Below are positions 1 through 58,286 of a DNA stretch of 58,286 nt, piece after piece. The notes below the pieces were generated by a model that did no database searches, was not told the origin of the DNA, and saw only the letters and a list, made by a program, of their open reading frames with translations. Location: the NCBI GenBank assembly GCA_028818855.1, contig JAPPMY010000134.1, forward strand, positions 2,038 to 60,323, written 5' to 3'. The stretch is from Rhodospirillales bacterium (lineage in GTDB: Bacteria; Pseudomonadota; Alphaproteobacteria; UBA828). Numbering within the stretch: the stretch's first letter is position 1; each line of letters begins with the position of its first letter. The position numbers and the translations under genes were made by a program.

Positions 1-80
1 GCCCCCCCCCGCGGGGGCGCCCCCGCCCGCCCCGCGCCGCCCGCCCCCCGCCCCCCCGGCGCGGCCGGGGGGGGGGGGGC
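1..80. other. Low-complexity C/G-only tract at the left edge
   Basis: This stretch is composed entirely of C and G, with long homopolymers including about 13 consecutive G at 67-79. It lies downstream of the leftward binding-protein gene and carries no gene. Its composition is unlike the rest of the window, and it looks like a degraded read or contig end rather than real biology. Confidence 0.6.
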
Positions 81-105
81 CCTACGCGCCGCCCGCACCT
101 CAACA

Positions 106-1146
106 TCAGCCGCCGAGCGCGTCCTCGAGGATCGAGCAGTCGATCCCCACGGCGGGGTCGACCGTCTCGGTCATCAGGCCGAAGGTCACCCACCACTTGT
201 TGGTGAGCCTCCAGTGGTCGGCAAGCTGGCCGTTGCGCTGGCCAAAGGGCGGCTCGCCCTCGGCAACGCCGCAGAACTGCGCCGATTCCTCCAGACTATA
301 CATGTAGAGCGTGCCGTCGTCGGGGTTGTTCACGCCGCCGAGGATCGGCTCTATCTCCGCGACGCCCCACTGCAGCACCTCGTCGATCATCGCGTTGCCC
401 TCAGTCGGGTTCTCGCGCCACCACTCGACCGCCTCGTAGCGGGCCTTGATGAGCGCCACCAGCACGTCGCGATGCTCCGCGATGAACGCGTCGGAAACGA
501 AGATGGCATCGGCGATCAGACCCTCCTTGAGCCAGTACTCCTCGCCGGAATGGCTCATCTCGCGCGAGCCGGCGAGCTCTGCCAGCACCTGCGGGCCGTA
601 GGGGTCCCAGAGCTCGGCAGCGTCGAGCTGGCCGGCGATCATGGCGGCGGCGGCGGCATCGGGGAAGAGGTTCACCATCTCCACCTCGTTCCACTTGATG
701 CCGTTCTGCTCGAGCCAGATCGCCATGTAGATTTGCGAGAGCCCGCCTTCGATCACGCCGACCTGCCTGCCCCTGAGGTCGTCGGGCGACTTGATGTCGG
801 GCCCCACGATGATGCGGTCCGACCCGTTGCCGAGATTGGTGAGACCCAAGAGCTTCACCGGCATGTCTTCGGCGAGCGCGATGGGGCCGAATTCGATGGT
901 GCTGGTCACCATGTCGAGCTGTCCGCTGGCGAGCAGGCCCATGCTCTGCACCGGGTCCTCGATGATCGAGATCTCGAGCTCGACGTTCTCCGGCAGCATT
1001 CCCTTCGCCTTGGCGATGTGGAGGAAGCCGTAGCCGGGCCAGCTAAAGTGCGCGACCCTGACGGTCTCCTTCGCGCTTGCGGCGGCGACGACGCCGAGCG
1101 CGAGCGCGCCGGCGGCCAGCGCCATGATGGATGTTCGCCACAACAT
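106..1146 (-). CDS. NitT/TauT-type ABC transporter substrate-binding protein
   Basis: Periplasmic binding protein of an SsuA/TauA/ThiY-type importer, 346 aa. Residues 1-25 form a Sec signal peptide (hydrophobic Ala/Leu/Val core ending ASA before KETVRVAHF). The mature protein has the NMT1/SsuA fold pattern: an early strand giving the FSWPGYGFLHIAKAKG binding segment, a GQLDMV segment, and the DLRGRQVGVIEGG hinge. It is the last gene of a leftward operon, 44 bp after the ATPase gene. The ligand cannot be read from sequence; relatives bind sulfonates, pyrimidine precursors, nucleobases or riboflavin. The neighbouring amidase, RidA and molybdenum hydroxylase genes suggest a small nitrogen-containing compound, which is inference. 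Confidence 0.9.
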   Translation of the reverse strand: MLWRTSIMALAAGALALGVVAAASAKETVRVAHFSWPGYGFLHIAKAKGMLPENVELEISIIEDPVQSMGLLASGQLDMVTSTIEFGPIALAEDMPVKLLGLTNLGNGSDRIIVGPDIKSPDDLRGRQVGVIEGGLSQIYMAIWLEQNGIKWNEVEMVNLFPDAAAAAMIAGQLDAAELWDPYGPQVLAELAGSREMSHSGEEYWLKEGLIADAIFVSDAFIAEHRDVLVALIKARYEAVEWWRENPTEGNAMIDEVLQWGVAEIEPILGGVNNPDDGTLYMYSLEESAQFCGVAEGEPPFGQRNGQLADHWRLTNKWWVTFGLMTETVDPAVGIDCSILEDALGG

Positions 1147-1190
1147 GTTCGTATCTCCCTCTAGTTCCGTTCGATCGTGCGGGCGGGGTC

Positions 1191-2039
1191 CTAGCTGACC
1201 CGGCCCCGAATTTCCTCACGCATCATCGCGTAGAGCTGCCGTTCCATGTCCACGTAGCCGGGGTGAACGAGCAGCTCCTCCTTCTTGCGGAAACGCTTGC
1301 CTTCCTTGAAGTCCATGGGAAGGTCCGCTTTGATCTTCCCCGGCTGACGTGTGTAGAAGATGATCCGGTCGGCGAGGTAGATCGCCTCCTGGATGTCGTG
1401 GGTGACCACCACCACGGTCTTGTTCTCGCGCTCGATGATCTCGATGATCATCTCCTCCATCTCCCAGGTCACCTGGGCGTCGAGCGCGCCGAAGGGCTCG
1501 TCCAGCAGCAGCAGGGCCGGATTCTGAGCCAGCGTGCGCGCGATGGAGACGCGCTGCTTCATGCCGCCGGAGAGTTCCGCCGGATAGGCATTGGCGAAGC
1601 TCTCCAGATGCACGAGGTCGAGGAAGTGCTCGGCACGCTCGCGCCGCTCCGCCTTGGAGAGCCCCTGGAGCCTCAGCCCGTACTCGATGTTGCCCCGCGT
1701 CGTGAGCCATGGGAACGACGTGTAGGCCTGGAACACCATGCCCCGCTCCGGCCCGGGCCCCAGGATCGGCTGGCCGAACATGGTCACGTCGCCCAGCGAG
1801 GGGTATTCGAGACCCGCCATCAGCCGCAGCATCGTCGTCTTGCCGCAGCCGGAGGGGCCGATCATCGCCGTGACCTGGTTGGCATGGACGTCGAAGGAGA
1901 CGTCGTCGAGCGCGATCACGCTGCCGTTCAGATAGCTCTTGGTGACGCGGTTGGCGCGGAAGGGCGGCGCACCCGCCACCGGGGCGTCGATGCCGGATTG
2001 CGCCTGCATCGCCTTTCGCCCGAGACCGAAGACCGCCAT
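1191..2039 (-). CDS. NitT/TauT-type ABC transporter ATP-binding protein
   Basis: Cytoplasmic ATPase (282 aa) that powers the importer formed with the adjacent permease and binding protein. Visible motifs are Walker A GPSGCGKT, signature LSGGMKQR, Walker B LLLLDEPFGALD and an H-loop in VVTHDIQEA, the usual arrangement of the TauB/SsuB family. The reading frame stays open far upstream to 2930 over the permease gene in another frame. I place the start at ATG 2039 because it is preceded by a TAGGAGC ribosome-binding site and begins just before the conserved domain. It lies 11 bp after the permease stop, indicating co-transcription. Confidence 0.93.
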   Translation of the reverse strand: MAVFGLGRKAMQAQSGIDAPVAGAPPFRANRVTKSYLNGSVIALDDVSFDVHANQVTAMIGPSGCGKTTMLRLMAGLEYPSLGDVTMFGQPILGPGPERGMVFQAYTSFPWLTTRGNIEYGLRLQGLSKAERRERAEHFLDLVHLESFANAYPAELSGGMKQRVSIARTLAQNPALLLLDEPFGALDAQVTWEMEEMIIEIIERENKTVVVVTHDIQEAIYLADRIIFYTRQPGKIKADLPMDFKEGKRFRKKEELLVHPGYVDMERQLYAMMREEIRGRVS

Positions 2040-2050
2040 TCCGCCCGCTC

Positions 2051-2926
2051 CTAGCGCCTGACCCGCAGATACGGGAAGAGCAGCCGACTCGCGATCCTGA
2101 AGCTGATGTCGGTCAGCACGCCGAGCACACCGATGGTGAGAATGCCGCCCATCATGATGTCGACGTGGAGGAAGCGCGCGGCCCGCATCATCACCGCGCC
2201 GATGCCGTCGGTCGCCACGATGATCTCGGCGATCACCAGGTAGGTCCAGGCGACCGCGATCATGTTGCGCATGGAATCGAGGATGGCGGGTGCCGCAGCG
2301 CGGAAGGTGATGCCCACGACCTGCCGGCGCCTGGCCCCCATGGTGAGGCCGGATTCGATCAGCTCGCGCTGAACCGCGAGCGTATTGTCGAGGATGAGCG
2401 CCACGAGGAAGAAGAAGCAGCCCAGGAACAGCAGCGCCATCTTGGCGAAGTCGGTCGGCCCGAACCACACCAGCAGCAGCGGCGCGAAGGAGGCCGCCGG
2501 CAGATAGCGCCAGCCCCCCGTGGTGGGGCTGATGAGCGCCCGCAGCTTCACGAAGCAGCCCATGAAGACGCCGAGCGGCACCGCGATCAGGCTGGCGACG
2601 AAGAAGCTCGCGTAGATGCGATAGAGGCTGGTGCCGACGTCGGCGATGAAGTTCTTCTCGGCAAAGAGGTGGGCGATCTCGATCACCACCTGCTCGACGG
2701 CAGGCAGAAAGCGCTGCTTCTCCGCCGGCGTCGCGTAGTGGGCGACCTCCCAGACGGCAAAGAAGACGATCACGCCGACGACTCCCAGCACCACGGTGCG
2801 CCGCTGGGTGAGCGAGCCCAGGACCTCGAGAAACGGCTGGCGCGGCGGCCTGAAGACAGGCGCAGCCCCCTGCGGCTGCGTACCCGACCCAGCCTGCGGA
2901 GCGCCCCCGGCCTGCCGCTCGGCCAT
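2051..2926 (-). CDS. NitT/TauT-type ABC transporter permease
   Basis: Inner-membrane permease (291 aa) of the TauC/SsuC type. A Pro/Gln-rich cytoplasmic N-terminus (about 40 residues) precedes a first membrane segment (VLGVVGVIVFFAVWEVA). Several more hydrophobic spans follow, with an EAA-like coupling loop around ESGLTMGARRRQVVGITFRAAAPAILDSMR. It sits between the triple-RidA gene (53 bp upstream) and the ATPase gene (11 bp downstream) in the Lrp-headed leftward operon. A second ATG eight bases upstream is in the ATPase frame, not this one. Confidence 0.92.
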   Translation of the reverse strand: MAERQAGGAPQAGSGTQPQGAAPVFRPPRQPFLEVLGSLTQRRTVVLGVVGVIVFFAVWEVAHYATPAEKQRFLPAVEQVVIEIAHLFAEKNFIADVGTSLYRIYASFFVASLIAVPLGVFMGCFVKLRALISPTTGGWRYLPAASFAPLLLVWFGPTDFAKMALLFLGCFFFLVALILDNTLAVQRELIESGLTMGARRRQVVGITFRAAAPAILDSMRNMIAVAWTYLVIAEIIVATDGIGAVMMRAARFLHVDIMMGGILTIGVLGVLTDISFRIASRLLFPYLRVRR

Positions 2927-2979
2927 TCATGTCACCCCGGAATCGTACCGTTCACGTCCGGGCCAGGAAGCCCCGTGCA

Positions 2980-4215
2980 TCATCCCTCGACCACCGCGAT
3001 TGCCTCGACCTCGATCAGCAGGTCCTCGAAGGCGTAGCCGTCGACGCGGACCGCCGTCGCCGCCGGCCCGAGCGGCGGGAAGTAGCGACGCCGCACCTCG
3101 GTCATCTTCTCCCAGAACTCGGTGACCGACGTCCCGCTGCCCTCGTAGTGGTAGTAGGTGTTGAGCTTGACCACATCGCTCATCCCGGCGCCGGCCTCCT
3201 CGAGCACCGCGATCAGGCTCTCGAACACGTTCTCGGTCTGCTGGGCGATGTCGCCGGGGCCGACGGTGCGCCCCTTCCGGTCGGCGGAGATCTGCCCGCC
3301 GGCGAACACCACGTTGCCGACCCGCCAGCCCTGGGAGAATTTGACGGGCATGCTCCAATCCCAGTGACCCGCCGGCATGATGCGCCGGCGGTCGCGCCCG
3401 AGGTGGGCGATGCCTTCGAGCTGGATCAGCTCGCCCTCGTGCGAGAAGTCCTTGACCCGAAGCCCCGTGCCGGCGGGTCCCAGGTTCGGCAGGTGCTCCA
3501 TGCGCACGCGGGTCAGCGCCTCCCAGAACGCGGTGACGTCGGCGCCCGTGCTCTCGTGCCGGTAGTAGGTGTTGAGACGCAGGAGGTCGTCCATCGAGGC
3601 TCCCGCCTCGCCGAGGACACGCGCCACGCCCGCGAAGCAGTTGCGGGTCTGCGCCGCGATGTCGCCGGCATCCCTGAGCGAGCCGTCCCCGTTGAACGAG
3701 CGCTGAGCGCCGACGAAGACCCAGTCGCCGACCTGCCAGCCGTGCACGCAGGCGATGCCGTTGCCGCGCGACCAGTGGCCCTCCGGCATGAGCGGGCGCT
3801 TGTCCTCGCCCACCACGGCGAAGGCGTCGATCTCCAGGAGCAGCCCCTCGAATGCGAGGCCCGAGACCGGAGTCTCGGTGGTGACCGGGCCCGGCGCGGG
3901 GCAGTACTCAGCCCGCACCGCGTCGATGCGCCGCACGATCTCGTCCGCCGGCGGGCTCTCGTCGTCCACGACGTAGTAGACGTTCTGCTTCACGATATCG
4001 CCGAAGCCGGCGCCCGCTTCGCCCAGCACGCGTCCGATGAACTCCATGATGTTGCGGGTCTGGGTCTCGATGTCGCCACCCACCGCACGGCCCTTGTCAT
4101 CCGCCGAGATCTGACCGCCGACGACGATCAGGTCTCCGAGCTGCCAGCCCTGGGAGAGCGTGACCGGCATGCTCCAGTCCCAGTGCCCGGCGGGCATGAT
4201 GCGGTGTTTTCTCAT
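2980..4215 (-). CDS. Triple RidA/YjgF-like domain fusion protein
   Basis: A 411-aa protein made of three RidA/YjgF/UK114-like domains in one chain, at about residues 5-138, 141-273 and 278-411. Repeats 1 and 3 open with the same IMPAGHWDWSMPV block and share GGQISAD; repeat 2 opens with the related MPEGHW. Each contains a GEAGA/EEAGA-D-(I/L/V) core. RidA proteins are normally about 130 aa homotrimers with active sites at subunit interfaces, so one chain with three copies could form a covalent pseudo-trimer (inference). By hand alignment none of the repeats has the arginine used by imine-deaminating RidA, so it is probably a non-deaminase Rid subgroup. A GGGGAGGCG ribosome-binding site precedes the ATG. 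It lies 36 bp downstream of the Lrp gene. Confidence 0.9.
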   Translation of the reverse strand: MRKHRIMPAGHWDWSMPVTLSQGWQLGDLIVVGGQISADDKGRAVGGDIETQTRNIMEFIGRVLGEAGAGFGDIVKQNVYYVVDDESPPADEIVRRIDAVRAEYCPAPGPVTTETPVSGLAFEGLLLEIDAFAVVGEDKRPLMPEGHWSRGNGIACVHGWQVGDWVFVGAQRSFNGDGSLRDAGDIAAQTRNCFAGVARVLGEAGASMDDLLRLNTYYRHESTGADVTAFWEALTRVRMEHLPNLGPAGTGLRVKDFSHEGELIQLEGIAHLGRDRRRIMPAGHWDWSMPVKFSQGWRVGNVVFAGGQISADRKGRTVGPGDIAQQTENVFESLIAVLEEAGAGMSDVVKLNTYYHYEGSGTSVTEFWEKMTEVRRRYFPPLGPAATAVRVDGYAFEDLLIEVEAIAVVEG

Positions 4216-4251
4216 GGCGGGTCGCCTCCCCTGCTTCTTGTTCTTTGACCG

Positions 4252-4908
4252 CTACCGGCTGCTGCGCCCGGGCGCCTTGCCCCGGCCGTTGCCGGCGCCG
4301 AGCGGCTTGTCCCACTTGAAGAGGCTCTTGTAGAGGCCGAGCCCCATCATCGGCTCGACCTGGGCGATATCGTCCGCGCCGTAGCAATGGGCGTCCAGGA
4401 AGTCGCGCAGCTCGTCGGGCGAGCCGCACACCACCTCGGCCAGCAGGTCGAAACGGGCCGCGACCCGCATGACGTAGACGACCTCCGGCCGATCGCGGAA
4501 GTAGCACGCGACCTCGTCCGCGCTCGCGCCGCGGGCGACCTTGATGCCGAGCATCGACCAGGCCGTGTAACCCAGCGCCAGCGGGTTCACCACCGTGATG
4601 AAGTGGATCAGGTTGGCCTTGTGCATCTGGCCTACGCGCGAGCGCACCGTCCCTTCGGAGACGCCGAGCGTCCGCGCGATGGTGGAGAACGGCATGCGGC
4701 CGTCCTCCTGCAAGAGCGCCACGATCTCCCGGTTGAGCCCCTCGATGTGGGGGATCGACGCAGGCGCGACCGCGTCGTCCTGAAGGTCCGCCATCCCCAC
4801 CTGGCGCAGGCCCATGATCGGCGCGGGTTCCGCCGATTCGGCCAGCGAACGCAGCCTGGGCCCCCGGCTGCTCCCCTTGGTCTGCGACGGTGGCTTCGAG
4901 GCGCCCAT
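4252..4908 (-). CDS. Lrp/AsnC family transcriptional regulator
   Basis: A 218-aa regulator. The winged-helix domain is at about residues 57-100 (LNREIVALL, then the recognition-helix region RTLGVSEGTVRSRV), followed by a RAM ligand-sensing domain. Typical Lrp proteins are about 150-165 aa; this one carries a basic, low-complexity N-terminal extension of about 50 residues. I chose ATG 4908 because a GGAGG lies six bases upstream; an in-frame ATG at 4926 has no such site. It heads the leftward operon and faces the deacetylase gene across 197 bp, so it probably controls both operons in response to the substrate or an intermediate. Confidence 0.9.
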   Translation of the reverse strand: MGASKPPSQTKGSSRGPRLRSLAESAEPAPIMGLRQVGMADLQDDAVAPASIPHIEGLNREIVALLQEDGRMPFSTIARTLGVSEGTVRSRVGQMHKANLIHFITVVNPLALGYTAWSMLGIKVARGASADEVACYFRDRPEVVYVMRVAARFDLLAEVVCGSPDELRDFLDAHCYGADDIAQVEPMMGLGLYKSLFKWDKPLGAGNGRGKAPGRSSR

Positions 4909-5024
4909 GCCGCCTCCACAATCCAATCGACGGATTCCGGCAACGACAATGTTCGGGCCTGCCGAATTCCACGACAGATGCTAGCTCTATCCCTGATATC
5001 CGTCAATGAATGGGCGCAAGCCTC

Positions 5025-5035
5025 ACGAATTTCGT
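5025..5035. promoter_or_regulatory. Palindrome in the divergent Lrp/deacetylase promoter region
   Basis: ACGAA-T-TTCGT is a perfect 11-bp palindrome in a locally AT-richer part of the gap between the two divergent operons. Its position fits an operator for the adjacent Lrp-type regulator, but its length and sequence are not diagnostic. Confidence 0.35.
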
Positions 5036-5105
5036 ATGTTGGCTTAGCCCTGGGCCGCGTGTAAGGTCAGCTCATCGGTTGCTGCGAGGTGCGAGGAGGG
5101 AAGCG

Positions 5106-6035
5106 ATGACGCTCAAGCTGATCGACAACCCGGTGCCGTGGCCGGATGGAGCGCGCTGCGCCGTGGCCATCACCTTCGACATCGACACCGACAGCATCCT
5201 CCACCTCGATTTCCCCGACAAGGCGGAGAACATGCTCTCGGCCAACTCGTTCCTGAGATACGACGAGGTGGCGATCCCGCGCATCCTGAAGGTCTACGCT
5301 CACTACGGCATCAAGCAGACATTCTTCTATCCGGCCTGGTGCATGGAGCGTTATCCGCACCTGGTGGATGCCATCCTGGAGGGCGGGCACGAGATCGCGG
5401 CCCACGGCTATCTCCACGAGAACCCCAACGACGAATCGCGGGACCGTCAGGAATACTGGCTCGACCGCCAGATCGACGTGATCGAGCGCATGACCGGCAA
5501 GGCGCCGCGCGGCTGGCGCGCGCCGCTCTACAACGCGTCCAAGCACTCGCCGACCCTGCTTGCCGAGCGCGGCATGCTCTACGACGCGAGCCTGATGGGC
5601 GACGACGTGCCCTGCGTGCTGACAACGTCCAAGGGCGAGGTCATCTGCCTGCCCTCCCACTGGGGCATGGACGACTGGCCCCACTACATGCACAGCCTCG
5701 ACTTCCACTACACCATGACCATCAAGTCGCCGGACGAGGCCATGCGGGTCTTCGATTCCGAGTTCGAGGCCATGTACGAGAACGGCGGCATGCTGATCAC
5801 CGTCTGGCATCCCTTCGTCTCCGGCAGGCTCGCCCGCATGCGCCGTGTCGCCGCGTGGATCGAGGCGTTGCAGAAGAAGGGCGGCGTCTGGTTCGCGACG
5901 ATGGAGGAGATCGCGAGCCACGTGCGGCAATGCATCGACGACGGCTCGTGGAAACCCCGTGTCGAGCAGATGCCCTACTACGACGGGCGCATCCCGGAGT
6001 GGGAGCCGCAGGAGCGCGCCGCAGCCGCCGAGTAG
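5106..6035 (+). CDS. Polysaccharide deacetylase family hydrolase (PuuE/PgdA-like)
   Basis: A 309-aa NodB-homology protein without a signal peptide, so probably a cytoplasmic metal-dependent amide hydrolase rather than a wall enzyme. Motifs: TFDIDTDS at residues 23-30, HEIAAHGYLHE at 95-105 (H95, H100, H104), and RGWRAP at 135-140. The latter typifies the PuuE allantoinase / Helicobacter PgdA branch, which acts on small cyclic amides or N-acyl groups. The frame is open from 5010, but ATG 5106 is preceded by GAGGAGGG. It is the first gene of the rightward series. Opening of a ring or removal of an N-acyl group is the likely reaction; the substrate is unknown. Confidence 0.85.
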   Translation: MTLKLIDNPVPWPDGARCAVAITFDIDTDSILHLDFPDKAENMLSANSFLRYDEVAIPRILKVYAHYGIKQTFFYPAWCMERYPHLVDAILEGGHEIAAHGYLHENPNDESRDRQEYWLDRQIDVIERMTGKAPRGWRAPLYNASKHSPTLLAERGMLYDASLMGDDVPCVLTTSKGEVICLPSHWGMDDWPHYMHSLDFHYTMTIKSPDEAMRVFDSEFEAMYENGGMLITVWHPFVSGRLARMRRVAAWIEALQKKGGVWFATMEEIASHVRQCIDDGSWKPRVEQMPYYDGRIPEWEPQERAAAAE

Positions 6036-6195
6036 CGCCGGCGCGCCCTGCGGCGCGTCCGGACTTGAACATCCGAGCCTGCAATACCCCCGGCCGCTCG
6101 TTGCCCTACGGGGTTAGCCCCGCTGCGCTTGCCCTCCGGTGTGCGTCTGCGCGCGAATTGCGCTATCGAACAGCGGGAAGCACGAGGCGCCGCGC

Positions 6196-8082
6196 ATGAC
6201 CGACAGGCTCGAGAGCGACCGGACGGAACAGGCGGCCGGGTCGACGCCCCCGTCCAACAGGGTCTTCCCGAGCCCGTTCGAGCTGCCCACACCCGACGGC
6301 GCGGAAGGGTGGGAAGATCTCTATCCCTACTACTGCCTGATCAGCGACGAGCGCCGGGGGATGGAAGAGGGAAAGTTCTGGTTCTTCGACGGGATGCACA
6401 ACCCGGAGCCGCTCTATCCCTTCGACACCATCATGACCGAGAACTGGTGGGTGGCCGCCAGCCAGATGGCGAGCCGGGTCTGGCCCATTCCGGTCGCCAT
6501 GGGGATCGATCAGCGCCTGGTCAACGGCTACATCTACGTCAGCCCCAACAGCGTCACCGATCCCGACCAGATTGCCGCGCGGCACGAGTACTTCGCCCGC
6601 CGCGCCGGCCACTATTTCGAGAACTGGGACGAGATTTACGGCAACTGGGTGGAGAAGGCGAAGGACTGCATCGCGCGTCTGAACCAGATCGAGTTCCGCC
6701 CGCTGCCCGAGCTGGAGCCCGAGGAGACCGTCTTCGGCCACCGGGGCGTCTACTCCTCCCACGACCTGCTCAGCGCCTACAACCGGCTGATCGAGAACAT
6801 GCTCGAGATGGGCTCCTACCATTTCGAGATGCTGAACCTCGGCTATGGCGCTTACCTCACGTTTCGCGAGTTCTGCCAGCAGGCGTTTCCGGGCATCACC
6901 GACCGGACGCTGACGCAGATCGTCTGCGGCATCGACAATCTCCTGCTGCGGCCGGACGACAAGGTCCGCGAGCTGGCCGCGCTCGCGATCGAGCGGAACC
7001 TCGCCGATGCGGTTCTCGGCCATGAGGACCCTGACGCCATGCTCGCCGCAATGGCCGAGGCGGAGGGCGGCGCCGAGTGGCTGGAGGCGTTCGAAGAGGC
7101 GAAGGAGCCGTGGTTCCACTTTTCCACGGGCGTCGGCTACGACCATTCCGACCCGGTGTGGATCGACGACCTGCGGCTCCCGTTCATGGCGCTGCGCGGC
7201 TATGTCGAGGCCCTGCAGCGCGGCGAGGACATCCGCCGTCCGCTCGACCGCCTGCTGGCGGAGCGGCAGCGGGTGACGGAGGAGTACCGCGCCCTTCTCC
7301 CCACCGACGAGGATCGTGAGGCGTTCGACGGCTTGCTGGTGCTCACCTGCAAGGTCTTCCCCTACGTTGAGGACCACAACTTCTACGTCGAGCACTGGCA
7401 CCACACGATCTTCTGGCGGAAGGTGCGGGAGCTTGCGGACGTCTTCGTCGCGCACGACTTCCTCGACGATCGCGAAGACCTGTTCTATCTGCACCGCCAC
7501 GAGGTCTATGACGCGCTTTACGACCTGCTGATCGGCTGGGCCACCGGCACGCCGTCGCGGGGAGAGGTCTACTGGCGGCCGATCGTCGCGCGGCGCCGGC
7601 GCATTCGGGACGCCCTTTGCGCGTGGACGCCCCCGCCGGCGCTGGGTACCCCGCCCTCGGTCGTCACCGAGCCCATCACCATCATGCTGTGGGGCATCAC
7701 CGAGAAGACGATCGAGGAGTGGCTCGGCGTCGATCCCGCCGAGCGCAGCGATGTCCTGCGTGGGGTGCCCGCGTCCGCCGGCATGGTGACGGGGCCGGCC
7801 CGCGTGATTACCCGCTCGGAGGACCTCTACCGGGCGGGCGAGGGCGAGATCCTGATCTGCCGCATCACAGCGCCGAGCTGGGCGCCCGTCTTCTCCCGCA
7901 TCGCCGCGGCGGTCTCCGACGTCGGCGGCATGATGGCGCACACCGCGATCATCTCGCGCGAGTACGGGCTCCCTGCGGTCGTGGGCGTAGGCTTCGCGAC
8001 CGCAACGATCCGGACCGGCGACCGGATCGAGGTCGACGGCAACGAGGGCACGGTCACGGTGCTGGAGAGAGCCCCGGTATGA
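6196..8082 (+). CDS. PEP-utilizing enzyme with phospho-histidine domain (phenylphosphate-synthase alpha-like)
   Basis: A 628-aa protein (about 70 kDa). The C-terminal 110 residues are the swivelling phosphohistidine domain of PEP synthase/PPDK, with VGGMMAHTAIISREYG holding the predicted catalytic His582. The first 500 residues are the accessory region found in stand-alone PEP-utilizing proteins (FWFFDGMHNPEPLYPFD). It lacks the ATP-grasp domain, which is supplied by the next gene through an ATGA overlap. In phenylphosphate synthase a 70-kDa His-bearing subunit and a 40-kDa ATP-binding subunit phosphorylate phenol. The same division here suggests ATP-dependent phosphorylation of a hydroxyl group, but phenol itself is not implied. 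ATG 6196 was chosen over an upstream ATG without a ribosome-binding site. Confidence 0.85.
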   Translation: MTDRLESDRTEQAAGSTPPSNRVFPSPFELPTPDGAEGWEDLYPYYCLISDERRGMEEGKFWFFDGMHNPEPLYPFDTIMTENWWVAASQMASRVWPIPVAMGIDQRLVNGYIYVSPNSVTDPDQIAARHEYFARRAGHYFENWDEIYGNWVEKAKDCIARLNQIEFRPLPELEPEETVFGHRGVYSSHDLLSAYNRLIENMLEMGSYHFEMLNLGYGAYLTFREFCQQAFPGITDRTLTQIVCGIDNLLLRPDDKVRELAALAIERNLADAVLGHEDPDAMLAAMAEAEGGAEWLEAFEEAKEPWFHFSTGVGYDHSDPVWIDDLRLPFMALRGYVEALQRGEDIRRPLDRLLAERQRVTEEYRALLPTDEDREAFDGLLVLTCKVFPYVEDHNFYVEHWHHTIFWRKVRELADVFVAHDFLDDREDLFYLHRHEVYDALYDLLIGWATGTPSRGEVYWRPIVARRRRIRDALCAWTPPPALGTPPSVVTEPITIMLWGITEKTIEEWLGVDPAERSDVLRGVPASAGMVTGPARVITRSEDLYRAGEGEILICRITAPSWAPVFSRIAAAVSDVGGMMAHTAIISREYGLPAVVGVGFATATIRTGDRIEVDGNEGTVTVLERAPV

Positions 8083-9173
8083 CCGCCGATCCCTTCGTCC
8101 TCTGGCTGGACGACGATGCGGCGCCGGGGAATCCGCTGCTTGGCGGAAAGTTCGCGAGCCTCGCCGAGATGACGGCGGAGGGGTTCTCCGTCCCGTCCGG
8201 ATTCGGGGTGACCACGGCCGCCTATCGTGCATTCATGGAGCACACCGGCCTCGAGGCGGACGCGTCGCGCGTGCGGGAGAAGGCCCGCGCCGCCGCTCTT
8301 GCGGACATTGGCGAGGACCGCGCGCGTCTCGTGGCGGCCATCGCAGCGTCACCGATGCCGGCGGCGCTGGAGGCGGCGATCCGGCAGGGCTACACCCTTC
8401 TGGAGAAGCGGATGCGCCAGGCCGGCGTGCCGGTCGCGGTTCGCTCCAGCGGCGAGGCCGAGGACCTCGCCGATGCAAGCTTTGCCGGCCAGTACGACAC
8501 CTACCTCTGGGTCGCCGGTGCCGACGCGGTGCTCCGGCACGTCAGGGCATGCTGGGCCGGCATGTTCGGCGATACGGCCCTCACCTACCGGCCGGGAAGC
8601 GCCGGCGCCCGGCCCGTGCACGCCGGCACGTGCGTCGGTATCCAGCAGATGGTGGCGGCCCGCGCCGCCGGCGTCATGTTCACCCTCGACCCGCTGAACG
8701 GCGATCGCTCGAAGATCGTCATGGAGGCCTGCTGGGGTCTCGGCGAGGGGGTGGTCAAGGGCGACGTCACCCCGAGCCGCTTCTCCATCGACAAGGTGAC
8801 GCTGGAGGTCGTCAAGCGGGACATCGTGCCTCAATCGCAGGAGTACCGCTTCGATCCCGTAACGGGCAGCGTCAAGCTGATGCCGATCGCGCCAGAGCGC
8901 GGGCATGCGGCCTGCATCGACGACGGCGAGGCGCTCGCCCTCGCCCGTCTCGCCAAGCAGATCGAGGCAGGACGCGGGGCGGCGCAGGACATCGAATGGG
9001 CGATCGGCGCGGACGGCGAAATCAGGGTCCTCCAGGTCCGGCCCGAAACGGTGTGGAGCCAGCGGGAGAGCGCGGGGCTCGTCTCCGAGAGCAGGACCGC
9101 CGTCGGGCACGTTCTCGCCCGGCTCTCGGGCGGCCGGGTGGCAGCGGTGGGCCCGGGACACCGAGATCCGTGA
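8079..9173 (+). CDS. PEP/pyruvate-binding ATP-grasp subunit (phenylphosphate-synthase beta-like)
   Basis: A 364-aa protein equal to the N-terminal nucleotide-binding half of PEP synthase/PPDK. It has GNPLLGGKFASLAEM near the start, VPVAVRSSGEAEDLADASFAGQYDTYL in the middle (Arg and Gly-rich phosphate contacts), and the typical C-terminal end IEWAI...RVLQVRPET. It overlaps the preceding His-domain gene by 4 bp (ATGA) and the following CoxM-like gene by 4 bp (GTGA). This implies translational coupling of kinase and molybdenum hydroxylase. Its role would be to bind ATP and phosphorylate the partner's histidine. No CBS-domain third subunit, as in phenylphosphate synthase, is present nearby. Confidence 0.86.
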   Translation: MTADPFVLWLDDDAAPGNPLLGGKFASLAEMTAEGFSVPSGFGVTTAAYRAFMEHTGLEADASRVREKARAAALADIGEDRARLVAAIAASPMPAALEAAIRQGYTLLEKRMRQAGVPVAVRSSGEAEDLADASFAGQYDTYLWVAGADAVLRHVRACWAGMFGDTALTYRPGSAGARPVHAGTCVGIQQMVAARAAGVMFTLDPLNGDRSKIVMEACWGLGEGVVKGDVTPSRFSIDKVTLEVVKRDIVPQSQEYRFDPVTGSVKLMPIAPERGHAACIDDGEALALARLAKQIEAGRGAAQDIEWAIGADGEIRVLQVRPETVWSQRESAGLVSESRTAVGHVLARLSGGRVAAVGPGHRDP

Positions 9174-10033
9174 AGAGCGCCGATTTCGCCTACCACCGTC
9201 CGGGCGATATCGCGGAGGCCGTGCGCTGCCTGCAGGAATACGACGGCGGCGCCCGTATTCTGGCCGGCGGCCAGAGCCTGGTGCCGATGATGAACATGCG
9301 GCTCTGGCGGCCCGAGGCGGTGATCGACATCAACGGGCTCAGCGACCTCGCGGAAGTGACGCTGCACGGCGACGAAACGCGCATCGGCGCGCTGGTCCGC
9401 TACACGGCCCTGGAGTTCTCGCCGGTCGTGGCGGAGCGGCTGCCGCTGCTCAAGGCGATGGTGGCCTGTGTCGGCGACCGCCAGGTGCGCAATCGCGGCA
9501 CCATCGGCGGCAGCCTGGTGCAGGGGGACCCGACGGGGGAGATGCCGCTGGGCTGCCTGGTCCTGGGCGCGACGGTCCGCGTCCTCGGGCCTTCCGGTTC
9601 GCGCATCATCGCGATGGCCGACCTCTACGAAGGGGCCTACGCGGCGACGCTCGCGCCCGACGAGCTGCTGACGGAGATTCGCGTTCCCCGCCATCCGCCG
9701 CACGCCGCCTTTCGCGAGTGCTGCCGCAGGCACAACGACTTCTGCGTGCTCTCGGTGGCGGCGACCGGGCACATTGCGGGCAACGGCCGATGGAGCGGGC
9801 TCCGCATCGGTCTCGGCGGGGTCAACGACACGCCGGTTCTCGCCGACGCCAGCATGGCGCTCCTGGAGGGAAGCCGCCTCGACGATGCGGATATCGCAGC
9901 GGCGGGCGAGGCCGCGCTCGGCGCCATCGACCCGCCGGACGACATCCGGGGCTCGGCCGAGTACCGCGCCCACCTCGTGCCGCTCTACGTCGCGCGGGTG
10001 CTGCGCGATCTGCGGGCTTCGGCGCCTGGCTGA
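9170..10033 (+). CDS. Molybdenum hydroxylase FAD-binding subunit (CoxM-like)
   Basis: The 287-aa medium subunit of a xanthine oxidase-family hydroxylase. FAD-binding motifs ILAGGQSLVPMMNMRL (near residue 30) and TIGGSLVQGDP (near residue 110) match CoxM/NdhF-type subunits. The chain lacks the extra 4Fe-4S loop of 4-hydroxybenzoyl-CoA reductase. It starts at GTG 9170, overlapping the previous stop (GTGA), with no alternative ATG before the conserved N-terminus. It passes electrons from the [2Fe-2S] subunit to an acceptor. Together with the next three genes it forms the full M-G-S-L set. Confidence 0.92.
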   Translation: MKSADFAYHRPGDIAEAVRCLQEYDGGARILAGGQSLVPMMNMRLWRPEAVIDINGLSDLAEVTLHGDETRIGALVRYTALEFSPVVAERLPLLKAMVACVGDRQVRNRGTIGGSLVQGDPTGEMPLGCLVLGATVRVLGPSGSRIIAMADLYEGAYAATLAPDELLTEIRVPRHPPHAAFRECCRRHNDFCVLSVAATGHIAGNGRWSGLRIGLGGVNDTPVLADASMALLEGSRLDDADIAAAGEAALGAIDPPDDIRGSAEYRAHLVPLYVARVLRDLRASAPG

Positions 10034-10060
10034 GAACGGCCGGGCGCGAGGGGCCGAGCG

Positions 10061-10567
10061 GTGAAGTATCGCCACGAGTTCAGCGTGCCGGAGAGCACGG
10101 CCACGGTCTGGCGCTTCTTGGAGAGGCCGCTGGACGTCGCGCGTTGCATGCCGGGCGTCGAGTCGGTTGAACCGCTGGAGGGCGAGGCCGACGGCTATTC
10201 CGTCCGCGCCACCCGAAAGCTCGGGCCGATGTCGACCACCTTCGAGGCCAAGGTCCGCATCACCGGCCGCGTTGCCGCCGAGCGGATCGAGTTCACCGCC
10301 ACGGGAAAGGCCGTGCGCGGCGCGGTCGGCAACTTCAGGGCGCGGAACGCCGTCACGCTCGTGGCGGAGGGCACCGCGACCCGCATCGCCGTGGAAGGCG
10401 AGGTGGCGCTCGCCGGCGTGCTCGGCTCCGTCGGCAGCGCGGTGATCAACAAGCAGGCCGAAAAGACGACCGCCGAGTTCGCCTGCAACCTGGAGCAGGC
10501 GCTCTCGGCCGCCGACCCGTCTCTCGCCGGGGCCGGACTCGAGGAGGCCGCCGGTGAGCGGGATTGA
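10061..10567 (+). CDS. CoxG-like SRPBCC protein
   Basis: A 168-aa SRPBCC/START-fold protein of the CoxG family, recognised by the opening FSVPESTATVWRFLERPLDVARCMPG and the acidic/aromatic strand pattern that follows. CoxG homologues accompany many molybdenum hydroxylases; in CO oxidisers CoxG anchors the enzyme to the membrane, and other members may help assembly or quinone access. It starts at GTG 10061, and its end overlaps the CoxS-like gene by 14 bp. The C-terminal tail (about 25 residues) is low-complexity and Ala/Glu-rich. The role in membrane recruitment is inferred from the family. Confidence 0.88.
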   Translation: MKYRHEFSVPESTATVWRFLERPLDVARCMPGVESVEPLEGEADGYSVRATRKLGPMSTTFEAKVRITGRVAAERIEFTATGKAVRGAVGNFRARNAVTLVAEGTATRIAVEGEVALAGVLGSVGSAVINKQAEKTTAEFACNLEQALSAADPSLAGAGLEEAAGERD

Positions 10568-11063
10568 GCGCACGATCGGCTTCCGGCTGAACGGGGAGCC
10601 GGTGTCGGCCGCAGCGCCCGTCCGCATGCACGCGGCGGATTTCCTGCGCCACCGCCTGGGCTGGACCGACACGCACGTCGGTTGCGAGCAGGGCGTCTGC
10701 GGCATGTGCACCGTTCTCGTGGACGGCGCTGCGATCAAGTCCTGCCTCATGCTCGCCGTGCAGCTCGACGGCACGGCGGTGACGACGGTCGAATCCCTGG
10801 CCGACGGCGACCGCCTGCACGCGGCACAAGCCGCCTTCAAGCGGCACCACGCGCTGCAGTGCGGCTACTGCACGCCGGGCTTCCTGATGCTGGCGGTAAG
10901 CCTCAAGGCAAGCGGGCGCACGCTTTCGCGCGCCGAGATCCGCGAAGAGCTTGCCGGCGTCCTCTGCCGCTGCACCGGTTACGAGACCATCCTCTGCGCG
11001 GTGGAGGACTATCTGGAAGCGGGCCACGCCCCGGAGCCGCCAGCCGACGAGGCATCCCGGTGA
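10554..11063 (+). CDS. Molybdenum hydroxylase [2Fe-2S] subunit (CoxS-like)
   Basis: A 169-aa small subunit with two [2Fe-2S] clusters. The plant-type ferredoxin cluster is ligated by GCEQGVCGMC...SC (C-x4-C-x2-C pattern). The second, all-alpha cluster is given by QCGYCTPGF and CRCTGYE. It relays electrons from the molybdenum site to the FAD subunit. It starts at GTG 10554, inside the end of the CoxG-like gene, and overlaps the large-subunit gene by 4 bp. Length and motif spacing are normal for the family. Confidence 0.94.
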   Translation: MSGIERTIGFRLNGEPVSAAAPVRMHAADFLRHRLGWTDTHVGCEQGVCGMCTVLVDGAAIKSCLMLAVQLDGTAVTTVESLADGDRLHAAQAAFKRHHALQCGYCTPGFLMLAVSLKASGRTLSRAEIREELAGVLCRCTGYETILCAVEDYLEAGHAPEPPADEASR

Positions 11064-13441
11064 GCGCGCAGCGCCGGAGCCTCATCGGCGCGTCGCTTCC
11101 CCGCAAGGAGGACGACCGCCTCCTGCGCGGTGACGGCCTCTTCACCGACGATGTGCAAATGGCCCACCAGCTCGAGATGGCGGTGGGCCGTTGCCCCTTC
11201 CCCCGCGCCGCGATCGGCGCGATCGACGTCGGCGAGGCCCGCGCCCTCCCCGGCGTCCGGCACGTCCTGACGGGCGCCGACGTGCGGGCCGCGAGCGAGC
11301 CGCTGACAGTGCTGAGGCCCGTGCCCGGCGCGCCGACGCTGCCTTACTACGCGCTCGCGGGCGCAGAGGCGATCCACGAAGGCCAGCCGGTGGTGAGCGT
11401 GGCCGCGACCAGCCGCGCCATCGCTGAGGACGCGCTGGAGCTTGTCGATATCGACTACGAGCCGCTGCCGCACGTGACGGACACCCTGGGCGCCCTTGCC
11501 GACGATGCGCCCGTCCTCCATCCCGAAACGCTCGCGACGAACCTGCTGACCAGCAACGTGGACCGCGCGGGCGATCCGGAGGTCCGGCTGGCCGCGGCCG
11601 ATGTCGTCGTCGAGGGGCGCTTCCGCGTGAACCGCGTGAGCGCGCTCCCCATGGAGCCGCGCGGCATCGTCGCCCGCTGGCGCGCAGGCGCGCGCATGCT
11701 GGAGGTCCACGCCTCCACCCAGACGCCGCACCTGATCCGACAGCAGCTGGCGGAGTGCCTGCCTCTCGACGAAGGGAGCATTCGCGTCATCGCCTCCGAT
11801 GTCGGCGGCGGCTTCGGCATGAAGCTCGGCCTCTACCCGGAAGACGTGCTGGCGGTGCTGCACGCGATGGCGCTCCGGCGGCCGGTCAAGTGGATCGAGG
11901 ACCGCCTGGAGTTCTTCCGCGCCAGCACCCACGCGCGCGAGGCCGTCTACGATATCCGCATCGGCGCGGAGGCCGATGGCCGTATCGTCGCGATCGCCAA
12001 CCAGTACACCACGGACCTCGGCGCCTGGAACTCGACCTTCGGCTCGGCCCAGCTCTCCAGCGTCGTCTTCACCGGCCCCTACAAGGTGGCCGATGCCGCG
12101 GTCGAGCGCCGCGTCGCGCTCACCAACAAGACGCCCATCGGCGCCTATCGCGGCTACGGCCAGCCGGAGGTCAACTTCGCCCTGGAGGTCCTGATCGACC
12201 GGCTGGCGCGCCGCCTGAAGATCGACCCGCTGGCGCTCCGGCGGCGGAACATGCTGCGGCCGGAAGACCTGCCCTGGACCACGCCGAGCCGGGCCGTCTA
12301 CGACAGCGGCGACTATCTGAAGACGCTCGAGATGGCCGCAGACGCCGTCAATTACGCCGGACACCTCGCCGGAGGCCGGGAAGGCCGTGACGACGAGCGG
12401 CTGACGGGCATCGGCTTCGCCTCCTTCGTCGAGCGCACGGGCTACGCCAGCGCGCGCTTTCTCGCGGGGCGCGGCTCGCGCTTCGGCGCCCACGAGAGCG
12501 TCACCTTGCGGGCCAACCGCTCGGGCGGGGTCGACCTCTACACCGGTGTCTCGACCTTCGGCCAGGGCAGCGAGACGGCCTTCGCCCAGATTTGCGCCGA
12601 GGTCCTCGGTATCGACTACGACGCGATCCACGTCCATGCCGGCGACAGCGGCGCATCGCCGCTCAACACCGGCGCCTTCGCCTCGCGCACGCTGATCGCC
12701 GCCGCCGGCGCCATTCGCGAGGCTGCGGACGCGCTTCGCGGAAAGACGCTCCGCATTGCCGCCATGGTGCTGCAATCGACGCCGGCGGCGCTGGAGGTGA
12801 GCGGCCGCATCGTGCGCGTGGCGGACGAGCCCGGGCGCGCCGTGCCTCTGGCGGACATATTCTCCCGTGCGATCATCGGGCAGGGAATTCCGGAGAGCGA
12901 AGAGCCGGGTCTCGAGGCGACCGTGCATTTCGAGCCATCGCACGCGGCGTTCTCGTTCGGCACCGCCGCCGCCGTCGTCTCGGTCGATCCCGAGAGCGGC
13001 GCGTTCGACGTGGAGCGCTTCGTCATGGCGCACGACTGCGGCGTCGCCGTCAATCCGCCCCTGGTCGACGGCCAGGTGCGGGGCGGCCTGGTGCAGGGGC
13101 TGGGCGCCGCGCTGGCGGAGGAGCTTCGTTACGAGGACGGCACGGGCCAGCTCGTGAGCGGCAGCATGCTGGATTACTTCGCGCCCACCATCATGGATGT
13201 CCCGCCCATCGACCTGCTGCACACCGAGGTCCCCTCCCCTGTCACGACCTTCGGCGTCCGCGGCGTGGGCGAGGTCGGCACGATCCCGCCGGCCGCGGCG
13301 GTCGCCAACGCCGTCTGCGACGCGCTCTCCGACTATCGCGTGGAAATCTCCGCCCTGCCGCTCACGCCGGAGCGTGTGTGGCAGGCGCTGTCGGCGGCGA
13401 AGGATACGGGCGTTGGACGAGGGCCACGACGAGGACGCTGA
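11060..13441 (+). CDS. Molybdenum hydroxylase large subunit (molybdopterin-binding, CoxL-like fold)
   Basis: A 793-aa catalytic subunit of the xanthine oxidase/aldehyde oxidase family. It opens with IGASLPRKEDDRLLRG, typical of CoxL-type large subunits. It also has VGGGFGMK and GAYRGYGQPE cofactor loops and the C-terminal catalytic-glutamate motif GVRGVGEVGTIPP. The active-site loop reads AYRGYG, not the Cys-containing AYRCSFR of form I CO dehydrogenase, so CO is not the substrate. Hydroxylation of an aromatic heterocycle, purine-like compound or aldehyde is more plausible. The start is GTG 11060, overlapping the small-subunit stop (GTGA). Confidence 0.93.
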   Translation: MSAQRRSLIGASLPRKEDDRLLRGDGLFTDDVQMAHQLEMAVGRCPFPRAAIGAIDVGEARALPGVRHVLTGADVRAASEPLTVLRPVPGAPTLPYYALAGAEAIHEGQPVVSVAATSRAIAEDALELVDIDYEPLPHVTDTLGALADDAPVLHPETLATNLLTSNVDRAGDPEVRLAAADVVVEGRFRVNRVSALPMEPRGIVARWRAGARMLEVHASTQTPHLIRQQLAECLPLDEGSIRVIASDVGGGFGMKLGLYPEDVLAVLHAMALRRPVKWIEDRLEFFRASTHAREAVYDIRIGAEADGRIVAIANQYTTDLGAWNSTFGSAQLSSVVFTGPYKVADAAVERRVALTNKTPIGAYRGYGQPEVNFALEVLIDRLARRLKIDPLALRRRNMLRPEDLPWTTPSRAVYDSGDYLKTLEMAADAVNYAGHLAGGREGRDDERLTGIGFASFVERTGYASARFLAGRGSRFGAHESVTLRANRSGGVDLYTGVSTFGQGSETAFAQICAEVLGIDYDAIHVHAGDSGASPLNTGAFASRTLIAAAGAIREAADALRGKTLRIAAMVLQSTPAALEVSGRIVRVADEPGRAVPLADIFSRAIIGQGIPESEEPGLEATVHFEPSHAAFSFGTAAAVVSVDPESGAFDVERFVMAHDCGVAVNPPLVDGQVRGGLVQGLGAALAEELRYEDGTGQLVSGSMLDYFAPTIMDVPPIDLLHTEVPSPVTTFGVRGVGEVGTIPPAAAVANAVCDALSDYRVEISALPLTPERVWQALSAAKDTGVGRGPRRGR

Positions 13442-13442
13442 C

Positions 13443-14120
13443 ATGGACTACCCCGCCCGCGGCCGCTACGCGAACGCCGCCCTCTCGCCGCTGGAAGACG
13501 ACGCCATGCAGTGGCTGGACGGCTTCTACCAGCTGGAGCACCTGATCGCGACGCGGATGTGGGCCGTCAAGATCTGCCCCGAGGCCTCGCCCGAACTGAA
13601 GTTCGCAGCGCTCACGCACGATGCCGAGCGCTTCTTCCCCGGCGGCCCCTCCAGCACGCCAGCCAACGGCTTCGACGATCCCGACTACCTCTTCGCGCAC
13701 TCCACCCGCTCGGCGAACATCGTCGAGGAGTGGCTCCGCAACCGCTCGCCGGCGCCGGACGACGCCTTCATCCGGCGCGTGCGCCGGCTGATCCTTCGGC
13801 ACGAGATCGGCGGCGGGTGGGAGGCCGACTTCGTCCAGGCTGCGGACTCGCTCTCCTTTCTGGAAACGCTGGACTGGATCACCGTCGACTGGGTGCGGGA
13901 CGGCCGCTACACCATCGCCCAGGCGCGGGAGAAGCTGGACTTCACCGTCGAGCGCATCCGGCCCTCCGTCGCCGTCGCCGCGGCATTGCCCCTCTACGAG
14001 AGCGCCGTGCGCGCCCTGGATGCCGCCGCCGACTGCACGATGGACCTGAAGCGGCGGCGCGCGCTGGCGAGCAGCCGATCGTTCCTGTTCGGGCTGCCGG
14101 CCGCCCCGAAGGCGGGGTGA
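13443..14120 (+). CDS. HD-like domain protein of unknown role
   Basis: A 225-aa protein starting one base after the large-subunit stop. It has a probable HD-type metal motif (ALTHDAERFF, H59-D60), a further histidine in LILRHEIGGG, and AADSLSFLE, which resembles the distal Asp-containing helix of HD or DUF4202-like proteins. No signal peptide or membrane segment is visible. Tight linkage to the molybdenum hydroxylase suggests it processes a substrate, phosphate ester or cofactor in the same pathway. HD proteins often hydrolyse phosphomonoesters, which would fit the kinase pair upstream, but this is speculation. Confidence 0.7.
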   Translation: MDYPARGRYANAALSPLEDDAMQWLDGFYQLEHLIATRMWAVKICPEASPELKFAALTHDAERFFPGGPSSTPANGFDDPDYLFAHSTRSANIVEEWLRNRSPAPDDAFIRRVRRLILRHEIGGGWEADFVQAADSLSFLETLDWITVDWVRDGRYTIAQAREKLDFTVERIRPSVAVAAALPLYESAVRALDAAADCTMDLKRRRALASSRSFLFGLPAAPKAG

Positions 14121-14245
14121 AGACGCCCGAACGGCCGAAGCACTTAGCGAGCCGGCCCAACGCCTGAGCGGGCGCGGTCGTTTCGGCCATTGTCCTCCGC
14201 CGGATTTCCTGTTCGTCTAACGCAAAAGACAATGGGGAGGAGAAC

Positions 14246-15682
14246 ATGGCGTCGGACGATCTTTGCTACACCACCGCGACCGAGGCGCTGGCGAAGTTCA
14301 CGTCGGGCGACCTCTCGCCGGTGGATCTCATGGCTGCCGTGATCGCGCGCTCCGAGGCGGTCAATCCTGCAGTCAACGCCTACACCTACACCTTCTACGA
14401 GCGCGCGCTGGAGCAGGCGAAGCAGGCCGAGGCGCTCTACGCGTCGGGCGCCGAGACGCGCCCGCTGGAAGGCATCCCCATCGTCATCAAGGATTTCCAC
14501 CCGGTCGAGGGCGAGATCACGACCTTCGGCTCGCGCATGTTCGAGAACCACGTGCCGGAGCACTCGGCGCCGACCGTGGCGCGGCTGCTCGAGGCCGGCG
14601 CGATCATGCACGCGCGCACCACCACGCCGGAGATGGCCCACGCGCCGCACTGCCGCAGCGACCTCTGGGGCAACACGCGCAACCCGTGGAACCTGGACTA
14701 TGGCCCCGGCGGCTCCTCGGGCGGCGCCGCGGCGGCGGTGGCAGCCGGCATGACGACGCTCGCCGACGGCACCGACGGCGGCGGATCGATCCGCATGCCG
14801 GCGGCCTGCTGCGGCCACTTCGGCTACAAGCCGCCCTTCGGCCGCAACCCCATCGACCGCGCGTACCCGCGCGAGTCGCTTCTGCACTACGGGCCCATGA
14901 CGCGGAGCGTCGCCGACGGCGCGCTGATGCAGAACGCGATGGCAGGCCCGCACGCGGACGACATCTGCTCGCTCAGGCCGAAGCTCGAGATCCCGGACAC
15001 GCTCGAGCCCATCCGGGGCTGGAAGGTCGCCTTCTCCATGGACCTCGGCTACTACGAGATCGACGAGGAGGTGCAGGCGAACACCCGCGAGGCCCTGGAG
15101 GCGTTCAGGGGCCTCGGCTGCACAGTCGAGGAGGTGGACCTCGGCTGGGACCTCTCCGTGCTCGACGCCTGGACCACCCACTGGGAGGGCCTCTTCTGGG
15201 CCGCCGCCGGCCACCACTATCCCCGCTGGAAGTACGAGATGGAGGGCTTCGTGCGCCGGCTGCTGGAGCGCGGCTCCCAGCACAGCCTGAGCCGCTTCTA
15301 CCAGTGCAACGAGGTGCGCGGCCGGATGTACGAGACGCTGGCGCCGATCCTCGACGCCTACGACATCCTCGTCTGCCCGACCAACGCGATACCCGCGCTG
15401 CCGGCAGACCACGACATCGAGAACACGGACCTCCGCATCAACGGCAAGACACTGAGCGTCGCCAACTGGCCGGGCGACATCTACGTGCAGTGGCAGCTCT
15501 GCTACCCGTTCAACCTGGTGCCGGAGTGCCCCATCGCCGCGGTGCCGAGCGGCTATGCGTCGTCCGGCGTGCCGACGGGCATCCAGATCGTGGGCCGCAC
15601 CTATGACGACGTACGCGTGTTCCGCGCCGCCGCCGACTACGAGCGCGCGCGGCCCTGGGACCAGCGCCGCCCGCCGCTCTGA
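14246..15682 (+). CDS. Amidase (amidase-signature family)
   Basis: A 478-aa serine hydrolase of the amidase-signature family. The Ser-cisSer-Lys triad is recognisable: Lys in IVIKDFHP, the Gly/Ser-rich [16 protein letters not shown], and the nucleophile loop [27 protein letters not shown] ribosome-binding site precedes ATG 14246. A 125-bp gap separates it from the HD-like gene, so it may have its own promoter, while only 40 bp separate it from the flavoprotein gene. It probably releases ammonia or an amine from an amide intermediate. It is not GatA: no GatB/GatC is nearby. Confidence 0.9.
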
Positions 15683-15722
15683 CCGGCCGCGGGCGGCCGG
15701 GCGGGAGGCTCGGCGAGGAACG

Positions 15723-17408
15723 ATGAGCGAAGCGCCCGTCCATATCTACGCCGACGTGCTCGTGATCGGGGCGGGCGGGGCCGGCATGTATGCGGCCCTC
15801 GCCGCGGCCGAGGCGGGCGCGGACCGCATCGTCCTTGCCGACCGCAACATGGTGGGACGCGGCGGCGCCACGGTGATGGCGCAGATGACCGTCGCCGCCG
15901 CCCTCGGCGAGGCCGAGCCGGACAGCGTGGACGACCACCTGGAGGATACGCTGGAGGCGGGCCGGGAGTTGTGCGATCCGGCGCTCGCCGCGCTTCTCTG
16001 CGAGGAGGGGCCGGCGCGGATCCGCGAGATGGACTCCTGGAAGGTCGGCTGGGCGCGGGAAGACGGGCACATCGCGCAGGTCACCGCCCCCGGCCACAAG
16101 CGCCGGCGCTGCTGCTATGTGGACATCCTCAACACCGGCCCGGCCGTCGCCGCGACGCTGCGCCGCCGAATCGCGCGCGTGGACGCGATCAGGCGCGTCT
16201 CCGGCCTAGTGGTGACCGACCCGGTGCTGGCGGACGGGCGGCTCGCGGGCGCGGTCGGCTTCGATATCGAGACCGGCCGTGCCGTCACGGTGGCGGCGCG
16301 GGCGACGGTGCTCGCGACCGGCGGCCTCACGGGCCTCTACGCGCGCTCCAGCGCGTCGGCCAACATGGCGGGCGAGGGGCACGCCTTCGCGCTCGCCGCC
16401 GGTGCGGCGCTGATCGACATGGAGTTCGTGCAGTTCTTCCCCATCGGCCATCTCTTTCCGCGCCTCGTCGGCATGGACCCGATCATGTGGGACCCGTTCC
16501 GCTACAAGCTGGGCGGGCGGCTGCTCAACGGGGAGATGGAGGAGTTCCTGCCGCGCTACGGCGGCACGGACGCAGGCCGCTACACGGCGACGCGCGACCT
16601 CGCCACCCACGCGATCTGGCACGAGGCGCGGGCGGGGCGGGGCTCGCCTCACGGCGGCGCCTGGCTTTCGTTCACCCATGTCAGCGAGGCCGCGTTGCGC
16701 GACGCCTTCGGCCCGGTGATCGACCGCCTGCACGCGAACGGCATCGACCTGACGGAAGCGCCGGTGGAGGTCGCGCCCATCGCGCACTACCACATGGGTG
16801 GCATCGCGGTCGACGCGGGGCTGGCGACGCGCGTGCCGGGGCTCTTTGCGGCCGGCGAGGCCGTGGGCGGCGCCAATGGCGCCAACCGGCTCTCGGGCAA
16901 CGCCATCACGGAAGCCCTGGTGTTCGGCCACGGGGCGGGGCGGAACGCCGCAGCAGAGGCCCTACGCACGGCCGGTGCGTGGGCTCCGAGCGCCGCGCAA
17001 CCTGCGTTGGACACGCTGGCGGAGCGGAGAGAAGCCCGAGGCGAAGGGTTATCCACGCTCGCGCTCTCGCGCGAGCTGGGCCGGCTCATGTGGGAGCAGG
17101 TCGGGCCGTTGCGAGACGCAGCGGGGCTCGCGGGGGCGGTGGCGCGCATTCGCGGCATGCGGGACGAACTTCCCGATCTCTCGGTCCCCGCGTGCGGCGC
17201 GTACGACACCGGGCTCGCCGACTGGTACGGCCTGCGTGCGGGGCTCGAGGTGGCGGAGGCGATCGCTGCCACCGCCGCCCGGCGGCAGGAGAGCCGGGGC
17301 GCCCATCAGCGCGAGGATTTTGCTGAGATCGACCCCGGATTTGCCCGGAGTCAGATCGTGACCCGCGCGGGCGGCGACCTCGCGCCAGCCTTCGGGGCGG
17401 CGGCTTGA
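15723..17408 (+). CDS. FrdA/SdhA-like FAD-dependent oxidoreductase
   Basis: A 561-aa flavoprotein of the fumarate reductase/succinate dehydrogenase/aspartate oxidase superfamily. The N-terminal dinucleotide fold is VLVIGAGGAGMYAALAAAEAG. The capping and FAD region includes HYHMGGIAVDAG and GLFAAGEAVGGANGANRLSGNA, which are highly typical. The SdhA-type C-terminal helical domain is present. Active-site residues for dicarboxylates are not clearly conserved, so a different substrate is likely. ATG 15723 is used; the frame is open further upstream inside the amidase gene. The next gene, one base downstream, encodes its likely iron-sulfur partner. Confidence 0.88.
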   Translation: MSEAPVHIYADVLVIGAGGAGMYAALAAAEAGADRIVLADRNMVGRGGATVMAQMTVAAALGEAEPDSVDDHLEDTLEAGRELCDPALAALLCEEGPARIREMDSWKVGWAREDGHIAQVTAPGHKRRRCCYVDILNTGPAVAATLRRRIARVDAIRRVSGLVVTDPVLADGRLAGAVGFDIETGRAVTVAARATVLATGGLTGLYARSSASANMAGEGHAFALAAGAALIDMEFVQFFPIGHLFPRLVGMDPIMWDPFRYKLGGRLLNGEMEEFLPRYGGTDAGRYTATRDLATHAIWHEARAGRGSPHGGAWLSFTHVSEAALRDAFGPVIDRLHANGIDLTEAPVEVAPIAHYHMGGIAVDAGLATRVPGLFAAGEAVGGANGANRLSGNAITEALVFGHGAGRNAAAEALRTAGAWAPSAAQPALDTLAERREARGEGLSTLALSRELGRLMWEQVGPLRDAAGLAGAVARIRGMRDELPDLSVPACGAYDTGLADWYGLRAGLEVAEAIAATAARRQESRGAHQREDFAEIDPGFARSQIVTRAGGDLAPAFGAAA

Positions 17409-17409
17409 G

Positions 17410-17751
17410 ATGAGCCGTGCCACCGCCACCCTGCGCATCGCCCGCAGCGGGCCCGGCCGCAATGCGCAAGTCGAAACCTTCGACGTGCCCTACGAGACCG
17501 GCGCCTCGGTGCTCGACGGCCTGATCTGGCTGCGCGAGAACCGCGACCCCGCGCTCGCCTTCCGCTACAGCTGCACCAATGCGAACGTGTGCAAGGAATG
17601 CACCATGCGGATCGACGGCGAGACGGCCTACGCCTGCACGGCCCGCCTCCGGCCCGGAGCCATGACGCTGGAGCCCTTGCGCAACAAGCGGGTGATCCGC
17701 GACCTGGTGACCGACACCGTCCCGCCAGCGGAGCGCCTGGAGAGCGGTTGA
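17410..17751 (+). CDS. Stand-alone [2Fe-2S] domain protein (SdhB/FrdB N-terminal type)
   Basis: A 113-aa protein matching only the N-terminal ferredoxin domain of SdhB/FrdB. The cluster ligands are in YSCTNANVCKECTMRI and AYACTARL. The first cysteine gap is five residues, against four in most SdhB proteins. The C-terminal domain that carries the [4Fe-4S] and [3Fe-4S] clusters is absent, and the stop is followed by non-coding sequence and a tRNA, so this is not a truncated reading frame. It begins one base after the flavoprotein stop and probably shuttles electrons between that enzyme and a soluble or quinone-linked acceptor. It ends the rightward series. Confidence 0.85.
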   Translation: MSRATATLRIARSGPGRNAQVETFDVPYETGASVLDGLIWLRENRDPALAFRYSCTNANVCKECTMRIDGETAYACTARLRPGAMTLEPLRNKRVIRDLVTDTVPPAERLESG

Positions 17752-17798
17752 ACGCAGGCACGGAGCCGTACACGTGGGATGCGCATGCCCGCCTTCGC

Positions 17799-17828
17799 TT
17801 GACATGCCGACGCGCCCCGCCGCATGAT
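17799..17828 (+). promoter_or_regulatory. Predicted sigma-70-type promoter of tRNA-Ala
   Basis: A perfect -35 TTGACA at 17799-17804 and a -10-like CATGAT at 17823-17828 are separated by 18 bp. The tRNA begins 36 bp further on. A 7-bp inverted repeat (CGGCCGG/CCGGCCG, 17840-17857) lies in the leader. Confidence 0.6.
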
Positions 17829-17864
17829 CCGCGCGCCTTCGGCCGGGGAACCGGCCGCCGCAAT

Positions 17865-17940
<76 letters not shown>

Positions 17941-17981
17941 TCCTTCAAGCCGGAGTCATCGGCGGCGTGATTGTGCGCCGG

Positions 17982-18944
17982 TCACTGATCGGCGGCTGGC
18001 TGGGGGACGATCGTCGGCGCGGCCTCGCTCATGAACGGGCGCTCCGGCCTCGGCGCGATCGCGGGCTCGGGCTCGCCGGCCTCCGATACCCTCACCCGCA
18101 CGTCGAGTCGGGTCTCCCCGCCGCCGAACACGGCACCCCGCGTCGGCGCCGCATCGGCGTAGTCGCGGCCCACCGCGACGCGGACGTGGCGGTGGTCGGC
18201 CAAGGTGTCGTTGGTCGGGTCGATACCGAGCCAGCCGAGGTCGGGCAGCAGGAACTCCGCCCAGGCGTGGCTTGCCCCTTCGGGCGTCTGCTCGCCGGGC
18301 ACGCCTTCCCGATGGATGTAGCCGGAGACGTAGCGGCTCGGCACGCCCCAGGACCGTGCAATGGCGATCATCACGTGGGTGTAGTCCTGGCAGACCCCGC
18401 TGCCGGTCTCCAGGATGTGCTCGATCGGCGAGTCCACTTCCGTGCTGCCCGGCTCGTAGCGGAAAGCGGTGTGCAGCCCGTGGCTCATCTCCAGCAGGGA
18501 GGAAAGGGGATCGTCGCCGCGCCGGAGCCCGTTGGCCTCGGCGAAGGCTTCGAGCGCGGGGCTCGGGCGGGCGAAGCGGCTCGGCGTCAGGAACTCGAAG
18601 TGATCGAGCGGCGCAGCGATCTCCGCCAGCGCGTCCCAGGCGTCCTTCTCCATGCGATCCGGCAGATCGGGCGCCGGCGCGGTCTCGATGTCCGACCGCG
18701 AGCGCACGGCGGTGTGCTCGTGAGCACGATGGATGTTGAAGAGATGGCAGACGTTGCCGAAGGCGTCCGCGAACGTGACCGGCGCGGTGGGCGGATCGAT
18801 CTCGAGGGCGAAGGAAGAGACCTGCTGCCCGCCATCCTCCCGCGGCTGCAGGCGCAGCAGCATCAGGCTGCCCTGCGCGGGCTCCTGGTAGCGGAAGTCG
18901 GACAGATGCTCGACCAGGAACCGCCGCGGCGTGTCTCCGCTCAC
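17982..18944 (-). CDS. Transglutaminase-like cysteine protease
   Basis: A 320-aa protein. The N-terminal beta domain (residues 8-90, SDFRYQEPAQGSLMLLRLQP) is typical of bacterial transglutaminase-like proteins. The core carries the Cys-His-Asp triad: C185 in GSGVCQDYTH, H226 in ASHAWAEF and D242 in LGIDPTND. There is no signal peptide, so it acts in the cytoplasm. It overlaps the alpha-E gene by 4 bp and is the last gene of a three-gene operon. Comparative genomics links this trio to synthesis and cleavage of an unidentified peptide-like product; the protease could trim or recycle it. Confidence 0.9.
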   Translation of the reverse strand: MSGDTPRRFLVEHLSDFRYQEPAQGSLMLLRLQPREDGGQQVSSFALEIDPPTAPVTFADAFGNVCHLFNIHRAHEHTAVRSRSDIETAPAPDLPDRMEKDAWDALAEIAAPLDHFEFLTPSRFARPSPALEAFAEANGLRRGDDPLSSLLEMSHGLHTAFRYEPGSTEVDSPIEHILETGSGVCQDYTHVMIAIARSWGVPSRYVSGYIHREGVPGEQTPEGASHAWAEFLLPDLGWLGIDPTNDTLADHRHVRVAVGRDYADAAPTRGAVFGGGETRLDVRVRVSEAGEPEPAIAPRPERPFMSEAAPTIVPQPAADQ

Positions 18945-19915
18945 GGCGCGTCCTCGACCTCGTAATCGAAGTAGGCGCGCACGATGTCGTCGTGCAGGTG
19001 GCGGCAGGAAGCGACGATATCCTGGAGCGCCCTGCGCGTGGCTTCGTCGTCGTCAGGGTCGCGGTCCGGCCAGTCGTGGTCGATTCCGGCGGCCATCCGG
19101 CCCACGCGGCGTTCCGCCTCGATCCGCAGCGGGGGGCCGACGGCCACGGCGTCGAGCGCCTCCACGATGCGCCCCAGCGAATGCCGAATCGAATGCGAAA
19201 GCGAGGGATCGGCGACCAGGAAGTCGACCATGCTGGTCGGGCGCAGCCCCTGGGAGTAGAGCCGGCGGTACGCGAAGTGCGCCTCGCAGATCCAGAGCAG
19301 GGAGAGCCAGTCGGCGTCGCTGTCGGGTGCGGCGGTCGGGAACAGCGCGATGTGCGCGTCCATGAGCGCGGCGACGGACTGCACCCGTTCGACGAAGCGC
19401 CCGAGCTGGAGGAAGTGCCAGCCGTCGTCGCGGTAGATCGTGCCCTCGGCGACGCCCGAGACGGTGCGGATGGCATCCTCGGTGCGGGTGTAGAAGGTGC
19501 CCGGCCGGTCATTCCAGATGGCCTCCATCTCCACGTCGCGCATGCCGAGATAGGCGAGGTTGAGGGACGACCACATCTTGTCGGGGATGGTGTTGCGGAC
19601 CTGCCGGGCGCTTTCGCGCGCCGCCGCGACGCAGTTGCGGATGGCGTCGGGGTTGGTCGGCTCGAAGGTCAGGTCGTCGGCCAGCGTGTATGCGTCCGCC
19701 AGCATGAAGTCCTCGTCGTCGGGCGGCGGGTCCAGGTGGCCGCCCAGCGGGGTGCGGCCCAGCGCCGCGAAGACCCGCCGCCAGCCCTGGTCGATCTGCT
19801 CGACGGGCCGATCCTCGATGATGACGAACTGCTCGGCCAGCAGGTGGCAGCCGTGCTGGGCACGTTCGAGATAGCGGGCCATCCAGTAGAGGCCCTGGGC
19901 GTTGCGGGAGAGCAT
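18941..19915 (-). CDS. Alpha-E domain protein (DUF403)
   Basis: A 324-aa all-helical protein of the alpha-E family, beginning MLSRNAQGLYWMARYLERAQ, the characteristic opening of this family, and containing further conserved helices (WHFLQLGRFVERVQSVA). The catalytic activity is unknown. It consistently accompanies circularly permuted ATP-grasp enzymes and transglutaminases. It starts four bases after the ATP-grasp gene ends and overlaps the transglutaminase gene by 4 bp, so all three are translationally linked. Confidence 0.92.
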   Translation of the reverse strand: MLSRNAQGLYWMARYLERAQHGCHLLAEQFVIIEDRPVEQIDQGWRRVFAALGRTPLGGHLDPPPDDEDFMLADAYTLADDLTFEPTNPDAIRNCVAAARESARQVRNTIPDKMWSSLNLAYLGMRDVEMEAIWNDRPGTFYTRTEDAIRTVSGVAEGTIYRDDGWHFLQLGRFVERVQSVAALMDAHIALFPTAAPDSDADWLSLLWICEAHFAYRRLYSQGLRPTSMVDFLVADPSLSHSIRHSLGRIVEALDAVAVGPPLRIEAERRVGRMAAGIDHDWPDRDPDDDEATRRALQDIVASCRHLHDDIVRAYFDYEVEDAP

Positions 19916-19919
19916 GTGC

Positions 19920-21419
19920 CTAGTCGGAGAGCACCCAGAGATCCTTGCCGCCGCCGCCCTGGCTCGAGTTGACGACGAGCGAGCCCTCGACCAGAGCGAC
20001 GCGGCAGAAGGCGCCGGGGACGAGCCGGGTCTCGCGCCCGCGCAGCACGAAGGGCCGCAGGTCGACGTGGCGGGGCGCCGCGCCCGAATCCGTCAGGCAC
20101 GGCGAGACCGAGAGGTCGAGCACGGGCTGGGAGACGTAGTTGGCCGGGTCCTTCCGCATCTCCTCGGCGTAGGCCGCGCGCTCCGCCGGCGAGGCGTGGG
20201 GGCCCACGAGCATCCCGTAGCCGCCTGATTCGCCCACCATCTTCACGATGAGCGTATCCAGATTGTCGAGGGTGTACTCCAGCGATTCGGGATCGCGGCA
20301 GAGATGGGTCTCGACGTTGGCGAGCAGCGGCTCCTCGCCCAGGTAGTAGCGGATCATGTCGGGCACGTAGGCGTAGACGCTCTTGTCGTCGGCGACGCCG
20401 GTGCCGGGCGCGTTCGCGATGGTCACGTTGCCGAGCCGGTAGGCGTAGAAGAGGCCGGGCGTGCCGAGCTGCGAATCGGGACGGAAGGCCAGGGGGTCGA
20501 TGAAGTCGTCGTCGATGCGGCGGTAGATCACGTCCACCTTCTTCAGTCCGGCGGTCGTGCGCATGTAGACGAAGCCGCTGTGGACGAGCAGGTCGCTGCC
20601 CTGCACCAGCTCCACGCCCATCTCCTGGGCCAGGAACATGTGCTCGTAGAAGGCGGAGTTGTAGACGCCGGGCGTGAGCAGGACGATGCAGGGGTCCGAG
20701 ACGCCGGGCGGTGCAAGCTCGGCCAGCGTTTGGCGGAGGAGGCGGCCGTAGTGCTCGATGCCGCGCACCCGGTGGCGGCGGAAGAGGTTGCGCAGGCTCG
20801 TCTTCAGCGCCCGCCGATTGGCGAGCATGTAGGAGACGCCCGACGGCACCCGCAGGTTGTCCTCTAGCACGACGAAGCCGTCGTTCGTGCGCACGATGTC
20901 GGTGCCGCAGAGCGCGACGTAGACGCCGTGGGGCACCTCCAGGCCGCGCATCTCGACCCGGTACTGCGGGCAACCGCGCACCAGGTCCACCGGCACGACC
21001 CCGTCCTCGAGGATCCGCCCCGGCCCGTAGACGTCGGCGAGAAAGCGGTTGAGCGCCTCGAGCCGCTGCTTCAGGCCCCGCTCGACCAGGTCCCAGTTGG
21101 CGGCGTCAATTAGCCTCGGCAGGAAGTCGATGGGGATGATGCGCTCCTGCGCGCCTTCCTCGCCGTAGACCGCGAACGTGATGCCCTGGTGCAGGAAGGA
21201 GCGCTCGGCATACTCCTGCATGGCGGCGATCTCGGCAGGCCGCATCCCGTCGAGCGCCTCGCAAAGCTCCCGGCAGTGGGCGCGCGGCACGCCGGCGGCC
21301 TCGAACATCTCGTCGAAGAAAGCCGGGCGGGTTTCGTACGCGGCGAAGAGACGCTGCCCCGCTTCTGCCGGGCCGTCGCTAACGGCTTCCGCTTGCCCGC
21401 CCGGCGATTCGCGACCCAT
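19920..21419 (-). CDS. Circularly permuted ATP-grasp type 2 protein (DUF404/DUF407-like)
   Basis: A 499-aa predicted peptide or amide ligase. The family signatures include AVYGEEGAQERIIPIDFLPRLI, RFLADVYGPGRILEDGVVP, VVLEDNLRVPSGVSYMLANR and a C-terminal GGGGKDLWVL. The ATP-grasp lobes are permuted relative to classic members. It is the first gene of the operon with alpha-E and transglutaminase genes. It probably joins amino acids or an amine to a carboxylate; the product is not known. The start at 21419 is the first ATG of the frame, about 30 residues before the conserved region. Confidence 0.9.
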   Translation of the reverse strand: MGRESPGGQAEAVSDGPAEAGQRLFAAYETRPAFFDEMFEAAGVPRAHCRELCEALDGMRPAEIAAMQEYAERSFLHQGITFAVYGEEGAQERIIPIDFLPRLIDAANWDLVERGLKQRLEALNRFLADVYGPGRILEDGVVPVDLVRGCPQYRVEMRGLEVPHGVYVALCGTDIVRTNDGFVVLEDNLRVPSGVSYMLANRRALKTSLRNLFRRHRVRGIEHYGRLLRQTLAELAPPGVSDPCIVLLTPGVYNSAFYEHMFLAQEMGVELVQGSDLLVHSGFVYMRTTAGLKKVDVIYRRIDDDFIDPLAFRPDSQLGTPGLFYAYRLGNVTIANAPGTGVADDKSVYAYVPDMIRYYLGEEPLLANVETHLCRDPESLEYTLDNLDTLIVKMVGESGGYGMLVGPHASPAERAAYAEEMRKDPANYVSQPVLDLSVSPCLTDSGAAPRHVDLRPFVLRGRETRLVPGAFCRVALVEGSLVVNSSQGGGGKDLWVLSD

Positions 21420-21667
21420 GAGTCACGCCCGCAATCCGTCACACCCGATATGATTGTTGTTTGGAACCGGGGCGATTCGCAAGCGCGCCGCAGCTTGCCC
21501 GGTCAGGAGAGAGCTGTGGTCCGCTCAGCCCGCCACGGCGTGCTCGACTCCGGCCAGTGCAAGCCGATCCCGGCGAACAAGGGCCATCGATATCCCGGCT
21601 CGCTCGGACCGGCTGCCGCACCGGACGGCGACCGGTCTGCTGGCCGAATCGTATCCGGCGGCGCCCT
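21420..21667. other. Intergenic region with no visible gene
   Basis: This 248-bp gap lies between the start of the ATP-grasp operon and the stop of the small leftward gene. It presumably contains the ATP-grasp operon promoter, but no clear -35/-10 pair, operator or RNA gene stands out. Confidence 0.5.
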
Positions 21668-21925
21668 TCAGGCCGCCTCTTCGCTCTCAACCTCACGGCG
21701 AGATGCGGGGCGCAGAATGTCGGTGGGCCACTCGAGACCGGCCGGCCAGTGATCGCTCAGGTACTGGACGACATTCTGCGCCACCCGGAGCGTGCAACTC
21801 CGCCCCGCCTGCAGGCGGGCGAAGAACTTGCCGTCTCCGGCCGCCAGGAAACCCACCCGCCAGAGACTGATCCCGCGCGCGTCCGCGAAGCGCTGTCCAA
21901 GGTCGACCAAAGACTTCTCATTCAT
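21668..21925 (-). CDS. Small protein with HTH-like domain, divergent from the S24 regulator
   Basis: An 85-aa basic protein. Residues 13-59 (starting FADARGIS, with AAGDGKFFARLQAG and QYLSDHW) align without gaps to residues 14-60 of the methyltransferase-like protein at 25877-27259. The pattern looks like a small helix-turn-helix domain. The longer frame to 22159 crosses the divergent promoter and is not believed. ATG 21925 lies 20 bp from a 24-bp palindrome. It may be a Cro-like antagonist or a target of the S24 regulator; this is inference from arrangement. Confidence 0.6.
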   Translation of the reverse strand: MNEKSLVDLGQRFADARGISLWRVGFLAAGDGKFFARLQAGRSCTLRVAQNVVQYLSDHWPAGLEWPTDILRPASRREVESEEAA

Positions 21926-21945
21926 GGACCCATGATGAGGGAAAA

Positions 21946-21969
21946 TATAACTCTTGTGCAAGATATATA
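21946..21969. promoter_or_regulatory. Operator-like imperfect palindrome between divergent genes
   Basis: A 24-bp sequence with dyad symmetry: TATA, two mismatched positions, TCTTG, a two-base centre, CAAGA, two mismatches, TATA. It is centred near 21957.5 in the AT-rich gap between the small gene and the S24 regulator gene. Its position suits autoregulation by the S24 protein. Confidence 0.6.
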
Positions 21970-22030
21970 ACCTTCTGCGTATGCTGATTTGGCATCTCCC
22001 CACCGCGTCAAATCTATTGCCTTCGCCGCG

Positions 22031-22048
22031 CAAGGGAATTATCCCTTG
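22031..22048. promoter_or_regulatory. Inverted repeat immediately upstream of the S24 gene start
   Basis: CAAGGGA-ATTA-TCCCTTG is a perfect 7-bp inverted repeat with a 4-bp spacer. It ends four bases before the chosen ATG at 22053. It shares the CAAG/CTTG core with the palindrome at 21946-21969. It could be a second operator or a small hairpin over the ribosome-binding site. Confidence 0.5.
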
Positions 22049-22052
22049 TTCC

Positions 22053-22883
22053 ATGGACGACATCCTGCGTGAGATCGACGCAGCGCTGCGCCGCCTCGGC
22101 ATTTCCGCCAGGGCAGCCTCCATTCGAGCACATGGCTCGCCCGAGCTGATCCGGGACATGCGGCGCGGCCATGTCCCGTCCGTGGAGAGGTTGCGCTCCC
22201 TTTGCGAAGCCCTCGGCCTCGAGCTTTACGTCGGGCCGCCCCGGGCGTTGGAGGGCTGGGACGGCGCGAGCTTGCCCGGCGATTCGCTGCGCTCGCTGGA
22301 GCGGATCGCACAGGGGTTGGCGCAGCTCACGGCGGACGCCGGCGGCAACCCGATCGCCGACGATCTCTGGCATGCGCTCTCCGCCCGCCGCTATGCCGAT
22401 CTTCCGCAGGACACCACGGCGCGCCCGGCCCGCTACCTCACCGAGAGTTCGCCGCAAGCGTATGGAGGCAAGCCTGCCCAAGCGCCTTCACCCGATCTGG
22501 TTCGGCTCGACATAACGGATGGCGCCGGCAAGCAGACGCTCGCCGAGGGGGACGACGACTCGTTATGGATAAGCCGCTCCTTGCTGGAGAAACGAGGCCT
22601 CGATCCGGTGCGCTGCAGCGGTGCCCGGGTGGGAGACGAGTCCATGGAGCCCACGCTTCCGAACGGGTGTGGGGTTCTGGTCGATCACACGCGCACCGAT
22701 TGGCAGCCTCCCTGCATCACGGCCTTGCGCACCCACGAGCGCGTGATCGTCAAACGCGCCGCTCTCGACGAGGAGGGTCGGCGCCTCATGAGGAGCGATC
22801 ATCCCGGTTGGCCCGACATCCCCTTGCCCGACGGAGCCGAGATCGTCGGGCAGGTCCGCTGGGTGAGCTGGTGGATGGGCTGA
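22053..22883 (+). CDS. S24 (LexA/CI-like) peptidase-domain transcriptional regulator
   Basis: A 276-aa protein. An XRE-type helix-turn-helix covers about residues 1-60 (SPELIRDMRRGHVPSVERLRSLCEALGLELYVG). The S24 autopeptidase domain is C-terminal: Ser197 in GDESMEPTLPNG and Lys234 in ERVIVKR form the Ser-Lys dyad. Such proteins are repressors that may self-cleave on DNA damage or act as stress-responsive regulators. No Ala-Gly cleavage site was identified with confidence. The frame is open from 21954, but that region contains the operators, so ATG 22053 is preferred. No prophage genes are nearby, so it appears to be a chromosomal regulator. Confidence 0.85.
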   Translation: MDDILREIDAALRRLGISARAASIRAHGSPELIRDMRRGHVPSVERLRSLCEALGLELYVGPPRALEGWDGASLPGDSLRSLERIAQGLAQLTADAGGNPIADDLWHALSARRYADLPQDTTARPARYLTESSPQAYGGKPAQAPSPDLVRLDITDGAGKQTLAEGDDDSLWISRSLLEKRGLDPVRCSGARVGDESMEPTLPNGCGVLVDHTRTDWQPPCITALRTHERVIVKRAALDEEGRRLMRSDHPGWPDIPLPDGAEIVGQVRWVSWWMG

Positions 22884-23021
22884 GCACGCCTGACGCGGCA
22901 TTCGTCCGTCGGCTGCCGAGCGCCGGTAGCGGGCATCCGTGACTGATTACTTCCCTCCCGCCGTGTCCTCGACCTTGAATTACCGAGCGCGAGCCCGAAT
23001 GGGCAACAGGTGTCGTGGCGC

Positions 23022-23807
23022 TTAGCCCTCGAAGTGCACCTCGGCGGTGCCGATGGGGCCGAACTCGGCGGTCACCGTGTCGCCCGGCTCGCACTGCACC
23101 ACGTCCGCCGCGCTGCCGGTGGTCACCACGTGGCCGGCTTCCAGAGCGATGCCGCGTGCGCTCAGGTGGTTGGCAAGCCAGACCATGACATTCCACGGGT
23201 CGCCGAGGACGTTGGAGCCCGCGCCCTCGCTCGCCACCTCGCCGTTCACGCGGACGATCACCGGCTGGCTCGCGAGGTCGTGGGCGAGCCCGCCCTCCGC
23301 CGCCGGCCCCAGGCAAAGCATGCAGCCGATGGCGTTGTCGCCGATCAGGTCTTCCGCGTTCATGGAGAGCCAGTCGGCATAGCGCGAGTCCGGCACCTCG
23401 ATTGCCGGATGCACGCTGGCGACCGCGTCCGCTACCTCGTCCCGCGCGTAGGGCACGTCGCGCGGGGGGAGCGCGCCGCCCATGACGAAGTCGAACTCCG
23501 CCTCGATCGCGTAGAAGTTGACCGTGTTCGCGGGCACGGTCAGCGGGCTCTCGCCCACGAAGTCCGCGAAAATGCGGCCGGAGAACGGGGCGTCCACGCC
23601 GAAGCGCGTCTGCACCTGGGCGTTGGTGGCGCCGATCTTGTAGCCCGCGACGGCAAGCCCTGCGTTCGCCGCGAGCCCGTCCTGCACCGCGTAGGCTTCG
23701 TCGAGCGTCCCTGGCCGGCAGTCGTCCGGCAATACCGCGATCTGTCTGCGCCCCTGCCAAGCCTCCCAGAGCAGCGCGCCGCCACGTTCAGCCGCCTCTC
23801 GGTCCAT
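23022..23807 (-). CDS. 2-keto-4-pentenoate hydratase family protein
   Basis: A 261-aa member of the MhpD/fumarylacetoacetase-like hydratase and decarboxylase family. It has the YKIGATNAQVQTRFGVDAPFSG motif, an acidic metal-binding set in EAEFDFVMG and HPAIEVPDSR, and the C-terminal VVTTGSAADVVQCEPGDTV. It is predicted to hydrate a 2-hydroxydienoate or decarboxylate a 2-oxo acid late in ring-cleavage catabolism. The frame is open beyond the start into the amidotransferase gene; ATG 23807 is followed directly by the conserved N-terminus. It is the last of three leftward genes. Confidence 0.88.
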   Translation of the reverse strand: MDREAAERGGALLWEAWQGRRQIAVLPDDCRPGTLDEAYAVQDGLAANAGLAVAGYKIGATNAQVQTRFGVDAPFSGRIFADFVGESPLTVPANTVNFYAIEAEFDFVMGGALPPRDVPYARDEVADAVASVHPAIEVPDSRYADWLSMNAEDLIGDNAIGCMLCLGPAAEGGLAHDLASQPVIVRVNGEVASEGAGSNVLGDPWNVMVWLANHLSARGIALEAGHVVTTGSAADVVQCEPGDTVTAEFGPIGTAEVHFEG

Positions 23808-23842
23808 TCCTTCTCTCCCTCGCGTTTCCTCGTTTCGTGCCG

Positions 23843-24586
23843 TCACGCGGCCGGTCGGCGCTCTCTGCCCGCGCCCATCAGGCCCGTGAAGTTGCGGAAG
23901 AGCCGGCTGCCGTTCGCGCGCAGCGTTTCCTCCGCGCACGCCGTGGCAGCGACCATGCGCTCGAACGCGCCCGCGCCCTGCTCGCGTTCCAGCGTCGCGA
24001 CGTAGCCGGGGAAGGCCTCCGTCGCCCGCACCAGCGCCGCATCCACCTCCATGTGGAACTGCACGCCGTAGGCCCGCTCGCCGAGCCGGAACGCCTGGAT
24101 GGCGCAGGCGGGCGAGGAGGCGAGCAGAACCGCTCCGGGCGGCAGCGCGGTCACCGCGTTGAGGTGCCATTGCATGGTGAGCGGCGCATCGGGCAGTCCG
24201 GCGAAGAGAGGGTCGGCGCGGCCTTCCCCGGTGAGCGCAAAGTCGATGATGCCGACCTCGCCCTCGTCGAGCGCCGCGACCGTGCCGCCGTGGGCGTCGG
24301 CGAGCAGCTGGCAGCCGAGGCAGACGCCGAGCACCGGCATGCCCCGCGCCACAGCGTCCTGCAGCAACGCCTTCTCGGTCGCGAGCCAGGAGTGGAGGTG
24401 CTCCTCGTCGGTCTGCTGCGGCCCGCCCATGGCGAGAACCGCGTCGTAGTCCTCAAGCGGTGGAAAAGCCTCGCCCTGCCACGGGTCGCAGGCTTGCCAT
24501 GCGATCCCCGCCTCGTCCATCACCGCGCCGAAGACACCTGGAACGTCGATCTCCGAATGCTGGAGGACGAGGACGGGTCTAGCCAT
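23843..24586 (-). CDS. Class I glutamine amidotransferase-like protein
   Basis: A 247-aa GMP-synthase-type glutaminase domain. The nucleophile elbow is GVCLGCQLLA (C89), with the His-Glu pair H178/E180 in VQFHMEVD and the oxyanion region AMGGPQQTDEE. There is no fused synthetase domain. Stand-alone members include gamma-glutamyl-amine hydrolases and glutaminases. It lies between the MetE-like gene (3 bp away) and the hydratase gene (35 bp away), so it may hydrolyse a gamma-glutamylated intermediate or supply ammonia; the partner is not evident. Confidence 0.88.
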   Translation of the reverse strand: MARPVLVLQHSEIDVPGVFGAVMDEAGIAWQACDPWQGEAFPPLEDYDAVLAMGGPQQTDEEHLHSWLATEKALLQDAVARGMPVLGVCLGCQLLADAHGGTVAALDEGEVGIIDFALTGEGRADPLFAGLPDAPLTMQWHLNAVTALPPGAVLLASSPACAIQAFRLGERAYGVQFHMEVDAALVRATEAFPGYVATLEREQGAGAFERMVAATACAEETLRANGSRLFRNFTGLMGAGRERRPAA

Positions 24587-24589
24587 GCC

Positions 24590-25732
24590 TTACCAGAGCC
24601 GGTCGCTGGCCATAGCCGCGCCCTCGCTGAGCGTGCGCAGCTTGGCGTAGCAGATGGCCGGGTCGATCTTGCCGAAGCCCGCGAAGGTGGCGAAGCCGCA
24701 ATCGGCGCCGGCAATCACGCGCTCCCGGCCCACGATGTCGGCGAAGCGGCAGATGCGCTCCGCCACCAGCCCCGGGTGCTCGACGAAGTTCGAGACCGAG
24801 TCGATCACGCCGGGGATCAGCACCTTGTCCTCCGGCACGCCGCGCTCGGCGAAGACGACCCACTCATGGGCGTGGCGCGGGTTGGCGGCCTCGAAGGAGA
24901 TCGCCTGCGGCTTCGCCCTCATCACCACATCGTAGATGGCGTCGAGCTCGATGTCGCAGACGTGCGGTCCCTCGTAGTTGCCCCAGCAGAGGTGGAGCCG
25001 CGCCGCCTCGGCAGGCACCTTCTCGAGCGCGTGGTTGAGCGCCTCCACTTGCGCGGCCGCGTGGGCGACGAAGGCGTCGTCGCTCTCGTCCGCATACATG
25101 GTGTGCCGGCCCATCGCGAGATCGGGGCAGTCGAGCTGGATCACGAAACCGGCGGCGTGGAGCGCCTCGTACTCGGCCCGCATGATGTCGGCCAGCGCCG
25201 CGAGGTAGGCTTCCTGGCTGGGGTAGTGCTGGTTGGGCTGGAAGAGCGAGATCACGCCCGGCGAGGCCGCGTTCATGAAGCCCTCGGTGGCGCCCGAGCC
25301 CTCCAGCGCCGCGGCCATGTTGGCGATGTCCTTCTCCAGCGGCGCTTCGTCCTTGACGCTGATCTCGCCCGTGCACATGGCGCGCTTGAGCCTGGGCGTC
25401 TGCCCCTGGGAGGCGATGCGCTGCACGTATTCGGGGTAAAGCGCGAGATCCGCCGGCACCCGGCGCGGGCTGTCGCCGGAGAAGCCGTTCAGCCGGTCCT
25501 TGATGTAGGTCGAATAGCCGATCTTGCTCATCTCGCCGTCGGAGACGACGTCGACGCCGACCTCCACCTGCTGGCGCACCACGTCGGCGACGGCGCCCGT
25601 CATGCAGGCATCGAACGCGCCCTGGTCGGCGAGCGTGCCCTCCTCCTTGGCGAGCAGCATATCGGAGACGTCCGGCGGCCTTGGCAGGCTGCCGACGTGG
25701 GTCGTGAGGATGCGCTCGGTGCTGAGCTTCAT
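24590..25732 (-). CDS. MetE C-terminal-like zinc methyltransferase family protein
   Basis: A 380-aa protein equal to the catalytic half of cobalamin-independent methionine synthase. It has the N-terminal TTHVGSLPRP, the zinc ligands His247 and Cys249 in RLHLCWGN and Cys345 in GADCGFATF, and Glu281. The tetrahydrofolate-binding N-terminal half of true MetE is absent. Stand-alone members activate a thiol with zinc and may take methyl groups from unusual donors or act on epoxides. It heads a three-gene leftward operon and faces the methyltransferase-like gene at 25877 across 144 bp. Confidence 0.88.
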   Translation of the reverse strand: MKLSTERILTTHVGSLPRPPDVSDMLLAKEEGTLADQGAFDACMTGAVADVVRQQVEVGVDVVSDGEMSKIGYSTYIKDRLNGFSGDSPRRVPADLALYPEYVQRIASQGQTPRLKRAMCTGEISVKDEAPLEKDIANMAAALEGSGATEGFMNAASPGVISLFQPNQHYPSQEAYLAALADIMRAEYEALHAAGFVIQLDCPDLAMGRHTMYADESDDAFVAHAAAQVEALNHALEKVPAEAARLHLCWGNYEGPHVCDIELDAIYDVVMRAKPQAISFEAANPRHAHEWVVFAERGVPEDKVLIPGVIDSVSNFVEHPGLVAERICRFADIVGRERVIAGADCGFATFAGFGKIDPAICYAKLRTLSEGAAMASDRLW

Positions 25733-25876
25733 GCCGTCCTCCCTCCGTCCCCCGTCGGGACAGGCTCACACGCCGATCGCCCGGACTATACGCAGAAGCG
25801 ACGACGGCCGCACGCTTGACCGGCAACATGCACAGGCGTAACCCGTCGCCATCGACCGGCGGGATTTGAGAGCAGC

Positions 25877-27259
25877 ATGGACGAGCAACGACAGCTCCTC
25901 GCAGCGATCGAGGAATTCTGCGCGCGGGACGGCATGGCGCCCTCCACCTTCGGCCGCAAGGCGATGGGCGATGGGCGTTTCGTCGGCAGACTTCGCGATG
26001 GACGGAAGTTGCGAGCGGCGACCCTCGCGCGGGCGCGCCAGTTCCTCGCCGATCATGGGTCGCCAGCGCCTGGGAAGAGCGACGGTGCGGCGGGCTCCTC
26101 CGCCGGCCGGCAGGTGGCGTCCGACGCAGACGACGAGAAGGGCGCCTTCCGCTTCTACGACAACCGCCAGAAGTACCTGATGTTCGTCAACACCTGCAGC
26201 GAGAAGTGGGCGGTTTCGGAGCGCGCCGGGATGGAGCTGGGGCACGTCCATCCGAGGCCGCCGGCGCTCCGGGTGTTCGACGCAGGCATGGGCGACGGCA
26301 CGGTGCTCACCGGCGTCATGCGGCAGATGCACCGGCGCTTCCCGACGATGCCGTTCTACATCGTCGGCAAGGAGATCTCGGTCGAGGACGTGCGACTCTG
26401 CCTCGAGAAGATGCCGGACCGGTTGTTCGAGCATCCGGCGACGGTGCTGGTGATGACCAACATGCACTACTCGGAGGCGCCCTCGCTGCAGCCTCGCTCG
26501 ATGCAGGCGGCCAGCACGCTGAACTGGATGGAGATATCGCTCGCGGGCAACACCTCTCACGAGTTCCACGAGCAGATCGCGGCCCTTCAGCCTGCCCTCG
26601 CCGATACCTGGCGCGTGCGACCCAGCCCCAAGACGGGCAATCCGCTCTACGTCCGCGCGTCCGTCCTGGTGCTCTACCGCGAGGATCACAAGTTCCTGCT
26701 CGACCCCGTCATCCCGCGCCCCGGCCGCGCCAGCGAGGGCTACGATCTGGTGATCGCCTCGCAGCCCTACCGGGCGCGGATGCCCGCCGACTTCAAGGTG
26801 AAGAAGGTGCTGGCCCCGCTCGCCCGAAGCCTCGCGCCCGGCGGCCGGCTGCTCTGCATCCAGTCCCACGGCGGTGATCCCGGCCTCGAGATCATCCGCA
26901 AGATCTGGCCCGACGAGCAGCCCTTCCAGACCGACAGGCACGTTCTACTGAAGTCGCTCAAGGAGGAGATCGGCAAGAGCCGGCGCGACCTCAAGTTCAA
27001 CGCCTACTCCGATCGTCGCGCGATCTTCCGCTACGACATGCACACGCTGCCGACCGAGATCGAAGGCTCCAGCATCGGCACGTCGACCCTCTTCGCCGCC
27101 TGGAACGCGGCGATCTACGTCGCGCAGATCGAGGACGCCCGACTGGAGAGCGTGGTCGCCGACGGCACCTATCTGGATGCCACGCGCGACGTGCTGAGCG
27201 AGCGCGGCGGCCTCTGGTTCTACGACGAATCCTTCGTGGTCTCACGCCGCCGCGATTGA
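25877..27259 (+). CDS. SAM-methyltransferase-like protein with an HTH-like N-terminal domain
   Basis: A 460-aa protein. Residues 14-60 carry a short domain with GDGRFVGRLRDG that aligns without gaps to the 85-aa protein beside the S24 gene. After a low-complexity linker (62-88), the rest contains a Rossmann-like motif VFDAGMGDGTVL (133-144), consistent with SAM binding, and a later SLAPGGRLLCIQSHGGD segment typical of class I methyltransferases. I do not recognise the substrate. The neighbours, a MetE-like protein and an MttB-like protein, are both methyl-transfer families. ATG 25877 is the first start in the frame. Confidence 0.72.
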   Translation: MDEQRQLLAAIEEFCARDGMAPSTFGRKAMGDGRFVGRLRDGRKLRAATLARARQFLADHGSPAPGKSDGAAGSSAGRQVASDADDEKGAFRFYDNRQKYLMFVNTCSEKWAVSERAGMELGHVHPRPPALRVFDAGMGDGTVLTGVMRQMHRRFPTMPFYIVGKEISVEDVRLCLEKMPDRLFEHPATVLVMTNMHYSEAPSLQPRSMQAASTLNWMEISLAGNTSHEFHEQIAALQPALADTWRVRPSPKTGNPLYVRASVLVLYREDHKFLLDPVIPRPGRASEGYDLVIASQPYRARMPADFKVKKVLAPLARSLAPGGRLLCIQSHGGDPGLEIIRKIWPDEQPFQTDRHVLLKSLKEEIGKSRRDLKFNAYSDRRAIFRYDMHTLPTEIEGSSIGTSTLFAAWNAAIYVAQIEDARLESVVADGTYLDATRDVLSERGGLWFYDESFVVSRRRD

Positions 27260-27272
27260 GGGCTGCGCTGCG

Positions 27273-28799
27273 TCAACGCTCCGGGACGCCGCCCTCGGCA
27301 ACGCGGCGCGCCACAAAATCGTCGAGCTCCTCGTCGATGGCGGGATCGAGCGGCGGCGCCTCGTAGTCGGCGAGAAGCTGCTTCCAGATCTTCGTCGCGC
27401 GATCCGACGTCTCGACCGCGCCGCTGTCGCGCCAGTTCTCGAAGTTGCGCCAGTCCGACAGCATCGGGCGATAGAAGGCGGTCTCGTAGCGCGCCATCGT
27501 GTGCGCACAGCCGAAGAAGTGGCCACCGGGCCCCACCTCTTCGATGGCGTCGAGGCCCAGCTCGTCCTCGTCCGTATCGAGCGGCTTCAGGAACGCCTGC
27601 ATCATCTGGACCATCTCGGCGTCCAGGATGAACTTCTCGTAGGACGCGCAGAGCCCGCCCTCGAGCCAGCCAAAGCCGTGGTTGATGAAGTGGGCGTGGC
27701 CCAGCACGACCGGCCAGAGCGACATCTGCGCCTCGTAGGCGGCCTGCGCGTCCGCCGCATTGGATGCGGTCGCGCTCGACGAGCGCCAGGGGAAGTTGTA
27801 GCGCCGCGCAAGCTGGCCGCTCGCGATGGTGGCCTTGGCGTATTCCGGCGTGCCGAAGGCGGGTGAGCCGCTCTTCATGTCCACATTGGACGTGAAGCTG
27901 CCGTAGACCGTCGGCGCCCCGGGGTTCACGCATTGCGAGAACGCGATCCCCGCGAGCGCTTCGGCGTTCTGCAGCACCAGCGCGCCTGCGACGCTCACAG
28001 GCGCCATGGCGCCCGCCAGCGTGAACGGCGTGTAGATGACCGGCTGGTTCAGCTCGGCCATCACGATCGCCCCTTCCAGCAGGCCCCCGTCGTAGATCAG
28101 CGGCGAGTTGGAATTGACCACCGTGTGGATCGAGGGCTGGCGCGTCATCTCCTCGCGGCTGACACCGCGCGCGATGCGGACGATCTCGACGGCGTCCGCC
28201 ATGCGCGGGCCGCCGATGGCGTAGCCGAACTGCGGCTTGTCGGTGAGTCGCACCGCCGCTGAGACCGCATGCAGGTGCCGCGTCCGCACCTCGAGGTCGG
28301 TGGGCTCCACCGGATAGCCGGCGAGCGTGTGCACGGCGTTCAGCGCCTGGGAGAGGCGGACGAGGTTCTTGTAGTCCTCGAAGTTGCCGCTGAGCCGGCC
28401 GCGCTCGCGATCCGACACGTGGGGCGCCGAGCCCACGGTGCCCCAGATCGCGGTATCGCCGCCGAACTCGAGATCCCGGTGGCTCGAGCGGCCGTGCAGG
28501 GTGAAGCGCGAGGGCACGGTCGCGAGCTTTTCCTCGACGAACGCGGGATCAAAGCGGATGCGCTTGCCGTCCTCGCCGACCGATGCACCCGCCTTGCGCA
28601 TGATCTCCACGGCGCGGGGCAGCTGAAACTCCATCCCGTGGTCACGCAGCACCCGGAGCGAGGCGTGGTGAATGGCCTCAACCTGATCGTCCGAGATCGC
28701 CTTCATGGGGGCATAGGGATTGCGGACCTGGCCGAACGGCAGCTGCTCGACGGCACTCTGGGCGGCGACTCTCCGCTCGCGGCTCCTGCCTCGTCTCAT
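27273..28799 (-). CDS. MttB-like trimethylamine methyltransferase family protein (non-pyrrolysine)
   Basis: A 508-aa member of the trimethylamine/glycine-betaine methyltransferase superfamily. Recognisable segments are NSNSPLIYDGG, AGALVLQNAEALAGIAFSQ and GGHFFGCAHT. The frame is full length with no internal amber codon, so it lacks pyrrolysine and belongs with the non-Pyl group that includes glycine betaine methyltransferases. No corrinoid protein (MttC) or reactivase gene lies nearby, so the methyl acceptor is unknown. It converges with the methyltransferase-like gene, leaving 13 bp between stops. Confidence 0.9.
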   Translation of the reverse strand: MRRGRSRERRVAAQSAVEQLPFGQVRNPYAPMKAISDDQVEAIHHASLRVLRDHGMEFQLPRAVEIMRKAGASVGEDGKRIRFDPAFVEEKLATVPSRFTLHGRSSHRDLEFGGDTAIWGTVGSAPHVSDRERGRLSGNFEDYKNLVRLSQALNAVHTLAGYPVEPTDLEVRTRHLHAVSAAVRLTDKPQFGYAIGGPRMADAVEIVRIARGVSREEMTRQPSIHTVVNSNSPLIYDGGLLEGAIVMAELNQPVIYTPFTLAGAMAPVSVAGALVLQNAEALAGIAFSQCVNPGAPTVYGSFTSNVDMKSGSPAFGTPEYAKATIASGQLARRYNFPWRSSSATASNAADAQAAYEAQMSLWPVVLGHAHFINHGFGWLEGGLCASYEKFILDAEMVQMMQAFLKPLDTDEDELGLDAIEEVGPGGHFFGCAHTMARYETAFYRPMLSDWRNFENWRDSGAVETSDRATKIWKQLLADYEAPPLDPAIDEELDDFVARRVAEGGVPER

Positions 28800-28947
28800 C
28801 CGCCTCTCTCCCAGGGACGTTCCGTGCGTGGCCTACGGTACGCCGCTTCGCGACGCGTCAACTAGCGAAAACTTACGGAAGGCACATGACCGGTTTGCAT
28901 ATCCACCGAGCACGACATCGCGGCCGGAATCTCGCGCTGTCCCGGTG

Positions 28948-30132
28948 TCAGTCCGCCGACGGCTCGTCGGTACGGGGCCGGGTGAGGATCGGCCGGTAGG
29001 CCGCGAGGAAGAGGGCGAAGGCCCCGGACCAGAGCACCGCCGAGGCAGCGAAGGCGTGAGGCTCGGCATCCACCCCCGCGAGCGGGCCGAAGACACGAAG
29101 CGCCGCGCCGAGATGCAGCAGCACGTAAGCCGTCGTCTCCACGGCGCGGGCCTTGAGCGGGCGGCCGGTGTGGCCGAGCGCGCTCCGCGTCATCATCCCG
29201 AGCATGAGCCCGCCCACGGCGCCGGCGCCGAGCGCATGGAAGGCCGATGCCGCCGGCACGTCGGCGTCCGCCAGCCAGAGCGCCCGCAAGATCAGCGCCG
29301 CCGGCAGCCAGGCGTAGGAGAGCGGCAGCACCCAGAGCAGCGGCTCGCCCCTCGTCGCAGCCGGGTCCCAGAGCCACAGTCTGACGAGGTGGGCAAGCGC
29401 GCCTGCCGCCGCCACGCCTGCGAGCCACGCACCGCCGGGCACCCAGGGGCCGAGGGGGCCTGCCACCAAGAGCACTGCAAGCGTGCCGAAGGCCAGGGTC
29501 TCCACGTAAGCGTTCCGCCGGGGCTTGGCCGCCGGCACCGCGTTGGCGGTAAACGCGGGGATCACGCGCCCGGCCATCAACGCGACGAGCAGCGCGAAGA
29601 GGTCGAGGGCCAGGAGCGCGCCGCCACTGGCGCGCGCGAGCGCAATCAGGCCCACATGGTCGAGGTGAAACAGCAGGTTGGCCCCGCCGAGCAACGCCGG
29701 CACCGCCGCCACGGGCAGGTTCCGCCAGTTCCGCGCCTTCACGACCGGGACGGCGACTGCGAGCGAGACGCAGGGCAGGAACAGGCAATCCACGACAATG
29801 GCAGGGAGCGGCGGCCCCGTTGCCATCAGCACCCGTCCCGCGACCCAGAGCAGGGCCAGCGCCGCGAGCCGCCAGCCGCTGGGGGTGGCGAGGCCAGTCC
29901 ACGCCCGCGCCGCCGTCAGCAGGAAGCCCGTGAGCACCGCCGCGGCGAAGCCGAAGACCATCTCGTGCGCGTGCCACGCCGGGCCCGCCAGGTAGAGTTC
30001 GCCGCCCAGCACCTCCCCCGGCGCGAAGTGCCATGCAGGGACCCCCACCGCCGCCAACGCCCCCGCCAACAGATAGAACGGCCGGAAGCCCACGGTGAGG
30101 AGAGCCATCGGCTGCCGGCGCGCGTCTTTCAT
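28948..30132 (-). CDS. nnrS: NnrS family membrane protein
   Basis: A 394-aa polytopic protein with about 12 hydrophobic segments. It opens with the family hallmark LLTVGFRPFYLLAGALA and the histidine-bearing WHAHEMVFGFAAAVLTGFLLTA, and includes HALGAGAVGGLMLGMMTRSALGHTGR. NnrS proteins bind haem and copper and protect against nitric oxide stress in denitrifiers. No denitrification gene is present in the window. It is preceded by 176 bp without a gene, then the Rieske oxygenase gene on the same strand. Confidence 0.92.
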   Translation of the reverse strand: MKDARRQPMALLTVGFRPFYLLAGALAAVGVPAWHFAPGEVLGGELYLAGPAWHAHEMVFGFAAAVLTGFLLTAARAWTGLATPSGWRLAALALLWVAGRVLMATGPPLPAIVVDCLFLPCVSLAVAVPVVKARNWRNLPVAAVPALLGGANLLFHLDHVGLIALARASGGALLALDLFALLVALMAGRVIPAFTANAVPAAKPRRNAYVETLAFGTLAVLLVAGPLGPWVPGGAWLAGVAAAGALAHLVRLWLWDPAATRGEPLLWVLPLSYAWLPAALILRALWLADADVPAASAFHALGAGAVGGLMLGMMTRSALGHTGRPLKARAVETTAYVLLHLGAALRVFGPLAGVDAEPHAFAASAVLWSGAFALFLAAYRPILTRPRTDEPSAD

Positions 30133-30308
30133 CGGCTCGACATAGGACCGCCGCTACGGGTCGGTCAATTCGGTATCGCCCCGACGATGCTCCGCTAGCG
30201 GCCGGTTACAGCCCTATGCGCGCCTCGCTCGGATCTCCGTGGCGCGGCCGTCAGGCTGCCGAAGAAGGGTCGAGCCACCTCGCAGCGCCTTGCATCGCTT
30301 CTCTTCCA

Positions 30309-31436
30309 CTAATCGGCCGCGCTGGATCGATGCGTGCGGGTTGGTTTCCGGCTGTGATCACGATCAGCGTAAGGGGTGTTCGGATAGAACTGCCTGCAAT
30401 AGCGCCGATACTTGCCGATGGCGCCGTCGGAACGGCACAGGCGCGGATGAGTCCGATAGCTCTTTCTTTCCCAGATCTTGACGTCTTGAAGAACGTCCCG
30501 CTCCTGCATGAACATGTACATCTTGCTCATGAGTCCTGTGCGCAGGCTCACCGGCAAGAGCGCGAGACCGAAGGCAAATCGCTTGGGCGTTCGTATATTT
30601 CGGACCTGTCCGACAAGAACCAGATCGATGAATGTGCCGTCGACCGGCGTGGCCAAAACCCACATTCGGGAGTCTATGCCGATGCTGTTCTCGCGAATAT
30701 CGACGTACGAGTATCCCAACCCGTAGACGTGGGTGGTGGCTGACACTTCCAAGATGCTCGTGAAGCCGATGATGCCGCAGCGACGCCTGAAATCGAAGCG
30801 ACTAACGAGATGGGCGCCCTCCACCGTTACCGACCCGTCAGCTCCGACAGAGTCGTAACCGTGCACGTATCGCAGGTGCGCCAGGTCTACCGAGTTCTCC
30901 GCCGTCTCCTGGGGATGACCCGGAAAGCGAAGCGTCCGCATTTCCATGCCGCTCCAGTCGCCTTCATCCGCCGGCTCTTCCGGAAGGCCCCATTGCGGCG
31001 GGCGTCCCTCAATGCCCCACCAGGCGAATACGAGGCCGCGAATCTCCCGCGTCTCGAAAACGCTCAGTCGCGCGGATTTTGGCGGTTCGGCATAGGGAGT
31101 CGCCACACAGGCACCCTCGGCATTGTAGGCGAAGCCGTGGAAGGGACAGACGAGCAGACCGTCGCGCACGCATGCGCCGGCCTCGGGGCTCAGGGAGGAG
31201 CCCAGGTGAGGACACACTGACCGGGCAACGCAGATGGCTCCTTCATCGTCGCACCAGGCGATAATGTCCTGGCCGAGCCACTGCTTTTGAATCAGCCTTT
31301 GCTTCGTTATGGAGCGACGGTCAGCGACGAAATACCATCCCTCAGGGAACGGATCGAGCGCGGGCTGGCTGCCCACCCGCTCGCCATCGTCCGCCACGTC
31401 CTGCAGGGCATTCCGTACGATGCGAAGCTTTTGCAT
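30309..31436 (-). CDS. Rieske [2Fe-2S] non-haem iron oxygenase
   Basis: A 375-aa oxygenase component. The Rieske cluster ligands are C75-P-H77 and C97-P-F-H100; 19 residues separate the pairs, slightly longer than usual. The mononuclear iron site is D184, H187 and H192 in ENSVDLAHLRYVHGY. This motif context resembles the cholesterol 7-desaturase (DAF-36/Neverland) and KshA-like branch, so a sterol or other hydrophobic substrate is possible. No ferredoxin, reductase or beta subunit is nearby. The coding sequence is visibly less GC-rich than its neighbours, and no clear ribosome-binding site precedes ATG 31436. It is probably acquired DNA. Confidence 0.88.
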   Translation of the reverse strand: MQKLRIVRNALQDVADDGERVGSQPALDPFPEGWYFVADRRSITKQRLIQKQWLGQDIIAWCDDEGAICVARSVCPHLGSSLSPEAGACVRDGLLVCPFHGFAYNAEGACVATPYAEPPKSARLSVFETREIRGLVFAWWGIEGRPPQWGLPEEPADEGDWSGMEMRTLRFPGHPQETAENSVDLAHLRYVHGYDSVGADGSVTVEGAHLVSRFDFRRRCGIIGFTSILEVSATTHVYGLGYSYVDIRENSIGIDSRMWVLATPVDGTFIDLVLVGQVRNIRTPKRFAFGLALLPVSLRTGLMSKMYMFMQERDVLQDVKIWERKSYRTHPRLCRSDGAIGKYRRYCRQFYPNTPYADRDHSRKPTRTHRSSAAD

Positions 31437-31694
31437 GGCGGACTCAGTCAGGCCGGAACGCGCGATGCCGCATGTCTGCGGGATGTAATACCCGAACCAT
31501 ATCGTGTCCGGTTACGGTGAGTGCAACCCCCGGCTTGGGCGAAGACAAGGGGCTCATCAATCCCAAACCATACACCATTTGGGTTCATGCCACCCAGCAG
31601 GCTGCGCGCGCACGGCGCCGCACTCTCGCGGCGCGGGTTCGCCAACCAGGTCCGAGCTTGAGCGCCGGGTTTGCCGGAAGGGCGGCCGCGTCGG
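31437..31694. other. Intergenic region with no visible gene
   Basis: This 258-bp segment lies between the Rieske oxygenase start and the lipoprotein stop. Reading frames in it are short, Arg/Ser-rich and lack recognisable features. It presumably holds the Rieske gene promoter. Confidence 0.45.
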
Positions 31695-32768
31695 CTATTG
31701 CTTGGTTTCCGGCTGCCTGCCGCCGCTGAAAAACCCGTTAATGAGCTGTTCGGGCGTGGTGTCGGTTGCGTCGCGATGCCCTCTCCACACACCTCCGACT
31801 TCCTCCCCGGCAGGCCCGTAGAATTCGCCGAGCATGTTTCCCGTAAATCCCCGAACGCTGTCCTGGGCGGGCGCGTCCCCGCTGTCGCGCCCCTCCCAGG
31901 TGGCGGCGAAGCGGCCCTGTTCAATCGTGCCGCTGCCGATTTCGATCGAGATCGTATCCGCCAGGTCCTCCCAGGCGCGATCCTCCGCGCCGTAGTCGAA
32001 CCTGCGGAGATTGCGGACCTCTCCACCGATGTCGCCGCTATCGAGATTCGCATCGAGGGTGAGCGTTCCCCGCAGCAGATCCAGGCCCGTGTTCCGGTTC
32101 GGATCGTCCACGTCCCAGACGTTGCCGAACATGTTTCCCTCGTAGCTTGCGCTACCCAGGGGAGACAGGCTTTCGGGACTGGTTCTCAGGCCGTAGGTGC
32201 CGAACATTTCGTAGACCGTTCCATCGTAGGGACTGACGCCGGGACGGCGCTCGAAGGTGAAGAAGCGGGCCGTCGCCACGTAATCGCGCGGTGCCGGATC
32301 ATCGTTGCCGCCCAGATCCCGGTAAATCTGAAACCCGTACGCGTGATTGTCGTGCGTCGTTCTCCCGAACAGGCTGTCGTACGAGACGAGTTCTTCCATG
32401 TCGAAATCGACGCTCGTTCTTTCGCCGTCGATGACATAGTTCACGACGTACGTTCCCGTGCTGGTCCTCAAGACGGACTCGATATAGGCAATGTCGTCCG
32501 GCGGCGACGACACTCCCCTTCCGTCTTCTGCATAGACCCGCTCGACGCGGACCGAGAGAGGCGACAGCACCAGGCCGTCCACGCTCTCCAGACTGTCCTC
32601 GCCGCCGCCTGCGTAGCGGGGTCCCAGGGGGCTCGCCACAAATCCGCTTACAACGAGGGGCTCGGCGCCACGGTCGGTCGAATCATCGTGGATGCAGGCC
32701 GACAGACCGACTCCTGCCAGCGCGAGGGCCGAGACGGTCCGCGTCACGCCAGTTGCTGCGTTCAACAT
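31695..32768 (-). CDS. TbpB-like surface lipoprotein
   Basis: A 357-aa lipoprotein. The signal peptide ends in lipobox LSAC with Cys25, so the mature protein is lipidated. The Gly/Asp/Tyr-rich chain ends with GNMLGEFYGPAGEEVGGVW, a hallmark of the C-terminal beta-barrel of transferrin-binding-protein-B-like and Slam-exported lipoproteins. An AGGAGG ribosome-binding site precedes ATG 32768; the frame is open 110 codons further upstream but without a plausible start. No TonB-dependent receptor or Slam gene is in the window. Surface ligand capture is the likely role. The composition is less GC-rich than the flanks. Confidence 0.82.
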   Translation of the reverse strand: MLNAATGVTRTVSALALAGVGLSACIHDDSTDRGAEPLVVSGFVASPLGPRYAGGGEDSLESVDGLVLSPLSVRVERVYAEDGRGVSSPPDDIAYIESVLRTSTGTYVVNYVIDGERTSVDFDMEELVSYDSLFGRTTHDNHAYGFQIYRDLGGNDDPAPRDYVATARFFTFERRPGVSPYDGTVYEMFGTYGLRTSPESLSPLGSASYEGNMFGNVWDVDDPNRNTGLDLLRGTLTLDANLDSGDIGGEVRNLRRFDYGAEDRAWEDLADTISIEIGSGTIEQGRFAATWEGRDSGDAPAQDSVRGFTGNMLGEFYGPAGEEVGGVWRGHRDATDTTPEQLINGFFSGGRQPETKQ

Positions 32769-33355
32769 CCTGTCCTCCTTTCGAATTCGAAGCGATCTCC
32801 GACGCCGTCGCCATTGCCTGCCGCGGGCGGCGACGAGGAGACTCAGTGCGACCCGTGCGCGCGCCGTCGCTATGACGCGCTGGAGTTCGGCGACAGCGCC
32901 GACCACGTCGCGAGCGAGCAAGTCCATGTTGCGGAGTTGCTTGATCCGGGCACGGGCGTTCCTGATCTCGCCTCCCGGAACGCTATCGGAAAGGATGTTG
33001 CAGGACTCCACGGGAGAGAGCAACGCAGCTTCCCCGGTGCCGGGTATCTCGCGCGAGAGAACGAGTGCTGCTAGACGCGCCTCGTTGACCCCCCGCAATG
33101 CAGCAAGATCAATGGATTACCGTGCCCATCGGCACCGAACCCGCGCGCCGGGCAGCAGACGGGGGCCGCGGGCGGCACCGTCCCGCGGGTTCCGAGACAT
33201 GTCGCAAGACCGTGTTTCAAATGGAGCGGAAGTTAGGGGTAACTCTTTCAAATCTTCAAAAACCTCGTCTTATATGCACGCGCTGGATACGAAGCATGGC
33301 GGAGGGACGGGATTCGTGCCTTCCCGTAACCTACTGTAGCGACGTATCTCTTCGA
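32769..33355. other. Non-coding junction region upstream of the lipoprotein
   Basis: About 590 bp with no gene I can support. Up to 33098 one leftward frame stays open into the lipoprotein gene, but it starts with no ribosome-binding site and its residues are mostly Arg/Ala. The part around 33210-33300 is distinctly AT-rich, unlike anything nearby. A short sequence at 33297-33316 resembles a tRNA 3' end. The region looks like a recombination boundary rather than a functional gene. Confidence 0.5.
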
Positions 33356-33505
33356 GCAGCCGTCTATGTGGCTGGAGGCGATCGGCACCAGGCGGTCCGC
33401 TCCCATCATCCGGGCCGCCTCGACAACGACCTCCATCGCCATGCGCGCGCCCTACGGTCCGGTCGCGCCGGAGAGGACGCCGCGTTCTTGGTCGCTCAGG
33501 TTCAC
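33356..33505 (-). pseudogene. 5' remnant of an aconitase X gene (DUF521)
   Basis: Reading leftward from GTG 33505, which overlaps the stop of the peptidase gene (GTGA), the frame gives NLSDQERGVLSGATGP. An in-frame TAG follows at 33452-33454, and then GAR and MAMEVVVEAARMMGADRLV..., ending in SSHIDGC. This matches the N-terminus of aconitase X catalytic domains, which continue with LYHG. Here the similarity stops at about 33356 and the rest of a roughly 400-residue domain is missing. Aconitase X includes cis-3-hydroxy-L-proline dehydratases. The gene was evidently the last member of the peptide-transport operon before DNA to its left was replaced. Confidence 0.72.
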
Positions 33506-34470
33506 AGCCGGCGGGCCGTGGCGTCGAGCGCTTCGACCATCGCCGTGGCCATGCCGGGCTCGTCGGTCATGTGTCCCCCGTGCTCCACGATCCTGAGCTT
33601 CGCGCCGGGCCACGCCTGCTTCAGGCGCCAAGCCTCGCGCACCGGCGTGCACATGTCGTAGCGGCCCTGGACGATGGTGCCGGGGATATCGGCGATGGCG
33701 GTGCAACGCGAGAGCACGTGGTCGTCGCCGTCGAGGAAGCAGCGGTTCTTGAAATAGTGGCTGAGGATGCGGCCATAGTTCTCGGCGTGGTCGACTCCGC
33801 TGATCTCGGCGAGGCCGCCTTCGCGGGAATGGAAATAGACCATGGAGGTCTCCCATTCGCCGAGCGCGCGGGCTGCGGCCGCGGCGGCCGCGCGGTCCGT
33901 GCCGTCGATCCTGCGATAGAGAGCGGCTTCGAGGTCCTCCCTCTCCTCGGCCGTGAAGTGGCCGACGAACTCGTCCCAGGCCTCTGGCTGGACCATGTTG
34001 GCGCCGTACTCGAAGAACCAGCGCCGTGTCATGCTGTCGGCAAGCCACACGCTCCAGACGACGATGCCGGTTACGCTCTCCGGGTGCGTCTGGGCATAGA
34101 GCAGCGAGAGCGTGGAGCCCCACGAGCCGCCTACCACCAGCCACTTCTCGATGCCGAGGTGGCGGCGAAGGGCCTCGATGTCTTCCACCAGGTGCCAGGT
34201 CGTGTTGTTCCGGATCTCGCCTCGGGGCGTGCTGCGCCCGGCGCCGCGCTGGTCGAAGGCGATGAGCCGGTAGCGTTCCGGGTCGAACAGGCGACGGTGG
34301 CGGTCCTCGATGCGGCTGCCGGGGCCGCCGTGCAGGACCACGGCGGGCGTTCCGTCGGGGTTCCCGATCTCCTCCACGTGGAGTTCATGCCCGTCTCCCA
34401 CGGGCAAGCGGAAGGTGCGGAGCGGCTCGCGCGCGGCATAGACGATGTGGTCGATGTCGGGGGCGGCCAT
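33502..34470 (-). CDS. pip: Proline iminopeptidase-like alpha/beta hydrolase
   Basis: A 322-aa S33-family peptidase. The oxyanion region HGGPG is at 47-51, the nucleophile S116 in GGSWGS, D272 in GRYDMCTP and H300 in HGGHM. The DQRGAGRSTP segment is diagnostic for proline iminopeptidases, which remove N-terminal proline from peptides. It lies 15 bp after the DppD-type ATPase gene at the end of a Dpp-like operon, consistent with processing imported proline-containing peptides in the cytoplasm. Its stop overlaps the start of the aconitase X remnant. Confidence 0.92.
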   Translation of the reverse strand: MAAPDIDHIVYAAREPLRTFRLPVGDGHELHVEEIGNPDGTPAVVLHGGPGSRIEDRHRRLFDPERYRLIAFDQRGAGRSTPRGEIRNNTTWHLVEDIEALRRHLGIEKWLVVGGSWGSTLSLLYAQTHPESVTGIVVWSVWLADSMTRRWFFEYGANMVQPEAWDEFVGHFTAEEREDLEAALYRRIDGTDRAAAAAAARALGEWETSMVYFHSREGGLAEISGVDHAENYGRILSHYFKNRCFLDGDDHVLSRCTAIADIPGTIVQGRYDMCTPVREAWRLKQAWPGAKLRIVEHGGHMTDEPGMATAMVEALDATARRL

Positions 34471-34485
34471 CGGCGGCTCCGCGGC

Positions 34486-35469
34486 CTAGGTGGGGACCGC
34501 CACTCGGCCCTTCGCCGGCAGCACGCAGGCGACGCGATGCCCGGAGCCCAGCTCGACGACCGGAGGGGCGCTGCTGCACGCATCCTCGGCGAAGGCGCAG
34601 CGGGGGTGGAAGCGGCATCCGCTCGGCGCCGCCGTGTAGTCCGGCACCATGCCCTCGATGGGGCGGGGCAGCCCGGCGCCGGTGAGCTTGGGCACGGCCT
34701 CCAGCAGCGCGCGCGTATAGGGGTGCGCCGGCTCGCGGAACAGGGTCTCGACGTCCGCCTCTTCGACGATCGTGCCGGCATACATCACGTAGACCCGCTG
34801 CGCGAACTCCCGCACCACGCCAAGGTTGTGCGTGATGAGGAGCACCGCTGCGCCTGCGTCCTGGGTCAGCTCGTGCATGAGCCTCAGTGTCTGCTCCTGC
34901 ACCGTCACGTCGAGCGCCGAGCCCGGCTCGTCGGCCAGCACCAGCTCGGGCCGGTTCACCAGCGCCATGGTGATCATCACGCGCTGCGCGAGGCCGCCCG
35001 ACAACTGAAACGGATAGGCGGCGAGGATGCGGTCGGGGTCGACGATCGCCACCCGGCGCAGCCCCGCGCAGGCGATCTCGTAGGCCTCCCGCGCCGAGCC
35101 GGCGCGCCCGCCCCGCCGGATCACCTTGAGGAGCTGGTCGCGCACCTTGAAGGTGGGATTGAGCGAGGCCATCGGGTCCTGAAAGATCATCGAGATGCGG
35201 CTGCCGCGAATCCCGCGCCACTCCCTTTCTGCCATGCCGAGCAGTTCGGTCTCGTGAAACCGGATCGACCCTTCGATGGCGACGTTCCTTTGCTGCAACA
35301 GCCCCAGGATGGCGCGCACCGTCACCGACTTGCCGCAGCCGGACTCGCCCACGATCGCCACCCGCTCGCCCTTCTCGATCGAAAGGCTGATCCCGTTGAG
35401 CACGTGCGAGAGCCCCTCGAACAGCGAGAAGCGCATGTGCAGGTCGCGGATTTCGAGCAGGGAGGCCAT
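34486..35469 (-). CDS. Peptide-type ABC transporter ATP-binding protein (DppD-like)
   Basis: A 327-aa ATPase with Walker A GESGCGKS, signature LSGGLAQR, Walker B LVLADEPGSALD and the C-terminal oligopeptide/dipeptide extension whose CRFHPRC...C cysteines are typical of DppD/OppD. The D-loop region reads DEPGSALD, where most members have DEPTTALD. The frame is open to 36294 over the permease gene; ATG 35469 two bases after the permease stop is the real start. It would pair with the DppF-type ATPase encoded separately at 42783-43751. Confidence 0.92.
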   Translation of the reverse strand: MASLLEIRDLHMRFSLFEGLSHVLNGISLSIEKGERVAIVGESGCGKSVTVRAILGLLQQRNVAIEGSIRFHETELLGMAEREWRGIRGSRISMIFQDPMASLNPTFKVRDQLLKVIRRGGRAGSAREAYEIACAGLRRVAIVDPDRILAAYPFQLSGGLAQRVMITMALVNRPELVLADEPGSALDVTVQEQTLRLMHELTQDAGAAVLLITHNLGVVREFAQRVYVMYAGTIVEEADVETLFREPAHPYTRALLEAVPKLTGAGLPRPIEGMVPDYTAAPSGCRFHPRCAFAEDACSSAPPVVELGSGHRVACVLPAKGRVAVPT

Positions 35470-35471
35470 GA

Positions 35472-36335
35472 CTAGAGGTTCACGTCCAGCATGTCGCGCA
35501 GGCCGTCGCCCAGCAGATTGAAACCCAGGACGAGGATGAGAATCGCGAGCCCGGGAAAGACCGGCTTCCACCACAGGTCGGGCAGGTATTGCGCCCCGTC
35601 GGCCACCATCTGGCCGAGGTCGGGGGTCGGCGGCTGAACGCCGAGGCCGAGGAAGCTCAGCGCGGACGCGACGAGAATCACGAAGCCCATGTCGAGCGTG
35701 ACCTTTGTCAGGATCGAGGGCACGCAATTTGGGAGGATCTCGCGAAGCATGATGTGCGCGTTCGAGGCGCCGATCACCTGGCAGGCGACGACGAAGTCCT
35801 CGGTGCGCACCGATCGCGTGATGTTGTAGGCGAGCCGCGTATGCCACGGCCACCATAGCCCGGCGACGGCGATCATGGCGTTGATCAGCGTCGGCTCGAG
35901 GAAGCCCATGATGGCCAGCGCCGCGACCAGCGCCGGGATCGCGAGGAAGATGTCGGTGACGCGCATAATGATCGTTTCCGTCCAGCCACCGTAGTAGCCG
36001 GCCAGCAGGCCCAGACCGACGCCCAATGGCACCGCGATCGAGAGCACGACCACGCCCAGGATGAGCGATACGCGAAACCCGTAGATGATCCGGGTCAGGT
36101 AGTCGCGGCCGACCCCGTCGGTCCCGAGCCAGTACCGCCCATCCGGCGCCCGGTCGGAATTGGCGAAATCGACCAGGTTTCCGGCGTGCTCGGGGAAAGG
36201 CGTGACGAAGGGCGCGAAGATGGCGAGCAGGGTCACCACCAGGACGATGGCGGCGCCGGTCAGCGACAGGGGATTGCGGCTGAAGCGGTACCACGCGCGG
36301 GTGCGAAAGATCGCGGTGAGGGCAAGCGCGTTCAT
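35472..36335 (-). CDS. Peptide-type ABC transporter permease (DppC-like)
   Basis: A 287-aa inner-membrane protein. The N-terminal cytoplasmic tail leads into the first membrane helix (SLTGAAIVLVVTLLAIFAPFV), followed by the periplasmic YWLGTDGVGRD motif that is highly conserved in DppC/OppC. Five further spans and an EAA loop around ASNAHIMLREILPN follow. It overlaps the DppB-like gene by 4 bp and lies two bases from the ATPase gene. Length is normal. Confidence 0.93.
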   Translation of the reverse strand: MNALALTAIFRTRAWYRFSRNPLSLTGAAIVLVVTLLAIFAPFVTPFPEHAGNLVDFANSDRAPDGRYWLGTDGVGRDYLTRIIYGFRVSLILGVVVLSIAVPLGVGLGLLAGYYGGWTETIIMRVTDIFLAIPALVAALAIMGFLEPTLINAMIAVAGLWWPWHTRLAYNITRSVRTEDFVVACQVIGASNAHIMLREILPNCVPSILTKVTLDMGFVILVASALSFLGLGVQPPTPDLGQMVADGAQYLPDLWWKPVFPGLAILILVLGFNLLGDGLRDMLDVNL

Positions 36336-37354
36336 CGCGCGGCCAATCGAACCCGCGGATTGAGATAAGCCACCACCAGATCGATGATCACGTTGACGAT
36401 CAGGAAGAAGGTGGCGATGACCAGAACGGTCCCGATGATGCCGTTCAGGTCCTTGTGCATGATCGCGTCGACCCCGTAGCGCGCCATGCCGCCGATACCG
36501 AACACCATCTCGACCAGGAAGGCGTTGCCCAGCATCACCGAGAAGTCGAGGCCGAGGATGGTCAGCGTCGGGATCATGGCCGGCTTGAGCGCGTACTTGA
36601 AGGCCATTTCCTGCGGGCCGAAGTTGTAGGCGCGCGCGAATTCGGAGTAGGGCCGCTGGAAGCTCTCGATCATGTTGGTGCGGGTGAGCCGCGCCGCCTG
36701 GCCCATTCCGGTCAGCGCCAGGGCGAAGGACGGAAGAATCAGGTGCAGGGCCGCATCCGCGAACACCGCGAGCTGCCCCGCCGCCAGGGCGTCGATCGTG
36801 TAGATGCCGGTGACTCGGGGGGGCGGCGTCACGCCATCGCTCAATCGGCCGATCGTCGGGAACAGATCGATCGCGTAGGCGAACGCCAGCATCAGGAAGA
36901 TCGCCCAGACGAAGGTTGGCGTCACGACTCCCAGCAGCGCCACGACGCGCGCGATATTGTCGGTCAGCCCGTCGCGATGGCGCGCCGACAGGATTCCCAG
37001 AGGCACGCCGATCAGGACCATGAAGAGGCCCGAAAACAGCACGAGTTCGAACGTCGCTGGGAAGAACTCGACGATGTCGATCGTCACCGCCCGGTTGGTG
37101 TAGATCGACATCCCGAGGTCGCCCTCGGTCACGAGGCCCTTGAGAAAGTAGTAGTACTGCACCGGGAGCGACTCATCGAGATGGAGGCGCGCGCGAAGCA
37201 TCTCGACCATTTCGGGGGTCGCCCGGGGTCCGGCTGCAATTCGCGCCGTGTCGCCCGGGATCAGGCGCGCCAACAGGAATATGACGATGGAGACCCCGAT
37301 CAGAACGATGATCGAGGCGATGAACCGCCGCGACAGATAGCGGCCGACACTCAC
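36332..37354 (-). CDS. Peptide-type ABC transporter permease (DppB-like)
   Basis: A 340-aa permease. It begins GRYLSRRFIASIIVLIGVSIVIFLLARLIPGD, the classic DppB first helix and LIPGD motif, and has an EAA-type loop in QEMAFKYALKPAMIPTLTILG. It forms the membrane channel with the DppC-like subunit. A strong hairpin lies in the 126-bp gap separating it from the binding-protein gene upstream. The 4-bp overlap with the next gene indicates coupling. Confidence 0.93.
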   Translation of the reverse strand: MSVGRYLSRRFIASIIVLIGVSIVIFLLARLIPGDTARIAAGPRATPEMVEMLRARLHLDESLPVQYYYFLKGLVTEGDLGMSIYTNRAVTIDIVEFFPATFELVLFSGLFMVLIGVPLGILSARHRDGLTDNIARVVALLGVVTPTFVWAIFLMLAFAYAIDLFPTIGRLSDGVTPPPRVTGIYTIDALAAGQLAVFADAALHLILPSFALALTGMGQAARLTRTNMIESFQRPYSEFARAYNFGPQEMAFKYALKPAMIPTLTILGLDFSVMLGNAFLVEMVFGIGGMARYGVDAIMHKDLNGIIGTVLVIATFFLIVNVIIDLVVAYLNPRVRLAAR

Positions 37355-37433
37355 GAACCGTGCCTCATAGTATCTTCAGGAGAAGATCGCGGCGCTCGCG
37401 ACGGCACGATTGCCGTGCGGGATGCGTGGGGCC

Positions 37434-37469
37434 GCCGGGCCGGCCGGGTGAAGGTCCGGCCGGCCCGGC
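37434..37469 (-). terminator. Strong intercistronic hairpin between binding-protein and permease genes
   Basis: A perfect 14-bp inverted repeat of G/C (37434-37447 with 37456-37469) surrounds an 8-base loop. It lies 12 bp upstream of the binding-protein stop in coordinates, so just after that stop in the transcript. No long U tract follows. It probably works as an attenuator or 3' stabilising structure that raises binding-protein mRNA over permease mRNA. A smaller 6-bp hairpin sits at 37401-37416. Confidence 0.7.
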
Positions 37470-37480
37470 AATCGTCCCAG

Positions 37481-39076
37481 CTACATTGCGTCGCCGACCT
37501 GCCAGGTGTGGAAGCGGAAGTTCCCGCCCATCACCGGCACGGTCTTGGCATCGTCATCGAGAGGCGGCGCGCCGATGTGCGCGCCCTTCGCGAAGACGGC
37601 GTCGAACTCGAAGGCGTAGATCGCCGGTGCGACATCGAGGATCCGGCGCTGAAGCTGCTTCAGCACCTCGGCCCTCTTGTTGATGTCTAGCTCGACCTTC
37701 GTCGCCTCGATCAGGCCGTCCACCTCGGCATCCTGGAGCCACCACATGGAGAGGTACGACCCCCGCATGCTCGAGTGATAGTCGCCGAGCAGCGAAATCG
37801 GATCCGAGTAGGTCGCCGAGAACATCAGGAGCCCGACATGCGGCGTGTCTTCCACGGTCGCCGCGCGGTCGGAGAACCGCACCCACGGGTTCTTGGTGAT
37901 CTTGGCCTTGATGCCGATCTGCGAGAGGTCGTACTGCAGCTGCAGCATGATCTTCTCTTCCATCGGAACCTCCGCGACCCAGGCAAGCTCGACCTCGTAG
38001 TCGCCGGCGGAGTCGGCGTACTTGGACTTGGCCAGCTCTGCCCGGGCCCTGTCGAGGTCCTGCTTGAACGCAGGCGCGTCGGTGTCGTAGCCGAACATGG
38101 CGCGCGGGATGGCGGTGCGTGTCGGGTTGCCTGCGTAGAGGTCGTCAGTGACCTTCACGATGTTGGAGAACGCGTCGTAGTTGAGCGCGTACACCATCGC
38201 GCGCCGGAAGTGCACGTCGTCGGTCGGCGCCTTCTGCGTATTGATGGGCAGGACCACGTAGCCGACGCCCTTCTCGGTGGTGAGCGCCACATTGTCGAGC
38301 CCGGCGAGGCCGCCGAACGTCTCGTAGGGATGCCACTGCATGGAGAGATCGAGCTCGCCGTTGGCCATCAGCGTGCGCATGGTCGCGGGGCTGATGCCGT
38401 AGCGAATCTGGACCGTATCGGGCGCCAGCGGATCGAAGGCATCGAAGTGATCGGAGAACGCCTTCAGGATCGTCAGCTCCTGCATGTTGTGGGACTCGAC
38501 CGTGTAGGCGCCTGAGCCGGCATCGTTGCCCGAGAGGAAGGCGGCGCTGTAGTCGCCGTTCTCGCCGAAGTCGCCCTCCTGCTGGTTGGCCCTGGCGAGA
38601 TCGCTGTTCACGATCGAGAGCCTGGCCAGCGTCGCCAGGAACGCGGCATTGGACGCGGGCAGCGTGATCTGAGCCGTGCGGTCGTCCACGGCGCTGGCGG
38701 TGAGGCCGACGAACAGGTTGGCATACGCCTGGCCGATCGCCTGGGTGCGGGCGAGCGAGTAGGCGACATCGTGGGCATCGACCACGGACCCGTCATGGAA
38801 CTTCGCGTCCCGCATCGTGAACGTGTAGTTCAGGCCGTCGTCGCTGACTTCCCAAGACTCGGCAAGCAATCCGCTGAAGGTGCCGTCGGGATTCGGCCAG
38901 ACAAGAGTGTCGTAAACATTGAAGTTGATGATCGAGTCGATGTAATCGATCGCCTTGTGGGGATCGAGTTCGCCGATCGGCACTTCTTCGATACGAAGTA
39001 CGCGTTCCGCGAGAGCAGAACTTGCGGTCACGACGAATGCCATGGCAACCGCGATTCCTACGAGAAGCGATCTCAT
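37481..39076 (-). CDS. Peptide/nickel-type ABC transporter substrate-binding protein
   Basis: A 531-aa family-5 extracellular solute-binding protein (DppA/OppA-like). Residues 1-23 are a Sec signal peptide ending ALA before ERVLRIEEV. The mature protein shows the family segments LAESWEVSDDGLNYTFTMRDAKFHDGSVVDAHDVAYSLART (in parts) and RRAMVYALNYDAF. It delivers peptides or similar solutes to the DppBC channel. It is the first gene of the operon and faces the first HyuB gene across 182 bp, suggesting shared regulation of import and amide opening. Confidence 0.92.
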   Translation of the reverse strand: MRSLLVGIAVAMAFVVTASSALAERVLRIEEVPIGELDPHKAIDYIDSIINFNVYDTLVWPNPDGTFSGLLAESWEVSDDGLNYTFTMRDAKFHDGSVVDAHDVAYSLARTQAIGQAYANLFVGLTASAVDDRTAQITLPASNAAFLATLARLSIVNSDLARANQQEGDFGENGDYSAAFLSGNDAGSGAYTVESHNMQELTILKAFSDHFDAFDPLAPDTVQIRYGISPATMRTLMANGELDLSMQWHPYETFGGLAGLDNVALTTEKGVGYVVLPINTQKAPTDDVHFRRAMVYALNYDAFSNIVKVTDDLYAGNPTRTAIPRAMFGYDTDAPAFKQDLDRARAELAKSKYADSAGDYEVELAWVAEVPMEEKIMLQLQYDLSQIGIKAKITKNPWVRFSDRAATVEDTPHVGLLMFSATYSDPISLLGDYHSSMRGSYLSMWWLQDAEVDGLIEATKVELDINKRAEVLKQLQRRILDVAPAIYAFEFDAVFAKGAHIGAPPLDDDAKTVPVMGGNFRFHTWQVGDAM

Positions 39077-39162
39077 GACTTGTTTTCCCTCCCTGTATTC
39101 CAGTCAGCCTCGCGCATGCGAAGGCGGCGGAAAGTCTGCCACAGCGGCGAAGGATTGAGCAA

Positions 39163-39186
39163 GCAGGGCGGGTGTTCCCACCCTGC
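39163..39186. promoter_or_regulatory. Imperfect inverted repeat in the transporter/HyuB divergent promoter
   Basis: GCAGGGCGGG and CCCACCCTGC, separated by TGTT, pair at nine of ten positions. The element sits midway in the gap between the leftward binding-protein gene and the rightward HyuB gene. It could be an operator or a leader hairpin; no regulator gene is adjacent. Confidence 0.4.
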
Positions 39187-39258
39187 CGATGTCGACCGCC
39201 GGGTTGGCGCTGTGTTAGCCTGCCGCAGCGGTCGGACCAGAAGGCGGAGGGAAGCGAG

Positions 39259-41013
39259 ATGACCCAGGCTGTCCGCGCGAGCGAGCCGCGCACGTACCGC
39301 GCCGCGCCGAGCAAGAATCTGGGCGGGGATGCCGACCCCGTGACCACCGAGGTGGTGCGGCATTCCCTCCAGGTTGCGGCGAATTACATGAAGCGCGCGC
39401 TGGTGCGCACCTCCTTCTCGCCGACCATCTACGAGGTCCTGGACTTCGCCGCAGCGATCTACGACCGCGAGGTGCGCCTGCTGGCCCAGGCGCCGACGCT
39501 GCCGCTCTTCATGGGCACCATGAACTTCTGCGTCGAAGCCGCAGTCGAGGCGGTGGGCGGCGAGGACGCCTTGGAGCCGGGCGACATCATCCTCTACAAC
39601 GATCCCTTCGGCACCGGCTCGCACCAGCAGGACGCGGCGCTGATCATGCCGGTGTTCTATCGCGAGAAGACGCTGATCGGATACACCGGCATCAAGGCCC
39701 ACCTCCAGGACGTCGGTGGCAAGGAGCCCTACTCCACCGACACCGTGGACGTCTTCCAGGAAGGAACGATCTTCCCTGGCCTGAAGCTCTACAAGCGCGG
39801 CGAGCTTTCCGACGAGGTCCACCGCATGCTGGTGGCCAACTCTCGCGTGCCCAAGTACGTCGTGGGCGACGTGGAGGCGCTGGTGGTCGCCGTGCGCGCG
39901 GGCGCCGCGGCCTTGTGCGACGTGGTCGACCGCTTCGGGCTCGACGAGGTCGAAACTTGCGTCGAGCGCATGTACGACCACGGCGAGGCCGTCATCCGCA
40001 GCTATTTCGAGAAGATTCCGGACGGCCGCTACATCGCCCACGGGATGATGGACAACAACGGCGTCGACACCGACTCCATCCCCTTCGAGGTCGCGCTGGA
40101 GGTCGAAGGTTCGACCGTCCGCGTCGACTATTCCAACTCGCCGCCGATGCAGAACGGGCCGGTGAACTGCCCGATCGCCTCCACCGTATCGGCGACGCGC
40201 ATGGCGATCATGTGGATCGCCGGCGGCGGGGACAACGTCAACGAGGGCTACTTCCGCCCGGTCGAGGTCGTGACCCGTCCCGGCACCATGTTCGATCCGG
40301 TGTGGCCGGCGCCGAGCTTCCTCTACTTCATTCCCGCCATGCAGGCGATGGAGGTGATCCTGCGGGCCATGTCCGAGGTCATGCCGGAGGCGGTGCCTGC
40401 GGCCAGCGACTGCGACATCCAGGCCACCGTCTGGTGGGGGGTCGACGAGGAGACGGGCGAGCCTTGGGCCGAGGGCATGCCGCACATGGGCGGCCAGGGC
40501 GCCTGGTCCAGGAGCGACGGCCAGAGCTGCCTGATGCACCCGATGGAGGCGGCGACCCGCAACATACCGTGCGAGGTCTACGAATCGCGCGACCCCTGGC
40601 TGATCACCAAGTTCGAGCTGGCGCCCGACACCTGCGGACCCGGGCAGCACCGGGGAGGCCTCGGGCTCGACATGGACTACACCATGCTGGCCGAGTCCTT
40701 CGTCACAGTGGTCATCGAGCGCAACAAGTCCAAGGCCTGGGGGCTGGCGGGCGGCGGCGAGGGGTGCCGCGCCAACGTCGCCTACCTGCGCCGCGCCAAC
40801 GGTGAGCGCGAGGAGATCACCAAGGCGACCCGGCTCAAGGTGGCAGCCGGCGAGACGCTGGAGATGCGCACCGCCGGCGGCGGCGGTTACGGACCGGCTG
40901 CCGCGCGCAGCCCCGAGGCGGTGCTCGACGACCTGCGCGAAGGCCTCATCACCGAGGACCACGCCCGGACCTACTACCCGCACGTGTTCCAGGCGCGTGC
41001 GGCCGCCGAGTAG
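39259..41013 (+). CDS. hyuB: Hydantoinase B / oxoprolinase-type subunit (first copy)
   Basis: A 584-aa HyuB-family protein. Characteristic segments are DPVTTEVVRHSLQVAANYMKRAL, the metal-site region NDPFGTGSHQQDAALIMPVF, and CGPGQHRGGLG, with GGGGYG near the C-terminus. HyuB works with the ATP-dependent HyuA to hydrolyse cyclic amides (N-methylhydantoin, 5-oxoproline) or, in acetone carboxylase, to carboxylate ketones. The frame begins upstream at 39172, but ATG 39259 lies after a GGAGGGAAGCGAG ribosome-binding site. It is 27 bp from a clearly paralogous second copy. Confidence 0.92.
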   Translation: MTQAVRASEPRTYRAAPSKNLGGDADPVTTEVVRHSLQVAANYMKRALVRTSFSPTIYEVLDFAAAIYDREVRLLAQAPTLPLFMGTMNFCVEAAVEAVGGEDALEPGDIILYNDPFGTGSHQQDAALIMPVFYREKTLIGYTGIKAHLQDVGGKEPYSTDTVDVFQEGTIFPGLKLYKRGELSDEVHRMLVANSRVPKYVVGDVEALVVAVRAGAAALCDVVDRFGLDEVETCVERMYDHGEAVIRSYFEKIPDGRYIAHGMMDNNGVDTDSIPFEVALEVEGSTVRVDYSNSPPMQNGPVNCPIASTVSATRMAIMWIAGGGDNVNEGYFRPVEVVTRPGTMFDPVWPAPSFLYFIPAMQAMEVILRAMSEVMPEAVPAASDCDIQATVWWGVDEETGEPWAEGMPHMGGQGAWSRSDGQSCLMHPMEAATRNIPCEVYESRDPWLITKFELAPDTCGPGQHRGGLGLDMDYTMLAESFVTVVIERNKSKAWGLAGGGEGCRANVAYLRRANGEREEITKATRLKVAAGETLEMRTAGGGGYGPAAARSPEAVLDDLREGLITEDHARTYYPHVFQARAAAE

Positions 41014-41040
41014 GCCCCCGTCGGACCGAAGGGACTGCCG

Positions 41041-42780
41041 ATGACCCGCGAACTGGTCACCTTTCGCGTCGCCGGAGGATCGGGCGCGGTCGACGCCGAT
41101 CCGGTCACCACCGAGATCGTGCGCAACTCGCTCAACATCGCGGCCAACCAGATGAAGCGGGCGATCGTGCGCACCGCCTTCTCGCCCTGCATCGTCGAGG
41201 TGCTGGACTTCGCGGTCGCGATCTACGACCGCAAGGTCCGCATGCTGGCCCAGGCGCCGAGCATGCCGATCTTCATGGGCACGATGAACTTCTGCGTCGA
41301 CAGCGCGGTCGCATCGGTGGGCGGCGAGGAGACCCTCGAGCCCGGCGACATCATCATCTACAACGATCCCTTCGGCATGGGCTCGCACCAGCAGGACCTG
41401 GCCCTGGTGATGCCGGTGTTCCTCAACGATTCCGAGCTGATCGGCTACACCACCATCAAGGGCCACCTGCTCGATATCGGCGGCAAGGACCCCTACTCCA
41501 CCGATACCGTGGACGTGTTCCAGGAAGGCACGATCTATCCCGGCATCAAGCTCTACAAGCGGGGCGTGCTCGACGAAGAGATGAACCGCATGCTGCTCGC
41601 CAATTCGCGGGTGCCGAAGATGGTCGACGGCGACATTCGCGGCGAGGTGATCGGCTGCCGGACCGGCGCGGCGGCGCTGATCGAGGTGGTCGAGCGTTTC
41701 GGGCTCGAGACCTTCAACCAGGCCACCGAGCGCATGTTCGACCACGGCGAATCCATCGTGCGCAGCTACTTCGAGCGCATTCCCGATGGCCGGTACGTGG
41801 GCCACGGGGTCATGGACGACGACGGCGTGAGCGACGAGAAGGTGCCGTTCGATGTCATCGTCGAGGTCGAGGGCTCGACGGTGCGGATCGACTACTCGAC
41901 CGTCCCCGACACGCGCCCCGGCCCCATCAACACGCCGCAGGCTTCGACGATCTCGGCCAGCCGGTGCGCCGTCACCATGCTCGCCGGCGGCTCGGAGGCG
42001 CCGAACGAGGGGCACTTCCGCCCCATCGAGGTGGTGACGCGGCCGGGCTCGATGTTCCATCCCGAGTGGCCAGCGCCGTGCTTCCTCTATGGCTGGCCGG
42101 CGATGCAGGCGATCGAGGTGATCTACCAGGCGCTCTCTCAGGCCATGCCCAAGGCGGTGCCGGCGTCCTCCGGCGGCGACGTCTGCGCCATGATCTTCTG
42201 GGGCAACGATCCCGAGACCGGCGAGCCCTGGGCCGACGGCGCCCCCCACCCCATCGGTCAGGGCGCGCACGCCGAGGGCGACGGCGTCTCCTCGATGCAC
42301 ATCATGCAGGCCGCGACGCGCTACTCGCCGATCGAGATCTGGGAGGCCAAGTTCCCCTGGCTGGTGGATGAAGTTTCCCTCGCCGTCGACAGTTGCGGGC
42401 CCGGCAAGCACCGGGGCGGCCTCGGCGTCAGCTTCCACTTCCGCATGCTCGCCGATTCCTGGGTCACCACGACCGTGGACCGCACTAAGACCACGCCGTG
42501 GGGGCTTCAGGGCGGCGACGACGGCGTCTGCAACACGATCTACGCGCACATGCCCGACGGCGAGCGCATCGGCCCCTTCGGCAAGGCCACGCGCATGTTC
42601 CTGCCCGAAGGCGCGGTCGTGGAGCTGTCGAGCGGCGGTGGCGGCGGCTACGGGCCGGCGGCCGAACGCGACCCGGCCGCGGTGCACAACGACATCCGCG
42701 AGGGATACATCACCGAGGCGCACGCCCGCGCTCACTACCCCCACGCCTTCGCCGACCTCCCGGCCACGGCCGCCGAGTAG
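41041..42780 (+). CDS. hyuB: Hydantoinase B / oxoprolinase-type subunit (second copy)
   Basis: A 579-aa paralogue of the preceding protein, collinear along its length: DPVTTEIVRNSLNIAANQMKRAI, NDPFGMGSHQQDLALVMPVF, YSTDTVDVFQEGTIYPG and CGPGKHRGGLG all have close equivalents in the first copy. Tandem duplication followed by divergence is evident. The pair may form a hetero-oligomer with one HyuA or offer two substrate specificities. Its stop lies two bases from the stop of the oppositely oriented DppF-like gene. Confidence 0.92.
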   Translation: MTRELVTFRVAGGSGAVDADPVTTEIVRNSLNIAANQMKRAIVRTAFSPCIVEVLDFAVAIYDRKVRMLAQAPSMPIFMGTMNFCVDSAVASVGGEETLEPGDIIIYNDPFGMGSHQQDLALVMPVFLNDSELIGYTTIKGHLLDIGGKDPYSTDTVDVFQEGTIYPGIKLYKRGVLDEEMNRMLLANSRVPKMVDGDIRGEVIGCRTGAAALIEVVERFGLETFNQATERMFDHGESIVRSYFERIPDGRYVGHGVMDDDGVSDEKVPFDVIVEVEGSTVRIDYSTVPDTRPGPINTPQASTISASRCAVTMLAGGSEAPNEGHFRPIEVVTRPGSMFHPEWPAPCFLYGWPAMQAIEVIYQALSQAMPKAVPASSGGDVCAMIFWGNDPETGEPWADGAPHPIGQGAHAEGDGVSSMHIMQAATRYSPIEIWEAKFPWLVDEVSLAVDSCGPGKHRGGLGVSFHFRMLADSWVTTTVDRTKTTPWGLQGGDDGVCNTIYAHMPDGERIGPFGKATRMFLPEGAVVELSSGGGGGYGPAAERDPAAVHNDIREGYITEAHARAHYPHAFADLPATAAE

Positions 42781-42782
42781 GG

Positions 42783-43751
42783 TCAGCCGCCTCCGGCTAT
42801 CGCTTCCCCGGGGTTGTGGCACGCGGCCAGATGGTCGTCGCTGAAGTCGGCAAGCTCGGGGGCGTCCGTCCAGCAATGCTCGAGCGCGTAGGGGCAGCGC
42901 GGCGCGAAGGCGCAGCCCTCGGAGGCGCGCTCCTGGCCTTCCATCAGGTTGCGCTCCCACGGCCATAGCGGCCTGAGCGATTCCTCCTCTTCGGACACGA
43001 CCGGAACGGAGGACAGCAGCATTGCCGTGTAGCGGTGGCGCGGCTCGCGGAACACCGGCTCCGTCGGCCCGCTTTCGACGATCCGGCCCCGGTACATCAC
43101 GGCGATCCGCGAGGCCATGTTTCGCGCCACGCCGAGGTCGTGGGTGATAAACAGATAGGTGAGATTGAAGCGGGCCTGGAGATCGAACAGGAGCGTCAGC
43201 ACCCGCGCCTGGACCGATACGTCGAGCGCCGAGGTCGGCTCGTCGAGCACGATGAGGTCGGGCTTGGCCGCCAGTGCACGGGCGAGAGCGGCCCGCTGCC
43301 GCTGGCCGCCCGAGAGCGCGGTGGGGTAGCGGTCCATGTACTCCGGCGACAGACCGACGATGCCGAGAAGCTCGGCCACGGATTCGGCGTAGTCGCCCGA
43401 CGGCACCATGCCGTGCACGCGGAGCGGCAGCTCGACCGCCTGCCTGATCGTGCGCTTGGGGTTGAGCGTGGAGAGCGGGTTCTGCTGCACGACCTGCATG
43501 CGCCGGCGCAGAGCGCGATCCCGCCGCGCGCCCAGCTCCGCCCCGTCGAACACGATGCGGCCGGCGCTCGGCTCCTCGACGCCCAGCACGAGCTTGGCGA
43601 GCGTCGTCTTGCCCGAGCCGGATTCGCCCACGATGGCGACGCTCTCTCCCGGAGCCACCGCGAGGTTCACGCCTGCGAGCGCGCGCACCACGTCCTTGCC
43701 AACCACGTAGTGCTTCGCCAGGTCCTCGACCTCGAGGATCGTCTCCGTCAT
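42783..43751 (-). CDS. Peptide-type ABC transporter ATP-binding protein (DppF-like)
   Basis: A 322-aa ATPase with Walker A GESGSGKTT, signature LSGGQRQR, Walker B LIVLDEPTSALD, and the Cys-containing C-terminal region CAFAPRCPYALEHC. Dpp/Opp transporters need two different ATPases. The operon at 34486-39076 has only a DppD-type one, so this DppF-type protein is its probable partner although it lies 3.7 kb away on the other side of the HyuB genes. It shares a 131-bp promoter region with the divergent hyuA gene. Confidence 0.92.
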   Translation of the reverse strand: MTETILEVEDLAKHYVVGKDVVRALAGVNLAVAPGESVAIVGESGSGKTTLAKLVLGVEEPSAGRIVFDGAELGARRDRALRRRMQVVQQNPLSTLNPKRTIRQAVELPLRVHGMVPSGDYAESVAELLGIVGLSPEYMDRYPTALSGGQRQRAALARALAAKPDLIVLDEPTSALDVSVQARVLTLLFDLQARFNLTYLFITHDLGVARNMASRIAVMYRGRIVESGPTEPVFREPRHRYTAMLLSSVPVVSEEEESLRPLWPWERNLMEGQERASEGCAFAPRCPYALEHCWTDAPELADFSDDHLAACHNPGEAIAGGG

Positions 43752-43882
43752 GCCCGCCCTGATTCTGCTGCACGGCGGCGCGGCGTTGCCGCTGCGAGGG
43801 CCGCACGATAGTCTCCGCCGCCGGGAGCGGCAACCAGGGGAAGGCCGCGCGGGCGGTCCGTGCCGGGAAGAGGTGGGGCGTA

Positions 43883-45919
43883 ATGGCGACGCGAATCGGT
43901 GTTGATATCGGGGGGACGTTCACCGACCTCATCTACTACGACGACGTTTCGGGCGAATCGCTGGTCGCCAAGGTGCCGACCACGCCGGACAATCCCGACG
44001 AGGGCGTGGTGAACGCCATCGGCCAGGCCGTGCCCGCCGACCGCGTGAAGGCGTCGGAGTATTTTCTCCACGGCACCACCGTCGGCATCAACGCGCTCCT
44101 GCAACGCCGGGGTGCAGTGGTCGGGCTGCTGGCCACCGAGGGCTTCCGCGACATCCTGGAGATCCGCCGCGGCGACCGCGAGGAGATGTACAACCTGTTC
44201 TGGACCCCCCCGCCGCCGCTGGTGCCCCGCCGGCTCCGCCGCCCGGTGAAGGAGAGGGTCCGCGCCAACGGCGAGATTCACACCGCCCAGGAGACCGCGG
44301 ACGTTCGCGAGGCCCTCAAGGTGTTCGCGGGCGAGGGCGTCGACGCCATCGCCATCGCCTACATGAACGCCTATGCCAATCCCGTTCACGAGATCGAGGC
44401 GGAGCGCGCGCTGCGCGCCGCAGGCTTCGAGGGCGAGATTTCGGTCTCCCATCGCGTCTCTGGCGAGTACCGCGAGTACGAGCGAACGACGACGACGGTG
44501 ATCGACGCCTTCGTTCGCCCCCGGATGATCCACTACCTGCGCCGGCTCGACGAGGAGCTCGCGAAGATCGGTTTCGCCGGACGGCTGCTCATCACCCGCT
44601 CCGGCGGCGGCTCGATGACGTTCGCGGAGGCCGAGGAGCGTCCGTTCGAGACCATCATGTCCGGCCCGGTCGCCGGCGCCGAAGGGGCGGGAGAACTGGC
44701 CCGCTCGCTCGGAATCGACAACCTCATCACCGCCGACGTCGGCGGCACCAGCTTCGATACCTGCCTCGTCAGCGGCGGTCGGCCGCAGCTCATGTACGAG
44801 GGCATGGTCGTCGGCCTGCCGGTGCAGACGCCCTGGGTGGATGTGCGCTCCATCGGAGCCGGCGGCGGCTCCATCGCCTACATCGACGTCGGCGGCCTGC
44901 TGCAGGTCGGCCCGCAGAGCGCCGGCGCCGACCCCGGCCCCGCCTCATACGGGCGCGGCGGCGCCGAGCCCACGGTCACCGACTGCGCGCTCTGCCTGGG
45001 AATGCTGGGCGAAGGCAAGCTCGCCTCGGGCATCACGCTCGATGTGGGCAAGGCGCGCGCCGCCATCGAGCCGATCGCCGCGAAGTTGAACTTCTCCGTC
45101 GATCAGGCCGCCCAGGGCGTCATGACCATCGTGACCGCCTCGATGGCCAACACCATCCGCGAGATCACCATCGACCAGGGCGTCGACCCGCGGCAGGCGA
45201 CGCTGCTGGCCTTCGGCGGCGCCGGCCCGCTGATGGCCTGCGCGCTCGCCCGCGAGCTGAACATCGGGACCATCGTGATCCCGCCCTACGCCGGCAACTT
45301 CTCGGCGTGGGGGCTGCTCGGGGCCGACCTGACGCAGGCTGCGGCGCGCACCAGGATCATGAAGCTCTCCGACGAGGCGCTCGCCGAAGCGAACGACATC
45401 CTGACGGGCCTGTTCGCCACGCTCGAAGAGCGCCAGGGGCCGCTGAAGGACGGCCAGTCCCGCTCGAAGGAGGTGGGGCTCGACATGCGCTACGCCGGGC
45501 AGGAGCACAATCTCACGGTGCCGATGGAAGCGCCCGACGGCGCCATCACTGCCGGCGCAGACGCGGTGCTCGAAGCCTTCACCCGGGAGTACGAGCGGAC
45601 CTTCCGCAACACCATGGAGGAGGAGGCGGAGATCGTCTCGATCCGCGCGACCCTGCGCCTGCCGCTCCCGCGGCGCGCGAGCGAGTACAGGTCCGCCGCT
45701 GCCGGCGACGCAGACGCCGCCGAGGTCGAGGCCTATTCCTTCACCGAGGACAGGCGGCAGCCGTTCAGGATCGTGGCACGTGAGTCTTTCGCGCTCGGCG
45801 ACGCGGTCGAAGGCCCGGCCATCATCACCGAGGAGACCGCGACGACCTATCTCGATGCCGGGTTCGAAGCACGGCTCGACGCCTCCGGCTGCCTGTTCCT
45901 GAAGTATCTCAAGGGTTAG
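43883..45919 (+). CDS. hyuA: Hydantoinase A / oxoprolinase-type ATP-dependent subunit
   Basis: A 678-aa HyuA-family protein with the actin-like ATPase motifs RIGVDIGGTFTDLIYYDD at the N-terminus, ADVGGTSFDTCL in the middle and FGGAGPLMACALARELN later. It uses ATP to activate a cyclic amide or imide for opening with HyuB. It is separated from the HyuB genes by the oppositely oriented DppF-like gene, which is unusual because hyuA and hyuB normally sit side by side. The C-terminal domain is complete. Confidence 0.93.
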   Translation: MATRIGVDIGGTFTDLIYYDDVSGESLVAKVPTTPDNPDEGVVNAIGQAVPADRVKASEYFLHGTTVGINALLQRRGAVVGLLATEGFRDILEIRRGDREEMYNLFWTPPPPLVPRRLRRPVKERVRANGEIHTAQETADVREALKVFAGEGVDAIAIAYMNAYANPVHEIEAERALRAAGFEGEISVSHRVSGEYREYERTTTTVIDAFVRPRMIHYLRRLDEELAKIGFAGRLLITRSGGGSMTFAEAEERPFETIMSGPVAGAEGAGELARSLGIDNLITADVGGTSFDTCLVSGGRPQLMYEGMVVGLPVQTPWVDVRSIGAGGGSIAYIDVGGLLQVGPQSAGADPGPASYGRGGAEPTVTDCALCLGMLGEGKLASGITLDVGKARAAIEPIAAKLNFSVDQAAQGVMTIVTASMANTIREITIDQGVDPRQATLLAFGGAGPLMACALARELNIGTIVIPPYAGNFSAWGLLGADLTQAAARTRIMKLSDEALAEANDILTGLFATLEERQGPLKDGQSRSKEVGLDMRYAGQEHNLTVPMEAPDGAITAGADAVLEAFTREYERTFRNTMEEEAEIVSIRATLRLPLPRRASEYRSAAAGDADAAEVEAYSFTEDRRQPFRIVARESFALGDAVEGPAIITEETATTYLDAGFEARLDASGCLFLKYLKG

Positions 45920-45934
45920 GACCGGCGGGCGACG

Positions 45935-46945
45935 CTACTCGCCCCACACCTCCCTGAAGACCCTGATCCAGTTGCCGCCCAGGATCTTCTTCGTCGTCTC
46001 CTCGCTGTAGCCGCGTTCCAGCAGGCGCCTGGTCAGGTTGCGCAGGTCACGCGGCGTTTCGATGCCGTCCACGTAGTGAATGGGCGGCGGCGGGTAGGAC
46101 TCGGGCCGCCACTTGCCGGCCGATACGAACTCCTCGTAGAGCCGGGTGGCCTCCTCTAGGTCGGTAAACGCCGCCTGAATCCAGTAGTAGTCGATCCCGA
46201 GGCCGACGTGATCGTCGCCGACGAGCTTCACGACATAATCGATGTGGTCGATGAACTCATCGAGGGTCGGCTTGGCCGACGCGCTGACGAAGGAGGGAAA
46301 GCCCACCATGCCGATCAGGCCGCCGGTCGCGGCCGCCGCCTTGATCTGATCGTCGGTGATGTTGCGCCGCGAGTCCCTCACCGCCTTCGGGTTCGAATGC
46401 GAGAAGACAACGGGCCGCGTCGACGCCTCGATCGCATCCATCGTGGTGCGATAGCCGGCATGCGTGCAGTCGACGACCACACGGGCCTCATTGAGGCGCT
46501 CGACCACCTGCAGGCCGAAGTTGCTGAGGCCGGCATCGGTGCGTTCCTCGCAACCGTCGCCGACGCTGTTCTTGATGTTGTAGGCGAGCTGGATCATGCC
46601 GACGCCGAGGGCCTTGTACGCATCGATCAGGTTCAGGTCGTCCTCGATCGGCCCGGTCCCCTGGAAGTGGAACAGGATGCCGAACTTGCCCTCGGCCTTG
46701 GCCTGCGCGAAGTCGGCGGCGCGCTTGATCAGGGTGAGCCTGGGGTCCGCATCGATGGCGCGGATCCAGTCGCCCAGGATCCGCAGCGTGGGGCCGGCGC
46801 CCTCGAAGACGGCGATGGTCGGGGCGGTCGCGGTGGCGCCGCCCTCGATATACCAGTCGATGTACTGGCGGCGCATCGCGAGCGGACTGACCGCATCGAT
46901 GACGATGGCCTCGTCGTGAACGCGATCATGATCGAGTTTCGCCAC
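45935..46945 (-). CDS. Atypical M19 (renal dipeptidase-like) family protein
   Basis: A 336-aa TIM-barrel protein of the membrane dipeptidase family. The late-barrel histidines are present (H162 in VDCTHAG, H183 in VFSHSN), as is GLSNFG. The first zinc site, normally HxD in a DGHND motif, reads IDAVSP (residues 17-22), and the bridging glutamate of the GIEGGH-like strand is replaced in FHFQGTG (Q95). Catalysis may therefore use one metal or a different chemistry. There is no signal peptide. It converges on hyuA with 15 bp between stops; a role on the HyuAB product is an inference. Confidence 0.85.
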   Translation of the reverse strand: MAKLDHDRVHDEAIVIDAVSPLAMRRQYIDWYIEGGATATAPTIAVFEGAGPTLRILGDWIRAIDADPRLTLIKRAADFAQAKAEGKFGILFHFQGTGPIEDDLNLIDAYKALGVGMIQLAYNIKNSVGDGCEERTDAGLSNFGLQVVERLNEARVVVDCTHAGYRTTMDAIEASTRPVVFSHSNPKAVRDSRRNITDDQIKAAAATGGLIGMVGFPSFVSASAKPTLDEFIDHIDYVVKLVGDDHVGLGIDYYWIQAAFTDLEEATRLYEEFVSAGKWRPESYPPPPIHYVDGIETPRDLRNLTRRLLERGYSEETTKKILGGNWIRVFREVWGE

Positions 46946-47039
46946 GCCCGAATCCCCCCTGTCGCGCGCCCCGCGCGGGCGACGCCCCGTCCAACGCTAC
47001 GTCAAGAGGGCCGGAGGCGCCACCGGCGCACGGCCTGCC

Positions 47040-47801
47040 TCAGTAGGCGGAGTACCCTTTGTCAACCAGGATGTTGGCGCCCGTGACCATGTCGGAATCG
47101 GAGGACGCGAGGAACACCGCCGTGCCGGCCAGGTCGTCGGGAACCATCCACGGGTCGTCTCCGCCGAAGCGGCCCAGCAGCGCCGCATCGCGGCGCCCGA
47201 ACTCGGCGCGGTATTCGGTATTCATGTCGGACTCGACAATGCCCGGCGAGAGGGTGTTCACCTGGATGTTGTGCGGGCGGAGATCGAGGGCGAGGGACTT
47301 GGTCATGAGCTTGATGGCGCCCTTGGTGGCGCTGTAGATCGCAGACGCCGGCAACCCGGTCTCTCCCAGGATCGAGCCGATATTGATGATCTTGCCACCG
47401 CCGCGGGCCATCATCTGCGGCAGTAGCGCCTGCGCGGTGAAGTAGGCGCCTTTGACGTTGGTGTTCATCTGGCTGTCCCACTCGTCCTCGCTGGTCTCGC
47501 CCAGCGTGGTGAGCAGGTAGATGCCTGCGTTGTTCACGAGGACGTCGGCGCCGCCGAAGGCCGCTGCCACCGCGTCAGCCATGGCGTTGCACTCACTCGT
47601 CTGCGCCACGTCGCAGCGGATCGCGGCAGCCTCGCTTCCGGCGGCCTCGATGTCTGTCACGACCTGGTCAGCGGCCTCGGCCGCCGCCTTGTAGACCACG
47701 GCGACGCGCGCGCCCTCAGCGCCGTAACGCCGCGCGATGGCGGCGCCGATCCCGCGCGAGCCGCCCGTCACCACCGCCACCTTACCCGTCAGCCTTCCCA
47801 T
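47040..47801 (-). CDS. Short-chain dehydrogenase/reductase
   Basis: A 253-aa classical SDR. It has the cofactor motif TGGSRGIG near residue 12, NNAG at about 85, catalytic Ser with YSATK (Tyr-x3-Lys), and SPGIVESDM. An Arg-free acidic position after strand 2 was not identified, so NAD versus NADP preference is uncertain. The frame extends 13 codons upstream to 47840; ATG 47801 immediately precedes the conserved first strand. It is a single leftward gene, 94 bp before the M19 start. Confidence 0.9.
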   Translation of the reverse strand: MGRLTGKVAVVTGGSRGIGAAIARRYGAEGARVAVVYKAAAEAADQVVTDIEAAGSEAAAIRCDVAQTSECNAMADAVAAAFGGADVLVNNAGIYLLTTLGETSEDEWDSQMNTNVKGAYFTAQALLPQMMARGGGKIINIGSILGETGLPASAIYSATKGAIKLMTKSLALDLRPHNIQVNTLSPGIVESDMNTEYRAEFGRRDAALLGRFGGDDPWMVPDDLAGTAVFLASSDSDMVTGANILVDKGYSAY

Positions 47802-48335
47802 CGCGGTCCGATCCTCTCGTAGCGCCGGCGTGCCCGCCACGGCGGCGGGAGCGAGGATAACGCAGGGCGCCCACCGATAGCCCGCTTCTTCGCATGAGAG
47901 CCGCGCGGGTCAGATCGTTTAGTAGGCCAGCGCACCGTGCGATGCTGATGCACGTTCACGCTGCGCCATGCCTGATCTTCGGCGAGACCTTGCGCTTCGC
48001 CTATTCCCGATGCCGTCGATCGGGCATGGCACCAGCGAGGTCCGACCCTTGGTCTTCGGCTGGAAGGCGCTCTTGTTTGAGGGCGGCCACGACCGGCCCA
48101 GCCTCCTGCGGAAGCGAGCCATGCCCGTCGCTGGTTTCAGGCGCCTACAATGAGCACGGTCCGCGTCTCCCCGCTGATACACACCGATCGGAAGTCGGCG
48201 AGCTCAGTCATCGCACCTGGCCGCGGCGACGTTGACAACGGCATTGCGGTGCCGGAACCATGCTCAACACCTGCGGGCTGAGGAAACGCTTGTCCGCGAT
48301 GTCGAGCCATTCGACGAACAACGGGGGAAACAAAT
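47802..48335. other. Large intergenic region without a supported gene
   Basis: About 530 bp between the divergent SDR and NTF2-like genes. Several short frames exist on both strands, but they are Arg/Ser-rich, overlap each other and show no motif or ribosome-binding site. The last 60 bp, somewhat less GC-rich, probably hold the NTF2-like promoter, with a GGGGG ribosome-binding site before its ATG. Confidence 0.5.
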
Positions 48336-48794
48336 ATGTCGTCAGCGGACCTGGAAAAGAACATCCAGTATCTTCGCGATATCGAGGAGATTAAGCGCCT
48401 GAGAAGCCTGTACTGCTATTATGCCGACGCCCATGACTGCGACAACTGGGCGAACCTGTTCACCGAAGACGGTGTGTTCGAGACCGATGTCTTCGGCACG
48501 CACGAGGGCCGCGAGGCGATCCGTGCCCTGCAGCATCTCCCGTTCGCGGTTCACTACGTGATGAACCCCATCATCGACATCGACGGAGACACAGCGACGG
48601 GCAAGTGGCTGCTGCTGGAGCCTTGCAGCTTTCCACAAGGCGACGAGCGCCAGCCGATCTGGGGCGCCGCGAAGTACGAGGACGACTATCTCCGCGTCGA
48701 CGGGGAATGGAAGTTCAAGCGGGTCAAGCTGATGTCGCTGATGTGGAGCCCTTACGAGCAGGGCTGGGAGAAACAGCGAATCATCGGGCAGTAA
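48336..48794 (+). CDS. SnoaL/NTF2-like family protein
   Basis: A 152-aa cone-shaped alpha+beta protein. It opens with IEEIKRLRSLYCYYADAHDCDNWANLFTEDGVFE, the standard start of the SnoaL_4 / NTF2-like family. Members include dehydratases, isomerases and ring-hydroxylating dioxygenase small subunits. The conserved His-Asp pair (DAHDCDNW) lines the pocket. It stands alone on the plus strand among leftward genes, so the partner is not evident. The substrate is not predictable. Confidence 0.85.
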   Translation: MSSADLEKNIQYLRDIEEIKRLRSLYCYYADAHDCDNWANLFTEDGVFETDVFGTHEGREAIRALQHLPFAVHYVMNPIIDIDGDTATGKWLLLEPCSFPQGDERQPIWGAAKYEDDYLRVDGEWKFKRVKLMSLMWSPYEQGWEKQRIIGQ

Positions 48795-48956
48795 CCCCGC
48801 ACCGTCATCGGGTCGGCTGCGCGCTCATCAGGTTGCGAGCCATTTCTCGCGGGCAGGCCATGCCTCGACCATGGCGCGGCCGAAAGAGCGCCGGCACCAT
48901 AGAACGGCGGCCGCATGCATGCCGCGTTCCCGCAGCGATCGCCCTGGACACGCGGC

Positions 48957-49826
48957 TCAGAAGCGTTGCTCGACGTCGATGGTGTTCAGCCAGGCACGGT
49001 AGCGCGGAACGGAAAAGGCTTGATACTCGACGACGTTGAAGGGATAGGTGGCCTCGTCCACCATGCGCTCGACCGCCTCGAACTCGTCGAGCTCGCAGGG
49101 GATGAACTTCACGCGGTCGCCGGGGCGCAACAGGCAGATCGAGTCCTCGAAGACGGGAAAGCGCCGATCGCGGTCCCAGATCGGGACGGGGATGCGAGCG
49201 AAGATCTGGATGCCGCCCGGCAGGTCCTCCGGGTAGATGCCCGTCGTGCCGCCGCCCACGCCGACGGTTCCCTTCTTCGTCCAGAGCCGTGGCGGGTTGT
49301 AGCGGGGCGCGGTGAGACGACAGCGCGGGTCGAGTGGCATCATGAAGGGCACGCCCGGCCACCAGCCGATCGCCGCGACCCAGTATTCGCTGGCGGCGTG
49401 TATCCGGACGAGCTCCCCGGCATCGCCGAGCCCGTTGGACTCCACGAGCAGCTCGGGGTCACGGGTCTTCTCCGCCACCTCCGCGATGTAGCGGTCCACC
49501 GCCTCCGCGCTCCACGGATCGAGATAGGCGGTCGGGAAGTAGAACAGCCTGCTCTCCAGCGTCATCGTGTCGGACGAGCCGAGAGAGCGGGTGAGCGCGC
49601 CGATCTCCGCGGTCAGGCGATCGAAGGAAACCTCGCCCGGGTCGTAGTGGACAAGAAGAGAGGCGTAGGCAGGCGCGGTTTCGATCACGCCCCTCAGGCG
49701 CTCGGCCGCGATCACGTGTGCCAGGCCATGTGCCAAGAAGTTGAGATCGAGGCTCATCTCGTTGCCGAGCTCGATGAGCACGAAGCGGTCCCCGCCGGGA
49801 AGGAGGCGCGGCTCGTCGTAGATCAC
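48957..49826 (-). CDS. Solo PxpB/KipI-like carboxyltransferase-domain protein
   Basis: A 289-aa protein of the allophanate hydrolase subunit 1 / 5-oxoprolinase subunit B family. Hallmarks are PTAYLDPWSAEAVDRYI, IGWWPGVPFMMPLDPRC, and GTVGVGGGTTGIYPEDLPGGIQIFAR, close to the family's GSVGIAG.QTGIYP. It is longer than usual PxpB (about 220-240 aa). PxpC and PxpA partners, which are normally adjacent, are absent; it is instead the last gene of a sugar ABC transporter operon, 38 bp after an SDR gene. Confidence 0.86.
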   Translation of the reverse strand: MIYDEPRLLPGGDRFVLIELGNEMSLDLNFLAHGLAHVIAAERLRGVIETAPAYASLLVHYDPGEVSFDRLTAEIGALTRSLGSSDTMTLESRLFYFPTAYLDPWSAEAVDRYIAEVAEKTRDPELLVESNGLGDAGELVRIHAASEYWVAAIGWWPGVPFMMPLDPRCRLTAPRYNPPRLWTKKGTVGVGGGTTGIYPEDLPGGIQIFARIPVPIWDRDRRFPVFEDSICLLRPGDRVKFIPCELDEFEAVERMVDEATYPFNVVEYQAFSVPRYRAWLNTIDVEQRF

Positions 49827-49864
49827 GGTGTTTCTTGCCGTGACATACGGCCCTTAGCCGCCAC

Positions 49865-50614
49865 TTAGAGCGCCGCCATTCCGCCATCGACCATGTAGTT
49901 GCCGGCCGCGACGAAGCTCGCCTCGTCGGAGGCGAGGAACAGGATCATGGGCGCGACCTCGTGCGGCTCCGCGCGGCGCCCGAGCGGCGTGAAGTCGACC
50001 AGCATCTTCGCTTCGTCCTCGGTGACACCGCGCGACATGGGCGTGTCGATGTATCCAGGCAGCAGGCAGTTCACGCGGACGTTGTGAGGCGCGTAGGTGA
50101 CGCCGGCGTTCTTCGACAGCATGACCGCAGCCCCCTTGGAGGTCTGGTAGGCGGCGTTGTTCTCGACGCCGGACCAGCCCCAGACCGAGGAGACATTGAC
50201 GATGGCGCCGCCGCCCTGCTCGATCATCCCCGGCACGACCGTCTTCATGCCGAGGAACATGCCGAGCACGTTGCTCTCGAAAGCAGCCGTCATGCCGTCG
50301 AGCGTCTCCTCGTGCACCGGCTTGCCGCTGCCGAGGGCGCCTGCATTGTTGATGAGGATGTCGGGGTGGCCTAACTCCTCGGCGCAGCGGGCGAGGCCGG
50401 CGGACCAGGCCTCCTCGCGCCGCACATCGAGAGGGTGGAAGCGCATGCGATCGCCATTCTCCGCGAGCGCAGCGGCGAGCGCGTCCCCCGGCTTCCTGAT
50501 GTCGGCGGCGAACACGCGCGCCCCCTCGGCGAGGAAAAGACGCGCCGTCGCCGAGCCGATCCCCGTCGCAGCCCCGGTCACGATCGCGGTCTTTCCGTCG
50601 AGACGCCCCGGCAT
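49865..50614 (-). CDS. Short-chain dehydrogenase/reductase
   Basis: A 249-aa classical SDR with TGAATGIGSA cofactor motif, NNAG near 90, catalytic YQTSK, and the family end LASDEASFVAAGNYMVDGG. The acidic residue in AADIRK at the end of strand 2 favours NAD(H). It lies three bases after the second Rbs-type permease gene and 38 bp before the PxpB-like gene. It probably oxidises the imported sugar or polyol. Confidence 0.92.
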   Translation of the reverse strand: MPGRLDGKTAIVTGAATGIGSATARLFLAEGARVFAADIRKPGDALAAALAENGDRMRFHPLDVRREEAWSAGLARCAEELGHPDILINNAGALGSGKPVHEETLDGMTAAFESNVLGMFLGMKTVVPGMIEQGGGAIVNVSSVWGWSGVENNAAYQTSKGAAVMLSKNAGVTYAPHNVRVNCLLPGYIDTPMSRGVTEDEAKMLVDFTPLGRRAEPHEVAPMILFLASDEASFVAAGNYMVDGGMAAL

Positions 50615-50617
50615 CGC

Positions 50618-51631
50618 TCATCCCTCCCTCTGGCTGTCCGCGTCCTCCGGCCCTCGGCCGCGCCCGCGCAGGCCCGCGCCCAGGATCGTATCGCGAATGG
50701 TCAGGCGACCGGCGAGGAACTCGATGGCGATCATGGTGAGCAGCAACGCGCCGGTGACGAGCTGCACTAGGTAAGCGGTGCTGCCCCGTGCCGCGAGCCC
50801 GGTGGCGACCACGGTGAGCACGGCGACGCCGAGGGCGACATTGATCACCGAGCCGCGCCCGCCGTAGAGGCTGATGCCGCCCAGCAGCGCCGCGGCCGCC
50901 CCGCTCAGCAACAGGTCCGCGTAGTTTTGCGGCGCCGCGCTGCCGCCCCGCGTGGCCGCGAGCGCGCCGGCGAGGCTCGCGCATCCGGCCGAGATGGCGA
51001 AGCTCACGGTCAGCGGCCGTATGCGCGGCACGCCAGCCGCGATGGCCTCGTTGCGCGCGCCGCCGATGGCGTAGATCTCGCGGCCCCAGCGCGTGTAGGT
51101 CAGGAACAGGCCGGCGAGGACGAACACCGTCACCGCCGTGATGCTGCTGATCGAGAAGACCACGTAGCGGTCCAGCAGCGGGTCCGTGATCGTGATGTTC
51201 TGGATGATTATGGGCGCGTTGTCGCTCGCGATGTAGGTGAGGCCCCGCAACAGGATCAGTGTGCCGATGGTGAACACGAGGGAGTTGATCCGCAGGTAGC
51301 CGATCAGCGTGCCCTGCACGGCACCGAACACCACGCCGACCAGGGTGGCGATCAGGATGCAGGGGACGAGGCCGGTGGGCGAGGTCAGGACCGCGACCAC
51401 CGCCGCAAGAGCCGCCATCGAGCCAACGGAGAGGTCCAGCTCGCCGGCGATGATCGTGACCGCGAGCCCCAGGGCCGCGAGGCCTACGAGCGGGAAGCCC
51501 TCCAGAACCGCGAAGATGCTGCCGACGCCGCGGAAGCTCGGCGTGATCCCGGCGATGATGCCCCACGTGATCAGCAGCACCACCAGAGGGAGCGCATAGG
51601 GCCGCAGCCTGTCGATGGTATGGGCGAGCAT
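50618..51631 (-). CDS. Sugar-type ABC transporter permease (RbsC-like, second)
   Basis: A 337-aa polytopic permease of the RbsC/BPD_transp_2 family, with eight or more hydrophobic spans, the LDLSVGSMAAL motif typical of carbohydrate-uptake-2 permeases, and the GGISLYGGRGS loop near the C-terminus. A Gly/Arg/Asp-rich cytoplasmic tail follows. Its start overlaps the end of the other permease gene by one base, so the transporter probably has a heterodimeric channel. Confidence 0.92.
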   Translation of the reverse strand: MLAHTIDRLRPYALPLVVLLITWGIIAGITPSFRGVGSIFAVLEGFPLVGLAALGLAVTIIAGELDLSVGSMAALAAVVAVLTSPTGLVPCILIATLVGVVFGAVQGTLIGYLRINSLVFTIGTLILLRGLTYIASDNAPIIIQNITITDPLLDRYVVFSISSITAVTVFVLAGLFLTYTRWGREIYAIGGARNEAIAAGVPRIRPLTVSFAISAGCASLAGALAATRGGSAAPQNYADLLLSGAAAALLGGISLYGGRGSVINVALGVAVLTVVATGLAARGSTAYLVQLVTGALLLTMIAIEFLAGRLTIRDTILGAGLRGRGRGPEDADSQREG

Positions 51632-52602
51632 CAGCGAACCTCGCGCCGCCGTCGCAGCTCGTGGAGGAGCACCACGACGGCGACGACGACACCGCCCTGG
51701 ACCGCGAGGCGCCCGCCCGTGCTGAAGTCGTTGAGCACCATCATGCTGGAGATGACCGCGATGAAGAGGGCGCCGCCGGCCGATCGCAGCGGCGAGCCGT
51801 GGCCCCCCTGGATCGCAGTGCCGCCTACGAGCAGCGCGGCGATGGCGTCGATCGTCAGGTTGGGGAACGAGCGCGATGTGGCCTGGTTGAAGGCCGCGCC
51901 GTTGAGGATGCCGGCAATGGCGAGGCCGACCGAAAAGATCACGAATGCCAGGATGGTGACGCGCGTGAACGAGATGCCGCTGATCCGCGCGGTCGCCCGG
52001 TTAGCGCCCACCAGCGTGGTCTCCCGCCCGAGCACGGTGCGCGACATAAGGATCGACACGACGACGGTGAAGATGAGGAAGATCAGAACCTGGATTGGAA
52101 TCCCGGCAACCGTGCCGCTGCCCCAGCCGATGAGGTAGTCGCCCGTGCGCACGATGCCGGCGCCGGTGATCTCCGTCACGACACCGAAGATGATGGCGCC
52201 GGCCGCGAGCGTGGTGATGATCGGGTTGAGCCCGGTGGCGACGATCGCGCCCTGCATGACGCCGACGACGATCAGCCCGGCGACGACCACGATGATGGCG
52301 AGCGGCTGTGGCCATCCGTCGCCGACCAGGGCCACGAAGCAGACCATCGCCAACATCGCGGACTGGCCGATGGCGAGCGAGACGAAGTTGCCCGAGAGCG
52401 TCATCGGGGTCATGGCGACGGCGACGATGCCGACGATCGAGGCGTTGCGCAGAATGGCGCGGATGTTGTCGACGGTGAGGAAGCTCGGCGTGATGATGAC
52501 GGCCACGATGATGCCGGCGAGCGCGAGTGCGATGATGATGGCGAGTGGCAGCCAGTCCCAAACGCGGCCCTCCGGCAGGCGGACGGCGCCTGAGAGCCTC
52601 AC
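51631..52602 (-). CDS. Sugar-type ABC transporter permease (RbsC-like, first)
   Basis: A 323-aa RbsC-family permease with hydrophobic spans starting at WLPLAIIIALALAGIIVAVII and the loop GGTAIQGGHGSPLRS, the family equivalent of GG.S..GG.G. The frame is open to 52680 inside the ATPase gene. GTG 52602 overlapping the ATPase stop (GTGA) is preferred, because the coupling is typical of this window and the extra N-terminus is Arg/Gly low-complexity. Confidence 0.9.
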   Translation of the reverse strand: MRLSGAVRLPEGRVWDWLPLAIIIALALAGIIVAVIITPSFLTVDNIRAILRNASIVGIVAVAMTPMTLSGNFVSLAIGQSAMLAMVCFVALVGDGWPQPLAIIVVVAGLIVVGVMQGAIVATGLNPIITTLAAGAIIFGVVTEITGAGIVRTGDYLIGWGSGTVAGIPIQVLIFLIFTVVVSILMSRTVLGRETTLVGANRATARISGISFTRVTILAFVIFSVGLAIAGILNGAAFNQATSRSFPNLTIDAIAALLVGGTAIQGGHGSPLRSAGGALFIAVISSMMVLNDFSTGGRLAVQGGVVVAVVVLLHELRRRREVR

Positions 52603-54167
52603 GATGCGGCCTCGCCGGCCTCTGCCGGCGCCTCGTCCTCCTGGTGCATGACTTCCCGCACCAGCGCGTCCTCGGTCCATTCGTCGTGCGGCAAGATGCG
52701 GATCATCCGGCCGCGGTAGAAGGTGGCGATGGTGTCGGAGAGACCGAGAATCTCAGACGTGTCCGAGCTGGCGACGACGATGCCGACGCCGGCGCTGCAG
52801 AGATCGCGCAACCGCTGGTAAATCTCGGCGCGCGCGCCAATGTCGACGCCCCGCGTGGGCTCTTCCAGCAAGATCACGCCCGGCGCGGTGCCGAGCCACT
52901 TGCCGACCGCGACCTTCTGCTGGTTGCCGCCGCTGAGCGCACCCACCGCAGCGCCAAGGCGCTTCACGTCAATCGCGAACTCCGCCGCGATCTCGCGCGA
53001 GCGGATGCGCTCGCGGCGACCCGAAATCCAGCCGGCGGACGACACCGCCCGCACCCAGGGCGACGACAGATTCTCGCGGATCGGCCGCCCGGCGAAGATG
53101 CCGTCCTTCTTGCGGTCTGCCGTGCAGTAGGCGACGCCGCTCTTCAGCGTCGCCACCCGGCTGCGCAACGAGAGTTCGACACCCTTCAGCTCGACCCGGC
53201 CGGCAAGCGGGGGCAGCATTCCGGCGAGCGACTGCACCACCGCACTTGCGCCGCTGCCGAGCTGACCGGTCAGGCCCACGATCTCGCCGGGGTGAACACG
53301 CAGGCTTACCGGCTCTTCCAGCCCCTCCGCCAGCAGCCCGTCGACGCGGAGCAGGGGCTCGTCCGCGAGCGAGCCGCGGGCAGGAAACATCGTGCCGAGC
53401 TCGCGTCCCAGCATCATCGCAATCACCGCGTCCACGTCGAGCTCGTCTGCGGACCGGGGCGGCAGGCTCTGCCCGTTGCGGAACACGGTCACGCGATGCG
53501 CGAGGCGGAAGACCTCGGGCAGCCGGTGGGTGACGTAGATCACGCTGCGTCCCTCGGCCGAGAGTCGCTTGATGACGGCGAGCACGCGCTCGATCTCCCG
53601 GTCGGCGAGCGCCGCCGTCGGCTCGTCGAAGATCAGGATGCGCGCGTCGCGCACGAGCAGGCGCGCGACCTCGAGCAGCTGCATCTCGGCGACGCTGAGG
53701 CGCTCTACCGGCGTGCGTGGATCGAGATAGTCGAGGCCGACGCCGGCCAGCAGCCGCCGCGCCCGCGCATTGAGCTCGCGCGGCAGCCATATCGGCGGAA
53801 TGCCCTTCTGGCCGAGCACCAGGTTCTCGGCCACGCTGAGGGTAGGAACGGAGCTGTATTCCTGATGGACGACAGCCACACCCGCCGCCTGCGATCGTGC
53901 GCTTGGGTAGAGCGACGCGGGCTTTCCGTCGATCTCGATGGTGCCTGAATCGGCCTGGACGAGGCCGGAGACTATCTTGACGAGCGTGCTCTTGCCGGCG
54001 CCGTTCTCGCCGAGCAGCGCCATGACCTCGCCCGGGCGCAATTCGAAATCGATGCTGTCGAGCGCCTGGACGTTACCGTAACGTTTGGAAAGACGGCGCA
54101 CGCCGAGTCTGAGCGGCGGCGCCGTCTCCCCGTTCAGGCCGCCAGTCGAAGCGGCCTCTTCTGGCAC
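52599..54167 (-). CDS. Sugar-type ABC transporter ATP-binding protein (RbsA-like, two domains)
   Basis: A 522-aa protein with two ATPase modules. The N-terminal one has Walker A GENGAGKST, signature LSVAEMQLLEVAR and ILIFDEPTAAL. The second has a degenerate Walker A (TGQLGSGASAV), a normal signature LSGGNQQK and VILLEEPTRGVDIGAR. Degeneracy in the second Walker A is usual in RbsA/MglA proteins. It energises import of a monosaccharide or related small solute. It lies 12 bp after the binding-protein gene. Confidence 0.93.
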   Translation of the reverse strand: MPEEAASTGGLNGETAPPLRLGVRRLSKRYGNVQALDSIDFELRPGEVMALLGENGAGKSTLVKIVSGLVQADSGTIEIDGKPASLYPSARSQAAGVAVVHQEYSSVPTLSVAENLVLGQKGIPPIWLPRELNARARRLLAGVGLDYLDPRTPVERLSVAEMQLLEVARLLVRDARILIFDEPTAALADREIERVLAVIKRLSAEGRSVIYVTHRLPEVFRLAHRVTVFRNGQSLPPRSADELDVDAVIAMMLGRELGTMFPARGSLADEPLLRVDGLLAEGLEEPVSLRVHPGEIVGLTGQLGSGASAVVQSLAGMLPPLAGRVELKGVELSLRSRVATLKSGVAYCTADRKKDGIFAGRPIRENLSSPWVRAVSSAGWISGRRERIRSREIAAEFAIDVKRLGAAVGALSGGNQQKVAVGKWLGTAPGVILLEEPTRGVDIGARAEIYQRLRDLCSAGVGIVVASSDTSEILGLSDTIATFYRGRMIRILPHDEWTEDALVREVMHQEDEAPAEAGEAAS

Positions 54168-54179
54168 AGCACGGAATCT

Positions 54180-55289
54180 TCAGCCGGACGCGCAAATCTC
54201 GTCGGCCGTGTAGCCCCAGATTCTCGTGTTGGCGACACCCTCCGCTCCGATCGCGGGCGCGTGCGGCATGTAGTTGTACTTCGCCGGCGGGGTGTTCTCC
54301 GCCTCGGGAGCCTCGGCCTCGACTTCGAGCTGGATCACGTCGCCTTCGATCCGGCCATGGGCCACGAACTTGGCCGCTGAGCGGACCGCGAGTGCGCCTT
54401 CTACAGCAGCAGGCTGAATGCCTGTCCCGAAGGTCTCGCCGTTCTTCACTGCATCGAGGCTGCCGGAGCAGTCGCCGGAGACGATGTAGACATCCTGGCC
54501 CGGCGCGATCCCGTTCTCCTTCAGCGCGCGGATGATGCCGTTGGCCGCCTGCTGGTTCGACACGAACAGGAAGTCGAACTGGCCCTTGAACTTGGGCACC
54601 ACCTGGCTGCCGATCTGGTATCCGGTCTCCGGGCTGTTGGGACCCCACTCGGTGTGGATGATGTTGAAGGGCTCATCGGCGGTGACCGCCAGGAACCCCT
54701 TCATCCGCTCGACGCCGGTCTTCTCGCCCTCGGGGTGCTGGAATATCAGCAGGTTCCCTTCGGGGCTCTTGAATTCCATGCCGGCCGCCCGCGCAGCCTC
54801 GCGCGCCTGCAACATCATGTGGCCGAGCGTCTCGCCAATCAGGATCTGGTTGGCGCCGGAGTATGCCTGGACGTAAGGCCAGGACTGCTCGTTCGGCTCC
54901 TGCGTGAGCTGGATGACCGGCGCGAGGCGCGAGAGCTGGCGCACAGCGTTGATCGCCGCATCGGCCACCCACGGCCAGAAGATGATCACCTCGGGCTGCG
55001 CGCCGCTCGCGATGTACTGCTGCACCTGGGCGTCCTGCTCGGGCTGGGAGAAGTTATGCTGGAACACGGTGAGATCCCACCCCAGCCGCTCCGCTTCCTG
55101 CCTGGCTCCCTTGATCTGGTTGGCGCCGTAAACGTTCGACGCTGTCATGACGAACATGACCATTGCCTTGCCGTCGCCCTCGAGCATGCCCGTCCCCTCG
55201 GCCTTCACGTCGGCCGATGGAATGGACCAGGCACCAGCGAGCAAGGCACCCGCACTCGCGAGCACCGCTAATCGTTTCAATGACTTCAT
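54180..55289 (-). CDS. Sugar-type ABC transporter substrate-binding protein (RbsB-like)
   Basis: A 369-aa periplasmic binding protein. Residues 1 to about 31 form a signal peptide (MKSLKRLAVLASAGALLAGA...). The mature chain follows the peripla_BP_4 pattern: an early strand with TASNVYGANQIKGARQEAERLGW, QDAQVQQYIASGAQPEVII, and SNQQAANGIIRALKENGI. A Pro/Glu-rich segment near residue 330 is unusual. It is the first gene of the operon with RbsA- and RbsC-like genes. The ligand is unknown; the downstream SDR suggests a sugar or polyol. Confidence 0.92.
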   Translation of the reverse strand: MKSLKRLAVLASAGALLAGAWSIPSADVKAEGTGMLEGDGKAMVMFVMTASNVYGANQIKGARQEAERLGWDLTVFQHNFSQPEQDAQVQQYIASGAQPEVIIFWPWVADAAINAVRQLSRLAPVIQLTQEPNEQSWPYVQAYSGANQILIGETLGHMMLQAREAARAAGMEFKSPEGNLLIFQHPEGEKTGVERMKGFLAVTADEPFNIIHTEWGPNSPETGYQIGSQVVPKFKGQFDFLFVSNQQAANGIIRALKENGIAPGQDVYIVSGDCSGSLDAVKNGETFGTGIQPAAVEGALAVRSAAKFVAHGRIEGDVIQLEVEAEAPEAENTPPAKYNYMPHAPAIGAEGVANTRIWGYTADEICASG

Positions 55290-55597
55290 TGAAGCTCTCC
55301 CTGTTTGATTTTGCAGCCTGTTGGTCGTCGCTTTCTCTGGAGTGGCTGCTATAGCGCGGAAGCGTAGGAGGCCGCTTCAATGCGAGTCAAGCTGTCTCGC
55401 CCGCATGCGATCACTCCCGCCGATTCGCTCAACACAGGGGAGCTGTTGCGAGATCGCTTCGACGGCACCGCTGCTGGAACGGACCGTTTCAGAGCGAGCA
55501 GACCAGTGGCGCTCGCAGTAGTTCGGTGCGGGCTCGATCGGTCAGGGGCAGGAATGACCGGTGCGCGCGGGCACCATCATCGGCATCCGGCGCGGTC
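55290..55597. other. Intergenic region holding the Rbs-type operon promoter
   Basis: A 308-bp gap between the leftward binding-protein start and the stop of the leftward GFA gene. AGGGAGAG just before the binding-protein ATG is its ribosome-binding site. No gene, strong hairpin or repeat stands out in the rest. Confidence 0.5.
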
Positions 55598-55996
55598 TCA
55601 GACGTCGGGTCCCCAGTCGTCGTATTCGGGCATGTCGTCGGACAGCCGCAGCCACGGCAGCCTGGTATCGGCGAAGATGTGATAGCCCGGCTCGGCTGCG
55701 GCAGGATCGCGGAGGCTGCCTACCGTCACGTCGAGCTCCGCAGCGCCGTCGATGATGAAGGCGAGGTGGGTTCCGCAATCCCGGCAAAAGTACCGTGTCG
55801 CCTCAGCCGTGGACTTCAGTTCCGCGGGCGTGCCCTGGGTCCAGGACCAACTTGCGGTGGGGAAGGTGATCCACGTCACCACGGGCGCGCCCTGCACCCG
55901 CCGGCAGATCGTGCAGTGGCAGTAGAAGATGCGCAGCGGTTCGCCATTCGCCCGGTAGCGCAACGCGCCGCAATAGCACCCGCCTTCGTGGGCCAT
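55598..55996 (-). CDS. GFA (glutathione-dependent formaldehyde-activating) family protein
   Basis: A 132-aa zinc protein of the GFA/CENP-V family. The cysteine ligands are visible in GGCYCGAL near the N-terminus, YCHCTICRR at about residue 35 and YFCRDCGTHL at about residue 70. Members bind zinc and sometimes S-hydroxymethylglutathione; most have no proven activity. It lies 48 bp downstream of the aminotransferase gene and is probably co-transcribed. Confidence 0.92.
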   Translation of the reverse strand: MAHEGGCYCGALRYRANGEPLRIFYCHCTICRRVQGAPVVTWITFPTASWSWTQGTPAELKSTAEATRYFCRDCGTHLAFIIDGAAELDVTVGSLRDPAAAEPGYHIFADTRLPWLRLSDDMPEYDDWGPDV

Positions 55997-56044
55997 GTCT
56001 CGTCCTCCCGTGATCGCTCCCCGGCCTCGCCGGCCGGTCGCCGT

Positions 56045-57442
56045 TCAAGCCGCCTGTTGCAGGTCCCGGGCCACCGTGTCGAGGGCGCTCTGGGCAGTCT
56101 CGACGATCCGGTCGATCTGCTCTTCGGTGACGATGAGCGGCGGCGCCAGAACCATGATGTCACGCACCGCCCGGACTATGACGCCCTTCTCGATGCAATG
56201 GTCACGGCACCTGACCCCCAGCTTCAGGTCGGGGTCGAAACGGGTGCGGGAGGCCTTGTCTGCGGCGAGTTCGATCGCCCCGATCATCCCGACACCGCGC
56301 ACCTCGCCGACCAGGGGATGGTCTGCCAGTTCCCGCAACCGGGCCTGCAGGTAGGGGCCGGTCTTATGCCGAACGCTATCGACGATGCCCTCGTGCTCCA
56401 GGATTCGAATGTTTTCCAGCGCCACCGCGCAGGCGACGGGATGGCCGGAATAGGTGAAGCCGTGGGCGAACTCGTCGTCGGCCGCGCTCAGCACGTCGGC
56501 GACGCGCTCGCCGAGCAGGACGGCGGAGAGCGGCACGTAGCTGGAGCTCACGCCCTTGGCGATGGTCATCAGGTCCGGCGTGAAGCCCAGGGTCTCGCAG
56601 CCGAACCACGCGCCCGTCCTTCCGAAACCGCAGATCACCTCGTCGGAGATGAGCAGCACGTCGTATTTGGCACAGATGCGCTGGACCTCCGGCCAGTAGC
56701 TCGCGGGCGGCACGATCACGCCGCCTGCGCCCTGGATCGGCTCGCCGATGAAGGCCGCGACGCGGTCGGGGCCGAGCGCGAGAATCTTTTCCTCCAGCGC
56801 CCTGGCGGCGTGAAGACCGAACGCATCGGGGTCCATGTCGCCCTCATGGTCGAACCAGTAGGGCGCGTCGACATGCTCGAATCCCGGCAGCGGCAGGTCT
56901 GCCTGGGGATGCATGAAGGACAGTCCCGAGAGGCTCGCCGCCGCCAGTGTGACCCCGTGGTAGCCGTGGCGACGGCCGATGATGGTCTTCTTCTCGGGCC
57001 GGCCGCACAGGTTCCAGTAGTAGCGGACGATCTTGACGACCGAATCATTGGCCTCCGACCCGGAATTCGCGAAGAAGACGTGCTTCAAACTCCCGGGTGT
57101 AATCTCCGCTAACTTCGCGGCCAGCTCGACCGCCGGCGGGTTCGTCGACTGGAAAAAGGTGTTGTAGTAGGGGAGGTCGAGAAGCTGGCGATAGGCCGCG
57201 TCGGCAATTTCCTTCCGCCCGTAGCCGACGTTGACCGACCACAGGCCTGCCAGCCCGTCGAGCAGCCGGTTGCCGTCGGAATCCCAAAGATAAACGCCCT
57301 CCGCACGCGTAATGACCCGGACGCCTTGGGCCGCCAGTTCGGCGTGATTCGTGAAGGGGTGCACGTGATGCGCGCGATCAAGCGCCTGCCAGTACGCGGT
57401 TGTCTTGTTCTCCAGACCGGTGTTGGTCACTTGCCCACCCAT
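56045..57442 (-). CDS. Class III pyridoxal-phosphate aminotransferase (omega-amino acid type)
   Basis: A 465-aa aminotransferase. Evidence is the cofactor phosphate region FANSGSEANDSVVKI, GRRHGYHGVTLAAASLSG, the Asp-containing ISDEVICGFGRTG, and the Schiff-base lysine in MTIAKGVSSSYVPLSAV. It is closest to omega-amino acid:pyruvate or putrescine:pyruvate transaminases. The frame extends 40 codons upstream to 57562, but that part reads through repeat-containing promoter DNA. ATG 57442 preceded by AGAGGG begins a normal N-terminus. It converts an amine or omega-amino acid to the aldehyde. Confidence 0.92.
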   Translation of the reverse strand: MGGQVTNTGLENKTTAYWQALDRAHHVHPFTNHAELAAQGVRVITRAEGVYLWDSDGNRLLDGLAGLWSVNVGYGRKEIADAAYRQLLDLPYYNTFFQSTNPPAVELAAKLAEITPGSLKHVFFANSGSEANDSVVKIVRYYWNLCGRPEKKTIIGRRHGYHGVTLAAASLSGLSFMHPQADLPLPGFEHVDAPYWFDHEGDMDPDAFGLHAARALEEKILALGPDRVAAFIGEPIQGAGGVIVPPASYWPEVQRICAKYDVLLISDEVICGFGRTGAWFGCETLGFTPDLMTIAKGVSSSYVPLSAVLLGERVADVLSAADDEFAHGFTYSGHPVACAVALENIRILEHEGIVDSVRHKTGPYLQARLRELADHPLVGEVRGVGMIGAIELAADKASRTRFDPDLKLGVRCRDHCIEKGVIVRAVRDIMVLAPPLIVTEEQIDRIVETAQSALDTVARDLQQAA

Positions 57443-58076
57443 CCCTCTGCATCCGATGTAACGGTGAACCGTTTGTTTGACCCGGCCTACCGGAGCCGGC
57501 GGGAGCATATGACAGGCCCGCATAGAGTGGGTTGGTTGGGTCAAACGTTTGGGTTGAGTCAAATGTTAATGCATCACTGGTTCCTCCGCCACGCTGGGCA
57601 GCTGGCGGAGCGGAGCTGGGCGGTCAGCAAATGGTGGACAATGGTACCAACCTAGAAGGGTAAGCGAAGGCCCGGGCCGGCTTCGAATGAGTCACCTAGC
57701 TTATTGATATCACGTGATTCATGCTCTGCAATTCAAATGTCTCCCCACGCCGGCACCCACAGGCGTCGAGCGATTCCAAAGGATATCGCCGACGGGAAAT
57801 CAAGTGCGGCCGCAACGCACGGGATCGTTCGGATGCTCCTAAACAATAGCATCGAAAACGATGTTCTTGATCGTATGGAAGAGGCTGCCCGATTCCGCGG
57901 CCCTTTTTTGGTCACCTGCATGACGTTGAGGGAATGGACATAAATTTGCCATGCCCAGTCGCGAATAGCGGCAAGACCAACCGCCCGAAACCGAACGTCG
58001 TGAAGGATCATTGAAAACAAGGGTCGATTCTCGGAGCTAAGCGATGTCGAGGGCCAACTCCCCGAGAGCACGCGCA
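57443..58076. other. Large, less GC-rich intergenic region upstream of the aminotransferase
   Basis: About 630 bp. The first 130 bp contain repeated GTCAAA-type motifs, probably regulatory. A TGGTACCA palindrome lies at 57642-57649. The part from 57690 to 58050 is AT-richer than the rest of the window; a 79-codon rightward frame (57704-57943) and an overlapping leftward frame exist, but neither shows a recognisable domain or convincing ribosome-binding site. It may be gene debris. Confidence 0.5.
57475..57563. repeat. Cluster of GTCAAA-type repeats upstream of the aminotransferase gene
   Basis: GTTTGACCC (57475-57483) and its exact reverse complement GGGTCAAAC (57538-57546) form a 9-bp inverted repeat. 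A third, degenerate direct copy, GAGTCAAAT, lies at 57555-57563. Spaced copies upstream of one start codon suggest an operator for a regulator not encoded in the window. Confidence 0.5.
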
Positions 58077-58286
58077 CTACTTCCTCCGTATCGGCACGCC
58101 TCCCAAGAGGCCGTTCCGATCCATGTCCTGCCAGGCGTCCATGAAGACCTGGTTCCATTGCGCGGTCATGGGGTGGTCCATCATGTCGCGGTAGACCGTC
58201 CACATGGTCACAAGCTCGTCTGCGCCGTCGCGGAAGGCGGCATACGCGGTCTCCACCGTGCGGACGAGGGCGGCCATGATGAAGGG
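58077..58286 (-). CDS. 3' end of an unidentified protein gene, running off the right edge
   Basis: The leftward frame is open to the window edge and encodes at least 69 residues, with an internal Met at 58277 preceded in frame by Pro-Phe-Ile, so the true start is probably outside. The visible part is a mainly helical, Asp/Met-rich C-terminus (ELVTMWTVYRDMMDHPMTAQ, then DAWQDMDRNGLLGG). I do not recognise the family. GC content and codon use match the rest of the window. Confidence 0.5.
   Translation of the reverse strand, partial: PFIMAALVRTVETAYAAFRDGADELVTMWTVYRDMMDHPMTAQWNQVFMDAWQDMDRNGLLGGVPIRRK

Follow-up and report, generated by a model that had tools for sequence, protein, structure and literature searches.

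In Ensifer adhaerens HP1, the cluster for 3-hydroxypyridine dehydrogenase (3hpd, HpdA; Wang et al. 2020, doi 10.1128/AEM.01313-20) encodes, in the excerpts available of two reports, a four-component molybdenum (Mo) hydroxylase; it has a CoxG homologue and is spread over Alpha-, Beta- and Gammaproteobacteria and Actinobacteria (PMC10117386, PMC11962113). A second group of systems acts by phosphorylation: PpsAB, CreHI, HpeHI and Pas (on phenol) are two-component enzymes which, as excerpted, phosphorylate small aromatic molecules (PMC9618137, PMC12167813). The parts seen of further accounts list CreHI, CreJEF, CreG, CreC and CreD as components of the Cre pathway for p-cresol (PMC8796525), with 4-cresol phosphorylated by CreHI, and describe an Hpe pathway whose carboxylase accepts its substrate in phosphorylated form only, with a phosphatase as the next enzyme (PMC9618137). 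Here, we compare these systems with 16 genes in a window of 58,286 nucleotides (the whole stretch of DNA analysed) from a Rhodospirillales bacterium. The genes are a composite of separable catabolic modules, A, B and C, not a single conserved pathway; by gene content and by the description of the HP1 cluster, module B matches the 3hpd kind.

Results

Layout of the locus

The 16 genes are all present and intact by ORF, Pfam and conservation checks (Table 1), and the gene content given in a preliminary description (importer, triple RidA, Lrp, PuuE-like protein, split kinase, Mo hydroxylase, HD-like protein, amidase, FrdA and a [2Fe-2S] protein) is correct. Codon-position G+C backs 13 of the 16 reading frames; the ATPase, KinB and CoxM are missing from the G+C-filtered list because the mechanical ORFs begin far upstream, and their frames are based on Pfam and conservation, with starts placed by hand. 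Tight overlap had been attributed to the rightward genes in general. It holds from KinA to the HD gene, where KinA/KinB, KinB/CoxM and CoxS/CoxL overlap by 4 bases and CoxM and CoxG lie 27 bases apart, but not elsewhere (gaps of 160 bases for PuuE-KinA, 125 for HD-amidase and 40 for amidase-FrdA). Across 13 genes compared with the genus mate G002 (module C left out), dN/dS is 0.07-0.42, with KinB (0.28) and CoxG (0.42) evolving fastest. A promoter and terminator scan of 4700-18000 gave two matches of each kind.

Table 1. Features of the locus, with window coordinates and the basis of each call.
Feature	Module	Position	Strand	Basis
NMT1-type, NitT/TauT substrate-binding protein	A	106..1146	-	Pfam; conserved in genus
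Importer ATPase (ABC)	A	1191..2039	-	Pfam; start hand-placed; conserved in genus
Importer permease	A	2051..2926	-	Pfam; conserved in genus
RidA3, three tandem Ribonuc_L-PSP/RidA-like domains	A	2980..4215	-	Pfam; alignments
Lrp/AsnC regulator	A	4252..4815	-	Pfam; start hand-placed; conserved in genus
Candidate operator (ACGAAtTTCGT) in the Lrp-PuuE interval		5025..5035	no strand	Imperfectly kept, six genus genomes
PuuE/NodB-like hydrolase (PF01522)	A	5106..6035	+	Pfam; solved relative; motifs
KinA, two-component dikinase subunit for substrate binding and swivel (catalytic residue His582)	B	6196..8082	+	Pfam; alignment; tree
KinB, ATP-grasp (PPDK_N) component	B	8079..9173	+	Pfam
CoxM-like FAD subunit of Mo hydroxylase	B	9170..10033	+	Pfam
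CoxG-like separate SRPBCC subunit	B	10061..10567	+	Pfam
CoxS-like [2Fe-2S] subunit (Fer2 and Fer2_2)	B	10554..11063	+	Pfam
CoxL-like molybdopterin subunit	B	11060..13441	+	Pfam; solved relatives; active-site loop
HD-fold protein, proposed phosphohydrolase	B	13443..14120	+	Invariant residues; structure model; fold search
Amidase	C	14246..15682	+	Pfam
FrdA/NadB-like flavoprotein	C	15723..17408	+	Pfam
Short [2Fe-2S] protein, limited to the N-terminal domain of SdhB	C	17410..17751	+	Pfam
tRNA-Ala(CGC)		17865..17940	+	Synteny comparison

Module A joins an importer to a diiron monooxygenase

In module A, Lrp lies between PuuE on one side and RidA3 and the NitT/TauT importer on the other, with a diiron monooxygenase just beyond the window. 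Lrp had been placed at the centre of two arms and does stand there, but it reads leftward, 36 bases from RidA3, and thus probably heads that operon. The leftward operon runs past the window edge into the monooxygenase, as in genus mates: the gene left of the binding protein, on the same contig, encodes the alpha subunit, TmoB follows in the same genome, and the contig ends inside TmoD, so that the effector (TmoD) and beta subunit (TmoE) are complete only in genus mates. The G002 copy of the alpha subunit matches those of toluene 4-monooxygenase (T4MO) and toluene o-xylene monooxygenase at E about 1e-187 to 1e-178, and the window genome's own copy has Glu or His at 104, 134, 137, 197, 231 and 234, positions that we take, from T4MO, to be the diiron ligands. 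Module A thus shares with these enzymes the alpha subunit with its diiron positions, TmoB and, from the genus mates, the effector and beta subunit. Unlike T4MO, it has no TmoC Rieske gene at the usual place, the genus loci compared leaving no space for one between TmoB and TmoD, and it sits in an importer operon. A 2-hydroxypyridine 5-monooxygenase, hpdABCDE of Burkholderia sp. MAK1, is cited in the literature excerpted; it is reportedly a diiron enzyme.

The archetypal RidA imine deaminase has a catalytic arginine; in RidA3 the corresponding residue is T in domain 1, G in domain 2 and A in domain 3 (domains 1 and 2 aligned to domain 3), and a role as active imine deaminase was dropped given the absence of the arginine from all three domains. 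Among 398 sampled phylum genomes RidA3 finds a match at E<=1e-50 only in its own, yet it occurs in genus mates. PuuE has 3rxz as its best solved relative (E 4e-58) and carries the motifs TFDID and HGYLH. ACGAAtTTCGT, in the interval separating Lrp from PuuE, is a candidate operator. We read module A as importing and hydroxylating an aromatic compound, one that probably contains nitrogen.

KinA and KinB resemble aryl dikinases

At E<=0.001, Pfam detects only PF00391 (PEP-utilizers swivel, C-terminus) in KinA and only PF01326 (PPDK_N) in KinB; the ATP-grasp is on a separate subunit and the PEP-synthase C-terminal domain is missing, the arrangement of two-component aryl dikinases. PpsAB, CreHI, HpeHI and Pas alpha/beta likewise split ATP-grasp from swivel/substrate components and carry the catalytic His motif. 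The KinA motif SDVGGMMAH fits T/SxxGGxxxH, which the excerpted report gives for HpeH, where H581Q abolished activity (PMC12167813). All 38 KinA rows that reach the column keep the catalytic His (40 rows were aligned, two duplicates included; L043 and L048 stop short), the distant L019 and L020 deviating elsewhere in the motif. In the tree, which leaves out L034 and L044 of the aligned rows, the window KinA falls inside a clade formed by 14 rows of cassette KinAs (98/94).

Homologues of KinA occur in 10 plasmid records, of which six neighbourhoods were viewed; those on plasmids of Azoarcus and Rhodococcus share 44-47% identity with it. The Azoarcus relative adjoins phenylphosphate carboxylase and a Rhizobium relative adjoins biotin carboxylase and a HAD hydrolase. 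On two closely related Rhodococcus plasmids the relative lies beside a P450, an SDR, an HD protein and toluene 4-monooxygenase; by our own identification these are Cre loci, in which the monooxygenase presumably feeds p-cresol to the kinase. The Cre pathway resembles module B in combining kinase, oxidase and HD protein (we take CreJEF to be the P450 oxidase and CreD the HD protein), the Rhodococcus plasmids adding the neighbouring monooxygenase. It differs in using a P450 where module B has a Mo hydroxylase, and the HD proteins have no detectable sequence relation, significant kinship between the cassette and Rhodococcus proteins not being found. Elsewhere, aryl dikinases are coupled to a carboxylase or a P450; in module B the partner is a Mo hydroxylase. 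Sequence thus makes KinA kin of phenylphosphate synthase, CreHI and HpeHI, and we infer that KinAB may phosphorylate a ring hydroxyl.

Alternatively, the kinase might leave the substrate untouched and instead activate or mature the Mo hydroxylase, one of whose subunits, or its cofactor, could for instance be the target of phosphorylation. PEP-utilizing and PPDK genes stand in module B and, reportedly, beside 3hpd, and Wang et al. 2020 reportedly found the two proteins to be involved in HpdA activity with no stated role, which would suit maturation. We consider this decidedly unlikely, given that the characterised PpsAB, CreHI, HpeHI and Pas, as excerpted, phosphorylate small aromatics and that KinA falls in the same NCBIfam full-length group (PRK08296) as the Rhodococcus kinase.

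The Mo hydroxylase and the HD protein

The Mo hydroxylase has four components with a separate SRPBCC subunit (Pfam), kept at related loci; it shares this make-up, CoxG included, with 3hpd of HP1 as described in the excerpts. The best solved relative of CoxL is quinoline 2-oxidoreductase (504 bits), followed by carbon monoxide dehydrogenase (476 bits). The active-site loop of the latter is AYRCSFR or AYRGAGR; that of CoxL is AYRGYGQP, in the window and in a further 14 rows of module B, of which two are duplicates, and carbon monoxide dehydrogenase was rejected on this loop despite its second place. Outside module B, the loop of L109 is AFRAVGWT. CoxL matched 146 plasmid records, with identity below 60% throughout (15 of the 146 listed).

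Mo hydroxylases that act on heteroarenes oxidise carbons adjacent to the ring nitrogen. This and the quinoline enzyme as nearest solved relative argue against a benzenoid phenol or aromatic amine, instead of a hydroxypyridine, as the module B substrate, as does the nesting of the window KinA among cassette KinAs that are mostly linked to Nic genes (below). The kinase relatives, as excerpted, act on phenols and aniline, and the toluene-type monooxygenase in module A and the lack of linked Nic genes in the window's family also favour a benzenoid substrate; we still regard one as unlikely.

In the HD protein, H33, H59-D60, H86, H120 and D135 are invariant (13 of 13), and its dN/dS against G002 is the lowest of the 13 genes tested (0.07). 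The metal residues and the fold are those of HD proteins, albeit with weak fold E-values: a search with the structure model returned mainly HD proteins (best E 0.012, none reaching 0.001; TM to query about 0.4-0.5), cyanamide hydratase on top, and the Pfam HD/DUF4202 scores fall below cut-off. HD folds also include non-phosphatases. We propose that the HD protein may be a phosphohydrolase.

Module B is a portable cassette

Module B is a portable seven-gene cassette found in Alpha-, Beta- and Gammaproteobacteria and in Mycobacterium, its bearers including Salinicola peritrichatus, Paraburkholderia tagetis, Acetobacter conturbans and Pusillimonas caeni. Since the loci were sampled by KinA similarity, the presence of KinA is no evidence of conservation; its neighbours are (L023, L024, L034 and L044 come from the same genomes as L012, L014, L013 and L015 and are not extra loci). 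The set KinA-KinB-CoxM-G-S-L-HD is complete at 9 of 10 cassette loci outside the window's family, L029 ending after CoxG. A homologue of NicX, NicF, NicE or NicD, which belong to the 2,5-dihydroxypyridine/maleamate route, lies at 8 of these 10 loci (NicX at 6), and at none of 25 other KinA-family loci (five of which are shorter than 11 kb). At L028, E is 4.6e-164 for NicX against the solved structure of 2,5-dihydroxypyridine dioxygenase and 1e-86 for NicE against maleate isomerase; L048, with a 59% identical KinA, has NicX, NicF and NicD and was not counted as a cassette locus, its contig ending inside KinA. In other bacteria, then, module B is linked to 2,5-dihydroxypyridine genes.

Unlike 3hpd, the window locus lacks linked genes for the breakdown of 2,5-dihydroxypyridine, taking such linkage to define 3hpd being an assumption, and it is joined to the importer, RidA3, Lrp, PuuE and diiron monooxygenase. 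NicX/F/E/D homologues are found neither in the window nor in the family loci L013, L014 and L015. A different contig of the window's own genome encodes a homologue of NicX (42% identity), but genus mates that have no module B carry one as well; homologues of the NicF type are numerous and not specific (7 in the window's genome, the best at 43%), and no maleate isomerase was found in the 8 genus genomes at E<=1e-15.

The separation of genes among relatives that would count against the preliminary description is found in part. The kinase is present in 4 of 8 genus genomes (the genus is represented by metagenome bins only, and two of the four others are 62-67% complete), and in all four module B lies directly behind PuuE in the same orientation (the G001 contig ends in CoxM). 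In G005 and G007, module A is complete, with Lrp, importer, RidA3 and PuuE, and the kinase/Mo block is absent. There, PuuE adjoins a DAO/GCV_T oxidoreductase in L100, and in L101 a gene of the formamidase family together with a different Mo hydroxylase. Conversely, G018 (L015), of the same family, carries module B, and the 20 kb seen of that locus contain nothing of module A, so that A need not feed B. These patterns leave a considerable, if minority, possibility that the locus juxtaposes two unrelated pathways, module A serving a substrate of its own and the portable module B having been inserted later beside PuuE for another one. The constant placement behind PuuE in the genus genomes that have module B speaks against this reading, as does the Rhodococcus case, where a kinase of this family also has an enzyme of T4MO type as its neighbour.

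Module C and the right edge

At E<=1e-60, the other 7 genomes of the genus (8 with its own) yield nothing for FrdA, and a set of 20 genomes yields only its own and one 36% match; plasmids gave no FrdA match at E<=1e-50, and the relatives' loci examined gave none to the amidase at E<=1e-60. PuuE without the kinase/Mo block and FrdA absent from those genomes mean that neither is an obligatory companion of the kinase/Mo route. G002 and G006 have alcohol dehydrogenase and HyuA where module C stands. Synteny with genus mates resumes at about 17973, right of tRNA-Ala; the tRNA was rejected as a shared landmark, ARAGORN finding none in L117-L119, L013, L014 and L100, and synteny merely breaks nearby.

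The preliminary description had read all genes as one linear pathway of import, ring opening by PuuE, phosphorylation, Mo hydroxylation, amide hydrolysis and an FrdA redox step. The single contig and consistent gene orientation suit this, but among relatives the modules come apart, FrdA is confined as above and other genes occupy the place of module C, making it very improbable.

Discussion

We moderately favour a composite locus in which module A imports and hydroxylates its compound and module B is a 3hpd-kind, phosphate-tag route on 3-hydroxypyridine or an analogue. For substrate, order of steps, enzyme activities, phosphatase role and feeding of B by A, we infer the following. The diiron monooxygenase would supply a hydroxylated ring to module B; KinB would bind ATP, and the phosphate would move by way of His582 of KinA to the hydroxyl group on the ring, the substrate being 3-hydroxypyridine or a compound close to it. 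With CoxG (SRPBCC) as its putative anchoring subunit, the Mo hydroxylase (CoxM/S/L) would then insert oxygen into the tagged ring at a position adjacent to the nitrogen, and the HD protein would strip the phosphate to yield 2,5-dihydroxypyridine or an analogue. In its strictest form, a full aerobic phosphate-tag pathway for a pyridine-type ring (diiron hydroxylation, dikinase, a Mo enzyme that accepts only the tagged ring, HD phosphatase), the proposal is tentative and somewhat unlikely; if true, this would be, to our knowledge, the first Mo hydroxylase whose true substrate is an aryl phosphate. Among the matches listed from open-licence PubMed Central literature, none combined hydroxypyridine, phosphorylation and a Mo hydroxylase, and none had T4MO making 3-hydroxypyridine.

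A catabolic locus with ATP-dependent phosphorylation, molybdenum-dependent hydroxylation and a nitrogen heterocycle as substrate class, as first suggested, appears right or plausible. Its description as an undescribed pathway needs qualification: the kinase-to-HD block matches the 3hpd cluster, while the three-step tag logic was not found in the literature searched. Each half of the region has known relatives, and the phosphate tag for a Mo hydroxylase is the interesting, testable part, the more so given that the cassette occurs in named strains and can be tested at the bench.

The reason for phosphorylating such phenols is unclear, as the excerpted report puts it (PMC12167813), and a different type of downstream enzyme lets that question be tested anew. 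If true, our proposal would give a role to the PEP-utilizing and PPDK proteins found together with 3-hydroxypyridine dehydrogenase, explaining why they are reportedly involved in its activity, and the phosphate-tag strategy of phenol, p-cresol and acetovanillone breakdown would extend to Mo hydroxylases and nitrogen heterocycles.

Gene content and modularity of the locus

All 16 genes that the preliminary description assigned to one Lrp-centred bidirectional regulon, serving a single undescribed uptake-and-breakdown pathway, are present and intact, and 13 genes of modules A and B have dN/dS values of 0.07 to 0.42 against the genus mate G002. The gene content stands, the single-pathway reading only in part: module A (PuuE<-Lrp->RidA3-permease-ATPase-binding protein-TmoA-B-D-E) and module B, or the cassette (KinA-KinB-CoxM-G-S-L-HD), occur apart in relatives. 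Genus mates G005 and G007 have the full module A without KinA, and G018, of the same family, has module B and no module A gene within the 20 kb seen. Half of the 8 genus genomes have KinA, as do 5 of 95 relatives; at E<=1e-40 it occurs in 7 of 398 phylum genomes, the six besides our own being 26-42% identical. Where the window has module C (amidase, FrdA, [2Fe-2S] protein), genes for an alcohol dehydrogenase and for hydantoinase A stand in G002 and G006, and FrdA (20 genomes, E<=1e-60) is matched only in its own genome and, at 36%, in another family.

Features of the window and of the contig directly to its left
Position	Strand	Feature	Observation
G000:C18:1-2038 (L022)		T4MO-like diiron alpha subunit and TmoB	Adjoins the window's left edge; leftward from binding protein
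86-14098		Stretch across modules A and B	Collinear at DNA level with G002, G006
106-17751		Locus under study	Modules A, B, C
5025-5035		ACGAAtTTCGT in Lrp-PuuE gap	Candidate operator only; imperfectly conserved, six genus genomes
14098 to ~17973		Stretch in between, with module C and tRNA-Ala	No counterpart in relatives' stretches compared at DNA level
~17973-21490			Collinear at DNA level with other contigs of G002, G006, G005
17982-21419		Transglutaminase, Alpha-E, third gene	Follow tRNA-Ala on its right; conserved in genus mates, there on other contigs
27273-28799		MTTB-family trimethylamine methyltransferase	Continuous 508-aa frame, hence no in-frame amber codon
39172-45919	+	Two hydantoinase B-type genes, one hydantoinase A-type gene	

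Module A encodes a diiron enzyme like toluene 4-monooxygenase (T4MO). The window lies at G000:C18:2038-60323; to its left the contig stops within TmoD, and in genus mates the leftward operon runs on with TmoD (PF02406) and TmoE. The G002 alpha subunit matches ToMO and T4MO structures (E about 1e-187 to 1e-178), and our copy, 96% identical to it, has Glu/His at 104, 134, 137, 197, 231 and 234, which we take to be the T4MO diiron ligand positions. Copies at least 95% identical occur in 7 of 8 genus genomes (that of G004, where module A is partly visible on a short contig, is a fragment); the one genome with no match, G003, is 67% complete. The window's genome has three T4MO-like alpha subunits; at E<=1e-60, 17 of 30 genomes carry one or more. 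At E<=1e-50, a search of 398 sampled phylum genomes recovered the triple RidA from our genome alone; imine deamination is doubtful for RidA3, since all three domains lack the archetypal arginine. The best solved relative of PuuE, 3rxz, is labelled merely polysaccharide deacetylase, and the 290-base Lrp-PuuE gap has conserved blocks in six genus genomes.

Module B and the 3-hydroxypyridine dehydrogenase cluster

In its gene set, module B agrees with an already described cluster, the one for 3-hydroxypyridine dehydrogenase in Ensifer adhaerens HP1; it either belongs to that kind or is a near variant of it. There, a PEP-utilizing protein and a PPDK are reportedly involved in the dehydrogenase activity, their function being unknown in that study. 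Its title, as cited in PMC10117386, says 'four-component', and the citing text has the cluster spread across Actinobacteria and Proteobacteria; PMC11962113, where it cites the study, has the CoxG homologue as a thought membrane anchor of the enzyme. For Agrobacterium sp. DW-1, the route proposed in the relevant part of PMC6525221 runs from 3-hydroxypyridine over 2,5-dihydroxypyridine to N-formylmaleamate. In the window, the Mo hydroxylase subunits are FAD, SRPBCC/CoxG, [2Fe-2S] and molybdopterin proteins. Among solved structures, CoxL scores highest with quinoline 2-oxidoreductase (504 bits); a CO dehydrogenase is a close second (476 bits), but CoxL lacks the CO dehydrogenase active-site loop.

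Scanning named genomes for KinA gave 29 loci. Four belong to the window's family, ten carry the cassette outside that family and 14 are others; the last, L048, has its contig end within a 59% identical KinA and is left uncounted. Nine of the ten outside loci have all seven genes (L029 stops after CoxG); L033 has its HD gene between CoxG and CoxS, where L025, L033 and L049 also have Nic homologues. Hosts include Salinicola, Phytohalomonas, Paraburkholderia, Actibacterium, Pusillimonas, Neopusillimonas, Acetobacter and Mycobacterium. In the stretches examined, homologues of one or more of NicX, NicF, NicE and NicD lie at 8 of 10 cassette loci (exceptions L026, L030), and NicX at six, vs none at 25 control KinA-family loci (14 from the same scan, 6 plasmid, 5 from the phylum scan; five under 11 kb); UbiD carboxylase homologues show the reverse (0/10 vs 9/25). 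By sequence, NicX of L028 (E 4.6e-164 to 7cn3) is nearly certainly 2,5-dihydroxypyridine dioxygenase and its NicE nearly certainly maleate isomerase. Given this linkage and these identities, the product of the cassette probably enters the 2,5-dihydroxypyridine/maleamate route of the Nic-linked hosts. In a 37-row tree, the window KinA falls inside a 14-row clade of cassette KinAs (support 98/94), closest to a Halomonadaceae/Paraburkholderia group (92/85, under the starred level), with Mycobacterium outermost. At L025, L026, L027 and L028 the cassette adjoins a gene that falls into one cluster with a protein of the ammonium transporter family (Pfam assignment from L026), whose cargo is perhaps ammonium or the heterocycle.

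A proposed phosphate tag for a molybdenum hydroxylase

The relatives of KinA/KinB are aryl dikinases. At E<=0.001, the sole Pfam domain of KinA is a C-terminal PEP-utilizing swivel (PF00391) and that of KinB ATP-grasp (PF01326); the catalytic His is kept in all 38 KinA rows, of 40, that reach its column. Six of ten plasmid neighbourhoods were viewed. One KinA homologue adjoins phenylphosphate carboxylase, another a biotin carboxylase subunit and HAD hydrolase, and one in Natribaculum lies near Rieske dioxygenase and phosphatase genes; two Rhodococcus loci, close kin and so one case, combine it with P450, SDR, ferredoxin, HD protein, aldehyde dehydrogenase and a toluene 4-monooxygenase operon. 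We identify this Rhodococcus arrangement with the Cre p-cresol pathway, whose enzymes PMC8796525 names. PpsAB, CreHI and HpeHI are described as phosphorylating phenols, both components being required (PMC9618137, PMC12167813); HpeH H581Q is given as abolishing activity (PMC12167813), and the Hpe carboxylase as taking the phosphorylated compound only, a phosphatase following (PMC9618137). Pas is described as converting phenol to phenylphosphate, its aniline product being too unstable for detection. Mo hydroxylase genes of another type (CoxL 33-38% identical) lie near KinA homologues in Chloroflexi and, among the plasmids viewed, in Thermomicrobium (L037, L109), and kinase and Mo hydroxylase may have been brought together on more than one occasion.

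All 13 sequences of the HD protein compared retain H33, H59-D60, H86, H120 and D135; its Pfam scores are under cut-off, and its model (mean pLDDT 88.9) matches mainly HD proteins, none at E<0.001, with a hydratase on top. From the dikinase kinship, the conserved His, the HD residues and fold and the CoxL kinship, we propose that KinA/KinB would phosphorylate the substrate, the Mo hydroxylase would hydroxylate the phosphorylated form and the HD protein would then dephosphorylate it.

Module A could supply that substrate: the Rhodococcus toluene 4-monooxygenase presumably makes the phenol that the neighbouring kinase phosphorylates, and by analogy the hydroxyl tagged by KinAB may be put on by the diiron enzyme of module A. 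Against A feeding B count their separate occurrence and the poorly defined lower pathway: the own-genome NicX homologue (42% identity) lies on another contig and is common to genus mates without B, NicF-type homologues are many (7 in our genome, best 43%), and a search of 8 genus genomes at E<=1e-15 gave no maleate isomerase. The NicX homologue common across the genus (L068, G000:C202; L069, G002:C49) looks like a separate dihydroxypyridine locus; in G002 it lies beside a Rieske oxygenase, an Amidohydro_2 protein and a sugar-type ABC importer, and the cassette of Pusillimonas and Neopusillimonas has homologues of this importer in front of it. A whole aerobic tag pathway, from diiron hydroxylation over the kinase tag and a Mo hydroxylase acting on the tagged ring only to tag removal by the HD protein, seems less likely than not, module B without A in the stretch seen of G018 lowering its likelihood. 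For the phosphate tag itself, open-licence PubMed Central has no published account in a Mo hydroxylase among the matches listed, and the mechanism is directly testable.
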